A stretch of DNA of 43,886 nt from positions 35,013 through 78,898 of the forward strand of contig PHCH01000048.1 of NCBI GenBank assembly GCA_002840785.1, given 5' to 3'. This DNA comes from Betaproteobacteria bacterium HGW-Betaproteobacteria-4. GTDB taxonomy: Bacteria; Pseudomonadota; Gammaproteobacteria; Burkholderiales; Rhodocyclaceae. A program made the translations under genes and the position numbers. Positions 1 to 43,886 of this stretch are shown here, one piece after another. How positions within the stretch are numbered: position 1 is the stretch's first letter; each line of letters begins with the position of its first letter. The notes under the pieces are model-generated. The model saw only the letters and a program-made list of their open reading frames with translations. It was not told where the DNA came from and searched no databases.

Positions 1-45
1 AACCTGGCACGCGTTCGCGCCACAACCGAATCCGACGACGAATAA
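1..45 (+). CDS. C-terminal tail of an upstream gene (partial)
   Basis: The first frame reads 14 codons without interruption and ends at TAA (43-45), 13 bases before the start of the next gene. The tail is charged and ends in Ser-Asp-Asp-Glu. The close spacing suggests it belongs to the same operon as the DUF1302-like gene. In other bacteria such genes often follow RND/MMPL-type exporters, but nothing in this short tail identifies the product. Confidence 0.3.
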   Translation, partial: NLARVRATTESDDE

Positions 46-58
46 ACAGGAATGCCCC

Positions 59-1408
59 GTGACCGTTAAAAAAAACGCCCACCGTCTCACAATTCTGGCT
101 GCCAGCTGCCTGGCTCTTGGCGCAAACGCCGCTGAAGATTTATTGAGCCGCGACGATCTGTTCGGCGACGAGGTACCCACTGCATCGGCAGCAACAAAAA
201 GCACCTCGCCAAGCATCAAGGGTTTCATCCAGTTTGAAGCAGCACGGACCACCGGAAACCCGGAACACTGGTCAAAACTTCGCACTCGCGCCGAACTCGG
301 CAGCAATGGAAAACTCAGCGAAGGACTGAAATGGAAACTGGGCGCTCGCCTCGATTACGACGCCGCCTACAGCATCAACGACTACTACCCCGCTGACGTA
401 GAAAAGAACCAACGCTATAACATCGAATTGCGCGAGAACTACCTCGACGTCAGCGCCGGCAACTGGGACTTCCGTTTAGGAAAACAGCACGTAGTCTGGG
501 GAGAAATGGTCGGCCTCTTCTTCGCCGACGTTGTCTCCGCCCGCGATCTTCGCGAATTCATCCTCCCCGAATTCGACCAGATGCGCACACCGCAATGGGC
601 AGCCCGCGCTGAATACTTCACCGGCGACTACCACGCCGAGCTATTGTGGATTCCTGTCGCCAGCTACGACAACATAGGCAAACCAGGTGCCGATTTCTAC
701 CCCTATCAACCCGTACCGACCGGCTTCAGCGTCCGCTATTTGCCGGAGCAAAGACCAGAACGCAACGCGGACCACATGAACTACGGTCTACGCCTCTCCA
801 CCCTGAAAAATGGCTGGGACATCTCGGGCTTCTATTACCGCAGTTCAGACATCACCCCAACCTTCTATCGCCAATTCGACACACCGACCACCCTTACCTA
901 CCAAGCAAGGCATGATCGCATCGACCAATACGGCGGCACAGTCTCCAAGGATTTCGGTGAAGTCGTCTTCAAGGCAGAAGCCGTGTACACCCGTGGCCGT
1001 AGCTTTACGAGCCTGGACTTTGCCGATTCCGACGGTGTAGTTCGCCAGAACACACTGGACTGGGCGGCCGGCCTCGACTTCACCCTACCGGCTGAGACAC
1101 GCCTCAACGTTCAGTTCTTTCAGCGCCAGTTCCTCAATTACGACTCAAATATCATTCCAGACCGGAACGAAAACGGCTACAGCATTCTTTTGAACAATAA
1201 GTTCTTCACCAACTGGGAAGCTCAGGCATTGTTCATTTCCAGCCTGAATCGATCTGATAGACTATTCCGCCCACTCCTTAGCTGGAACTTCAAACGGAAC
1301 TGGCGCTGGATACTGGGCGCCGACATATTCCACGGCCCACAACTGGGAATGTTCGGTCAGTACGACACCATGGACCGTGTCTATTCGGAAATCCGTCACA
1401 GCTTCTAG
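59..1408 (+). CDS. DUF1302-like outer-membrane beta-barrel protein
   Basis: The 449-residue product starts at GTG, with AGGA about 7 bases upstream. Residues 1-24 look like a Sec signal peptide ending at Ala-Asn-Ala-Ala. The rest alternates aromatic and polar residues as expected for beta-strands and ends in Ile-Arg-His-Ser-Phe, a C-terminal Phe typical of BAM-inserted porins. The segment around residues 140-175 (GKQHVVWGE followed by DLREFILPEFDQ) resembles the conserved part of DUF1302 proteins. These are outer-membrane proteins of unknown cargo, often encoded near RND exporters or lipoprotein-sorting proteins. The gene is not a known XrtA component, and a role in envelope transport is inference. 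Confidence 0.72.
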   Translation: MTVKKNAHRLTILAASCLALGANAAEDLLSRDDLFGDEVPTASAATKSTSPSIKGFIQFEAARTTGNPEHWSKLRTRAELGSNGKLSEGLKWKLGARLDYDAAYSINDYYPADVEKNQRYNIELRENYLDVSAGNWDFRLGKQHVVWGEMVGLFFADVVSARDLREFILPEFDQMRTPQWAARAEYFTGDYHAELLWIPVASYDNIGKPGADFYPYQPVPTGFSVRYLPEQRPERNADHMNYGLRLSTLKNGWDISGFYYRSSDITPTFYRQFDTPTTLTYQARHDRIDQYGGTVSKDFGEVVFKAEAVYTRGRSFTSLDFADSDGVVRQNTLDWAAGLDFTLPAETRLNVQFFQRQFLNYDSNIIPDRNENGYSILLNNKFFTNWEAQALFISSLNRSDRLFRPLLSWNFKRNWRWILGADIFHGPQLGMFGQYDTMDRVYSEIRHSF

Positions 1409-1505
1409 GCATCAATCAACAACGTGTCGGGAATTTTTACATCCGTTCAATCCACACCTCCACAGATATCAAACAAGTCGCAATAAATCATCAAGTTACA
1501 TAACA

Positions 1506-1522
1506 TGGCATGCCGCATGCTT
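1506..1522 (+). promoter_or_regulatory. candidate sigma-54 (RpoN) -24/-12 promoter of the PEP-CTERM gene
   Basis: The sequence TGGCATGCCGCATGCT has GG at 1507-1508 and GC at 1519-1520, separated by exactly 10 bases. It matches the -24/-12 consensus (TGGCACG, N4, TTGC) except for T in place of C at one position and A in place of T at another. Transcription would start near 1532, giving a leader of about 40 bases. PEP-CTERM genes in XrtA bacteria such as Zoogloea are reported to depend on RpoN with PrsK/PrsR, so the assignment is biologically sensible. It is a by-eye match. Confidence 0.45.
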
Positions 1523-1550
1523 ATAACCCACCGTAACACTTTATAAGCAT
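1517..1550. repeat. perfect 10-bp inverted repeat between promoter and start codon
   Basis: ATGCTTATAA at 1517-1526 is exactly repeated in inverse as TTATAAGCAT at 1541-1550, with a 14-base spacer. The left arm overlaps the -12 part of the candidate sigma-54 promoter, and the predicted start point lies in the spacer. This geometry suits a two-site operator. If transcription began further upstream it would also form an RNA stem-loop before the ribosome binding site. Confidence 0.6.
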
Positions 1551-1572
1551 CAGATTTCCAATGGAGCAAATT

Positions 1573-2382
1573 ATGAAAAAGTTCATCAAATTAGCCGTTG
1601 CTGTTAGCGCTGCACTTGCTACGCAATACGCTTCTGCGGGCGTAATGCTTTACGGCGATGGCGGTTCCATCAACATGCCTGGCGTACCGTCCTTCCAAGT
1701 TGCATCCGTATATGAGAATGCTGTTACCTCGGTCGGCCAAGAACTGAAAGGTTACGGTGAAATCACCCAGATCAATGGTTCCAGCATTGACACCTTGTGT
1801 AGCGGTTGCGAACTGACCTTTACGTTCGACAGTTATATCGTTAACTCGATCAGTTCGTCTGCAGCCACTTTCTCTGGTGGCAAGGTCAATGTTTATCTTG
1901 GTTTCGGGGGCAATAACGACTTCAATCCATTCTCTTCGGGTAGTTCTGCTGCTGATGTCGCGGCCGCATCGAATGGCGCACTGTTTTTGACTTTATCCGG
2001 CCATGCCATAGACGGTTCCGGCAACACTCTTGCCTCCACCGTATTCTCTGGTGATCTTCTGGGTCTGGCATTCACCTTCTTTGGTGGCGGCCTCTGGGAT
2101 GTAGATATGGCTGGTGCCGGTCTCGCAAATGCCAACTTCGATACCGACAGCATTACTGCTGCCTTTGGCGGCGACGCCGACTTCGCATTTGACACTTCTG
2201 GCCGCACAACGGGAGTTCCACACCCGGGCGAATGCACCCGCTTGGCTGGCGCATCTTGCGTAGCAGGTAGTGCGGACATCCGTGGTGCTGTGATCCCAGA
2301 ACCAGGTACGCTGGCGCTCGCCGGTCTTGGCCTACTGGGTCTCGGTTTTGGCAGCAAGCGTCGCAAGATCGCTGCCTGCTGA
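1573..2382 (+). CDS. PEP-CTERM sorting domain protein (exosortase substrate)
   Basis: This is a 269-residue secreted protein. The chosen ATG at 1573 has GGAG at 1563-1566 as ribosome binding site; an in-frame ATG at 1561 overlaps that site and is less likely. Residues 1-23 form a signal peptide (MKKFIKLAV, then an Ala-rich core, cleaved near Tyr-Ala-Ser-Ala). The C-terminus has the full sorting signal: Val-Ile-Pro-Glu-Pro-Gly-Thr, a Leu/Gly-rich membrane helix, then Lys-Arg-Arg-Lys. The middle is low in charge and rich in Gly, Ser, Ala and Asp, with a CSGC motif near residue 76 and a second Cys pair near the end. Exosortase A should cleave at the PEP motif in the inner membrane. It is the only PEP-CTERM gene in the window, stands alone with its own promoter and terminator, and is a probable surface or matrix protein. 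Confidence 0.93.
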   Translation: MKKFIKLAVAVSAALATQYASAGVMLYGDGGSINMPGVPSFQVASVYENAVTSVGQELKGYGEITQINGSSIDTLCSGCELTFTFDSYIVNSISSSAATFSGGKVNVYLGFGGNNDFNPFSSGSSAADVAAASNGALFLTLSGHAIDGSGNTLASTVFSGDLLGLAFTFFGGGLWDVDMAGAGLANANFDTDSITAAFGGDADFAFDTSGRTTGVPHPGECTRLAGASCVAGSADIRGAVIPEPGTLALAGLGLLGLGFGSKRRKIAAC

Positions 2383-2422
2383 CTTAAAGCTACCTCCAAG
2401 TCCATTGAGATTTGGGCATAAG

Positions 2423-2454
2423 AAATCCCCGGGAACTCCCCGGGGATTTTTTTT
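2423..2454 (+). terminator. Rho-independent terminator after the PEP-CTERM gene
   Basis: A perfect 11-bp stem (2423-2433 with 2439-2449, AAATCCCCGGG and its complement) encloses a 5-base loop and runs into eight T residues (2447-2454). It lies 40 bases after the stop codon and isolates the PEP-CTERM gene from the downstream genes. Confidence 0.93.
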
Positions 2455-2573
2455 ACCCCAACAATGCTAACTCGTCATTGAACTGAAGCGGACGATCTAT
2501 ACTCCATGGTCATTTCCCGACTTGTTTCAGTGTGTTGTAAATTTGCCCCAGCCAGCGGAACGCATTCCGTCTC

Positions 2574-3629
2574 ATGAATATCGACCAATTCGTCTCTATC
2601 ATCTCAACAACACCTTCAGCGGACAACAGTCAGCCATGGCTTGTTTCGAACGATGGACAAAATCTCTCCATACGATATTTTCACCGTTCTAACACACCAG
2701 ATCCATTCGGAGCATTTGGACACGCCACCCTCATTTCTGGCGGGGCCCTGCAAGAAACAATCGATACTCTGTTGCAACTGGGAGGACAGCCAACAAGCCA
2801 ATCGATAGTTCGCACCAGCGAGAAAACCTGGATTTTGGACATTCCGACAAGCGCAATACTGCTTGCCAATCCAGATAGCGATTATTCCCGTATTACATTA
2901 AGGCATACCAATCGCCACCCATTCAAACCATTCGGAGGAGCAATACCAACTCTTCCGTCAGGGGAGCAAGATTGCAAGGTTTCAGTGATAACCCGGTCTT
3001 CGGATATCAGCATATTGGCCTCATGCCTGAAATCGTGTTGCGAAGCCCGTTTCAACAATCAGGAACTTCACGAGTGGCTTTTCTCGAGCTTACGTTGGAC
3101 GGAGGACGAGGCAGGCAGTGGTAGCGGACTTGATGTTTCAACCTTGCACCTGCCGCCCGGAGGGCGCTTTTTCATGCATGGTATTGCCCCGTGGGAACGA
3201 ATGAAATTTCTCAATAAACTCGGCCTATACAAGCTTATGGCACTTGCCGATACCATGCCGTTCAGATCAGCCCCAGCTATCATGGCATTTATCGGAAAAA
3301 CGAACTGGAAAGATATTTGGGATACCGGGAAATGCATGCAGCGGACTTGGATATCTTTGAATCAACAAGGATTCTCAGTTCATCCGTATTACGCCATCAC
3401 AGATCTAGGCAATCGCCTGAAAAATGGAGAACTACATCCCCACTGGGTCGAACCTGTTAAAAATGCGCAGGAAGACATTAGGAACCTTCTCAGCCTAAAT
3501 CATGACGAGGAACTTCATATGCTTTTCCGCGTTGGAATGTCAAAGACAATCCCAGTACGTTCTCGTCGTTTGCCAACAAATGCTTTTTTCGAACCCGCCC
3601 AATCTATTTTTGATGAAAATACGGAGTAA
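2574..3629 (+). CDS. nitroreductase-like protein (MoeY/Acg-type half)
   Basis: This 351-residue cytosolic protein has no signal peptide or membrane segment. The N-terminal segment around residues 12-23 (TTPSADNSQPWLV) matches the FMN-phosphate-binding start of Acg/MoeY-like nitroreductases, which usually read APSGDNxQPW. The end (residues 320-340, FRVGMSKTIPVRSRRLP) matches their typical close, in which a Gly-x-x-x-x-x-Pro-Val-Arg-Ser-Arg-Arg-Leu-Pro pattern is common. The gene converges on a ThiF-like gene with only 9 bases between the stop codons. In mycobacterial MoeY the same two domains are fused, so the pair probably works together. The substrate is unknown, and no molybdopterin gene is nearby. 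Codon use is more AT-rich than in the EPS genes. Confidence 0.65.
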   Translation: MNIDQFVSIISTTPSADNSQPWLVSNDGQNLSIRYFHRSNTPDPFGAFGHATLISGGALQETIDTLLQLGGQPTSQSIVRTSEKTWILDIPTSAILLANPDSDYSRITLRHTNRHPFKPFGGAIPTLPSGEQDCKVSVITRSSDISILASCLKSCCEARFNNQELHEWLFSSLRWTEDEAGSGSGLDVSTLHLPPGGRFFMHGIAPWERMKFLNKLGLYKLMALADTMPFRSAPAIMAFIGKTNWKDIWDTGKCMQRTWISLNQQGFSVHPYYAITDLGNRLKNGELHPHWVEPVKNAQEDIRNLLSLNHDEELHMLFRVGMSKTIPVRSRRLPTNAFFEPAQSIFDENTE

Positions 3630-3638
3630 AACTGCCAA

Positions 3639-4496
3639 TTACAGGTGCAATTGTCGCTTAACAAGATGGCGCATCAATCTCTGAAGTGGATTTCGATACC
3701 CTCCCGGCCTCCATGTACGAACATAGCGCATTCGGTAGGCGTCGAATTGACTCCCCCATGGTGCAAGCCGAATATCTTTCCTTCCCAGTGCCAATTTTAG
3801 CGCCTCGATAGCCGCCACTCCGGCACATAATTGACATGCTGCAATACTAGAAGGCCCACGCCGCTCGGCGAGATTGATTCTGCTCATATCTGCCACGTAC
3901 CCCCTTTGCAGCATCGCAGGAGAGAGCCCGACAAGGAAGCGAATAGCCATTTCCATTTCGTCGCATCCTGCGAAGCCGAAATAGTCCTCAAACGACATTC
4001 CTCCAGGCGCAAAAACGAGAAGTGCGACGCCCAGCCCGAGGGGGGCGGCAGTTACCACTGGAATACCTTTTCGCTCACACGCAGCAAAAGTCATTTTACG
4101 TGCATCGAAGGCAAAAAAATCGAGTCCATCAACATACACATCAACACCGTCGAGAAAATCATCCAAACAATCCTGAGTAATCCCCTCTGGAAAGACTCTG
4201 ATATTGACATCAGGGTTAATTTCGCGCGCCATTTCCTCAAGCACCACGATTTTTGCACGCCCTAGAGTACTCGTCGTTGCCCCGACCTGGCGATTAAAAT
4301 TTACGATGTCGAATACATCAAAATCAGCAATCGAGAATTCGCCAATTCCAAGACGAGCCAATGTCAACAGGTGAACACCCCCAACTCCGCCCAATCCACC
4401 AATAGCAACTCGTGTTTCTCTAAGACGAAGCTGTTCAGCTTCCGTCACCCATCCGATATTGCGCGAGAATGCTGTTTGATAATCAAATATGGCCAT
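3639..4496 (-). CDS. ThiF/MoeB/HesA-family adenylyltransferase (E1-like)
   Basis: The product is about 285 residues. The nucleotide-binding glycine motif GGLGGVGG lies at residues 33-40, followed by the acidic strand ADFD (57-60), the NFNRQ arginine (69) and a conserved Lys (82), as in MoeB/ThiF enzymes that adenylate a C-terminal carboxylate. A VDGLDFFAFD segment is typical of the ThiF branch found with nitroreductase-like partners. One CxxC (CQLC) is present near residue 223, but the second zinc-binding pair of classical MoeB is not evident. The start is taken at ATG 4496; GTG at 4508 is an alternative. There is no ubiquitin-like or ThiS/MoaD-like partner in the window, so the acceptor is unknown. 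Confidence 0.8.
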   Translation of the reverse strand: MAIFDYQTAFSRNIGWVTEAEQLRLRETRVAIGGLGGVGGVHLLTLARLGIGEFSIADFDVFDIVNFNRQVGATTSTLGRAKIVVLEEMAREINPDVNIRVFPEGITQDCLDDFLDGVDVYVDGLDFFAFDARKMTFAACERKGIPVVTAAPLGLGVALLVFAPGGMSFEDYFGFAGCDEMEMAIRFLVGLSPAMLQRGYVADMSRINLAERRGPSSIAACQLCAGVAAIEALKLALGRKDIRLAPWGSQFDAYRMRYVRTWRPGGYRNPLQRLMRHLVKRQLHL

Positions 4497-4568
4497 GGCT
4501 CTCAACACCTCGTGAAAATGCGATTATTATGACCAATATTACCTTATCCAAACCGCAGCAGACCGCCA
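4497..4568. promoter_or_regulatory. short divergent intergenic region
   Basis: These 72 bases separate the divergent ThiF-like and permease genes and must hold promoters for at least one of them if each is transcribed from here. No convincing -35/-10 pair, sigma-54 site or repeat could be picked out by eye. Confidence 0.25.
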
Positions 4569-5798
4569 ATGATCAAGCTCGTGGCAGACCTCAGGATCGC
4601 CATTCTCAATCTTCGACGCAATTCACGTCGAACACTCGTTGCCATGCTGAGTGTTGCGGGTGGCGTTGTCGCCTTCTTACTCGCTGGCGGATTCATCGCG
4701 TGGATTTTTCACGATATGAGAGAGGCAACGATTCACTCTCAGCTTGGCCATATCCAAATTGTTCGACCGGGTTACCTTGAAAAGGGTGCCGCCGACCCAT
4801 ACGCATACCTGCTCCCTTCAGCATCACCAGAACAACGCTTGATCGAGGAAAACCCAAACGTAATAACCCTAACTTCCCGCGTTGCCTTCAATGGCCTGCT
4901 TAGTCTGGGAGAAGCAACCATCCCATTCATCGGTGAAGGAATAGATCCCGAACGCGAGCGTTCAATCAGCACCCGCATCACCATCATTGACGGTGATGAC
5001 CTGAAAAACTCGAGTGAGCTTAGTGTATTGCTTGGTGAAGGCTTGGCAAAAAACATAGGGGCCAGGGTAGGGGACACAGTCGTTATATTGGTGAATTCCT
5101 CAAACGGAAACCCAAATGCAGTCGAGGTCAACGTTAGTGGAACATTCGCCACAATTACCAAGGAATACGATGACAACGCATTGCGCCTGCCACTCCAGAT
5201 CGCCCGCAAACTAATGCGTGTCGATGGCGCTACGACATGGATTGCGCTATTGGATGCCACGGAAAATACCGAGATGGCGACCAAAGCACTCAAATCCAAG
5301 TTACCCGAAAACTCATACACCTTGGTAAGGTGGCACGAACTTGCTGAGTTCTACAACAAAACAGTAACGCTTTTTTCAAAACAGGTAGACGTCGTCAAGT
5401 TTATTATTGCCCTAATCATCATTCTGACAATTTCCAATACCCAGACAATGAGTGTGCTGGAGCGTACAACGGAAATTGGAACCAGCCTTGCGCTCGGCCT
5501 ACGCCGAAGTGAGATTCTGCGAATGTTCATCCTCGAAGGACTCATGATCGGCGTCGTTGGAGGCGGGTTAGGGGTAGCTATCGGCTACATCCTGTCCCAA
5601 CTCATCTCGGCAGTTGGCATTCCGATGCCGCCTCCACCAGGTATGGCCAGGGGTTTTACTGGCCAAATACTGGTTAATTGGAATCTTGCGGTCGACGGTC
5701 TATTTTTGGCAATTTCCACTACTCTGATGGCGAGCCTCATGCCAGCCTGGAAGGCGAGCAGGATGAAAATCGTCGACGCATTGCGAACAAATCAATAA
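4569..5798 (+). CDS. FtsX/LolC-like ABC transporter permease 1
   Basis: The product has 409 residues. An N-terminal membrane helix (about 22-45) is followed by a periplasmic domain of about 230 residues, then three helices near 277-297, 325-350 and 375-395, the MacB/LolCDE permease layout. A signature Val-Gly-Ile-Pro-Met-Pro-Pro-Pro-Pro occurs near residue 350. It is about as long as the next gene, and both share that motif and the start NLRRNSRRT / NVFRHRARS, so the two are diverged tandem copies that probably form a heterodimer. Such permeases move lipoproteins or other envelope substrates with an ATPase of LolD/MacB type. No such ATPase gene is in the window. The cargo is unknown. Confidence 0.8.
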   Translation: MIKLVADLRIAILNLRRNSRRTLVAMLSVAGGVVAFLLAGGFIAWIFHDMREATIHSQLGHIQIVRPGYLEKGAADPYAYLLPSASPEQRLIEENPNVITLTSRVAFNGLLSLGEATIPFIGEGIDPERERSISTRITIIDGDDLKNSSELSVLLGEGLAKNIGARVGDTVVILVNSSNGNPNAVEVNVSGTFATITKEYDDNALRLPLQIARKLMRVDGATTWIALLDATENTEMATKALKSKLPENSYTLVRWHELAEFYNKTVTLFSKQVDVVKFIIALIIILTISNTQTMSVLERTTEIGTSLALGLRRSEILRMFILEGLMIGVVGGGLGVAIGYILSQLISAVGIPMPPPPGMARGFTGQILVNWNLAVDGLFLAISTTLMASLMPAWKASRMKIVDALRTNQ

Positions 5799-7024
5799 TG
5801 GCAACTGACCAATACTTCCGGCTTGCGTTGAGGAACGTATTCCGACATCGCGCACGTTCTGCCGCCACCTTGGCGGCTATCGCCATAGGCATCGCCGGTC
5901 TAATTCTGGCCGGAGGCTTTATTCAAGACATTTACATACAACTAGGCGAAGCGATCATACATTCGCAAACCGGTCACATCCAAGTGACCCGTGAAGGTTA
6001 TGGTCAAGGGAAAATACGTACACCAGAAAAATATCTGATCGAGAATCCCAGAGACCTCAAGAATCAACTCAAAAACTTTCCGGATGTCAGTCTTGTAAGT
6101 GCTCGTCTAACGTTCAGTGGTACTTTAAATAACGGGAAGCGCGACCTAGGAATTATCGGGGAAGGCATTGAGCCTGACATTGAAAGCGATATAGGAACGT
6201 ATCTACATTTCGTCGATGGACGCGGCCTAAAAAACTCCGACTCGTACGGAATTGTCGTAGGGCAAGGAGTCGCCAAGAGTCTTGGCCTGTCTGTAGGTGA
6301 CAGAGTCACGTTGCTAGCGACGCTTGCCCAAGGAGCTATAAATACCTTGGATTTCGAAGTCATAGGAGTTTTCCAAAGCTTTTCCAGAGACTTTGATGCG
6401 CGGGCAATTCGTATTTCCCTTGGCGCAGCTCAGTCATTGATGGACACCAATGCCGCCCACATGCTTGTTGTCATGCTCCATGATACGAACATGACTGCCG
6501 CAACAGCAACAAGGTTACAAAAACGCCTCTCAACAAAAGGGTTTGAGGTCACCTCTTGGAATACGCTATCAGATTTTTATGAAAAAACCGTTGAGCTCTA
6601 CAACCGTCAGTTTGGAGTACTTAGGCTAATTATTCTGATCATGGTTCTTCTCAGCGTAGCCAATAGCGTCAACATGACCCTGTTCGAGCGAACACGCGAA
6701 TTTGGAACGATGTTGGCATTAGGTGATCGAGCTTCCGGAGTGTTCAACCTAATTATTACAGAGGGGCTATGCTTGGGTGTTATGGGTGCCATGCTGGGCG
6801 CATTGCTTGGCTGTGTTTCAGCACTTAGTATCTCAGCAATCGGCATCACGATGCCCCCGCCTCCAAATGCAAACCTTGGATACACAGCGCTGATTCGTCT
6901 GGATTTTCTGTCAGTCATGGTTGCCAGCATAATTGGCTTTTTAGCTTGCTTCTTAGCCAGTTTACTTCCCGCACGCAATGCATCCAAGATCGAGATCGGA
7001 GAAGCATTGCGCCACGGCGTTTAA
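5798..7024 (+). CDS. FtsX/LolC-like ABC transporter permease 2
   Basis: The 408-residue protein starts at ATG 5798, which overlaps the preceding TAA by one base (TAATG), so translation is probably coupled. The topology is as in its neighbour: one N-terminal helix (about 20-40), a large periplasmic domain with Gly-Glu-Gly-Ile motifs, and three C-terminal helices (around 270-295, 320-345, 375-395) with the GITMPPPP signature between the last two. An earlier in-frame start at 5678 would overlap permease 1 by 40 codons and is rejected. It is likely the heterodimer partner of permease 1. The missing ATPase must be encoded elsewhere. Confidence 0.8.
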   Translation: MATDQYFRLALRNVFRHRARSAATLAAIAIGIAGLILAGGFIQDIYIQLGEAIIHSQTGHIQVTREGYGQGKIRTPEKYLIENPRDLKNQLKNFPDVSLVSARLTFSGTLNNGKRDLGIIGEGIEPDIESDIGTYLHFVDGRGLKNSDSYGIVVGQGVAKSLGLSVGDRVTLLATLAQGAINTLDFEVIGVFQSFSRDFDARAIRISLGAAQSLMDTNAAHMLVVMLHDTNMTAATATRLQKRLSTKGFEVTSWNTLSDFYEKTVELYNRQFGVLRLIILIMVLLSVANSVNMTLFERTREFGTMLALGDRASGVFNLIITEGLCLGVMGAMLGALLGCVSALSISAIGITMPPPPNANLGYTALIRLDFLSVMVASIIGFLACFLASLLPARNASKIEIGEALRHGV

Positions 7025-7143
7025 CCAAGATTGTGAAATACTTCCGTTGGCACACTTGCGTTTCACGGCATCCTACAATGGAATCCGCTATGATTATGTC
7101 TGTTGCTTACTTCAAGCTTTCGTCTGCAATCTATTAGAGGAAT

Positions 7144-7770
7144 ATGACCATGCCCCAAACCTGCAACCGACAGCGCTCCAGCATGAAGTGGCTTATCCTC
7201 GCTGCCGCTTTATCGTTGGGAGCTTGCGCATCCTCCCCCCCGGCCCCCATGAATGCTGCCAAGGCCGACTACAGTTACAAAATCGGTCCTGGGGATACGC
7301 TCAATATTGTGGTTTGGCGCAATCCCGAATTGTCTATGAGCGTTCCTGTTCGCCCAGATGGCAAAATTTCCGCCCCTTTAATTGATGACTTGGCAGCGAT
7401 GGGGAAGGACTCAACAGCCCTCGCCCGAGACATCGAAAAAGAACTTGCCAAGTTTATTCGAGACCCAGTTGTAACGGTCATAGTCACCGGCTTCGTAGGC
7501 CCGTACAGCGAACAAATTCGAGTCATTGGCGCCGCAGCCAAACCGCAAATTCTTGCTTACAAGCAGAAAATGACCATTCTTGATGTCATGATCGCTGTTG
7601 GTGGCATCACCGATTTCGCCGACGGTAATGCCGCGACTATCCTGCGCACTTCGGAAAACAATGCACAGTATGGGGTACGCCTCAAGGATCTTGTCAAGAA
7701 CGGCGATGTTTCGGCCAATGTGGAAATGAAACCCGGCGACGTAGTCATTATTCCGCAAAGCTGGTTCTAA
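7144..7770 (+). CDS. XrtA/PEP-CTERM system polysaccharide export lipoprotein (Wza/EpsE-like)
   Basis: The protein has 208 residues. It has a lipoprotein signal with lipobox LSLGAC (Cys near residue 27), a polysaccharide-export domain beginning YKIGPGDTLNIVVWRNPELS (around 45-64) and a SLBB-like part with Ile-Leu-Asp-Val-Met-Ile-Ala-Val-Gly-Gly. The length fits the TIGR03027 family, which is shorter than Wza. AGAGGAAT just before ATG 7144 supports the start. The protein should form or gate the outer-membrane exit for the polysaccharide. It is the first gene of the plus-strand EPS operon. Confidence 0.93.
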   Translation: MTMPQTCNRQRSSMKWLILAAALSLGACASSPPAPMNAAKADYSYKIGPGDTLNIVVWRNPELSMSVPVRPDGKISAPLIDDLAAMGKDSTALARDIEKELAKFIRDPVVTVIVTGFVGPYSEQIRVIGAAAKPQILAYKQKMTILDVMIAVGGITDFADGNAATILRTSENNAQYGVRLKDLVKNGDVSANVEMKPGDVVIIPQSWF

Positions 7771-7791
7771 ACCTCCCCCTTAAAAGAACTA

Positions 7792-7817
7792 CCGCCGCCG
7801 TAAACTTACGGTGGCGG
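7792..7817 (+). other. GC-rich intergenic hairpin after the export gene
   Basis: CCGCCGCCGTAA (7792-7803) pairs with TTACGGTGGCGG (7806-7817), giving a near-perfect inverted repeat with one G-U pair. No T-tract follows, so it is not a standard terminator. It may limit read-through or set mRNA stability between the abundant export lipoprotein and the downstream synthesis genes. Confidence 0.5.
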
Positions 7818-7837
7818 CTTATCACTCGAGCTCATAG

Positions 7838-9406
7838 ATGGAAGAAATTCTTCGGCAGGCCATTACCATCCTGCGCGCGACCTGGAAACATAGACACCTC
7901 GGGATGGTTGTAGCGTGGGTTGTTGGTGCCATTGCGGCCGGCGTCATTCTTCGTATCCCGAACCAATTTGAAGCATCCGCACGGATCTATGTCGATACGC
8001 AATCGATATTGCGCCCCTTGATGTCTGGCCTCGCGGTTCAGCCGAATATAGAACAACAGATCATGATGCTCAGCCGTACACTGATTAGCCGGCCAAACAT
8101 CGAAAAACTCATCAGAATGGCTGACCTTGACCTGAACATCAAGGAAAAGGCTCAGCAGGAAAGCCTGATTGAGTCATTGACCAAAGATCTGAAAATCATG
8201 GGTGTCGGCCGAGATAATCTGTATACGATTTCATATCGTGACCCCGACGCAGCGAAAGCTCAGCGGGTCGTGCAAGCGCTCGTTTCGATTTTTGTCGAAT
8301 CCAGCCTTGGTGACAAAAGGCAAGATACGGATTCAGCAAGAAAATTCCTGGAAGAGCAGATTCGCAACTACGAAAAAAAGCTGGAAGAAGCGGAGAACCG
8401 ACTCAAGGAATTCAAATTACGGAATATTGAATTGGCATCCTCTGAAGGAAAAACCGGAATCGATCGCCTGGGCGACCTATCAACTCAACTGGGCATCGCC
8501 CGCCTTCAACTTAGAGAGGCCGAACAATCGCGCGACGCCCTTCGCCGTCAAATAGTTGGGGAAGAACCTGTACTACTCCCCGATACGAACAATGGCAGCA
8601 ATTCAAGCATTTCCCTTCCGGAAATTGACGGTCGGATAGATGTCCAGAAGCGGAACTTGGATACATTGCTGCAACGTTACACGGAACAACACCCCGATGT
8701 TATCGGTACCCGGCGCCTTATCAAGGATCTCGAAGAGCAAAAGCGAGAAGAACTTCAGGCACGCAAAAAATTTGCTGCAGCAAATCCTGGCGCATCAATC
8801 AGCAACAACCCCGTATACCAACAACTTAAGGTTTCTCTGGCCGAGGCAGAAGCCAATACTGCCTCACTACGAGCTCGTGTCAGCGAATACGAAGAACGCT
8901 ACAACCGCGCCACCAACGTCATGAAGAATCAGCCCCAATTGGAAGCGGAATTGGCCCAATTGAACCGTGACTACGAACTGGACAAGCGTAATTACGAACA
9001 ACTGGTTTCGCGTCGGGACTCTGCCGAAATGTCAGGCAACCTAGATACAGCAGGCTCCATGGCCGACTTTCGTTTGATTGATCCTCCGCGCGCATCGTCA
9101 AAGCCGGTGGCGCCGAATCGTATACTCCTCTTTCCGCTGGGCCTTGTTCTTGCCATTGCTGCAGGGTTGTTTGCCGCTTTTGCGGCCAGCCAGATTCGAC
9201 CAGTGTTTTTCGATAGCAAAGCCTTGCGCGAAGCTACAGGTCTTCCCGTACTTGGAACCGTTTCCCTTATTCCAAATGAAACACGTCGCCTCAAGGAGCG
9301 CGCCAGCCTCCGTCGTTTCTCGCTTGCCACTGGCGGTCTTGTGCTGGCCTATGCCTTCGGCCTGGGAATTCTTTCCTTCCTTTCCCAACGTGCCGGCGGA
9401 GGTTGA
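7838..9406 (+). CDS. XrtA system polysaccharide chain-length determinant (Wzz-like)
   Basis: This is a 522-residue inner-membrane copolymerase. The first membrane helix is near residues 22-42, followed by a Wzz-type N-terminal domain (YVDTQSILRPLMSGLAV). A long coiled coil lies at about 165-235 and 320-400, and the last helices are at about 430-450 and 490-510. A proline-rich segment before the late helix (PPRASSKPVAPNR) matches the Wzz proline motif. The length and the start MEEILRQAITI fit TIGR03007. It should set polymer length together with the autokinase encoded 3 bases downstream. It has no kinase domain of its own. Confidence 0.93.
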   Translation: MEEILRQAITILRATWKHRHLGMVVAWVVGAIAAGVILRIPNQFEASARIYVDTQSILRPLMSGLAVQPNIEQQIMMLSRTLISRPNIEKLIRMADLDLNIKEKAQQESLIESLTKDLKIMGVGRDNLYTISYRDPDAAKAQRVVQALVSIFVESSLGDKRQDTDSARKFLEEQIRNYEKKLEEAENRLKEFKLRNIELASSEGKTGIDRLGDLSTQLGIARLQLREAEQSRDALRRQIVGEEPVLLPDTNNGSNSSISLPEIDGRIDVQKRNLDTLLQRYTEQHPDVIGTRRLIKDLEEQKREELQARKKFAAANPGASISNNPVYQQLKVSLAEAEANTASLRARVSEYEERYNRATNVMKNQPQLEAELAQLNRDYELDKRNYEQLVSRRDSAEMSGNLDTAGSMADFRLIDPPRASSKPVAPNRILLFPLGLVLAIAAGLFAAFAASQIRPVFFDSKALREATGLPVLGTVSLIPNETRRLKERASLRRFSLATGGLVLAYAFGLGILSFLSQRAGGG

Positions 9407-9409
9407 TCA

Positions 9410-10345
9410 ATGAGCCTGATTGAACAAGCAGCCAAACGTCTGGAGCAACTCCGTCAGGCTGGCGTCGAACTTCCCGACGAAACGCCAGCATTAAGCAATA
9501 AGAATCAACCGGCCATTGAAGCCCCGCCGTTAAGTCGCGCAGCGACCTCGCCTGCACCAGTGATAGCAGCTAGAGATGACTTCGCCAGGAATCCGTCGGC
9601 AATCAGTCCGGAGGTCAAATTGGATCTGGAGGCGATCTCCGCTTCCGGCCTACTGGTTCCCTATGCAGCTCGTAGCCAGTTGGCCGACGAGTTCCGCGTC
9701 ATCAAACGCCCCCTCATCGCCAACGCCATGGGTAAAGGTGGTGAGCGGATAACTAACGGCAATTTGATTATGGTAACCAGTGCTCTTCCTGGGGAAGGCA
9801 AGAGTTTCTCGGCCATAAATCTGGCCATAAGCATTGCCATGGAACTGGACAACACGGTCATGCTCGTCGACGCCGATGTCGCCCGCCCCTCGGTGCTGAA
9901 TATGCTCGGCCTTCCACCCGGCAAAGGGCTGCTTGACGTATTGCAGGACAATTCGGTTGATATTTCCGGCGTTCTATTGCGAACAAATATTGCGAAGCTT
10001 TCAATCCTTCCTAGCGGCACGCCCCACCCCAGAGCAACGGAGTTGCTGGCTAGCGACACGATGATCCGGCTACTGGACGACATGGCCAGTCGCTACAACG
10101 ACCGTATTATTGTCTTCGACTCCCCGCCACTACTACTCACCACAGAGGCGCGCGTGCTTGCCACCCACATGGGACAAGTGGTCATTGTCGTCAATGCTGA
10201 AAATACCGTTCAGGCGGCGGTAAAACAGGCAATCTCAACCATCGAATCCTGCCCGGTCAAAATGATGATGCTGAATCAGGTAAAGTCCGCCAAGGTTGAC
10301 GGCTATGGGTACGGTTATGGCTACGGATACGGCCATGAGAAATAG
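9410..10345 (+). CDS. XrtA-associated tyrosine autokinase (BY-kinase)
   Basis: This is a 311-residue cytoplasmic partner of the chain-length protein. It has a Walker A-like motif ALPGEGKSFSAINLA near residues 125-140, Walker A' VDADVARPS near 153-161 and Walker B IIVFDSPPLL near 234-243, the pattern of bacterial tyrosine kinases. The C-terminus alternates Tyr and Gly five times (Y299-G308), which is the expected autophosphorylation cluster. ATG 9410 lies 3 bases after the preceding stop. The protein controls polymerisation by cyclic phosphorylation. Confidence 0.93.
   Translation: MSLIEQAAKRLEQLRQAGVELPDETPALSNKNQPAIEAPPLSRAATSPAPVIAARDDFARNPSAISPEVKLDLEAISASGLLVPYAARSQLADEFRVIKRPLIANAMGKGGERITNGNLIMVTSALPGEGKSFSAINLAISIAMELDNTVMLVDADVARPSVLNMLGLPPGKGLLDVLQDNSVDISGVLLRTNIAKLSILPSGTPHPRATELLASDTMIRLLDDMASRYNDRIIVFDSPPLLLTTEARVLATHMGQVVIVVNAENTVQAAVKQAISTIESCPVKMMMLNQVKSAKVDGYGYGYGYGYGHEK
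10301..10333 (+). repeat. short GGNTAY hexanucleotide repeat coding the Tyr-Gly tail
   Basis: Alternating Gly and Tyr codons (five Tyr, six Gly) form an imperfect 6-base repeat at the end of the autokinase gene. Synonymous codons differ between units, so it is probably kept for its amino acids. It ends 2 bases before the start of the next gene. Confidence 0.7.
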
Positions 10346-11909
10346 CAACTTTTTTCTAAAAATTGCCTATGGGCTGACAATAGTATCGCTAGCCACCAAC
10401 TCCGTACTGGCACAAAGTAGCGACACAACGGCCCAGGCGCGCGCATTCACAATCACTCCGCGCATTTCCTTGACGGAAACCTGGTCCGACAACCTGGCAG
10501 TCAGTCGTACCCAAAACAACAAAGAAAGTGGCTTATTAACACAACTTTCACCGGGCATTCGTATCGACGCAAAGACGGCGCGCCTCAAAACCCATTTTGA
10601 TTACGCCTTGGTTGGCAATTTCTATTCAGCGTCTTCGGTCAATAGCAGGACACAGAATTCCCTGAACACCTTTGGAACATTTGAAGCCATCTCCAATTGG
10701 CTGTTCCTCGACTTCAGCGGCCGCATCGCACAGCAGGCCATATCGGCATTTGGGCCCCAATCGCCCAGCAGTGGCAGCTACAACACCAATAGCACCGAGA
10801 CCTCAAACTATCGACTCTCCCCCTATATTCGCGGACATTTGGCGGGGCTGGTCGATTACTCGCTGCGCTACACTTGGTCCACCACACAATCAAATGCATC
10901 AGCGCTTTCGAACGTTGATCTTTCCGATTGGGCGGGGCAGTTACGGGGCGGCACCCCATTCCAAAGTCTGAAATGGTCAGTCGATGCCAGTCAGCAAACT
11001 GCAGACTACAGTTCAGGGCGCGCAACCGAAGCTGAGCGCCTTCACGCCACGGCAACCTACACTGTCATTCCGCAATTCCGTATTTCTCTCAGCGGCGGTC
11101 AGGAATCGAACAACTACGCTTCGCTAAACAAGGAAAGGCACCCCACACACGGCTACGGATTCGACTGGAGCCCGACTGAACGAACTCAGATTTCTGCCTT
11201 CAAGGAACGTCGTTTTTTCGGCGATGGTCATCGATATAGCCTCAGCCATCGCTTTCCCCTGAGCAGCATTCGCTATTCCGATAGCAAGGACGTATCAGTA
11301 TTGCCGAATCAATTTACCTCGGTCGGCTTGGGTACGGTCTTTGATCTGTTCCAGCAAATCTGTAGCCAACAGCTTTCCAGTTCATATACCGACCCTAACC
11401 AGCTGGAACAAGCCGCCAATACTTGTGCAGCCACACTCGTGAGCCAGGCCGGCATATCGCCGGACACCCTTGTTACCAGTAGTTTTCTGAGCTCTAGGGC
11501 GACAGTCCAAAGAAGCCAGCAGCTTGCTCTGGCACTTCAAGGGACCAGAAATACACTTACTGTACTGTTCAATCGCAACGAAAACCGGTCCGTTTTTGCT
11601 GCAGCGGCTACCACTGATGACTTTAACTTGAACAATATAAGCAACATCCGGCAACGCGGCATTAGCGTTACCTTGTCTCATAGGCTGAGCGGCCAGTCAA
11701 ATCTGAACCTGATGGCCTCTCGCCAGGAAAGCACCGGTACGGGAAATGCCACGGTGAAGAGCACGACAACACTGTACCAAGCTAATCTAACCACAAAACT
11801 CGGGGCAAAAACGACCGGCGGCATCAGCGTTCGCCATACCGAGTTCGAGAGCACGTCTATCCCCTACACCGAAAACGCGCTCGTCGGCACACTCTCTGTT
11901 GTTTTCTAG
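10335..11909 (+). CDS. PEP-CTERM system-associated outer-membrane beta-barrel (TIGR03016-like)
   Basis: The 524-residue protein is started at ATG 10335, where a clear signal peptide begins (MRNSNFFLKIAYG, cleaved after Val-Leu-Ala-Gln). It overlaps the autokinase gene by 11 bases. An earlier start at 10296 would precede the signal peptide. The mature part is Ser/Thr/Asn-rich with alternating aromatic residues and ends in a beta-strand closing at Val-Val-Phe. The position between autokinase and ATPase matches TIGR03016 proteins of XrtA loci. It is presumably the outer-membrane secretin-like or porin-like part of EPS export; its exact job is not established. Confidence 0.88.
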   Translation: MRNSNFFLKIAYGLTIVSLATNSVLAQSSDTTAQARAFTITPRISLTETWSDNLAVSRTQNNKESGLLTQLSPGIRIDAKTARLKTHFDYALVGNFYSASSVNSRTQNSLNTFGTFEAISNWLFLDFSGRIAQQAISAFGPQSPSSGSYNTNSTETSNYRLSPYIRGHLAGLVDYSLRYTWSTTQSNASALSNVDLSDWAGQLRGGTPFQSLKWSVDASQQTADYSSGRATEAERLHATATYTVIPQFRISLSGGQESNNYASLNKERHPTHGYGFDWSPTERTQISAFKERRFFGDGHRYSLSHRFPLSSIRYSDSKDVSVLPNQFTSVGLGTVFDLFQQICSQQLSSSYTDPNQLEQAANTCAATLVSQAGISPDTLVTSSFLSSRATVQRSQQLALALQGTRNTLTVLFNRNENRSVFAAAATTDDFNLNNISNIRQRGISVTLSHRLSGQSNLNLMASRQESTGTGNATVKSTTTLYQANLTTKLGAKTTGGISVRHTEFESTSIPYTENALVGTLSVVF

Positions 11910-11912
11910 CAC

Positions 11913-13001
11913 ATGTACAAGTCCTTCTACGGCTTGACCAGCAAGCCATTTCAGCTGAACCCTGACCCCGCCTTTTATTTCGGCAGCAAGCAACACCTTC
12001 GTGCGCAAGCCTATCTTGAATACGGCATGCATCAGAACGAAGGCTTCATCGTCATCACTGGCGAAGTTGGCGCGGGCAAGACAACCATTGTTCGCGGCCT
12101 GCTGGATGGTCTCGATCCAGAAAAGGTCGTTGCCGCGCAACTGGTCAGCACCCAGCTCGATGCCGACGATACCTTGCGTCTGGTGGGAGCTGCATTCGGC
12201 CTGCGAACAAAGGATGTTGCCAAATCCGATGTTCTGATGTCGCTGGAGGCTTTCCTGATCAGCATGACGGCCAAGGGCAAACGCTGCCTTCTCGTCGTAG
12301 ACGAAGCCCAGAACCTCACGGCACGCGCCGTCGAAGAGTTGCGCATGCTCTCGAATTTCCAGTACGGCAATCAGGCCTTGTTGCAAAGCTTCCTGATTGG
12401 ACAACCGGAATTCCGGCAGATTTTGCAAAGTCCGCACATGATGCAGTTTCGCCAGCGGGTGATCGCAGCTTGCCACATCGGCCCGCTGGATGTCAGCGAA
12501 ACACAGGCCTATATCGAACATCGCCTGCATCATGCCGGCGCAACCGATTCGCCCAACTTCACCAGCGCTGCTTATGAAGCCATTTTCAAGGCCAGTAGCG
12601 GCATTCCCCGACGTATCAACTCGGTGTGTGATCGGGTGTTGTTATTCGGCTTTCTGAACCACCGGAAAAACTTCGACGTTGCCGATGTGGAAGAAGTCGC
12701 TCGCGAGATATTCGAGGAAACGATTGGCGGTTCAACACAGGTTCAGATGCAATACGCCTTGAATGACGGTAGCGGAGTTTCGACCCAGCCAAACCCGATG
12801 ACAACCGGTGCTCCTGGCGACCATGTACGTCCATCTCAACAGTTGTTAGCCACATTGAACGCCGAGCATGTTGCCGAGCGCCTCGCAAGACTCGAGTCCA
12901 GCCTGAACCAACTGGAACGAATCAACGGGGCGACGCTGCAATTGTTGCAGCAGGTCTTTGCCCAACAGACTCCGGCCCAAACACCCTCAGAGCAAGAATG
13001 A
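11913..13001 (+). CDS. XrtA/PEP-CTERM system-associated ATPase (ExeA/TIGR03015-like)
   Basis: This is a 362-residue AAA ATPase. The start MYKSFYGLTSKPFQLNPDP is typical of the ExeA/GspA-like family. Walker A GEVGAGKTT is near residues 50-58 and Walker B CLLVVDEAQNL near 126-136, with Arg-Arg-Ile-Asn as the family's late motif. The C-terminal third is low in complexity, Gln-rich, and contains a probable coiled coil (residues 315-350). It sits in its canonical place in XrtA loci. Its partner and role in EPS assembly are not known. Confidence 0.93.
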   Translation: MYKSFYGLTSKPFQLNPDPAFYFGSKQHLRAQAYLEYGMHQNEGFIVITGEVGAGKTTIVRGLLDGLDPEKVVAAQLVSTQLDADDTLRLVGAAFGLRTKDVAKSDVLMSLEAFLISMTAKGKRCLLVVDEAQNLTARAVEELRMLSNFQYGNQALLQSFLIGQPEFRQILQSPHMMQFRQRVIAACHIGPLDVSETQAYIEHRLHHAGATDSPNFTSAAYEAIFKASSGIPRRINSVCDRVLLFGFLNHRKNFDVADVEEVAREIFEETIGGSTQVQMQYALNDGSGVSTQPNPMTTGAPGDHVRPSQQLLATLNAEHVAERLARLESSLNQLERINGATLQLLQQVFAQQTPAQTPSEQE

Positions 13002-14170
13002 AAAATCAAATGCCCAACTCCTGGCCAGCCGAACTCGGCCCAGTCATTTGCATAGTCGGAGCCCGACCCAATTTCATGAAGATGGCGCCCATCCTGCGCG
13101 CCTTCGCGGCGCATCAACCCGCCATACCAACCCTGCTGGTGCATACCGGTCAACACTACGACCGGGACATGAATGACAAGTTATTCGAGGATCTGCGGCT
13201 TCCGCATCCGGACATCAATCTTGAAGTGGGATCGGGGAGCCACGCGGTTCAAACAGCCGAGGTAATGCGCCGCTTCGAACCGGTTGTAGACGAAAAAAAG
13301 CCCTCCTGCGTTCTGGTTGTCGGTGACGTCAATTCGACCCTGGCCTGCACACTGGTTGCAGTAAAGAAGGGAATCCCAGTCGTTCACGTCGAAGCTGGCC
13401 TACGTAGCTACGACCGAGCCATGCCTGAAGAGATCAACCGTGTTCTGACTGACCAGGTAGCTGATCTCCTTTACACCACCGAACGAAGCGCCGCTGACAA
13501 TTTGGCGCGCGAGGGCATCGCTGGCGAACGTATTCGTTTTGTTGGCAATGTCATGATCGACTCGCTGTTGAGCAATCGGGAATTTGCCCGCAAGCCTGCC
13601 GATTGCCTGCGGGCAGCGGGCATCGACCCAGCCTTGATCAACGGACCGCAGGGCTTTGGCATCGTTACCATGCATCGCCCGTCCAATGTCGATCACCCGG
13701 AAGTGCTGGAGTCCCTGCTTAATGTATTGCGTGAAATTTCCGAGTCGATCCCTTTGGTATTCGCACTTCATCCGCGCACCAAGGCCAATATCGAGCGTTT
13801 TGGATTGGGCCAGCTGGTCAACAACACACGCATGATCATGCTACCCCCGCAAGGCTATCTGGAAATGCTCGGTCTGATGTCCAACGCCCGTATTGTGCTC
13901 ACCGACTCGGGGGGCCTGCAAGAAGAAACGACAGCCCTTGGTGTCCCCTGCCTGACCATGCGTGAAAATACCGAGCGTCCCATTACCATCGAGCAAGGCA
14001 CCAATACCATGGTTGGCCGGGACGTCGAAGCCATACGCCACCATGCTGCTGAGGTGCTGGAGGGGCGAGGTAAAAGCGGACGTGTACCGGAATTCTGGGA
14101 TGGCCATACGGCTGAACGGATTGCCACTGATCTGGCAGGTTGGCTGATCGAGTGCCAAGGGCGACGTTAA
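12998..14170 (+). CDS. wecB: non-hydrolysing UDP-GlcNAc 2-epimerase
   Basis: The 390-residue enzyme converts UDP-GlcNAc to UDP-ManNAc. Hallmark segments are present: GARPNFMKMAP near residue 23, HTGQHYD near 49, GDVNSTLA near 109, HVEAGLRS near 129, MPEEINR near 140 and TDSGGLQEE near 302. The start overlaps the ATPase stop by 4 bases (ATGA), showing translational coupling. Its presence suggests ManNAc or a derivative in the polymer. No UDP-ManNAc dehydrogenase (WecC) is seen in the window. Confidence 0.95.
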   Translation: MKNQMPNSWPAELGPVICIVGARPNFMKMAPILRAFAAHQPAIPTLLVHTGQHYDRDMNDKLFEDLRLPHPDINLEVGSGSHAVQTAEVMRRFEPVVDEKKPSCVLVVGDVNSTLACTLVAVKKGIPVVHVEAGLRSYDRAMPEEINRVLTDQVADLLYTTERSAADNLAREGIAGERIRFVGNVMIDSLLSNREFARKPADCLRAAGIDPALINGPQGFGIVTMHRPSNVDHPEVLESLLNVLREISESIPLVFALHPRTKANIERFGLGQLVNNTRMIMLPPQGYLEMLGLMSNARIVLTDSGGLQEETTALGVPCLTMRENTERPITIEQGTNTMVGRDVEAIRHHAAEVLEGRGKSGRVPEFWDGHTAERIATDLAGWLIECQGRR

Positions 14171-14179
14171 TTGCCACCG

Positions 14180-15043
14180 ATGACGAAGCCCACCGCTGCG
14201 CCGTGCAATGCGCTGACCATTGACGTCGAGGATTATTTTCAGGTTTCGGCATTCGCACCACATATCCCTCGTTCCGACTGGGCCATTCGTGAGTGTCGTG
14301 TCGAGCGCAATGTGGACTGCATTCTTGCCATGCTCGATACGCATGGCACCAAAGGCACCTTCTTCACGCTGGGCTGGCTGGCCGAGCGCTATCCGGAAGT
14401 CGTTCGGCGCATTGTCGACAACGGTCATGAACTGGCCAGCCACGGCTACGGCCACGAAAGAGCCAGCGATCAGACGCCGGATAGCTTTTTTGCCGACATC
14501 AATCTGGCCAAGCTGATTCTCGAAGATCTATCCGGTCACGAGGTGAAGGGCTATCGCGCCCCGAGCTTCTCGATCGGCGAGAAGAATCTCTGGGCCTTCG
14601 AGTGCCTGGAAAGAGCTGGCTATCGCTACAGTTCAAGCATCTATCCGATTCGTCACGACCACTACGGCATGCCGAACGCGCCGCGCCATGCCCATACCAT
14701 TGGCAATCTGGTCGAGATTCCCTGCACGACCCTGCGTTTCCTCAACCGGAACTGGCCAGCCAGCGGTGGCGGTTACTTCCGGCTGATGCCCTATGGCCTG
14801 TCGCGCTGGATGATCGAACGCATCAACCGGGTCGATGGACTCCCTGCCGTCTTCTATTTCCACCCGTGGGAAGTCGACACCGGACAGCCACGCATCCCCG
14901 GCATCAGCGCCAAGACGCGCTTTCGCCACTACGTCAATATTCGCCGGATGGAACAGCGCCTGAATCGCCTTCTTGCCGATTTTACGTGGGGCCGGATGGA
15001 CGAACTATTTCTCGCCCCACTTGGTAGCACCGATGGAGATTAA
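14180..15043 (+). CDS. XrtA system polysaccharide deacetylase (TIGR03006-like)
   Basis: This NodB-fold carbohydrate esterase has about 287 residues and no signal peptide. The motifs are ALTIDVEDYFQVSAF near residue 14 (the catalytic and metal-binding Asp pair), the metal-binding ELASHGYGHE near 90, and VFYFHPWEVD near 230. Family members of about 270-290 residues occur in nearly all XrtA loci. ATG 14180 is used; a TTG at 14171 has a better-placed AAGG and could be the true start. It likely deacetylates N-acetyl sugars of the EPS or its precursor. The 3' end overlaps the femAB start by 11 bases. Confidence 0.9.
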   Translation: MTKPTAAPCNALTIDVEDYFQVSAFAPHIPRSDWAIRECRVERNVDCILAMLDTHGTKGTFFTLGWLAERYPEVVRRIVDNGHELASHGYGHERASDQTPDSFFADINLAKLILEDLSGHEVKGYRAPSFSIGEKNLWAFECLERAGYRYSSSIYPIRHDHYGMPNAPRHAHTIGNLVEIPCTTLRFLNRNWPASGGGYFRLMPYGLSRWMIERINRVDGLPAVFYFHPWEVDTGQPRIPGISAKTRFRHYVNIRRMEQRLNRLLADFTWGRMDELFLAPLGSTDGD

Positions 15044-16005
15044 GCAACTCGCTCTGACCGATACGGCAAACGCGGCGCGCTGTACTCCGCGATGTTTTCC
15101 GCCACCCGACCTATTTTCTCTACGCCGAGCAAGCAGGTGAAATCCACGGGGTTCTGCCGCTGGCCCACATCAAGAGCCGGCTCTTCGGCAATTCGCTGAT
15201 CGCCCTGCCCTTTGCCGTCTATGGCGGCGTTGCTGCCTCATCTACGGAAGCCGCGTCAGCACTTGAGCTGGAGGCCCAGTCGCTGGCACGCAAGCTTGAC
15301 GTCGATCATCTCGAATTTCGCAACATCCAGCCCCGGCATGCCGATTGGCCGACGCAGGATCTCTACGTCACTTTCCGCAAGGCAATCCTGCCCGACGTCG
15401 AAGCCAACATGCTGGCCATTCCGCGCAAGCAGCGGGCAATGGTCAGAAAAGGCATCAATAATGGACTGATTGCTACGGTCGACCGGAAATCTGACCGATT
15501 TTTCAAATTGTTTGCCGACAACGTACACCGTCACGGCACGCCGGCCCTGCCCAAGCGCTATTTCGACACCCTGCTCCAGGTATTCGGCGACGACTGCGAA
15601 ATTCTCACCGTCACCACACCCGAAGGCCAGCCACTGAGTAGCGTCCTCTCCTTCTATTTCCGCGATGAAGTCCTGCCCTACTATGCCGGCGACGATGAAA
15701 CCGCCCGCAACTTCGCCGCCAACGACTTCAAGTACTGGGAACTGATGCGCCGCAGTTGCGAACGCGGCCTCAAGGTTTTCGACTACGGCCGCAGCAAAGT
15801 CGGCACCGGCCCCTATTCCTTCAAGAAAAACTGGGGTTTCGAGCCACAAGCGCTGCATTACGAATATTGTCTCTACAAACGCGACAGCATTCCGCAGAAC
15901 AATCCGAACAACGCAAAATACAAGTTGTTGATCGAAGCATGGCGGCGCATGCCGATCAGCCTGGCCAACCTGATCGGCCCCCATATCGTGCGCAATCTGG
16001 GCTGA
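15033..16005 (+). pseudogene. FemAB-like protein of XrtA system (TIGR03019), N-terminal part broken
   Basis: ATG 15033 opens the expected N-terminus (MEIKQLALTDTANAAR), but that frame stops at TGA 15114-15116. The conserved remainder begins in another frame at about 15076 (RAVLRDVFRHPTYFLYAE) and continues to TGA 16003. It includes the GVLPLAHIKSRLFGN and YDYGRSKVGTG-type motifs of FemAB/GNAT acyl-transfer proteins. Between them, family members have about 25 residues (RWDAFV to FFHRAGW) that are absent here. The second frame has no ATG, GTG or TTG before 15409, so without the missing piece only a 198-residue C-terminal fragment could be made. FemAB proteins transfer amino acids or acyl groups. 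The break may be a real mutation or an assembly error. Confidence 0.85.
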
Positions 16006-16007
16006 AC

Positions 16008-17219
16008 ATGGCGAACATTCTTTACCTCGTCCATCGCCTGCCTTATCCGCCCAACAAAGGGGACAAGGTTCGCTCCTTCCACCTGCTCAAGCATCTGGCC
16101 TCCAGCCACCGGGTCTTCCTCGGTACCTTTGTCGATGATCCGGACGACATGCAGCACATCGGGACCGTGCGCGACTTCTGCTGCGACCTGCACGTCGCCC
16201 GCCTGGAACCAAAATTTGCCAAGCTGCGCAGTCTGAATGGCCTGCTTGCCGACGATCCGCTCACCCTGCGCTACTACCGTGATGCAGGGCTTCAGGACTG
16301 GGTAGACCGCACCTGCCAGCACCAGAAAATCGACGCTGCAGTCATTTTCAGTTCGGCCATGGCCCAATACGTTGACGCCATTCCCAGGCTCCCGACCATC
16401 GTCGATTTTGTCGATGTCGATTCGGCAAAATGGACGCAATACGCACCAAACCATCGCTGGCCAATGTCCTGGCTATACCGGCGCGAAGGCCTGAAACTAC
16501 TTGCCTATGAGCGCGAAGTCGCCGCCCGCTCCGCCCGCTCCTTTTTCGTGACGCCAGCCGAAGTCCAACTCTTTAGCCGCCTTGCCCCGGAGTGCGCCGT
16601 TCGTGTCGAGCCCGTCTGCAACGGGGTAGATTCCGATTACTTTGCTCCGGACGATAGCCGCGCCTCGCCCTACGCAACCGACGAAATAGCCATCGCCTTT
16701 ACCGGCGCCATGGACTATCTGCCGAATATCGATGCCGTGCGCTGGTTTGTTGCCGACATCTTGCCTGGGCTGCTTCAGCGCTGGCCACAACTGCGTTTTC
16801 ATATCATCGGCCGCAGCCCGACGCCGGAAGTCCTGGCACTTGCCGCTGACAACGTCACCGTCACCGGCACCGTTCCTGACGTTCGCCCCTATCTTCAGCA
16901 CGCTGCCGTCGTTGTCGCACCGCTGCGTATCGCCCGCGGCATCCAGAACAAGATCCTCGAAGCCATGGCCATGGCCCGACCCGTTGTTGCCTCCAGCGAA
17001 TGCGCTGCTGCGGTCGACGCCGTTTCCGGCCAAGAATTGATAACAGCAACGACCCCGGCCGACTTCATCGCCGAAATCGACGCTCTGCTCCAGAATCCCG
17101 AGCGCTGCCTATCCATTGGCCGGGCAGCCCGCCAAAGGGTCGTTGCGCAATATAGCTGGGAGGCCCATCTCTCCTGCATCGATCAATACCTTCCCTCAGC
17201 CCAGGAAGGAAAGCAATGA
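16008..17219 (+). CDS. XrtA system glycosyltransferase, GT4 family (TIGR03087-like)
   Basis: The 403-residue protein starts at ATG 16008, two bases after the femAB stop. The N-terminus NILYLVHRLPYPPNKGDKVRSFHLLKHL is the signature of the TIGR03087 family. The GT-B C-terminal domain includes AIAFTGAMDYLPNIDAV near 228 and KILEAMAMARPVVAS near 318, the E-x7-E-like donor site. The 3' end overlaps xrtA by four bases (ATGA). It adds a sugar during repeat-unit synthesis at the cytoplasmic face. The donor sugar cannot be read from sequence. Confidence 0.92.
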   Translation: MANILYLVHRLPYPPNKGDKVRSFHLLKHLASSHRVFLGTFVDDPDDMQHIGTVRDFCCDLHVARLEPKFAKLRSLNGLLADDPLTLRYYRDAGLQDWVDRTCQHQKIDAAVIFSSAMAQYVDAIPRLPTIVDFVDVDSAKWTQYAPNHRWPMSWLYRREGLKLLAYEREVAARSARSFFVTPAEVQLFSRLAPECAVRVEPVCNGVDSDYFAPDDSRASPYATDEIAIAFTGAMDYLPNIDAVRWFVADILPGLLQRWPQLRFHIIGRSPTPEVLALAADNVTVTGTVPDVRPYLQHAAVVVAPLRIARGIQNKILEAMAMARPVVASSECAAAVDAVSGQELITATTPADFIAEIDALLQNPERCLSIGRAARQRVVAQYSWEAHLSCIDQYLPSAQEGKQ

Positions 17220-19858
17220 CACACCCAGCGCAAAACCAGTTCCCCAACTGGAAACCGACCCTGACCGCCATCGCGGCCATCCTGCTCTGGATCGGCTATT
17301 GGTACTGGGGCACGCTTGAAGCCATGGCGCATATCTGGTGGCGCTCGGAAACCTACACCCACGGCCTCATCGTGCCGCCGATTGCGCTTTGGCTTATCTG
17401 GCGCGACCGGCAGCGCCTCGCTACCCTGCAACCTCAGGCCACCGGTTGGTTTGCCTTGCCCCTCGCCGGACTGGTTTTCCTCTGGCTACTCGGCGACCTC
17501 ACCGCCGTCAACGCCCTGACCCAGTTTGCCGTCATTGGCCTGATCGTCATGTCGATCATGGGAATGCTTGGCTGGCAAGTCAGCAAGGCGCTGGCCTTCC
17601 CGCTGTTCTTTCTTTTTTATGCCGTACCGGTTGGCGACTTCCTGCTGCCGCGCCTGATGGAATGGACCGCCGACTTCACCGTCCTGGCCGTGCGTCTCAG
17701 TGGGATACCCGTCTTTCGCGAAGGCCAGAACTTTGTCATCCCGAGCGGCCACTGGTCGGTCGTTGAAGCCTGCAGTGGCGTTCGCTACCTGATCGCCTCG
17801 CTGACGGTCGGAACGCTCTACGCCTATCTGACCTATACCTCACTCAAGCGTCGTCTGACTTTCATCCTTGTTGCACTGCTCGTCCCCATCGTTGCCAACT
17901 GGCTCCGTGCCTACATGATCGTCATGCTCGGCCACCTTTCCGGCAACAAACTGGCGGCCGGGGTGGACCACCTGATCTACGGCTGGGTCTTCTTCGGTAT
18001 CGTTATAGTCATCATGTTCGCGATCGGCGCCCGCTGGGCCGAACCAGTCCAGCCGCTCCAGCCGGTCAATTCGACACCAGGCTACAACCGCCTGGAACCG
18101 CGCCATCCCTGGGCGATCACGCTCATTCTCGCACTCATCGTTGCTGCCGGCCCGCTCTACGAAATGCGTCTGCGGCAGACCAATACCGACGCCGTCATCA
18201 AGCTTTCGCTACCAACCACCGCCGGATCCTGGCGCGCTGAACCCTCAGCCATTGACTGGCAACCGCGATTCGAAAATCCCTCGGTGGAACAGCACTTGGC
18301 CTACCGCAATCGGGACGGATGGGTCGGTATCTACATCGCTTATTACCAAAACCAGAACTACGACCGTAAATTGGTAACCTCAACCAACGTGCTAGTCACG
18401 TCAACTGACCCGCGCTGGCAAATCGTGGCGAATCGTCAGGCAAATTCGAGCTTTGGCAGCAGCCAGGTTGCTTTCCGCGAGGCTGAGCTACTGAACAAGC
18501 TCGGCATCGCCGATGATCGCTACATCGTCTGGCACGGCTACTGGATCAACGGACGCCTGACCAGCAGCGACATCGAAGCCAAATGGCTGACCGCAATGGC
18601 AATGCGCCCCGAAAGACTCGGCAGCCAAGGATCTGCCAGCTTTCGTCAGCGACGCTGGCGACGCAATCCTGCGCAGCCTGAACGAGGCACGGCTGAAATG
18701 AGCGATGGGCGCCCCCTCGTCGCCCACATCATGCACCGCTTCGATACGGGCGGTCTTGAAAACGGCGTCGTCAATCTGATCAACCATATGCCGGCCGATG
18801 CCTATCGCCACGCCGTCATCGCACTTACCGAAATCACCGACTTCAAGAAACGCATCCAGCGTCCCGACGTCCAGTTTTTTGCCCTGAACAAGCCGCCCGG
18901 TCACGTACTCTGGATCTATCCGCAGCTTTACCGACTGTTCCGCCAACTCCAGCCGGCGATCGTGCACACCCGCAACCTGGCCGCCCTGGAAGTCGCAGTA
19001 CCGGCTTGGGCGGCCGGGGTGCCGGCCCGCATCCATGGCGAACATGGCCGCGACGTTGGCGACTTCGATGGCACCAACAAGAAATGCCAATGGATTCGCC
19101 GGCTATATAGCCCGTTCGTGAAACATTACATAGCGCTCTCTCAGGATCTCGCGCACTATCTGACCCAACCCGTTGGCATTGGTGCAAAGCGCGTGACACA
19201 AATCTATAACGGAGTGGATGCCGCCCGCTTCCATCCCGCCACTCAGCGGCAAGACATTCCCGGCTCGCCGTTCAACAAGGCTGGACTGTGGCTCGTCGGC
19301 ACCGCCGGGCGCATGCAGACCGTCAAGGATCAAACCAACCTGGCCCACGCCTTCGTTGCAGCCATCCAGACCGAGCCAAGCCTGCGCGAGCGCCTGCGCC
19401 TGATCATGGTCGGCGAAGGCCCGCTGCGCAACGAATCGCTCGCCATCCTCGAGGCCGCCGGCCTTGCCGAACTCGCTTGGCTGCCGGGAGAGCGCAACGA
19501 TATTCCTGACATCATGCGCGGACTCGATTGCTTCGTTCTACCCTCGCTTGGCGAAGGCATCTCCAACACCATCCTCGAAGCCATGGCCAGCGGGCTACCC
19601 ATCATCGCCACGGCGGTCGGCGGCAACCCGGAACTCGTTCTCGAAGGGTACACCGGCCACCTGGTCCCCGCAGCCGACCCGGCAAGCCTTGCCCGCACCA
19701 TTGCCAAACTCGCCAAAGCCCCTGAAAAGGCCCATGCCATGGGCAATGCTGGTAGAAAGCGCATTGAATCGCAATTCAGCATGACCGCCATGGTAAACAG
19801 CTACCTGCAGGTGTATGACAGCCAGCTTGACAGACTCCCACGGTCAACCGGAAATTAA
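17216..19858 (+). CDS. xrtA: exosortase A with EpsI domain, running in frame into a glycosyltransferase
   Basis: The open frame is 880 codons, but it joins two ancestral genes. Residues 1-285 are exosortase: about eight membrane helices with the catalytic triad Cys186 (EACSGVRYL), Arg231 (NWLRAY) and His252 (DHLIYGW). This inner-membrane enzyme cleaves PEP-CTERM proteins at the PEP motif. Residues about 300-465 are the EpsI domain. Residues 495-880 are a complete glycosyltransferase that has its own ATG (18698). In the +1 frame after a C-run at 18607-18610 the expected XrtA tail continues (KDSAAKDLPAFVSDAGDAI and on) and ends at TGA 18699-18701. That stop overlaps the glycosyltransferase start as ATGA. 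The fusion therefore results from a frameshift, and EpsI also lacks the segment with the usual Gly-Asp-Asp motif. The catalytic half looks intact. Confidence 0.9.
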   Translation: MTHPAQNQFPNWKPTLTAIAAILLWIGYWYWGTLEAMAHIWWRSETYTHGLIVPPIALWLIWRDRQRLATLQPQATGWFALPLAGLVFLWLLGDLTAVNALTQFAVIGLIVMSIMGMLGWQVSKALAFPLFFLFYAVPVGDFLLPRLMEWTADFTVLAVRLSGIPVFREGQNFVIPSGHWSVVEACSGVRYLIASLTVGTLYAYLTYTSLKRRLTFILVALLVPIVANWLRAYMIVMLGHLSGNKLAAGVDHLIYGWVFFGIVIVIMFAIGARWAEPVQPLQPVNSTPGYNRLEPRHPWAITLILALIVAAGPLYEMRLRQTNTDAVIKLSLPTTAGSWRAEPSAIDWQPRFENPSVEQHLAYRNRDGWVGIYIAYYQNQNYDRKLVTSTNVLVTSTDPRWQIVANRQANSSFGSSQVAFREAELLNKLGIADDRYIVWHGYWINGRLTSSDIEAKWLTAMAMRPERLGSQGSASFRQRRWRRNPAQPERGTAEMSDGRPLVAHIMHRFDTGGLENGVVNLINHMPADAYRHAVIALTEITDFKKRIQRPDVQFFALNKPPGHVLWIYPQLYRLFRQLQPAIVHTRNLAALEVAVPAWAAGVPARIHGEHGRDVGDFDGTNKKCQWIRRLYSPFVKHYIALSQDLAHYLTQPVGIGAKRVTQIYNGVDAARFHPATQRQDIPGSPFNKAGLWLVGTAGRMQTVKDQTNLAHAFVAAIQTEPSLRERLRLIMVGEGPLRNESLAILEAAGLAELAWLPGERNDIPDIMRGLDCFVLPSLGEGISNTILEAMASGLPIIATAVGGNPELVLEGYTGHLVPAADPASLARTIAKLAKAPEKAHAMGNAGRKRIESQFSMTAMVNSYLQVYDSQLDRLPRSTGN
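18605..18616 (+). other. frameshift or deletion point in the EpsI part of xrtA
   Basis: The frame in use passes CGC CCC GAA; dropping one C of the C4 run restores CGC CCG AAA GAC and the ancestral tail that stops at 18701. Family members also carry, between the motif that here reads AKWLTAMA and the tail, a stretch with Gly-Asp-Asp and a hydrophobic strand that is missing here. A short deletion that shifted the frame therefore explains the data better than one extra base alone. Confidence 0.7.
18698..19858 (+). CDS. XrtA system glycosyltransferase, GT4 family (TIGR03088-like)
   Basis: The 386-residue protein is the second conserved Stp-type glycosyltransferase of XrtA loci, with N-terminal signature PLVAHIMHRFDTGGLENGVVN. 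The GT-B donor domain shows GTAGRMQTVKDQ near 200, LPGERNDIPDIM near 265 and FVLPSLGEGISNTILEAMASG near 282. ATG 18698 overlaps the normal xrtA stop codon, so it should be made as a separate protein by translational coupling, whatever happens in the frame-fused version. It acts at the cytoplasmic membrane in repeat-unit assembly. Confidence 0.9.
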   Translation: MSDGRPLVAHIMHRFDTGGLENGVVNLINHMPADAYRHAVIALTEITDFKKRIQRPDVQFFALNKPPGHVLWIYPQLYRLFRQLQPAIVHTRNLAALEVAVPAWAAGVPARIHGEHGRDVGDFDGTNKKCQWIRRLYSPFVKHYIALSQDLAHYLTQPVGIGAKRVTQIYNGVDAARFHPATQRQDIPGSPFNKAGLWLVGTAGRMQTVKDQTNLAHAFVAAIQTEPSLRERLRLIMVGEGPLRNESLAILEAAGLAELAWLPGERNDIPDIMRGLDCFVLPSLGEGISNTILEAMASGLPIIATAVGGNPELVLEGYTGHLVPAADPASLARTIAKLAKAPEKAHAMGNAGRKRIESQFSMTAMVNSYLQVYDSQLDRLPRSTGN

Positions 19859-19885
19859 CCCCAAAATTCAAATCTAGAGAACCCC

Positions 19886-21641
19886 ATGTGCGGCATCACC
19901 GGCATCTTTGACACCCGAGGCAAACGCGACATTGATCGCGCCGTGCTGCTATCGATCATCGACCTGTCCACCGGCCAGCAGCCGCTGTACAACGAAGACA
20001 ACAGCGTCTGCGTCGTCTTCAACGGTGAAATCTACAACTACCAGGAACTCATCCCCGAACTGCAGGCACTCGGCCACGTCTTCCACACCCGCAGCGACAC
20101 CGAAGTCATCGTCCACGCCTGGGAAGCCTGGGGCGAAAGCTGCGTCGACCGCTTTCGCGGCATGTTCGCCTTCGCCCTCTGGGACCGCAACCGCGAAACC
20201 CTCTTCCTCGCCCGCGACCGCCTGGGCGTCAAGCCCCTCTACTACGCCCTGCTCGACGACGGCTCTTTCCTCTTCGGCTCGGAACTCAAATCCATCCTCG
20301 CCCACGGCGGCCTCAAGCGCGACATCGACCCCTGTGCCGTCGAAGAATACTTCGCCCTCGGCTACGTCGCCGAACCGCGAGCCATCTTCAAGCAGGCCAA
20401 GAAACTGCCGCCGGCCTGCACCCTGCTGCTGCGCCGTGGCCAGCCGGTTGGCGAGCCCCGCGAATACTGGGACGTCCGCTTCACCCTCGACAACCCGATC
20501 AGCGACGCCGACGCCCAGGCCGAACTGACCCACCGCCTGGAAGAATCGATCAAGCTCCGCATGATCTCGGAAGTACCGCTCGGCGCCTTCCTCTCCGGCG
20601 GCGTAGACTCGAGCGCCGTCGTCGCCATCATGGCCGGGCTGTCGAATGCTGCGGTCAACACCTGCTCCATCGGCTTTTCCGACCCGGCCTTCAACGAATC
20701 CGAATTCGCCAAGATGGTCGCCGACCGCTACCAGACCAATCACTACCTCGACATCGTCGAAAGCGACGATTTCGACCTCATCGACACCCTGGCCCGCCTT
20801 TACGACGAACCCTACGCCGACAGCTCCGCCATCCCCACCTACCGCGTCTGTCAGCTCGCCCGCAAGCACGTCACCGTGGCGCTGTCCGGCGACGGCGGCG
20901 ACGAAAGCTTCGGCGGCTACCGCCGCTACAAACTGCACCTCATGGAAGAAAAGATGCGCTCGGCCCTGCCGCTAGGCCTGCGCCGACCGCTCTTCAGCAC
21001 CCTCGGCAAGCTCTACCCCAAAGCCGACTGGGCACCACGCGTTTTCCATCCTGCGCGCGCCGATGCGCCGGCAACTGTTCAGCGACAAATTCAAAGCTGA
21101 ACTGGGCGGCTACGATGCCAGCGAAGTGTTCCGGCAACATGCCGCCAAAGCAAACACCGACGACCCGCTAGCCCTGATTCAATACCTCGACCTGAAGACC
21201 TACCTAGTCGGCGACATCAACACCAAGGTTGACCGCGCCTCCATGGCGCATTCGCTGGAAGTCCGCGAACCGCTGATGGATCACAAACTGGTCGAATGGC
21301 TGGCCACCCTGCGCTCCTCGCAAAAAATCCGCGGCCAGGAAGGCAAGTACGTCCTCAAGAAGTCGATGGAACCCTACCTGCCGAACGACGTGCTCTACCG
21401 CCCGAAAATGGGCTTTTCGGTACCGCTCGCCCGCTGGTTCCGTGGCCCGCTCAAGCAACGCGTCCAGGAAGCCATCCTCGGTTCGCGACTGGCCGACACC
21501 GGCTGGTTCAACCAAAATTACCTGCAGGAACTGGTCCGCGACCACAACAACGGCAGCCGGGACTACAGCGCATCGATCTGGACCCTGCTGATGTACGAAG
21601 CCTTCCTGCGCAACGTCATGGAAGCGGAGGCGCAGGCATGA
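19886..21641 (+). pseudogene. XrtA system asparagine-synthase-like amidotransferase (TIGR03108-like), broken
   Basis: Two frames together encode the protein. Frame 1 (19886-21100) starts MCGITGIF with the Cys2 glutaminase nucleophile and includes NGEIYN, SDTEV and the ATP-binding FLSGGVDSS. It leaves the family sequence after WAPRVF and stops at 21100. Frame 2 resumes at about 21045 (SILRAPMRRQLFSDKF) and runs to TGA 21641 with the MGFSVPLARWFRG motif. About 20 residues are missing at this junction. A second, in-frame loss of about 30 residues sits near 19946-19951: family members have HRGPDE and GHRRL just before SIIDLS, and both are absent here. Even with the frame repaired, glutamine binding would be impaired. 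Translation from ATG 21063 could give a C-terminal fragment. The enzyme normally amidates a sugar acid or related group. Confidence 0.88.
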
Positions 21642-22855
21642 TCCGCGCGCTGCACGTCCTCGACCACTCGATCCCGCTGCACAGCGGCTACACCTTCCGC
21701 ACCGCCGCACTGCTGCGCGAACAACGGGCGCTGGGCTGGCAGACTTTTCACCTGACCTCGCCCAAGCAGGGAAAATATACGGAGCCATTCGAGGAAGTCG
21801 ACGGCCTGCGCTTTTATCGCACGCCGCAGCCCGAAGGCCCCCTGGCAAATCTGCCGATTCTCAAGGAACTTGCCTTGATGAAACGACTCGAGGTCCGACT
21901 CGAAGAAGTCGCCCGCGAAGTCCGCCCGGATATCATCCATGCCCATTCGCCGGTACTCAACGCCCTCCCGGCCATCAAGGTAGCCAGGAAACTGGGAATT
22001 CCTGTCGTCTATGAAATCCGCGCCTTCTGGGAAGATGCTGCCGTAGACCACGGCAGCACCCGCGAAGGCAGCCTTCGCTACCGCGCCACGCGAGCCCTCG
22101 AAACCCGTGCCATCCGCCAGGTCGATCACGTCTTCACCATCTGCGAAGGCCTGCGCGCCGACATCGTGGGCCGCGGCATCCCTGCCGGCAAGGTCACCGT
22201 GATCCCCAATGCCGTTGACCTCGACTCCTTCCAGCTAGCCAGTCCGCCGGAAGCGGAACTCCAGAAGCAACTCGGCCTAACCGGTAAAACCGTCATCGGC
22301 TTCATCGGCTCCTTCTACGCCTATGAAGGGCTGGACCTGCTGCTGGATGCGCTTCCCGCGCTGGTTGCCGCCAACCCCGACATACGCGTACTGCTCGTCG
22401 GAGGCGGACCGCAGGAAGGAAATCTGCGCAAACAGGCCGAAGCACTGGGCATGCAAGACATCGTCATCTTCACCGGGCGCGTTCCGCACAAAGACGTCAA
22501 TCGCTACTACGACCTGATCGACGTGCTCGCCTACCCGCGCCACCCGATGCGCCTGACCGAACTCGTCACCCCGCTCAAGCCGCTGGAAGCAATGGCCCAG
22601 GGCCAACTCTTCGTGGCCTCCGACGTTGGCGGACACAAGGAACTGGTCAAGCACAACCAGACAGGAATCCTGTTCAAGGCCGGCAACAAGAACGCACTGG
22701 CCGATGCAATACAAAACCTTCTCGCCAACCGGCAGCGCTGGCCGGAACTGAAGAAAAACGGCCGCAGCTTCGTCGAGGAAGTCAGAAACTGGCGGAACAG
22801 CGTGGCAAATTACCGCGCCCCCTACACCGCGCTTACCAGCCTCAAAAAAGCTTGA
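21638..22855 (+). CDS. exosortase A-associated glycosyltransferase (TIGR04063/Daro_2409-like)
   Basis: The 405-residue GT4-family protein starts at ATG 21638, overlapping the asnB stop as ATGA. The start IRALHVLDHSIPLHSGYTFRT is the family signature: a His-Ser-Gly-Tyr motif for a GT-B acceptor domain. The donor half contains VIGFIGSFYAYEGLDLLLDA near 219 and LKPLEAMAQGQLFVASDVGG near 310. An earlier in-frame start at 21296 overlaps asnB and is rejected. It functions in repeat-unit synthesis; the sugar is unknown. Confidence 0.92.
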   Translation: MIRALHVLDHSIPLHSGYTFRTAALLREQRALGWQTFHLTSPKQGKYTEPFEEVDGLRFYRTPQPEGPLANLPILKELALMKRLEVRLEEVAREVRPDIIHAHSPVLNALPAIKVARKLGIPVVYEIRAFWEDAAVDHGSTREGSLRYRATRALETRAIRQVDHVFTICEGLRADIVGRGIPAGKVTVIPNAVDLDSFQLASPPEAELQKQLGLTGKTVIGFIGSFYAYEGLDLLLDALPALVAANPDIRVLLVGGGPQEGNLRKQAEALGMQDIVIFTGRVPHKDVNRYYDLIDVLAYPRHPMRLTELVTPLKPLEAMAQGQLFVASDVGGHKELVKHNQTGILFKAGNKNALADAIQNLLANRQRWPELKKNGRSFVEEVRNWRNSVANYRAPYTALTSLKKA

Positions 22856-22889
22856 CCCTTTGGTCAGCCGCTCGCCCGCATCCAAGCCC

Positions 22890-24080
22890 ATGCCTCGCCC
22901 GATAAAAACGCTACTCTTCTCGACGCTGTTTCCAAGTTCCGTGCGCCCAGTGCACGGCATCTTCGTCGAGACGCGTCTGCGCGAGTTGTTGAAAACCGGC
23001 GAAGTCGAAACGAAAGTCGTAGCCCCCGTGCCCTGGTTTCCATTTTCCGGAAAGCGCTTCGGTGAATACGGGCAGTTTGCCGCCACCCCGGGATTCGAGC
23101 ATCGAAACGGGATTGAGGTCTTTCATCCCCGCTATTTCCTGCCCCCCAAAATCGGCATGAATCTCGCGCCGCACACGCTGGCCGCCTGTGCCCTGCCGAC
23201 GATACGAAAACTGCTGCACGAGGGCTTCGACTTCGACCTGATCGACGCCCATTACTACTACCCGGACGGTATCGCAGCTGGCATCATCGCCAGGCAGCTT
23301 GGCAAACCCTTCGTCGTTACCGCCCGCGGCACAGACCTCAACCTGATCCCGCAACACGCCTATCCGCGCAAGCTGATCGTCCAAACGGCTGCCGCTGCCC
23401 ATGCCTCGATCGGCGTCTGCAAAGCGCTCATGGACAGTCTCGCCGGACTCGGTGCCGCCCCCAAAAATCTGCATGTATTCCGCAACGGCGTCGACCTCGA
23501 ACGTTTCAGTCCCGAGGAAGCATCGCTCGCCAGAACAAAACTCAGCCTACCCGACGACCGGACGATACTGCTTTCCGTTGGCCATCTGGTAGAACGCAAG
23601 GGGCACCACATCGCTATCGAAGCCCTGAGCAAACTGCCGGAAGACGTCTTGCTGGTCATCGCCGGTTCCGGCCCTGAACGCCAATCCCTGGCGGTGCTCG
23701 CCGGCAAACTGGGCGTTGCCGACAAAGTCCGCTTTACCGGCCAGCTCGAAAACAGCGAACTACGCAGCTGGTACAGCGCCGCCGATGCCCTTGTCCTCTG
23801 TTCAAGCCGCGAAGGCTGGGCCAACGTGCTGCTCGAATCGATGGCTTGCGGAACGCCCGTCATCGCCACCAACATCTGGGGCACCCCGGAGGTCGTCTCG
23901 ACCCCGGTTGCCGGTCGCCTGATGGACGACCGAACCCCAGCCGCCCTTGCCCTATCGTTTGCCGCGCTGTTTGCCGACTATCCGAGCCGCGCAGACGTTC
24001 GAGCGCACGCCGAAAAATTCAGCTGGGAAGCAACCACCGCAGCCCAACTGGCACTATTCCGGAGCATGACCGGTGCGTGA
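22890..24080 (+). CDS. glycosyltransferase, GT4 family
   Basis: The product is about 396 residues from ATG 22890; a TTG at 22860, 4 bases after the previous stop, would add ten residues. The N-terminus TLLFSTLFPSSVRPVHGIFVE and the motif DLIDAHYYYPDGIAAG (near 120) mark a GT-B acceptor domain. ILLSVGHLVERKGHHIAIEAL (near 230) and SREGWANVLLESMACGTPVIAT (near 307) form the donor site with the expected two Glu residues. It is probably the fourth glycosyltransferase of the repeat-unit pathway on this strand. Its 3' end overlaps the next GTG start by eight bases. Confidence 0.9.
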   Translation: MPRPIKTLLFSTLFPSSVRPVHGIFVETRLRELLKTGEVETKVVAPVPWFPFSGKRFGEYGQFAATPGFEHRNGIEVFHPRYFLPPKIGMNLAPHTLAACALPTIRKLLHEGFDFDLIDAHYYYPDGIAAGIIARQLGKPFVVTARGTDLNLIPQHAYPRKLIVQTAAAAHASIGVCKALMDSLAGLGAAPKNLHVFRNGVDLERFSPEEASLARTKLSLPDDRTILLSVGHLVERKGHHIAIEALSKLPEDVLLVIAGSGPERQSLAVLAGKLGVADKVRFTGQLENSELRSWYSAADALVLCSSREGWANVLLESMACGTPVIATNIWGTPEVVSTPVAGRLMDDRTPAALALSFAALFADYPSRADVRAHAEKFSWEATTAAQLALFRSMTGA

Positions 24081-25389
24081 CATCGTTCTTACACTTCTTG
24101 TCGCCGGCATCCTGCCATTCACTCTGAAGAAGCCCTATATCGGCCTGCTCCTATGGATCTGGCTGGGTATCATGAATCCACACCGTCTGACCTACGGGTT
24201 CGCATATAACCTGCCGTTCGCCCAGATCAGCGCCATATTTTTCTTCCTCGGCATCCTGATCAATCTCAAGCAGACCTATCGCTTTCCCTGGAACGGCATC
24301 ACCGTCGCGATGTTGGCATTCGTCCTGTGGATTGGTGTATCCCCGTGGTTCTCGTTCCATCCGGAATTCGAATTCGAACTTTGGGTTCGCGCTTTCAAAA
24401 TTCAGATGATGGTGCTGATCGGTTTCTTTGTAATCGGCAATCGCCATCAATTGAATGCAGTCATTGCCATCTTGGCACTCTCTGTAGGCTTCTATGGCAT
24501 CAAGGGTGGTGTATTCACAATACTTACCGGTGGCGGAAACAGGGTCTGGGGCCCCGACTTCACCTTCATTGCCGACAACAACACTTTGGCCTTGGCTGTA
24601 ATCATGGTCGTCCCACTGTTTCGCTACCTTCAACTGGAGATGGAGAACAAATGGATCAAGAGGGGATGCATCGCCGCCATGCTGCTCTGCACAGCCTCAG
24701 CTCTTGGCTCACATTCCCGGGGTGCATTTCTGGCAATTGTGGCGATGTCGATATTTCTGTGGCTGAAAAGCCCGAAAAAACTTGGTTTGGGGATTGCCAT
24801 GGCCATGGCCATAGCCCTGTTTCTTCCGTTCATGCCCGAGGAATGGTATGCACGGATGAGCACTATCCAGACCTATGACCAGGATGCATCGGCTAACGGC
24901 CGGATCAATGCTTGGTGGGTGGCCTGGAATGTCGCGGTTGACCGCTTCCCACTCGGCGCCGGATTCAAGATGTATCAACCCGACGTATTTGCAATTTATG
25001 CCCCGAATCCGCTCGACATCCACGCAGCACACAGCATCTATTTCCAGGTTCTAGGGGAACATGGCTTCATGGGACTGTTCCTGTTCCTGACCATCTTCTT
25101 CCTGGCCTGGCGCTATGGGGTATACGTCATTCGTGAAACGCGGAACCGGCCAGAGCTGGTCTGGGCCAGAAACCTTGCGGCAATGACCCAGGTTTCGCTG
25201 GTTGGCTATGCGATAGGCGGCGCCTTCCTCAGTCTCTCCTACTTCGACCTACCGTACTATCTTGTTCTTGTGCTCGTGATTCTGAAGGGCATTGTCCGCG
25301 ATGAAGTACTTGGCCACACAGCGGAGAGCAATGCTGCCAAACCGGACGTGCAACTGCAAACACCGGCAGGTCAATACAAACTACGGTGA
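24073..25389 (+). CDS. exosortase A-associated O-antigen ligase/polymerase-like membrane protein (TIGR03097-like)
   Basis: The 438-residue protein has about ten membrane helices from the N-terminus to residue 410. A large periplasmic loop near 245-320 contains NGRINAWWVAWNV and HAAHSIYFQVLGEHG, the Wzy/WaaL-like pattern with essential Arg and His. GTG 24073 is the start and overlaps the upstream gene by eight bases. It resembles the putative O-glycosylation ligase of XrtA loci and could instead act as the Wzy-type polymerase of this polysaccharide. The two roles cannot be told apart from sequence. 84 bases without a gene follow. Confidence 0.9.
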   Translation: MRDIVLTLLVAGILPFTLKKPYIGLLLWIWLGIMNPHRLTYGFAYNLPFAQISAIFFFLGILINLKQTYRFPWNGITVAMLAFVLWIGVSPWFSFHPEFEFELWVRAFKIQMMVLIGFFVIGNRHQLNAVIAILALSVGFYGIKGGVFTILTGGGNRVWGPDFTFIADNNTLALAVIMVVPLFRYLQLEMENKWIKRGCIAAMLLCTASALGSHSRGAFLAIVAMSIFLWLKSPKKLGLGIAMAMAIALFLPFMPEEWYARMSTIQTYDQDASANGRINAWWVAWNVAVDRFPLGAGFKMYQPDVFAIYAPNPLDIHAAHSIYFQVLGEHGFMGLFLFLTIFFLAWRYGVYVIRETRNRPELVWARNLAAMTQVSLVGYAIGGAFLSLSYFDLPYYLVLVLVILKGIVRDEVLGHTAESNAAKPDVQLQTPAGQYKLR

Positions 25390-25473
25390 ACATGCGAAAC
25401 CAAACCAACATTTTCTGCCCGACCATCGAAAACCTGCCTGAGCAGGCAGCATTCGCCACCGAGGAGAAAGCCA

Positions 25474-26283
25474 ATGGACAATAAAGCCCCAGAATGGGAC
25501 ACCGGTTCGCATGAGGGTTTCTACGCCTACTACGAACAACAGAGTCTCTCCCCGGCCACGTTCGAGCGTTTCAAAGCCACGCGCGACACGTTGCTGCGTC
25601 TGAAAGCCAGGCAAGAAGACACGTCGTCGATGGATATTCTCGATATCGGCTGCGGCGCCGGAACCCAGGGCGGTTTGTGGAGCGAAGCCGGTCACCGTTA
25701 TGTCGGCATCGACATCAACGAACCCCTGATCACTCTCGCCCGGAATCGTGCGGCAGAACACGGGCTGAACCTTCACTATGAAGTCGGCTCTGCCACCGAG
25801 CTACCTTTTCCCGATGCCTCCTTCGACGTCTGCGTCATGCCGGAGCTTCTGGAGCACGTGCCGCCCTGGGAGGACTGCCTGCGCGAAGCCATCCGCTGCC
25901 TGCGCCCTGGCGGGCTGATCTACATCAGCACCAACAACACGCTTTGCCCCATTCAGCAGGAATTCAACCTGCCGCTCTACAGTTGGTATCCGAAGGCACT
26001 TAAGCGCCATTTCGAACGACGCGCCGTAAGCGACTGGCCGGAACTGGTGAATTACGCAAAATACCCGGCGGTCAACTGGTTCTCCTTCTACTCCCTGCGG
26101 AAATACCTGCGTCAACGCGGCTTCGATGCCTTCGACCGGTTCGACCTGATCGACGACAACGAAAAGTCCGGCTTGCAGAAACTGGTGCTCAACGCCATCA
26201 AAACCCTGCCCCCCCTGCGGTTGCTGGCGCACATGGCGACCTCGTATACCGTATTGGTTGCGCAAAAACAGTTACGCGCATGA
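25474..26283 (+). CDS. class I SAM-dependent methyltransferase
   Basis: The 269-residue protein contains the SAM-binding motif I DILDIGCGAGTQGG near residues 50-63, the acidic strand VGIDIN near 75, and a later FDVCVMPELLEHVPPWEDCL segment typical of Methyltransf_11. GAGGAGAAA upstream of ATG 25474 is a strong ribosome binding site. The final bases overlap the next gene (ATGA). The gene context suggests methylation of a sugar or of the polymer end, which often signals chain termination. The substrate is inferred only. Confidence 0.85.
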   Translation: MDNKAPEWDTGSHEGFYAYYEQQSLSPATFERFKATRDTLLRLKARQEDTSSMDILDIGCGAGTQGGLWSEAGHRYVGIDINEPLITLARNRAAEHGLNLHYEVGSATELPFPDASFDVCVMPELLEHVPPWEDCLREAIRCLRPGGLIYISTNNTLCPIQQEFNLPLYSWYPKALKRHFERRAVSDWPELVNYAKYPAVNWFSFYSLRKYLRQRGFDAFDRFDLIDDNEKSGLQKLVLNAIKTLPPLRLLAHMATSYTVLVAQKQLRA

Positions 26284-27257
26284 TTCCGGATTTTTTCATT
26301 CGCCAGGCAATGGAGCTGCTATCGCCAGCCGGGAAACGAGCGCGCCTTTCCGTCTTCATTTTTCACCGCGTCCTGCCGAAACCCGACCCCTTGTTCCCGG
26401 ACGAACCGGACACGGAACAATTCGACCGCATCGTTTCCTGGATCACGAACTGGTTCGAGGTCATACCCCTGGATGCTGCGGTCGACGCCCTGAAAACGGC
26501 AAAATTGCCCGCTCGGGCCGCAGTCATCACCTTCGACGACGGCTATGCCGACAACTGCACCGTTGCAATGCCGATTCTTCTCAAGCATAAGGTCTCCGCA
26601 ACATTCTTCATTGCTACCGGCTATCTCGATGGCGGACGGATGTGGAACGACACGATCACCGAATCGCTGCGCCAGTTCCCTGACGGAAAGCTCGATCTGA
26701 GCACGCTCGGCCTCGGCTGCCACAAAACTGGCAGCGATGAAGAAAAACGGCAGGCTATTGGCGCAATCATCGGCCAGGCCAAATACCTGCCGCCCGCCAC
26801 CCGTACCGAGGTCACCGAAGAAGTCGCCCGCCTAACGGGCGCCGAATTACCGACTGATCTGATGATGACCTCCGGGCAAGTCAGGAAAATGCGGGCCGCC
26901 GGGATGCAGATCGGGGCGCATACCGTCACTCATCCCATCCTTGCCCAAACCGGCTTGGCGGTTGCCCGCGATGAAATCACCCGCAGCAAGGCGCATCTTG
27001 AACAATTGCTGGAAGAACCTGTCACCCTGTTTGCCTACCCGAACGGCAAACCGGTCGATGACTACCTGCCCGAACATGCTGGCCTGATCAGGGAAGCCGG
27101 CTTCAAGACAGCGGTTTCGACCGCCTGGGGAAGCGCCGATGTCGGGACCGACCTGTTCCAGATTCCACGCTATACCCCGTGGCAAAAGACACGCCTGAAA
27201 TTTGCGCTGCAACTGATCCGGAATCTTGCATCGCGCCGTCCCACCAGTTGTCCCTGA
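26280..27257 (+). CDS. polysaccharide deacetylase, second copy
   Basis: The 325-residue protein has a NodB domain: VITFDDGYADNCTVAMPIL near residues 81-100 with the Asp-Asp pair, QIGAHTVTHPILAQT near 215 with the metal-binding His pair, and LFAYPNGKPVDDY near 252. No cleavable signal is clear. It differs from the XrtA-type deacetylase at 14180, lacking that protein's NALTIDVEDYF start, and is closer to the deacetylases found beside sugar-modifying genes. It is the last gene of the plus-strand operon and overlaps the methyltransferase by four bases. Confidence 0.88.
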   Translation: MIPDFFIRQAMELLSPAGKRARLSVFIFHRVLPKPDPLFPDEPDTEQFDRIVSWITNWFEVIPLDAAVDALKTAKLPARAAVITFDDGYADNCTVAMPILLKHKVSATFFIATGYLDGGRMWNDTITESLRQFPDGKLDLSTLGLGCHKTGSDEEKRQAIGAIIGQAKYLPPATRTEVTEEVARLTGAELPTDLMMTSGQVRKMRAAGMQIGAHTVTHPILAQTGLAVARDEITRSKAHLEQLLEEPVTLFAYPNGKPVDDYLPEHAGLIREAGFKTAVSTAWGSADVGTDLFQIPRYTPWQKTRLKFALQLIRNLASRRPTSCP

Positions 27258-27271
27258 GAGGAATAGGAAGG

Positions 27272-27290
27272 AGGCGTTGGCGCTACGCCT
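27272..27290. other. weak hairpin between convergent operons
   Basis: AGGCGT (27272-27277) pairs with ACGCCT (27285-27290) around a 7-base loop, in the 32-base gap between the two convergent operons. There is no T-tract. It may act as a poor bidirectional terminator. Confidence 0.3.
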
Positions 27291-27997
27291 TACTCGCCGG
27301 TTTTTACCTCTTTGACCGGCGGGGCATCGACATTTAGAACTTCCTCTGCCTTGACCGGCTCGGTCCATTTTCCGGCTTTTTTCAGCTTATCGCGCAAGCC
27401 CGGCAACGGAAAACCTTTCGAGTAAGCCTGATGGGCATGGAAAAGAGACTTTTCATAGTCTTTCAAGTCAAAATAGACCAAGCCGATGTTGTAATTGAAA
27501 TTGGCGCCGTCCTCGCCCATCGTGCGCGCATCTTCGAGATGAGCCAGCGCCTCCTTGCCCCGTCCGTGCTTGGCCAGATAGGCAGCGTAAATCATTCTCA
27601 CCATCGGGTCGTCCTCACGGAAACGCCAGGCACGGTGCAGATAGCACTCGACCGGGTAGCGAGCCCCCTTCGGTCGATCCGAACGGGTCTTTTCGCCATA
27701 GCGGATCATCGCCATCAAGGCGGCCGGATGATTGGGAAAAGCGCGTAGCGTGTAATCCAGGTCCCCTCCCGGATACACACCGGTTTGCCCGGAAACCAGA
27801 TTCAGGACCGGGGCCGTCAGATGGTGGAACTCGACCACCGGTAATTCCTTCTTGTCGGAACGATAGTCGTAAGGCCCGTAGCCATTCGCCAGCGGTCCAC
27901 AAGCAACATCGCTGACCGCCGCACTTGCCTGGGTAACAGAGCCGATCACCAAGCCAAACGCAACAGCCCAACCGAGCAAGCTGATCCTTCTTTTCAT
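27290..27997 (-). CDS. secreted TPR-repeat protein
   Basis: The 235-residue protein starts at ATG 27997, overlapping the flippase stop as ATGA; an upstream extension to 28234 would precede the signal peptide. Residues 1-27 are a signal peptide (MKRRISLLGWAV, cleaved after Ala-Ser-Ala). The rest holds two or three tetratricopeptide-like units with Ala/Gly/Tyr at TPR positions (for example NYNIGLVYFDLKDYEKSLFHA near 175-195). It is a periplasmic scaffold, the last gene of the minus-strand operon, and perhaps an assembly factor like those of alginate or cellulose systems. No closer identity is recognised. Confidence 0.75.
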   Translation of the reverse strand: MKRRISLLGWAVAFGLVIGSVTQASAAVSDVACGPLANGYGPYDYRSDKKELPVVEFHHLTAPVLNLVSGQTGVYPGGDLDYTLRAFPNHPAALMAMIRYGEKTRSDRPKGARYPVECYLHRAWRFREDDPMVRMIYAAYLAKHGRGKEALAHLEDARTMGEDGANFNYNIGLVYFDLKDYEKSLFHAHQAYSKGFPLPGLRDKLKKAGKWTEPVKAEEVLNVDAPPVKEVKTGE

Positions 27998-29493
27998 TGA
28001 GAAACCCTCATCCACCTTAACAATCGGTCCTTGAGACCGGTCTGTTCCAACAAGTAAGCCTCGGCACCTTCGGCACACCCAACGGCGCGCCAGAGTGCGA
28101 GGATCGTCAGGCCGTACAGCCCGGCGCCGCAAATCACCAGCTGGGCCAGTTGCACAATCTGGGGCAGCCCCTCCGGCCTCGGCAAGATGCTCAATCCGAG
28201 TGCCATTATGCCGGTCGCCAATAGCGGGCGCCACGTATGACGGAGAAAATCGGAAAGGCGAATCGCCTCAACGTAACGAAGCACCAGGCCAACGATGATC
28301 AGCAAGCCCGAAGCGGAAGTCAGCAGCCGGGCATAAGCGATACCCAGGGCATCCGATTGGGGGAACAAGACCAGCACGAGCAAGGCCAGCAGTGCCAGTT
28401 GCATCCAGGCCAGCCAGGCTTGCAAGCGAACCTTGCCGAGCGAGAGCAGGAGGTAGGCGCTACTGTGGCTGAGTGCCCCGAAGATGCTCATCAGCGCCAG
28501 GACCTGGAGAAACGGAACGGCAATCAGCCATTTGTCGCCGAGCAGGACGAGCACCGCATCGCGGGCGACCAGGGCCAGGCCGACCCCGGCCGGCAGGGCG
28601 AGCAGGCTCTGTACGCCAATCGCCTTGCAAAATACGGCGCGCAATTTCTCGGCGTCATCGGCGGCCTTGACGAACACCGGGAACAGGACGCGACCGAGCG
28701 GTGCCAGCAATTCGGTTGTCGGCATCGCTGCCACCTCATCGGCCAGCGTATAGGCACCCATGGTCGTGGCATCGGTGCGCCGGCCGACCAGAAACTTGTC
28801 GAGCTGGTTCTGCCCATAGACGCCGAGGTTGCGGATCAGCACCCATTGCGAGAAGGACCACAGCTTCCTGAAACGCGAGAAGGAAAGCCGCGGCCGGAAA
28901 TCGTGCATCCAGAAACTCAGGCCGACGCCGGCCGAACGACCGGCCAGCGCGCCGATCACCATTGCCCAGTAGGAATGCAGCCAGAAAGCCAGGGAAATCG
29001 TGACGATGAACCCGGCCAGCCGGCGAAAGAAGAAGAAACGGAAATCGCTGCCGAACTCCATGTTTTTCTGGAAGGCCACGATGCCGATATTCTCGAAGCC
29101 GCCGATCAGCATGGCCAGCGCCATGACGCGAATGACATCGACCACCCGCGGATCGCGGAAATACTCGGCGGCCAAGGGTGCCGCAAACCACAGGATGAGC
29201 GCCGCGCCGAGCGCCTGGATGACGCGCATGGTCCACGCCGTATCGAAATCCTCGCGGCCGGCATCGCGGTTCTGGATCAATGCCGAACCGACGCCGAGAT
29301 CGAGCAAGGTATCGATCAGCCCGACCACCACCGAAGCCATGGCGACGATGCCGAAATCTTCCGGCACCAGCAGGCGGGCCAGGATCAAGGTGCTGACCAG
29401 GCCGATCAGGCGATCGATCCAGCGCATGCCGACGACCAGCACCGCGCCGCGGGCGGCGGAAACAGACTTGCTGGGTCGCTTCGAGAGGCTCAT
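27994..29493 (-). CDS. Wzx/RfbX-type polysaccharide flippase
   Basis: The 499-residue protein has about 12-14 hydrophobic helices, starting with ILARLLVPEDFGIVAMASVVVGLIDTLLDLG (residues 38-68), a hallmark of the WzxC-like polysaccharide biosynthesis protein family. It should flip lipid-linked repeat units to the periplasm, where the ligase/polymerase of the other strand acts. ATG 29493 starts 11 bases downstream of the acyltransferase stop. It is the only flippase candidate in the window. Confidence 0.9.
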   Translation of the reverse strand: MSLSKRPSKSVSAARGAVLVVGMRWIDRLIGLVSTLILARLLVPEDFGIVAMASVVVGLIDTLLDLGVGSALIQNRDAGREDFDTAWTMRVIQALGAALILWFAAPLAAEYFRDPRVVDVIRVMALAMLIGGFENIGIVAFQKNMEFGSDFRFFFFRRLAGFIVTISLAFWLHSYWAMVIGALAGRSAGVGLSFWMHDFRPRLSFSRFRKLWSFSQWVLIRNLGVYGQNQLDKFLVGRRTDATTMGAYTLADEVAAMPTTELLAPLGRVLFPVFVKAADDAEKLRAVFCKAIGVQSLLALPAGVGLALVARDAVLVLLGDKWLIAVPFLQVLALMSIFGALSHSSAYLLLSLGKVRLQAWLAWMQLALLALLVLVLFPQSDALGIAYARLLTSASGLLIIVGLVLRYVEAIRLSDFLRHTWRPLLATGIMALGLSILPRPEGLPQIVQLAQLVICGAGLYGLTILALWRAVGCAEGAEAYLLEQTGLKDRLLRWMRVSQ

Positions 29494-29503
29494 CCGGGCA
29501 ATC

Positions 29504-30604
29504 CTACGGTCGACCGGAAAAAACAGGCAATTTCCGCAAGCCGCTGACGAAGAAAGCGCGCCACGCGCCGAGCTGGCGCTCGGTGCCGTAGCTGATCAGC
29601 AGGCAAGCGAGCAGGATCGCCGACATCCAGGCCAACGAATGGGCAATCGACAGTTCGCTATTCGGGAAGGCGTAGCCGGCCAGTTGGGTCATCGGCCGGT
29701 GGAAGAGATAGAGCGTGAAGGAAAACCCGGCCAGATACTTGGCGAGCGGCGCAAGCTGCCCGAAAAACCGCCGGAAACCCGGGTTCAGGCCGGAGAACGA
29801 CAGGATGTGGAGGACCACGGCGAGGCCGATCAGATAATCAGTCACCAGGCGTTGCGAGGCGCCGAGCCGCCAGAAACCGGGAATGTGGTCGTGCAGGTAG
29901 ATCCGGATCGCATGGTCGAGGCCGGAGACATTGACCCCGACGATCAGGGCCAGACTGCCAAGATAGGCCAGCCAGGCCCAGACCGGCTGCAGGCGGCCCT
30001 CGCCGTCGGCATGGGCGGCGAGCAGCGCGCCGAGCACCCAGACCGGGAACAGCGCCAGCACCGCCGGCCCGGCGACGATGACGCCGAGAACGAGGCACAA
30101 CCCGCGCCGCCAGCCGCGCAGGAAAAGGAACAGGCCGAACAGAACGTAGTACCAGACCTCGTAGCAGAGCGACCAATAGGGATCATTCAGCACAACCTCT
30201 GCCTTATTCCCATCTACCTCGTTGAGGAACAACAGGCTGCTGGCCACATCCCACGCCGAGAAATCCCGGTAGTTGCTCAGGCGCTGCGTATCGAACTCGC
30301 CGCCCAGGCCGACCAGAAGGCCCAACCCGACACTGAACGCCACCGCCGGCAAGGCCACCGAATAGACCCGCGACAGCCGTGCCGCGGCATAGTCGGCCCA
30401 GGTCCGCGCACTCCTCACCGTGCTCGAATAGATGATGAAGCCGGACATCACGAAAAAGATCATCACCGCCTCGTGGCTGAACCACGACAGCGGTAACCAG
30501 CGCATGTACAGCCCGTCCTGCTCCATGTGGCCGAGCAGGACCGCCGAGGCGGCGGTGAAGCGCAGCAGGTCGAGATAGGCGGACAGCGACTGGTCGAGCT
30601 TCAT
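29504..30604 (-). CDS. acyltransferase-3 (OafA-like) membrane protein
   Basis: This 366-residue membrane protein has about ten helices. The N-terminus YLDLLRFTAASAVLLGHMEQDG contains the conserved Arg and catalytic-site His26 of the Acyltransferase_3 family. FVMSGFII (near 50) and YWSLCYEVWYYVLFGL (near 143-158) are further family motifs. It transfers acetyl or a longer acyl group across the inner membrane onto a glycan. It is a second O-acylation route beside the MBOAT/SGNH pair of the same operon. Confidence 0.88.
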   Translation of the reverse strand: MKLDQSLSAYLDLLRFTAASAVLLGHMEQDGLYMRWLPLSWFSHEAVMIFFVMSGFIIYSSTVRSARTWADYAAARLSRVYSVALPAVAFSVGLGLLVGLGGEFDTQRLSNYRDFSAWDVASSLLFLNEVDGNKAEVVLNDPYWSLCYEVWYYVLFGLFLFLRGWRRGLCLVLGVIVAGPAVLALFPVWVLGALLAAHADGEGRLQPVWAWLAYLGSLALIVGVNVSGLDHAIRIYLHDHIPGFWRLGASQRLVTDYLIGLAVVLHILSFSGLNPGFRRFFGQLAPLAKYLAGFSFTLYLFHRPMTQLAGYAFPNSELSIAHSLAWMSAILLACLLISYGTERQLGAWRAFFVSGLRKLPVFSGRP

Positions 30605-30641
30605 CGCAGGCTGGCTTCCCGGGTGCGCGCCCGCGTCGCCA

Positions 30642-31895
30642 TCACGCGACGATGCCGTTCAGAACCGCCGCCAGTTCGCCGGTCCGCGAACGGCGCGAAT
30701 GCTGGCTGGCGATGGCGTAATCGACGCCACTCGCCTGCCCGGCCTTGAGCTTGTCGACGAAGGCGCGCAGCGCCCGGGCAATGTCCGAGGCGTCGGCGAT
30801 GTTGGCCTGATCGGTGGCGCCGACGTCACGGAGCATTCTGGCCGAAATGCCCGGGGCGTCGACCAGCGCGAAGATGGGGCGACCGGAGCGATAGTATTCG
30901 TAGATCTTGGCCGGAATCTGGTGGTTGCAGACGCTGCCCTGAAAGATCAGCAGGCCATCGGCGCGCAGCATTTCGCGCAGCGCATCGCGATAGGCGACGA
31001 CCGGTTCGAGGCGGACGATGTCCTCGATGCCGTGGCTGGCCAGTTGCGGCCGGTAAAGATCGTCGCTGCCGGTTGCGCGCAGGACGATCTGCAGCGTATC
31101 GGCGCTGATCGCGCCCTCTTTCTTGAGGCCGGCAATGGCGGCAAAGAAGGGACGCGGATCGCGTTCCTTGGGATACAGGATGCCGCTGTGCACCAGCGTG
31201 ATCTGGTTCGGCTTGCCGAGCGGCGCTTCTTCCAGGCCGCGCAGCGCATCGCGGAAATTGTCTTCGTCGTAGCCGTTCTCGATGACGCCCCATTTCGCTT
31301 CGGGAATCTGCGGGTAGCGCTCGGCGTACATTTGGCGCGTCAATTGCGTGGTGAATAGCGCCCGCGTGCATTGTTCGACCGAGGCCGCTTCAAGCCGGCG
31401 CTGGACGCGCCAGGTCAGCGGATCGCGCGGGTAACCTTCCTCGGTCATCGCATCGCGGAAATCGGCCACCCAGGGCAGGCCGGAGCGTTTGCTCAGGCCA
31501 AGGCCGATCATGTGGGCGGTGGCAATCGGGAAGGTGGAGAACAGTACGTCCGGGCGGTGCTTGCGGATCATCTGCATGCCGGTCCACATGCCGCCCAGCC
31601 ACCAGCTCGCCCAGCGATCAGGTTGCGCCATCCAGCGCAGGTATTTGCCACGGAAGGAGAGCTGCGTCGCCGTGTCCAGACCCCAGGCCCGTTCGACGAT
31701 CACGTCGTCGGGGATTTCCTTCAACTGGTCCGGATTGATGACGTCGTAGGCCCTGGGCGAGACAGACAGGACCATCGGGTCCCAGCCGTATTCGCGAAGA
31801 TAAGTACAGAATTTCAGCGTCCGCTGAATGCCGCTGCTCATTTTGAAGGGTGGGAAGTGAAACGCCACCATCAGTATTTTTTTGTTTTTCTGCAT
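30642..31895 (-). CDS. glycosyltransferase, GT4-like
   Basis: The 417-residue protein has the N-terminal motif KILMVAFHFPPFKMSSGIQR, with a Gly-x-x-Arg typical of GT-B acceptor domains. It continues with LPWVADFRDAMTEEGYPRDP near 145 and a C-terminal donor domain with KIYEYYRSGRPIFALVD near 339. This resembles the family of glycosyltransferases beginning VxYYFPP found in EPS loci. It is the only glycosyltransferase on the minus strand, between the SGNH and acyltransferase genes. Confidence 0.85.
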   Translation of the reverse strand: MQKNKKILMVAFHFPPFKMSSGIQRTLKFCTYLREYGWDPMVLSVSPRAYDVINPDQLKEIPDDVIVERAWGLDTATQLSFRGKYLRWMAQPDRWASWWLGGMWTGMQMIRKHRPDVLFSTFPIATAHMIGLGLSKRSGLPWVADFRDAMTEEGYPRDPLTWRVQRRLEAASVEQCTRALFTTQLTRQMYAERYPQIPEAKWGVIENGYDEDNFRDALRGLEEAPLGKPNQITLVHSGILYPKERDPRPFFAAIAGLKKEGAISADTLQIVLRATGSDDLYRPQLASHGIEDIVRLEPVVAYRDALREMLRADGLLIFQGSVCNHQIPAKIYEYYRSGRPIFALVDAPGISARMLRDVGATDQANIADASDIARALRAFVDKLKAGQASGVDYAIASQHSRRSRTGELAAVLNGIVA

Positions 31896-31939
31896 CCCGA
31901 AATATCCCGTCGTCTTTCCAATATCCGTTCAAGATAGTA

Positions 31940-31964
31940 CCTGCCCGCTCGCCGAAGCGGCAGG
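31940..31964 (-). other. hairpin just after the SGNH gene
   Basis: On the minus strand CCTGCCGCT pairs with AGC-G-GGCAGG, a 9-bp stem with one bulged base, starting two bases after the SGNH stop codon. It has no T-tract. It lies in the only sizeable gap (70 bases) of the minus-strand operon and could attenuate transcription or protect the 3' end of the mRNA. Confidence 0.45.
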
Positions 31965-31965
31965 A

Positions 31966-32988
31966 CTATTTGTGTTCCGGCGCAATCAGCGCATTGCCGG
32001 CCAGTTCAGCCACGATGCCGATGGCTTCGGCGTTCCAGTGCCGGTCGTAGGGACCGACATCGAGCAAACGGCCGGTGCGGACAAGGTGCTCCTTGAAGGC
32101 GCTGCCGGGATCGATCACCGTTACCTGCCCAGCGCCAGCTTGCTGAATCCGCTCCGCCACTTCGTTGCGCTCCCCTGCCCCGGCTTCCAGTAGATGTCCG
32201 CGGTCCGGGTCCACGACGAACACAAGGCGGCTGTTCTGAATTTTTGAAATTTGGCTAAAAAACGCGTTGACCGTAGCATTCTGCAGCTCATCCGAAACTC
32301 CGGCCTGCAGCGACGACTTGGTGACCGCAGGAGCGCTCCAGGCTGACGGCTTGAGTTTCGACAAATCGAATTTCAGTTGTGAAACCAGATACTGGGCCAG
32401 CGCCGAGTGGCGCAGGATACGTTTCAGCGCCCCCGGCTGGGCCTGTGTCTCGGTACGAATCCGGCCGGTCACCGTATCGACACAGACACCGTGTATATGG
32501 CCGGACCCGCATTGCGCCTGCTTGATGTCGCCACGTTCAAGAATAAAGACGAAGGTCCGGATGCCAAATTTTTCGGCGGCGAATTTCGCCCGTTCGGCGT
32601 AGTCGAGCAGATTCGACCCCGGGCCGCCAAAGGCGTAGACGGGACGGCCGGCCAGCTTGTTTTCGAGCATGGCGCCAAGGCGCTGACCTACGGGCAGCAT
32701 GCTGGCTTCGACGTAGCTGTCGCCGATCAGGCCGATTGCGTTCCGGTCCGGCAGAAAATCCCGGCCGGCCAGGAAGCCGATGTTGTTGGCGCAGTTGCGC
32801 TGGGCGTTCTTCAGATCCCAGCCGGTCGACGAAATGAAGCAGTGCCCCGCCGGATAGGAAAGAATCAAGGGGTGCTGGTAATAGCCGCTCCGCGTCGCCG
32901 TCGCGACGGGCAGTATCTGGAACGCGATTTCCAGCATGAGGAGGACAGCGAAGACACCGGCGAGGAAGGAAAGTAGCCGCGTTTTCAT
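31966..32988 (-). CDS. SGNH-fold hydrolase/acyltransferase partner of MBOAT
   Basis: The 340-residue protein starts at ATG 32988, sharing one base with the MBOAT stop (TGATG); the longer open frame upstream overlaps MBOAT and is rejected. One N-terminal signal-anchor helix (residues 5-26) is followed by a periplasmic SGNH domain. Block I is GLIGDSYVEAS with Ser91, and the last block is a DxxH-like DVGPYDRHWN near 315-324. Such proteins (AlgX/AlgJ type) accept acetyl groups from an MBOAT protein and place them on the polysaccharide. The immediate pairing supports that role. Confidence 0.85.
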   Translation of the reverse strand: MKTRLLSFLAGVFAVLLMLEIAFQILPVATATRSGYYQHPLILSYPAGHCFISSTGWDLKNAQRNCANNIGFLAGRDFLPDRNAIGLIGDSYVEASMLPVGQRLGAMLENKLAGRPVYAFGGPGSNLLDYAERAKFAAEKFGIRTFVFILERGDIKQAQCGSGHIHGVCVDTVTGRIRTETQAQPGALKRILRHSALAQYLVSQLKFDLSKLKPSAWSAPAVTKSSLQAGVSDELQNATVNAFFSQISKIQNSRLVFVVDPDRGHLLEAGAGERNEVAERIQQAGAGQVTVIDPGSAFKEHLVRTGRLLDVGPYDRHWNAEAIGIVAELAGNALIAPEHK

Positions 32989-34475
32989 CAGAAGTTGAAG
33001 TAGATGAAGGCGCTGACGCTGTCGCGCGTCGCGTTGATGGCCACGAGAAAGGCACAAAGGCCTAGCGCCCCGCCCAGCAGGGCAAACGGCCAACTGACAT
33101 GGCGACGAACCAGGATGGCGGTGCGTTCGCCGATGGCATTGCTGTTGGGCATGGCGATGGAGACTGCCAGCAACGCCACAATGAACCAGACGCCGCGATC
33201 GACATCGAGCCCCTGGTTCCAGAGCGCGGTCTGGGCGCCTGCCGGGGTGCCAAGCATTGCGGCAACGATGCTCAGTGCTGAAGCGAAGTCGTTGGCGCGG
33301 AAGAATACCCAGGCGAATACCGTGGCCAGGAAGGTCAGGCCCCAGGCAAAAATCTTGAAGACGGCGCTGCCGCGCAAGGCGCTGAAATGCTGTCCGCACA
33401 GAGCCTGAAAGCCATGATTGACGACCAGATAGAGACCATGCAGGGCGCCCCAAAAAACGAATGTCCAGTTGGCGCCGTGCCACAGGCCGCCGAGCACCAT
33501 GGTCAGCAGCAGGTTGATGTAACGCTGCAATGCTCCGTTCCTGTTGCCACCGAGAGGAATGTAGAGATAGTCGCGCAGGAAGGCGGACAGCGTCATGTGC
33601 CAGCGTCGCCAGAATTCGGTGATGTTCAGGGCCTTGTAGGGCGAATTGAAGTTGTAGGGCAGGCGGACGTTGAACATCCATGACAGCCCGACGGCCATGT
33701 CGGAATAGCCGGAGAAATCGAAATACAGCTGGAAGGTGTAGGCCAGCGCCCCGATCCAGGCTTCGAGGAGATCAGGCTGGTAGCCGGTGTGGGCGGCGTT
33801 GAACACGGCATCGGCGTAGGGACTGATGCCATCGGCCAAGACGATTTTCTTGAACAGGCCGATGGCGAAAATACAGAAGCCGGTGGCCAGGTTGTCGAAG
33901 TTCAGGTGGTAGGTGTTGGCCTCCCTGAACTGCGGCATCATCTGCGCGTGATGGAGGACCGGGCCGGCGATCAGGTGGGGAAAATAGGTGACGAACAGGC
34001 CGTAATGGACGAAGCGATACTCTTTCGTGCCCTTCTGGTAAGCGTCGGCGAGAAAGGCGATTTGCGTGAAGGTGAAGAAGGAAATGCCGATGGGCAGGAC
34101 GATTTCACCAAGGCTCCAGGTGGTTCCGAGCGCCACGTTGAGATTGGCGACGAAGAAGCCGGCGTACTTGAAATAGGCCAGCAGCAGCAGGTCGACCGTG
34201 ACACCGGCAATCAGCCAGGTCTTGGCCGCGCTCCGCCGTGCGGGGTCGCCTCCGGTTGGGTCATGCGAGGAGATTTTCAGGCCGACCCAATAGTTCCAGA
34301 GGATGGATGCGAGCAGGAGTACCGTGAATTCCGGCATCCAGTAGCCATAGAAGGCCAGGGAGGCGAGGAACAGCCAGCCCGCTCCCCAGAGAGGCGAATG
34401 CCGGGCGGCCAGGTAGTAGCCAAGCAGGACGACCGGCAGGTAAACCAGGAAAAACGCAGTGCTGGTAAAAAGCAT
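32988..34475 (-). CDS. MBOAT family O-acyltransferase (AlgI-like)
   Basis: This 495-residue membrane protein has about ten helices. The family signatures are ALAYTFQLYFDFSGYSDMAVG (243-263), FWRRWHMTLSAFLRDYLYIPLGG with His293, and MVLGGLWHGANWTF with the catalytic His333. It is the AlgI/PatA type that moves acetyl groups from the cytoplasm to a periplasmic SGNH partner, which is encoded next. It implies that the polysaccharide is O-acetylated, or acylated with another group made by this operon. Confidence 0.95.
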   Translation of the reverse strand: MLFTSTAFFLVYLPVVLLGYYLAARHSPLWGAGWLFLASLAFYGYWMPEFTVLLLASILWNYWVGLKISSHDPTGGDPARRSAAKTWLIAGVTVDLLLLAYFKYAGFFVANLNVALGTTWSLGEIVLPIGISFFTFTQIAFLADAYQKGTKEYRFVHYGLFVTYFPHLIAGPVLHHAQMMPQFREANTYHLNFDNLATGFCIFAIGLFKKIVLADGISPYADAVFNAAHTGYQPDLLEAWIGALAYTFQLYFDFSGYSDMAVGLSWMFNVRLPYNFNSPYKALNITEFWRRWHMTLSAFLRDYLYIPLGGNRNGALQRYINLLLTMVLGGLWHGANWTFVFWGALHGLYLVVNHGFQALCGQHFSALRGSAVFKIFAWGLTFLATVFAWVFFRANDFASALSIVAAMLGTPAGAQTALWNQGLDVDRGVWFIVALLAVSIAMPNSNAIGERTAILVRRHVSWPFALLGGALGLCAFLVAINATRDSVSAFIYFNF

Positions 34476-34494
34476 GAAGCGCCGAAGGGTCGGG

Positions 34495-34569
34495 TCAGCC
34501 CGCGCTCAGGCGCATGTCGGGCGCATGCCCTTGCAACCACTGCTCCAGCATCATGGAGATCCAGATCAT
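34495..34569 (-). pseudogene. out-of-frame C-terminal remnant of the asparagine-synthase-like gene
   Basis: Read in a second frame from 34569, this stretch encodes an MIWISMMLEQWLQ segment and stops at TGA (34497-34495). That is exactly the usual C-terminal end of asparagine synthase-like proteins (Trp-Ile-x-Met-Met-Leu-Glu-x-Trp-Leu). It directly follows the premature stop of the preceding gene, so it is the lost tail of that gene, split off by a short frameshifting deletion near 34570. Confidence 0.75.
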
Positions 34570-36059
34570 AGCTTCCGCAATGGCTCATGGCGGGTCGCCC
34601 AGACACCGAAGGGCAGCCCGAAGCCCTGCTTTTTCTTGGTGAGGACTTCGTCGGGCAGGAAGCCGCGCAGTGCTTCCTTGAAGAACCAGCGCAGCTTGGT
34701 CCCCTTCAGCTTGTAATCGACCGGCAAGCGCATGGAAAAAGCGAGCAATTCGCTGTCCAGCATGGGAAAGCCCACGTCGATCCCTGCTAGTCGGGTCGTT
34801 CCCAGAACCTTGGGCAGGTCGGACTCGGCCAGAGTGTAGCGCCAGTCGAAGGCCAGATGCCGGTTGGTGGCACTGCCGGTCTCCGGGCTCGCCCATACCT
34901 CACGCTGCTGGTTGAGGGGGGACTGAAGATCGACCTGTTCGAGAAACGGCTTGGTGAACACCCGCTCGATGCCCAGCCGCTTGATCAGGTTGTACATTTC
35001 GAGGCGATCCGGCATCGGCGTGTTGGCCTGCTCGGTGTAGCTGGCCGCCTTGCGCAACAGCGAGATTCCCGCGGCGCCGGGCATCCCGACAATCGGCTCG
35101 ATCAGGCCCTTGCGGATGAACCCTGGGGCGCATTGATAGAGGTCGAAGATGCGATGCTTGGCGTAGCGGGTATTGCCGCCGAAAAGTTCATCGCCACCAT
35201 CGCCGGCGAGAATGCGTGTGATGCCGTCTTCCTTGGCCATCCTGGCGCAGTAATAGGCCGGCAGTGCCGAAGAGTTACCAAACGGTTGATCGTAGGATCT
35301 GGCGACTTCGGGAATGCTGCGCACCAGATCATCGGGCGTCACATAGTATTCGTGGTGCTCGGTCTTGAAATGGCGGGCCACGAGGCGGGCAAACTCCATT
35401 TCATCGTAGCCTTCGGCTTCGAAGCCGATCGAATAGGTGGCGGCCGGCTTGCCGGTGACCTCGCCGATCATGCCGGCAACAGTCGAGCTATCGGTGCCTC
35501 CGCTGAGGAAGCAGCCAGCCTTGCAGCCATCGAGGTGCCTTGCCGTCGCGTTGTGCAACAGCCCGCGAAACTCATCGCGCAAGGTGTCGAAGAAGGCGCC
35601 CTGGCCCTCCGTAAAGGTCGGTTTCCAGTACGGCTGTATGCTCAGCCTGCCGTTGTCAAAGACGCCGAAATGACCGGGCGGAAGACGCAGAACGTTCTGG
35701 TAGATGGTTCTGGGTGACGGAATGGCATGAAAGTACAGGTAATCGAAAATGGCTTGCGGATCGATGGGCTGAGCGCTACCCGCCAGCTCGTCCGCCCGCG
35801 GCGCCAACTCGATCTTGCCAGCGGAGACCCGATAACACAGGGTACGCACGGCGAAGCGGTCAATCGCGAAGACGATTCGGCCGTCAGGCATGGCAAGGGC
35901 AACCGAAAAGTCACCGGCAACATCGGCCAGCCCTTGTCCTCCAGTACCGTCGACAATCCGCTGCCAGGCTTCGAGTGCTTCCTGACCGGCATCGGTCAAC
36001 AGCTTGCCGTTCGGCAGGCGAGGTGAACCGGAGATGTGTATCAACTGGGGTGCGGCCAT
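34566..36059 (-). CDS. asparagine-synthase-like protein without glutaminase cysteine, truncated
   Basis: The 497-residue protein is read from ATG 36059, where GGAA is well spaced; GTG 36089 is an alternative. The synthase half is intact: FLSGGTDSSTVAG for ATP binding, ILAGDGGDELFGGNTRY, and KKKQGFGLPFGVW near the end. The N-terminal Ntn domain starts MAAPQLIHISGS, so the Cys2 nucleophile of glutaminase is absent, as in beta-lactam synthetase-type relatives that use no glutamine. It should adenylate a carboxylate and join it to an amine. The frame ends early, after HEPLRKL, and the remaining tail lies out of frame at 34569-34495; about 35 residues appear lost between them. It sits in the acyl-carrier operon, which suggests an amide-forming decoration step. 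Confidence 0.85.
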   Translation of the reverse strand: MAAPQLIHISGSPRLPNGKLLTDAGQEALEAWQRIVDGTGGQGLADVAGDFSVALAMPDGRIVFAIDRFAVRTLCYRVSAGKIELAPRADELAGSAQPIDPQAIFDYLYFHAIPSPRTIYQNVLRLPPGHFGVFDNGRLSIQPYWKPTFTEGQGAFFDTLRDEFRGLLHNATARHLDGCKAGCFLSGGTDSSTVAGMIGEVTGKPAATYSIGFEAEGYDEMEFARLVARHFKTEHHEYYVTPDDLVRSIPEVARSYDQPFGNSSALPAYYCARMAKEDGITRILAGDGGDELFGGNTRYAKHRIFDLYQCAPGFIRKGLIEPIVGMPGAAGISLLRKAASYTEQANTPMPDRLEMYNLIKRLGIERVFTKPFLEQVDLQSPLNQQREVWASPETGSATNRHLAFDWRYTLAESDLPKVLGTTRLAGIDVGFPMLDSELLAFSMRLPVDYKLKGTKLRWFFKEALRGFLPDEVLTKKKQGFGLPFGVWATRHEPLRKL

Positions 36060-36114
36060 GGTGTTTTCCAAAATCTGGTTGTTGTTCACGCGGCAGTTAG
36101 CGCGGCAAGGAAGC

Positions 36115-37383
36115 TCAAGGTTTCGGCGAAGTTTGGAAAGCCCCGGGGCTAAGCGGGACGCTGCCTGTACTGCGAGTCGATCGGGGATGCAGGTATTCCT
36201 TGGCCGGGCGCAGATTGACGCCGGGCACTACCGGTGGCTCGACCCCCTTGTTCCGGAGACTGGCATTTTCCTGCAGACGATAGTCTTCGCGCACCGCCTG
36301 AACAAATTGATCCCAGTCGACGTTGTAATTGTTGCGGTAATCCCCGGGACCGGCACTCTCAAGCTTTCCCTTGCCGACCAGAAGATTGTTGACCGCGACA
36401 ACTGTCTGCTGTCCTGACTTCATGCGAAGAAATATCCCGCCCTGCGGACGGTTGTCTACCAAGGTGTTGTTGATCAGGTAGAGCGCGTTGTTCGGCCAGC
36501 GATAACCCTCTGCACCATAGGAAATCAGATGGGGGTTCTCCGTCGTCGAGCTCTGCTGTATCAGGTTGCCGACGATGTAGCCGATCCCGCCGCTTGGCAA
36601 TTCGAGTTCGTAACTGGCACCACCACCGACTTCGTCGGTCAGACGATTATAGAAAATGTGGTTCTCGGCTGCCCTGCTCTTCAGCAGGTGCCCCACCCTG
36701 GCATGATGAAAATAGCTGCCAATGACCGTCAGGCGGGCGATCGTGCCGACATAGAGGTTGTGACTCTGGCCATCGCCATGGCCGTTGTTGCCGAATTCAC
36801 TGTTGATTATTTCAAGTGTGCTGTCCGGATTTCCCCCGGTCAGGATACCGTTCTCGTTGTCGAGAAAACGGCAGTCGCGAACGAACAGGTTGCCTTTTTC
36901 CAGACGAATGCCCGCACCGTTCCGGTCATTGACCTTGGCGCCGATGAAATCGAAACCCTCGACGCTGATGGCACCGCCTCGAAGAACCCAGATTGCTTTG
37001 CCTTCCGCCGACACACCGTCGGCAATCAGACGAACCCTGCCGCCAACTGCCCTGATTTTCAGCTTGGCCTGCATCCAGACAGTGACATCATGCAGGTAAT
37101 CACCGGCATCGACCTCCACGCTATCTCCAGCTTGGGCAACTCGCGATGCTTCACGCAAGGTCTTTATCTCGCGCTGGGGGCCGACCTTGACGACGCGCTG
37201 GATTTCTTTGGGTTCGGTTTCCCTGGCCTGTGCAGGGGCTCCCCCCAGCAGGCCGATAACGGCGATCAGCAACAGGACAAGGATAAAGCTGTTGCCAGCC
37301 GAGACAGACCTTGCCGCATTGCTACCGTACCAGTCTATGTTTGGTCCGTGCACGCCACCAAGAGAATCGGCACCGGTCTTCAT
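36115..37383 (-). CDS. secreted right-handed parallel beta-helix protein
   Basis: The product is about 422 residues from ATG 37383, 4 bases after the ACP stop; an upstream start at 37422 overlaps the ACP gene. A signal peptide or anchor lies near residues 30-52 (FILVLLLIAVIGLLGG, followed by Ala-Pro-Ala-Gln-Ala). The body repeats short Val/Ile/Asn/Gly units such as GAGIRLEKGNLFVRDCRFLDN and NGILTGGN, the pattern of NosD/pectate-lyase-like beta-helices. Similar proteins in EPS loci are polysaccharide lyases, epimerases or matrix-binding proteins. No catalytic set was identified. The C-terminal 80 residues are Pro-rich and unlike the helix. Confidence 0.8.
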   Translation of the reverse strand: MKTGADSLGGVHGPNIDWYGSNAARSVSAGNSFILVLLLIAVIGLLGGAPAQARETEPKEIQRVVKVGPQREIKTLREASRVAQAGDSVEVDAGDYLHDVTVWMQAKLKIRAVGGRVRLIADGVSAEGKAIWVLRGGAISVEGFDFIGAKVNDRNGAGIRLEKGNLFVRDCRFLDNENGILTGGNPDSTLEIINSEFGNNGHGDGQSHNLYVGTIARLTVIGSYFHHARVGHLLKSRAAENHIFYNRLTDEVGGGASYELELPSGGIGYIVGNLIQQSSTTENPHLISYGAEGYRWPNNALYLINNTLVDNRPQGGIFLRMKSGQQTVVAVNNLLVGKGKLESAGPGDYRNNYNVDWDQFVQAVREDYRLQENASLRNKGVEPPVVPGVNLRPAKEYLHPRSTRSTGSVPLSPGAFQTSPKP

Positions 37384-37387
37384 GACG

Positions 37388-37648
37388 CTATGCGTTGTCT
37401 GCAGCCAGCAGGCGTTGAACACAATCGGTCAGCGTGCCGGCGGTTTCAAAGATGGCACCGTCCAGCTGGTCTTCGGGAAATTCGAAGCCGAGTTCTTCCT
37501 CCAGCGCCGCCACCAGCGAAACGATGGCCATGGAGTCAAGCTGGGGCAAGGCTCCGCGCAACTTGGTATCGGCGGTGAATTCGAGCGCACGGCCTTTCAG
37601 GTTGAGTTCCCGGTCGAGAATTTTCAGGATGGTCTGCAGTGTATTCAT
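37388..37648 (-). CDS. acyl carrier protein 2
   Basis: This is an 86-residue acidic helical protein, started at ATG 37648 because AGGA lies 9 bases upstream; a start at 37657 overlaps that site. The phosphopantetheine site is Leu-Pro-Gln-Leu-Asp-Ser39-Met, which fits the Asp-Ser-Leu/Met pattern of carrier proteins. It sits between the GNAT-like and beta-helix genes. It is not the housekeeping AcpP, which has a more acidic sequence and lies beside fab genes. It probably carries an acyl or aminoacyl unit for the polysaccharide. Confidence 0.88.
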   Translation of the reverse strand: MNTLQTILKILDRELNLKGRALEFTADTKLRGALPQLDSMAIVSLVAALEEELGFEFPEDQLDGAIFETAGTLTDCVQRLLAADNA

Positions 37649-37666
37649 CGATGGCATTCCTATAAT

Positions 37667-38515
37667 TTACAGGTCGAGGGCGACCGACTCGGAGTAGAGG
37701 TAGTCGATATCATCGCTAGTCAGCGTGTCTGATTTGAATTGTTTGGTATTGAACCCGGTACGAATTTTGGCAATTCGTGGAACGGCCGGCAGCATGCGGC
37801 GCTCGACATGCGTAGACACCATGCCACGGAGCAGGAAATGCGACTGCAGCGCTGCCAATCCCTGCAGAAAGAGACCGCCGTCGCTGACGTGAAGAATCGA
37901 GGCACATGGCAGTCCCTTGAAGCTACGGCGCTTATAGATGAGGTGACACCAGTGCCCTGGCCGGCCGAGCAGAATCTGGTTCAGCCAGGGAAAGCCAGCA
38001 TGATCGAGCCATTTTTTGGCCAGATCCCCGGAGAAATCCTGGCCGATACGCCCGGGGTCTGTCTCGACCCGCCAACCGAAGCCGGGAATCGGTAGATTCG
38101 GAAGGACGATCACGGCCTCGTCGAGCGGCTGGAATTTGAGGAACTGAAGAGCTCCCGCCACTACCTTGGTTGGAGAAAAATCGGTCAGGTGTATACCTTC
38201 CTGAGCCACCAGGCGCATGGCCAGTTGCATGCTGAATTTGCGGTAGTCGTCGAGCACACACCAACTGGTGATATTGCAAAACCGCTCTGTCCGGCCGCGA
38301 ATCAGGCGATCCGCATAGATTGCGCCGATCCCCCCGACGACGCGCCCTTCATCACGCAACATATAGCCAAAATTGGGCCGCTCGGCGGCCCAATTGGCGG
38401 AAAGGCCTTCAATCCAAGCCTCACTGCTACGCTGATAGCTCATGTGCTGGACGAGGAAATCGGCAAATTCCTGCAGATTTTCTTTGGAAATAGCCTCTAT
38501 GGTCGGTTTTGCCAT
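37667..38515 (-). CDS. GNAT-fold acyltransferase-like protein
   Basis: The product is about 282 residues; ATG 38515 (MAKPTIEAISKENL) is chosen because the longer frame runs into the next gene upstream. It looks like a GNAT domain: EAISKENLQEFADFLVQHMS at the start and GYMLRDEGRVVGGIGAIYAD near 55-72, the strand-turn-strand that precedes acyl-CoA binding in the N-acetyltransferase fold. A long C-terminal region with several conserved-looking Trp and Arg residues is not assigned. It probably uses acyl-ACP or acyl-CoA to acylate an amino sugar. I do not recognise a closer family. Confidence 0.6.
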   Translation of the reverse strand: MAKPTIEAISKENLQEFADFLVQHMSYQRSSEAWIEGLSANWAAERPNFGYMLRDEGRVVGGIGAIYADRLIRGRTERFCNITSWCVLDDYRKFSMQLAMRLVAQEGIHLTDFSPTKVVAGALQFLKFQPLDEAVIVLPNLPIPGFGWRVETDPGRIGQDFSGDLAKKWLDHAGFPWLNQILLGRPGHWCHLIYKRRSFKGLPCASILHVSDGGLFLQGLAALQSHFLLRGMVSTHVERRMLPAVPRIAKIRTGFNTKQFKSDTLTSDDIDYLYSESVALDL

Positions 38516-38522
38516 TGCCAAT

Positions 38523-39410
38523 TCACATTCGCTGAAGGGGAGCCTGTCCATGCTCCGCATGGAGGCCTTGTAGCCAATCGATTCCCCAAACCGCCACCTG
38601 CTCTCGCCACTCTCCGGACGAGAAGGTATGGTCGGCATAGGGCAATTCATGTCGTTCGGTCTGGCGTGCGGCAAGCTGCTCTTTCCAGACGGGCACCCTT
38701 GCGACCAAGTCATCGAACTCCTTGGGCACCAGATCCCGGCCACTCATGACCATCATGATTCTGCCGCGAAAATGTGTCAGGCCTTCCAGCATTCGCTCTG
38801 GTAGCGGCCGCCGATCCATGACAGGTAGCGATGATCCCTTCCCCGAGTTTCCACGCGCCTTGGCGATCATTTTTACGGCAGAACGCATTGAACCGAGGAT
38901 ATCGAACTTCAGGGTGAATACCTTGTTCCAGAACGACCGTTCGGTCAGCCGGTTAAGGTAGTAATGCTTGACGACCGCTCTAGCCTGGCCTTCCTCGGTG
39001 CGCACCCAGGGATTGAGCATCACGATCCCCAGCACTCGCTGATCCTTGTGGGCATAAAACAGCGACGCGGAACAGGCGTTGCATTCCCCCCACAGAACCA
39101 CCCCTTTCAAAGACGGGCATTCCTCATAGAGCCTGTCAATCGCCGCCCGGATATCGTCCTCGGCATTTTCATAGCCAACGTACTCACCGTAACTGTCGCC
39201 CATCCCGCGAAAATCGAATCTGAATACCGGAAATCCCTGCGCCGCAAACTTTCGCGCCCAGAGTAATAGCTGCCGATGGCCGCCGATGCGATATTGAGGT
39301 CCGCCGGCAACCATGACGAGCACCCCCAGTTCGGGATTGCCCTGTGCCTGATGCAGCATGCCAACCAATGGGATGGCGTTACTTTCGAAAACGATCGGTA
39401 TCTCGTTCAT
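38523..39410 (-). CDS. exosortase A system-associated hydrolase 1 (TIGR03100-like)
   Basis: This 295-residue alpha/beta hydrolase starts at ATG 39410, overlapping the stop of hydrolase 2 (ATGA). The fold markers are VMVAGGPQYRIGGHRQ near 33-48, FRFDFRGMGDSYGE near 63-76 and the nucleophile elbow LWGECNACSAS near 106-116, with Cys in place of the usual Ser. A late Asp and His (SGRDLVPKEFDDL and HTFSSGEW) complete the triad. The pair of hydrolases is known from exosortase A loci in many bacteria, where its substrate is unknown. Here it sits between two acyl carrier protein genes, suggesting action on a thioester or ester. Confidence 0.85.
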   Translation of the reverse strand: MNEIPIVFESNAIPLVGMLHQAQGNPELGVLVMVAGGPQYRIGGHRQLLLWARKFAAQGFPVFRFDFRGMGDSYGEYVGYENAEDDIRAAIDRLYEECPSLKGVVLWGECNACSASLFYAHKDQRVLGIVMLNPWVRTEEGQARAVVKHYYLNRLTERSFWNKVFTLKFDILGSMRSAVKMIAKARGNSGKGSSLPVMDRRPLPERMLEGLTHFRGRIMMVMSGRDLVPKEFDDLVARVPVWKEQLAARQTERHELPYADHTFSSGEWREQVAVWGIDWLQGLHAEHGQAPLQRM

Positions 39411-40279
39411 GCTTGCCGCCGCAACGATTGGACCCATTCTGTCGTTTTCTCAACGAGCTCTGGCGAAATATAGCGGTCATAAAGCGCCCAGAACGCTGGT
39501 GCATCATAAGCCGCTGCGTCGACATGCCTGCCAGCCTGTCGCCACCCTTCGACAAGATTTTGGCTGACCGGCGAAATGACTGGTTCTTCGCCGGTCCCTT
39601 TTTCAAACCAGGCCATCGATACCGATTCAGGAGGCATCAAATCGATCAACCTAAGGCCATCGATGCTGTGTGCCAATTCGGGAGCAATTTCATAGCCTGC
39701 CACTTCTATACTCTGACCAGCAGCCAACTGTCCCCGCATTCCCCCGGTCGTTTCCTTCGGGATGTCGGTTCTGTCCATATTGGCAGCTATGCGCATGCGC
39801 ATGAACTGGGTGAGATAGTGCTTCCCGTCAGTAACGGCCTGCCAGGCGACCACAGCCTTCACGTGCGGAAGATTCCGAATGGCTTCAAGCGCCAGAGGAA
39901 CCCCCAGCCGAATGCCAAGAAGCGCCGAGCAACCACCGGCCTGGGTTGCCTCAAGCCATTCGACACATTGTCGAATGTTGTCAATCCAGATGTCCCAGCG
40001 CGCCTCGCCATACTCACCGTCGCTCTCGCCAGTACCGAACAAGTCGACGACCAGTGTTCCAACCCCTGCTTTTGCGAGTGCCTGGGCCTGAATGGTCACC
40101 ATGCTGCGGCAACGATTCATCTCTTCATTGAAGGCTGGAACAACGAGGACATTGCCCCAGCACTCTGCCGCACCCATCGGCTCATGGTAAACACAAAACA
40201 GGCGCCCTTTGCCACAAGGGAGAAAGAACGGCCTCGGTATCGAAGAAACGCTTCCCGACAAAATCACACTCCCCAGCAC
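39407..40279 (-). CDS. exosortase A system-associated hydrolase 2 (TIGR03101-like)
   Basis: This alpha/beta hydrolase-fold protein has 290 residues from GTG 40279; a TTG at 40261 has a better placed GGGGAG and may be the true start. The motifs are VVPAFNEEMNRCRSMV near 46-61, the Asp-Leu-Phe-Gly-Thr-Gly-Glu-Ser-Asp loop and an elbow ALLGIRLGVPLAL with Arg where the catalytic Ser would be. It may therefore be a non-hydrolytic partner or use another residue. It is followed, with a four-base overlap, by hydrolase 1, as in other exosortase A loci. The function is unproven. Confidence 0.82.
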   Translation of the reverse strand: MLGSVILSGSVSSIPRPFFLPCGKGRLFCVYHEPMGAAECWGNVLVVPAFNEEMNRCRSMVTIQAQALAKAGVGTLVVDLFGTGESDGEYGEARWDIWIDNIRQCVEWLEATQAGGCSALLGIRLGVPLALEAIRNLPHVKAVVAWQAVTDGKHYLTQFMRMRIAANMDRTDIPKETTGGMRGQLAAGQSIEVAGYEIAPELAHSIDGLRLIDLMPPESVSMAWFEKGTGEEPVISPVSQNLVEGWRQAGRHVDAAAYDAPAFWALYDRYISPELVEKTTEWVQSLRRQA

Positions 40280-40286
40280 TGGCCAA

Positions 40287-40556
40287 TCAAAGCAAGCCCT
40301 TCTTGCGAAGTACGAACTCTGCCATCCGAGTCAGCGACCCCAGGTTGTCGACATTGATTTCCTCCTGGGCGAGAGGAATCTGGTAAGTCTTTTCATACCA
40401 TGCGATCAGTTCCAGCAAGCCTGTGGAGTCGATAAGGCCGGTCGCAGGAATAATGTCGTCCACCGCCAGTTCCGAAGCATCATCCCCTGTCTGCGCAGCA
40501 ATCTCGACGATCTTTGCCTTGATTTCAGTCTCTATGTTTTCTTTGTTCAATGACAT
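40287..40556 (-). CDS. acyl carrier protein 1
   Basis: This 89-residue acidic protein has the phosphopantetheine site Gly-Leu-Ile-Asp-Ser44-Thr-Gly and a helix-rich layout. It lies 19 bases downstream of the E2 gene and 7 bases before hydrolase 2. The sequence differs clearly from ACP 2 of the same operon, so the two are not a recent duplication. The position after E1 and E2 genes suggests that it accepts the acyl group made by them. Confidence 0.9.
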   Translation of the reverse strand: MSLNKENIETEIKAKIVEIAAQTGDDASELAVDDIIPATGLIDSTGLLELIAWYEKTYQIPLAQEEINVDNLGSLTRMAEFVLRKKGLL

Positions 40557-40575
40557 TTTGTCCGTTTTCCGTACG

Positions 40576-41691
40576 TTAATCTTTCTTTGGCTGTGCCAGC
40601 TTTTTTAGCGCAGCGACGACTTGCCCACCATTCAGCACGCGGTGGTCGTAGCTGGCACCAAGCACCCCTCGCCCACCCTGTCCTGCCGCATGGGCTACCA
40701 TCAGCGCGGTATGTGGCGGAAGTATCGGAATGTGTCGCGTGACCTTCCAGCGTTCCATGCTCGAAAATCCGATGGTGGCACCGGAGGCTTCCGACTCGCG
40801 CAGATTGTGCCCGGCAGCCCGACGCAATACGTCACCCAGCGAATTTACGAAACCCAACTGATCCAGTTCTTGTGCGTTACGTACCACGGCAAGATACAGG
40901 GACTCTCCAGCTTGGATTGTGAACCCGAGATTGACAGAATCGTATTCATAGCGCTTGTTGCCAACGAAGGTGGCGTTCAGTCGCGGGACTTCCCTGGCAA
41001 TTTCGACCAGCCGCGATGCCATCAGGGGCAACAAGGGCGGCATAAGCAAGCCCTTGTCTTCCTGAAAGCGTTTGGCATAGTCCGCCCAATGCGCGAGGTC
41101 ATACTCGATCTCGATATAACCGGGCACAGCAAAATCGCGGTGCCAGGCCACCGTTGCCGCCATGCCCTTCTCTTCCCGGGTAAGATCGACTTGCGATCCG
41201 GAAACTTCCGGCAGGGTTTCGGTGGGGATGCTCGCAGCAGCGACATTGGCACCTTTCTTCGTGCCGACCAATCCATGCTGTGATAGATATCGCTCCACCA
41301 CTTCCACGGTGATCCGGCCATCGACTGCTGGAATCTGCTCCACCTGCAACCCATGCTGAGCCAGCATTATTTTTGCCTTGGCCGTAATTTGCGAAGCGTG
41401 CGATCCGGTTTTTCCGACAGCGTCGGAGGTGATTTCCGGAATAGCTTCTTCCGCGGTTTCACCCAGCCAAAGCATGACACTGCCGACCTTGACGACCTCC
41501 TCGGGTTGGCCAACGAAACCAAGTACATAACCGGCTACAGGCGCCGTAACGTCTAGTACGGCTTTGTCAGTTTCTACCTGGCCGACAATCTGTTCTGCCA
41601 TAACCTTGGCGCCAACGGCCACATCGAAGGCAAGAATCTTTACTTCGTCGTCGTTGTTATTGATGCGTGGTACGTGTATTGGGGTCGCCAT
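40576..41691 (-). CDS. 2-oxo acid dehydrogenase E2 (dihydrolipoyl acyltransferase)
   Basis: The 371-residue protein contains a lipoyl domain at residues 1-80 with Lys43 in VETDKAVLDV, a peripheral-subunit-binding-like segment near 100-135 (ITAKAKIMLAQHGLQVEQI), and a catalytic domain from about 175. The family His is in Asp-His-Arg-Val-Leu-Asn-Gly-Gly near the end; the usual Asp of DHRVxDG is Asn here. It moves an acyl group from its lipoyl arm to CoA or, given the context, possibly to an acyl carrier protein. The start is 18 bases from the E1 stop. No E3 gene is nearby. Confidence 0.92.
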   Translation of the reverse strand: MATPIHVPRINNNDDEVKILAFDVAVGAKVMAEQIVGQVETDKAVLDVTAPVAGYVLGFVGQPEEVVKVGSVMLWLGETAEEAIPEITSDAVGKTGSHASQITAKAKIMLAQHGLQVEQIPAVDGRITVEVVERYLSQHGLVGTKKGANVAAASIPTETLPEVSGSQVDLTREEKGMAATVAWHRDFAVPGYIEIEYDLAHWADYAKRFQEDKGLLMPPLLPLMASRLVEIAREVPRLNATFVGNKRYEYDSVNLGFTIQAGESLYLAVVRNAQELDQLGFVNSLGDVLRRAAGHNLRESEASGATIGFSSMERWKVTRHIPILPPHTALMVAHAAGQGGRGVLGASYDHRVLNGGQVVAALKKLAQPKKD

Positions 41692-41708
41692 CTATCGATT
41701 TCCGATCA

Positions 41709-43694
41709 CTACAGAATGTCCATTACGGCCGCAACGATTGCGTCCTCGTCTGGCAGTTGCATACTTTCCATGCTGCGCGCCGAGGCGATTGGTACCTGCG
41801 CCGTACCGAGCCGCGCAACCTTTCCCTGATACCCGTTTTCAGCAAGCATGGCGAGCACTTCAGCACTAAAACCAAAGTGGTGATGTGCCTCTTCAACCAC
41901 CAGAATGCGCGGCCGATGCAGCAAAGCATTCATCAACGAGAAGCGCGGCAGGGGAGCAAGCAGCGCTGGTGCCACAATTTCCACAGAAAGCTCCTCGCTT
42001 TGCTCTAGGATGCGCGCAGCCTTTTCGGCGATCGGTAGCATACCGCCATACGACAATAGGGTGATGTCGGGATCGTCGCTGCCACTTCTTAGCGTTGGGA
42101 ACTGATCGGCCCCGACGTCGTCCGGTTCGGCAAAAATCGCCTGATAGCCAGCAGGCTCGGGCTTCTCACCGTATAGCAACTTGTGCTCGAGAAACAGGGT
42201 CGGATTCGGCCAGCGGATCGTTGCATTGATGAGCAGTTGGCCAAGATTGTGCCGATGACTGCCGAATACTACGGTCAACCCCGGAACTGACACAAAAATG
42301 TTCTCCAGGCTCTGACTATGCGTCGGGCCATACCCGCGCCGGCCGCCACAGGGCGCTCGAATGACGATAGGGACAGATGACTCGGCAAACATGCCAGGAA
42401 ATTTGACCGCATGGTTATAAATCTGATCCATGCACAGTGTCAGGAAATCGGCAAACATGATCTCGACAATCGGCTTTTTCCCGGCCATGGCTAGGCCAAT
42501 CCCGGCGCCGGTAATGCCTGCTTCGCTGATCGGCGTCGAAATCACCCTGCCCTTGAATTTCTCTGACAAGCCGGCGGTCACCTTGAATGCACCACCATAT
42601 GGGTCGTGCAAATCCTCACCGAGAAGCATCACATCGGGATCGTGTTCAAGAAGCTTGTGCAGGGCATCGTTCAGGGCCGCTCTGATGTTCGGCACCGCAG
42701 ACTCTGCCACGGGGAACTCGATCTCCAGAGCGGGCTTAAATACATGCTCGGGCACCGGATCAAAACCAGCCGGTGCTGATTGCATGGCAACACGCTCGAC
42801 TTCCCCGAGGAAAGCCTTGCAAGCGGCCTTGATTGCCTCGACCTGAGCTGCTGGGAGGTTTGTTTCCAAGGCCAAGAGCGGATCCTTGGCCGTAAGATTT
42901 TCGAGCTCAGCCGGGTCTCGTAAATCATCTCCCTTGCTGTGCGGCCCGAGACGGCCGGTGTCGATGACCAACATGCCGGGACGCCGTGCTTGCCGCAATT
43001 CCGAAACCACGTTTTCAACCTGGATTGAAAAATCGTCGTCCCTATCACTCAGTCGCCATGTCGAAAGACCGAATGCTTTCCCTCGCAACTCGATGTCACC
43101 ACCTATCGTGTCTCGCGTGTAGGTGGTTTGAGCGATGCCGTTGTGCTCGACAACAAACAGCACCGGGGCATTCCAAATCGAGGCTAGGTTCATGCTCTCG
43201 TAGAGCAACCCTTCACCAAGCGTTCCGTCACCGACAATGACGGCAACAATCCCTTGGCTTCCTTTTACCTTCAAGGCAGAGGCCAAACCTACGCCTATCC
43301 CGGTCATGCCCGCCTGCACACCATTGCTGTGGAAGTGGCGAAAGGCAAGGTGCTGACTACCTCCATACCCGCCACAAACCCCATCTTCGCGCCCCATGAT
43401 TTCGGCAACCAAGCCAACGAAATTACCGGAGTAGGTCAGAAAATGTCCGTGGTTTCTGTGATTTGACAGCACATAGTCATCGGGATGACCGAGCGCTCGC
43501 ACAACAGACATCTGGCAGAGCTCCTGGCCCAAGCAGGTATGGGTAGTACCCGACACCAACCCCCGCCCGAACAGATCGAGTATCAGTTTTTCGGTTTGAC
43601 GGACCAAATGACCATAGGCAAACAACTCACTGGGTGTTGTTCCGATGCTTGGCTTACCAAATGCATCGACAGCAAAAATCGGGGATATCTCCAT
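41709..43694 (-). CDS. fused E1 alpha/beta 2-oxo acid dehydrogenase (thiamine diphosphate)
   Basis: The protein is 661 residues long. Residues 25-300 are the E1 alpha domain with the thiamine-diphosphate motif VGDGTLGEG (155-163) closed by Asn185. Residues 335-661 are the E1 beta domain, including LLGEDLHDPYGGAFKVT and GAGIGLAMAGKKPIVEIMFADF. The two are normally separate subunits, and a fused form occurs in some branched-chain or acetoin-type enzymes. It decarboxylates a 2-oxo acid and passes the acyl group to E2. It is the first gene of the minus-strand operon. The substrate cannot be read from sequence: a branched-chain 2-oxo acid, pyruvate or acetoin are all possible. Confidence 0.92.
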   Translation of the reverse strand: MEISPIFAVDAFGKPSIGTTPSELFAYGHLVRQTEKLILDLFGRGLVSGTTHTCLGQELCQMSVVRALGHPDDYVLSNHRNHGHFLTYSGNFVGLVAEIMGREDGVCGGYGGSQHLAFRHFHSNGVQAGMTGIGVGLASALKVKGSQGIVAVIVGDGTLGEGLLYESMNLASIWNAPVLFVVEHNGIAQTTYTRDTIGGDIELRGKAFGLSTWRLSDRDDDFSIQVENVVSELRQARRPGMLVIDTGRLGPHSKGDDLRDPAELENLTAKDPLLALETNLPAAQVEAIKAACKAFLGEVERVAMQSAPAGFDPVPEHVFKPALEIEFPVAESAVPNIRAALNDALHKLLEHDPDVMLLGEDLHDPYGGAFKVTAGLSEKFKGRVISTPISEAGITGAGIGLAMAGKKPIVEIMFADFLTLCMDQIYNHAVKFPGMFAESSVPIVIRAPCGGRRGYGPTHSQSLENIFVSVPGLTVVFGSHRHNLGQLLINATIRWPNPTLFLEHKLLYGEKPEPAGYQAIFAEPDDVGADQFPTLRSGSDDPDITLLSYGGMLPIAEKAARILEQSEELSVEIVAPALLAPLPRFSLMNALLHRPRILVVEEAHHHFGFSAEVLAMLAENGYQGKVARLGTAQVPIASARSMESMQLPDEDAIVAAVMDIL

Positions 43695-43886
43695 CTACCA
43701 ATCCAAAGTCTGCCGCACTATGCAGCGTTGCAACAACCGGAAAAAACAGAAGCACAGACGAATGTAGGTCCAATTCAGTCCACGAACAATCCCGTTTTCA
43801 ATCCTACGAACTGGGTCAACGAACCTACCGTAGCAAACATTGCACTATCAATTTCATCGTCATCTATGACACACCGAAAACGTTCT
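43695..43886. other. leader region of the minus-strand operon
   Basis: These 192 bases have no gene-length frame on either strand. On the minus strand the first bases read eight codons and stop at 43862-43860, which could be the end of an upstream gene. No convincing -35/-10 or -24/-12 promoter was found by eye. The region must hold the promoter if the operon begins here. Confidence 0.35.

Follow-up and report, generated by a model that had tools for sequence, protein, structure and literature searches.

The locus raises the question of why an E1 and an E2 of the 2-oxo acid dehydrogenase type are encoded with acyl carrier proteins, hydrolases and acyltransferases in an XrtA-associated polysaccharide region. 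The window (the whole stretch analysed, 43,886 nt of Betaproteobacteria bacterium HGW-Betaproteobacteria-4; GCA_002840785.1, contig PHCH01000048.1, 35,013–78,898 forward) stops at a contig end, on the far side of E1. It contains two systems side by side, the usual XrtA set and a separate E1-E2-ACP1 cassette (Table 1), and the cassette probably furnishes amino sugars of the outer polysaccharide with an unusual acid group. From E1 to AsnB the intergenic gaps are only -35 to +25 nt, so a single transcription unit is plausible for these genes. Domain and family searches recover the E1, E2, ACP1, ACP2, both hydrolases, asparagine-synthase-domain protein, MBOAT and acyltransferase-3 named in the preliminary description; the GNAT is weak by sequence and has a tandem-GNAT fold in its AlphaFold2 model, and the SGNH-like protein displays a GDS motif, with no Pfam or NCBIfam match at 1e-3. 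No glutaminase domain is found by Pfam in the asparagine-synthase-domain protein. Four genes, for the beta-helix protein, the weak GT4, the Wzx flippase and the TPR-like protein, had been missing from that description.

Table 1. Genes of the window, with the basis of each assignment
Feature	Position	Strand	Basis
E1, alpha-beta fused ThDP enzyme, carrier-loading type, 661 aa	41709..43694	-	PF00676+PF02779+PF02780, tree, signature residues
E2, lipoyl and catalytic (acyltransferase) domain	40576..41691	-	Pfam
ACP1, dedicated acyl carrier protein	40287..40556	-	weak sub-cut-off NCBIfam ACP matches, conserved Ser
Hydrolase 2	39407..40279	-	TIGR03101, 247 bits (cut-off 203)
Hydrolase 1	38523..39437	-	TIGR03100, 289 bits (cut-off 168)
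Tandem-GNAT acyltransferase (start approximate)	37667..38515	-	AlphaFold2 fold, weak PF00583
ACP2, XrtA-type acyl carrier protein	37388..37657	-	PF00550
Right-handed beta-helix protein	36115..37422	-	domain search; recurs in some near relatives
Asparagine-synthase-domain (AsnB-like) protein	34566..36089	-	domain search
MBOAT O-acyltransferase, accessory	32988..34475	-	domain search
SGNH-like protein after MBOAT (start approximate)	31966..33000	-	GDS motif only
GT4-type glycosyltransferase, weak	30642..31895	-	domain search
Acyltransferase-3 membrane protein, accessory	29504..30604	-	domain search
Wzx-type flippase	27994..29493	-	domain search
TPR-like protein (start approximate), recurrent in XrtA loci	27290..~28000	-	reading by eye, without family match
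XrtA-system polysaccharide deacetylase	14171..15043	+	TIGR03006, 452 bits (cut-off 276)

The window E1 groups in the tree with E1s of natural-product clusters, apart from the ordinary E1s (25 of 67 ordinary sequences were included, L034 was labelled as family, and the tree omits L101 as well as three loci from genomes that already had an entry in the count). It scores at most 188 bits, against a cut-off of 321, with the NCBIfam equivalog and subfamily models of ordinary 2-oxo acid dehydrogenases, and the genome has another E1-like gene pair. Clustering with central-metabolism enzymes, which had been named as a check, is thus not seen, and a stray enzyme of that kind was rejected on the tree, the signature and the second pair. 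Four residues form the signature, Q127, K254, Y455 and T458, present in 38/38 of the family E1s listed, in all five natural-product E1s (chosen by similarity to the window E1) and in none of 67 ordinary E1s. Since L034 keeps K254, Y455 and T458 with Leu at 127, only part of this signature may matter. The window shares the E1 and E2 domain make-up of pyruvate and branched-chain 2-oxo acid dehydrogenase complexes, but differs from them in the tree position, scores and extra pair just given. Its E2 has the lipoyl motif ETDKA and an acyltransferase domain that ends YDHRVLNG, where the Asp of HxxxDG is absent; Hoeflea and Rhizobium E2s retain it.

The natural-product E1s with which the window E1 groups include RenH and the E1 of L180, the latter in an ACP-E1a-E1b-E2 operon with the SclQ1-4 gene set, and one natural-product relative of the cassette adjoins NRPS genes. 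Five of the best 10 of 715 plasmid records were examined; H3–H5 and H7 share organism names with two of them, and H8 (another Streptomyces) was left out. The records of L178 and L179 are unannotated at this point, with E1 and E2 the only matches detected. According to published work, cassettes of this kind make glycolic-acyl-S-ACP from ketose phosphate. In QncN/QncL/QncM, NapB/NapC/NapD and SclQ1-4, from the quinocarcin, naphthyridinomycin and scleric acid clusters, as here, ThDP E1 alpha and beta parts, a lipoyl-E2 and a dedicated ACP are encoded together, and the window E1 shares its signature with RenH and L180; the kinship to QncN, QncL, NapB and NapD is indirect, by way of RenH and of the operon that resembles SclQ in gene content. 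In contrast to these systems, the window E1 is an alpha-beta fusion, the cassette partners are a GNAT and deacetylase or the XrtA hydrolases, and there is no NRPS as in clusters of the tetrahydroisoquinoline type: scanning of the window proteins gave no condensation module, and past E1 the contig ends. Nor is ACP1 detectably of the same sequence family, as an HMM of 32 ACP1s finds none of the natural-product-locus carriers at E < 1 (the proteins are short) and weakly finds XrtA-type ACPs. ACP1 itself has no Pfam match at 1e-3 and weak NCBIfam ACP matches below cut-off, and its attachment serine (xDS) is conserved in the 32 homologues collected. E1-E2-ACP1 would be a polysaccharide-locus relative of loading chemistry already published for antibiotic assembly lines. 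FkbH-type enzymes charge an ACP with glyceryl, which is a small hydroxyacyl unit, and one adjoins a homologue of the window GNAT (in genome G015), but they are HAD-type, use neither ThDP nor lipoyl, and are absent from the window.

Two E1 peptide patterns identify at least 38 family loci, which among the matches listed belong to Pseudomonadota and Acidobacteriota. E1, E2 and a carrier protein occur together in 31 of the 38 loci listed (ACP1 lies ~7 kb away in 2 of these), which supports the view, held from the outset, that they are one acyl-loading unit. Once the near relatives are set aside, what stays constant is E1-E2-ACP1, in most cases joined by the GNAT, while AsnB-like, MBOAT, SGNH, acyltransferase-3, GT and Wzx genes vary from locus to locus; these were rejected as members of the conserved unit, the first four of them having been listed in one operon with the cassette in the preliminary description. 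Association with XrtA also proves optional: in 199 genomes of the source's family hydrolase 1 occurs in 68, E1 in 5 and both in 4. In 9 of the 38 loci listed, neither XrtA hydrolases nor either deacetylase type is found within the stretch examined.

The suggestion that E1/E2 replace the XrtA ligase and PLP decarboxylase had to be abandoned. Both are present in this genome on a separate contig, C56 (TIGR03098, 793 bits; TIGR03099, 619 bits), and in four near relatives they are divergent to, and adjoin, ACP3-E1. The window thus resembles the canonical set (TIGR03098/03099/03100/03101 and ACP), its hydrolases 1 and 2 being over their cut-offs, and differs from it in two ways. E1-E2-ACP1 lies between ACP3 and hydrolase 2 (loci L062–L065), and the hydrolases that accompany the cassette in XrtA loci are a clade of their own with an altered Cys-nucleophile site. 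Hydrolase 1 has a conserved Cys119-Asp235-His270 with a GEC box instead of GLC, and hydrolase 2 has Arg at the alpha/beta hydrolase nucleophile position. The tree of hydrolase 1 was built from the window, 10 cassette loci and 35 loci judged cassette-free from the best E1 E-value per genome, the order having 62 other genomes with a score over cut-off; because the cassette loci form one clade, the Leu-to-Glu change is equivalent to roughly a single event. We know of no established chemistry for the XrtA ligase, decarboxylase and hydrolases.

PF00583 matches 18 of the 25 members of the GNAT family when E values as high as 1 are allowed, the best being 5e-4, and searches of solved structures by sequence gave nothing useful. 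Its AlphaFold2 model (pLDDT 92) has a tandem-GNAT fold that matches Eis, N-myristoyl and aminoglycoside acyltransferases as well as glucosamine enzymes, and the acceptor therefore cannot be read from the fold. In the GNAT tree the XrtA members fall weakly to one side (68/92). Outside XrtA loci, a CE4-fold polysaccharide deacetylase accompanies the cassette in 15 of the 38 loci listed, two of which have it as a fusion with the GNAT. The main deacetylase type is recognised by its predicted polysaccharide-deacetylase fold, with nothing found by Pfam, NCBIfam or solved-structure search by sequence; a second type (L082, L083, L084, L088), without family or structure match, we take to be deacetylase-like by motif alone. 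Neither deacetylase HMM finds a gene in the ten XrtA loci within the stretch examined. We propose that the GNAT is an N-acyltransferase using acyl-ACP1, and that the XrtA deacetylase TIGR03006 exposes the amino group for it in this genome.

In the proposed route, E1 would draw two carbons from a ketose phosphate, or else decarboxylate hydroxypyruvate, and the E2 lipoyl group would carry a glycolyl-type acyl group and hand it to the phosphopantetheine of ACP1 rather than to CoA, with lipoamide dehydrogenase supplied from elsewhere in the genome. A CE4-type deacetylase (in XrtA loci, presumably that of the EPS locus) would strip acetyl from an amino sugar and the tandem GNAT would add the acyl group from ACP1, amounting to an acyl swap. 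In XrtA loci the Cys-type hydrolase 1 and hydrolase 2 might serve an additional step on a carrier-bound acyl group, along with ACP2/ACP3, the canonical ligase and the PLP decarboxylase. We put at about an even chance the core of this scheme, in which the cassette makes a two-carbon acyl-ACP, the GNAT transfers it to a deacetylated amino sugar, and the XrtA hydrolases handle a further step. The complete pathway, with a two-carbon hydroxyacyl unit drawn from sugar phosphates, loaded on the carrier and swapped for N-acetyl on a surface polysaccharide, and with a single recruitment to XrtA loci and a retuned hydrolase 1, is put forward more tentatively.

Alternatively, E1, E2 and ACP1 might load an ordinary 2-oxo acyl group (from pyruvate, 2-oxobutyrate or a branched-chain acid), which the GNAT or the membrane acyltransferases would place on the polymer. 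E1 is of the PDH/BCKDH superfamily and MBOAT and acyltransferase-3 lie in the XrtA operon, but Gln127, at what we take from a hand alignment to be the side-chain pocket position (Val/Leu in PDH/BCKDH), is present in 43/43 family (as listed) and natural-product E1s, the E1 kin lie in clusters of a type said to make glycolyl units, and for plain acetyl, acetyl-CoA would do. We regard this as unlikely; ketose phosphate or hydroxypyruvate is the more likely donor, and amino-sugar nitrogen a more likely acceptor than a PEP-CTERM anchor. Of the scheme originally suggested, a 2-oxo acid converted to an acyl group on a carrier and passed to polysaccharide or PEP-CTERM anchor, the carrier loading is therefore kept, and the plain 2-oxo acid and the anchor are judged less likely.

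It is very unlikely that the GNAT is instead a FeeM-like synthase that draws on acyl-ACP to make N-acyl amino acids or lipids, the product being a signal or lipid rather than a substituent of the polymer. FeeM-like synthases of N-acyl amino acids, which are associated with PEP-CTERM and reported next to exosortase genes, are likewise GNAT-type and carrier-dependent, and the NCBIfam model with the highest score for ACP1, that of an ornithine-lipid ACP, stays far under its cut-off. However, the window GNAT has no match at 1e-3 among the NCBIfam models, which may not cover every such synthase, it is tied to a deacetylase of polysaccharide-deacetylase fold, and the natural-product E1 kin of its loader suggest short acyl units. 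Also very unlikely is a small secreted natural product, made by the cassette with the XrtA ligase, ACP and decarboxylase and merely encoded beside EPS genes. The nearest relatives outside polysaccharide loci are indeed in natural-product clusters, one beside an NRPS, and a ligase, a PLP decarboxylase and three carriers resemble a small assembly line; yet the window proteins scanned include no NRPS module, and glycosyltransferases, a flippase and deacetylases surround the cassette. A Methylomonas locus (L072), where the cassette has only the GNAT and deacetylase for partners and housekeeping-like flanks, also argues against it.

Among titles and abstract openings, with most subscription literature outside the search, we recognised no description of the cassette in polysaccharide or XrtA loci; the Dechloromonas aromatica paper (PMC2907700) has passages on the eps/exosortase cluster that do not mention the cassette. 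If the acyl-swap route is correct, surface polysaccharides would bear an acyl group whose synthesis bypasses CoA metabolism, and there would be a first chemical handle on the role of the XrtA ligase/decarboxylase/hydrolase set. The hydrolase clade that follows the E1 cassette, with the residue beside the catalytic Cys changed, makes the hydrolase role testable. The small, self-contained version of L072 is on the complete chromosome of a named strain, Methylomonas sp. LW13, and E1 is present in 10 of 37 Methylomonas genomes.

The E1-E2-ACP1 cassette, mostly accompanied by a GNAT gene, is a real and conserved module, joined to the exosortase A (XrtA) gene set and not replacing any part of it. 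The window comprises the 43,886 bases at the end of contig C70, which is 78,898 bases long and belongs to a draft genome; E1 is the terminal gene of this contig. From there, the minus strand carries E1 (alpha-beta fused), E2, ACP1, hydrolase 2, hydrolase 1, a GNAT-like protein and ACP2, then a beta-helix protein, an asparagine-synthase-domain protein, an MBOAT protein and a GDS-motif protein, and lastly a glycosyltransferase, an acyltransferase-3, Wzx and a TPR-like protein. Intergenic gaps from E1 to the asparagine-synthase gene, in whose product no glutaminase domain was detected, range from -35 to +25 nt. The plus strand is a standard XrtA exopolysaccharide locus (export, chain-length, tyrosine kinase, ATPase, XrtA, glycosyltransferases, O-glycosylation ligase, XrtA polysaccharide deacetylase TIGR03006). 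Two of its frames are irregular (Table). The one shared by XrtA and stp2 is either a true fusion or reflects a lost stop. The profile match of the XrtA amidotransferase begins about 29 positions late relative to the gene's start, as though it lacked some residues close to the N-terminus, and the split in this gene represents an assembly error or decay.

Table. Coordinates of features in the window and in sampled loci (L) and genomes (G)
Sequence	Coordinates	Strand	Feature
Window	17216-19858	+	One 880-codon open frame spanning XrtA, its EpsI-like C-terminal part and the stp2 glycosyltransferase
Window	19886-21641	+	XrtA amidotransferase broken across two frames (404-codon ORF, then 21063-21641)
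Window	34566-36089	-	Asparagine-synthase-domain protein; homologues recur in relatives' XrtA loci
L059 (G346)	8495-11510		Split E1alpha/E1beta, lipoyl-type third gene, sugar-nucleotide-like genes alongside
L087	8935-10899		CE4-fold deacetylase family and GNAT in one reading frame
L091	13420-15279		CE4-fold deacetylase family and GNAT in one reading frame
L181 (Paenibacillus plasmid)	4432-9858		ACP-E1alpha-E1beta, separate E2, thioesterase; ketosynthase-like gene in cluster
L195 (G015)	8085-12603	-	ACP, FkbH protein, SDR-like-part protein and window-GNAT homologue in one run

According to the preliminary description, the usual XrtA ligase and decarboxylase had given way to E1 and E2. This cannot be upheld: what looks like a replacement is a break between contigs. 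In the same genome, contig C56 opens with a truncated minus-strand ACP gene, followed by the ligase TIGR03098 (793 bits), the decarboxylase TIGR03099 (619 bits), a sugar transferase, and genes that we take to be PrsK, PrsR and PrsT. In L061, the nearest relative, the sequence immediately upstream of E1 includes a short segment protein-identical to part of the C56 ACP. Four near relatives with longer contigs (L062-L065) have decarboxylase and ligase pointing left, followed by genes pointing right for ACP3 (a further carrier), E1, E2, ACP1, hydrolase 2, hydrolase 1, GNAT and ACP2. The ligase is inside the fetched stretch in 7 of the 10 XrtA-type loci among the matches listed, and is over cut-off in 4/4 family-sample genomes with both E1 and hydrolase 1, as well as in Paucibacter. 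Nothing has therefore been replaced; the usual XrtA set has been enlarged by the cassette.

The cassette stands as an independent unit. In the species-genome collection at least 38 loci carry an E1 relative of 40% identity or higher, below which there is a gap down to 35% (L101, a further partial match of 52%, is excluded). Among the matches listed, 37/38 loci have E2 (truncated or weakly matching in a few) and 31/38 have ACP1, which is a direct neighbour in 29 and lies about 7 kb away in L069 and L093; the seven loci lacking ACP1 comprise four at contig ends and three outliers of 40-44%, two of these in Myxococcota. The surroundings of these 38 vary: 10 are of XrtA type and carry both hydrolase 1 and GNAT, 15 have GNAT plus a CE4-fold deacetylase-family protein, 4 a deacetylase-like protein of different type, and 9 neither XrtA hydrolases nor either deacetylase type within the stretch examined. 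Listed hosts include Rhodocyclus, Azonexus, Accumulibacter, Paucibacter, Methylomonas, Hydrogenophilales, Gallionellaceae, Hoeflea and Bryobacterales.

Distribution is patchy and optional. Of 199 genomes of the family, 68 have hydrolase 1 and 5 have E1, with both present in 4. Within the order, 4/399 genomes have an E1 of at least 60% identity and 6/399 have GNAT (the same four, G015 and G099), and E1 occurs in 10/37 Methylomonas genomes. G015 is without an E1 of the cassette family, though its locus L195 has the GNAT homologue. Further E1-like matches lie elsewhere in the source genome, and others in 3/4 E1-bearing genomes searched at 1e-30; lipoamide dehydrogenase is also encoded elsewhere in the source genome (two over cut-off).

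The window E1 is not an ordinary dehydrogenase E1, and it falls far under every curated cut-off of the NCBIfam models matched. Clustering with central-metabolism enzymes, which would have spoken against the earlier reading, is not seen: in a tree of 70 E1s the family and five natural-product E1s stand apart from 25 ordinary E1s (SH-aLRT 100), with the five on one side (SH-aLRT 82) and the 11 XrtA-linked E1s, including the window's, forming a single clade (SH-aLRT 99). Gln127, Lys254, Tyr455 and Thr458 occur together in 38/38 family E1s among the matches listed, in 5/5 natural-product E1s and in 0/67 ordinary E1s. An intermediate form (L034; L059) combines Lys254, Tyr455 and Thr458 with Leu at 127. 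Of the 28 family loci among the matches listed in which the catalytic motif of E2 was found, 26 have its His but not its Asp; Hoeflea and Rhizobium retain the Asp. Asn takes this position in both natural-product E2s whose motif was recognised, and Asp in the two ordinary E2s compared.

The best plasmid matches to E1 include RenH of a renieramycin plasmid, adjoined by the E2-like RenI, an ACP-E1alpha-E1beta-E2 operon next to an NRPS gene in Streptomyces NBC_01136 (L180), E1 with E2 in S. cattleyicolor and Nonomuraea, and ACP-E1alpha-E1beta with E2 nearby in Paenibacillus. A C2-glycolicacyl unit is described as being made and attached under the direction of QncN, QncL and QncM; for their homologues SclQ1-4 (ACP, E1alpha, E1beta, E2), conversion of a ketose phosphate into an activated glycolic unit has been proposed (PMC6335953). 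L180 has the four SclQ-type genes contiguous, in reversed order relative to the table in that paper. DinS/DinU, homologues of NapD/NapB, are described as forming a hydroxyethyl unit from a pentulose phosphate and passing it to the ACP DinT (PMC7570522). The cassette resembles these Qnc/Nap/Scl acyl-ACP loaders in E1 kinship and gene make-up; for the carriers, which are short proteins, an HMM comparison gave no match between ACP1 and those of the natural-product loci. By analogy the module would work as they do, its chemistry being predicted. A literature search of partial coverage recognised no description of it in a polysaccharide setting.

Among XrtA loci, the 11 cassette rows, including the window, form their own clade against 35 cassette-free rows for hydrolase 1 (support 100/96), and 11 do so against 16 for hydrolase 2 (93/92); congeners without E1 (G218, G336) group with the cassette-free rows. 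Hydrolase 1 conserves Cys119, Asp235 and His270 in 45/45 loci, a set of residues suggestive of a Cys acyltransferase or thioesterase. The residue preceding Cys is Glu in 10/10 cassette loci; among the 35 cassette-free loci it is Leu in the 33 with strings compared. This single shift suggests a retuning toward another acyl group, and is weak as statistics because it is one evolutionary event. Hydrolase 2 has Arg at the expected nucleophile position in 10/10 cassette loci, and likewise in the 12 of 16 cassette-free loci compared (one string shifted by a residue).
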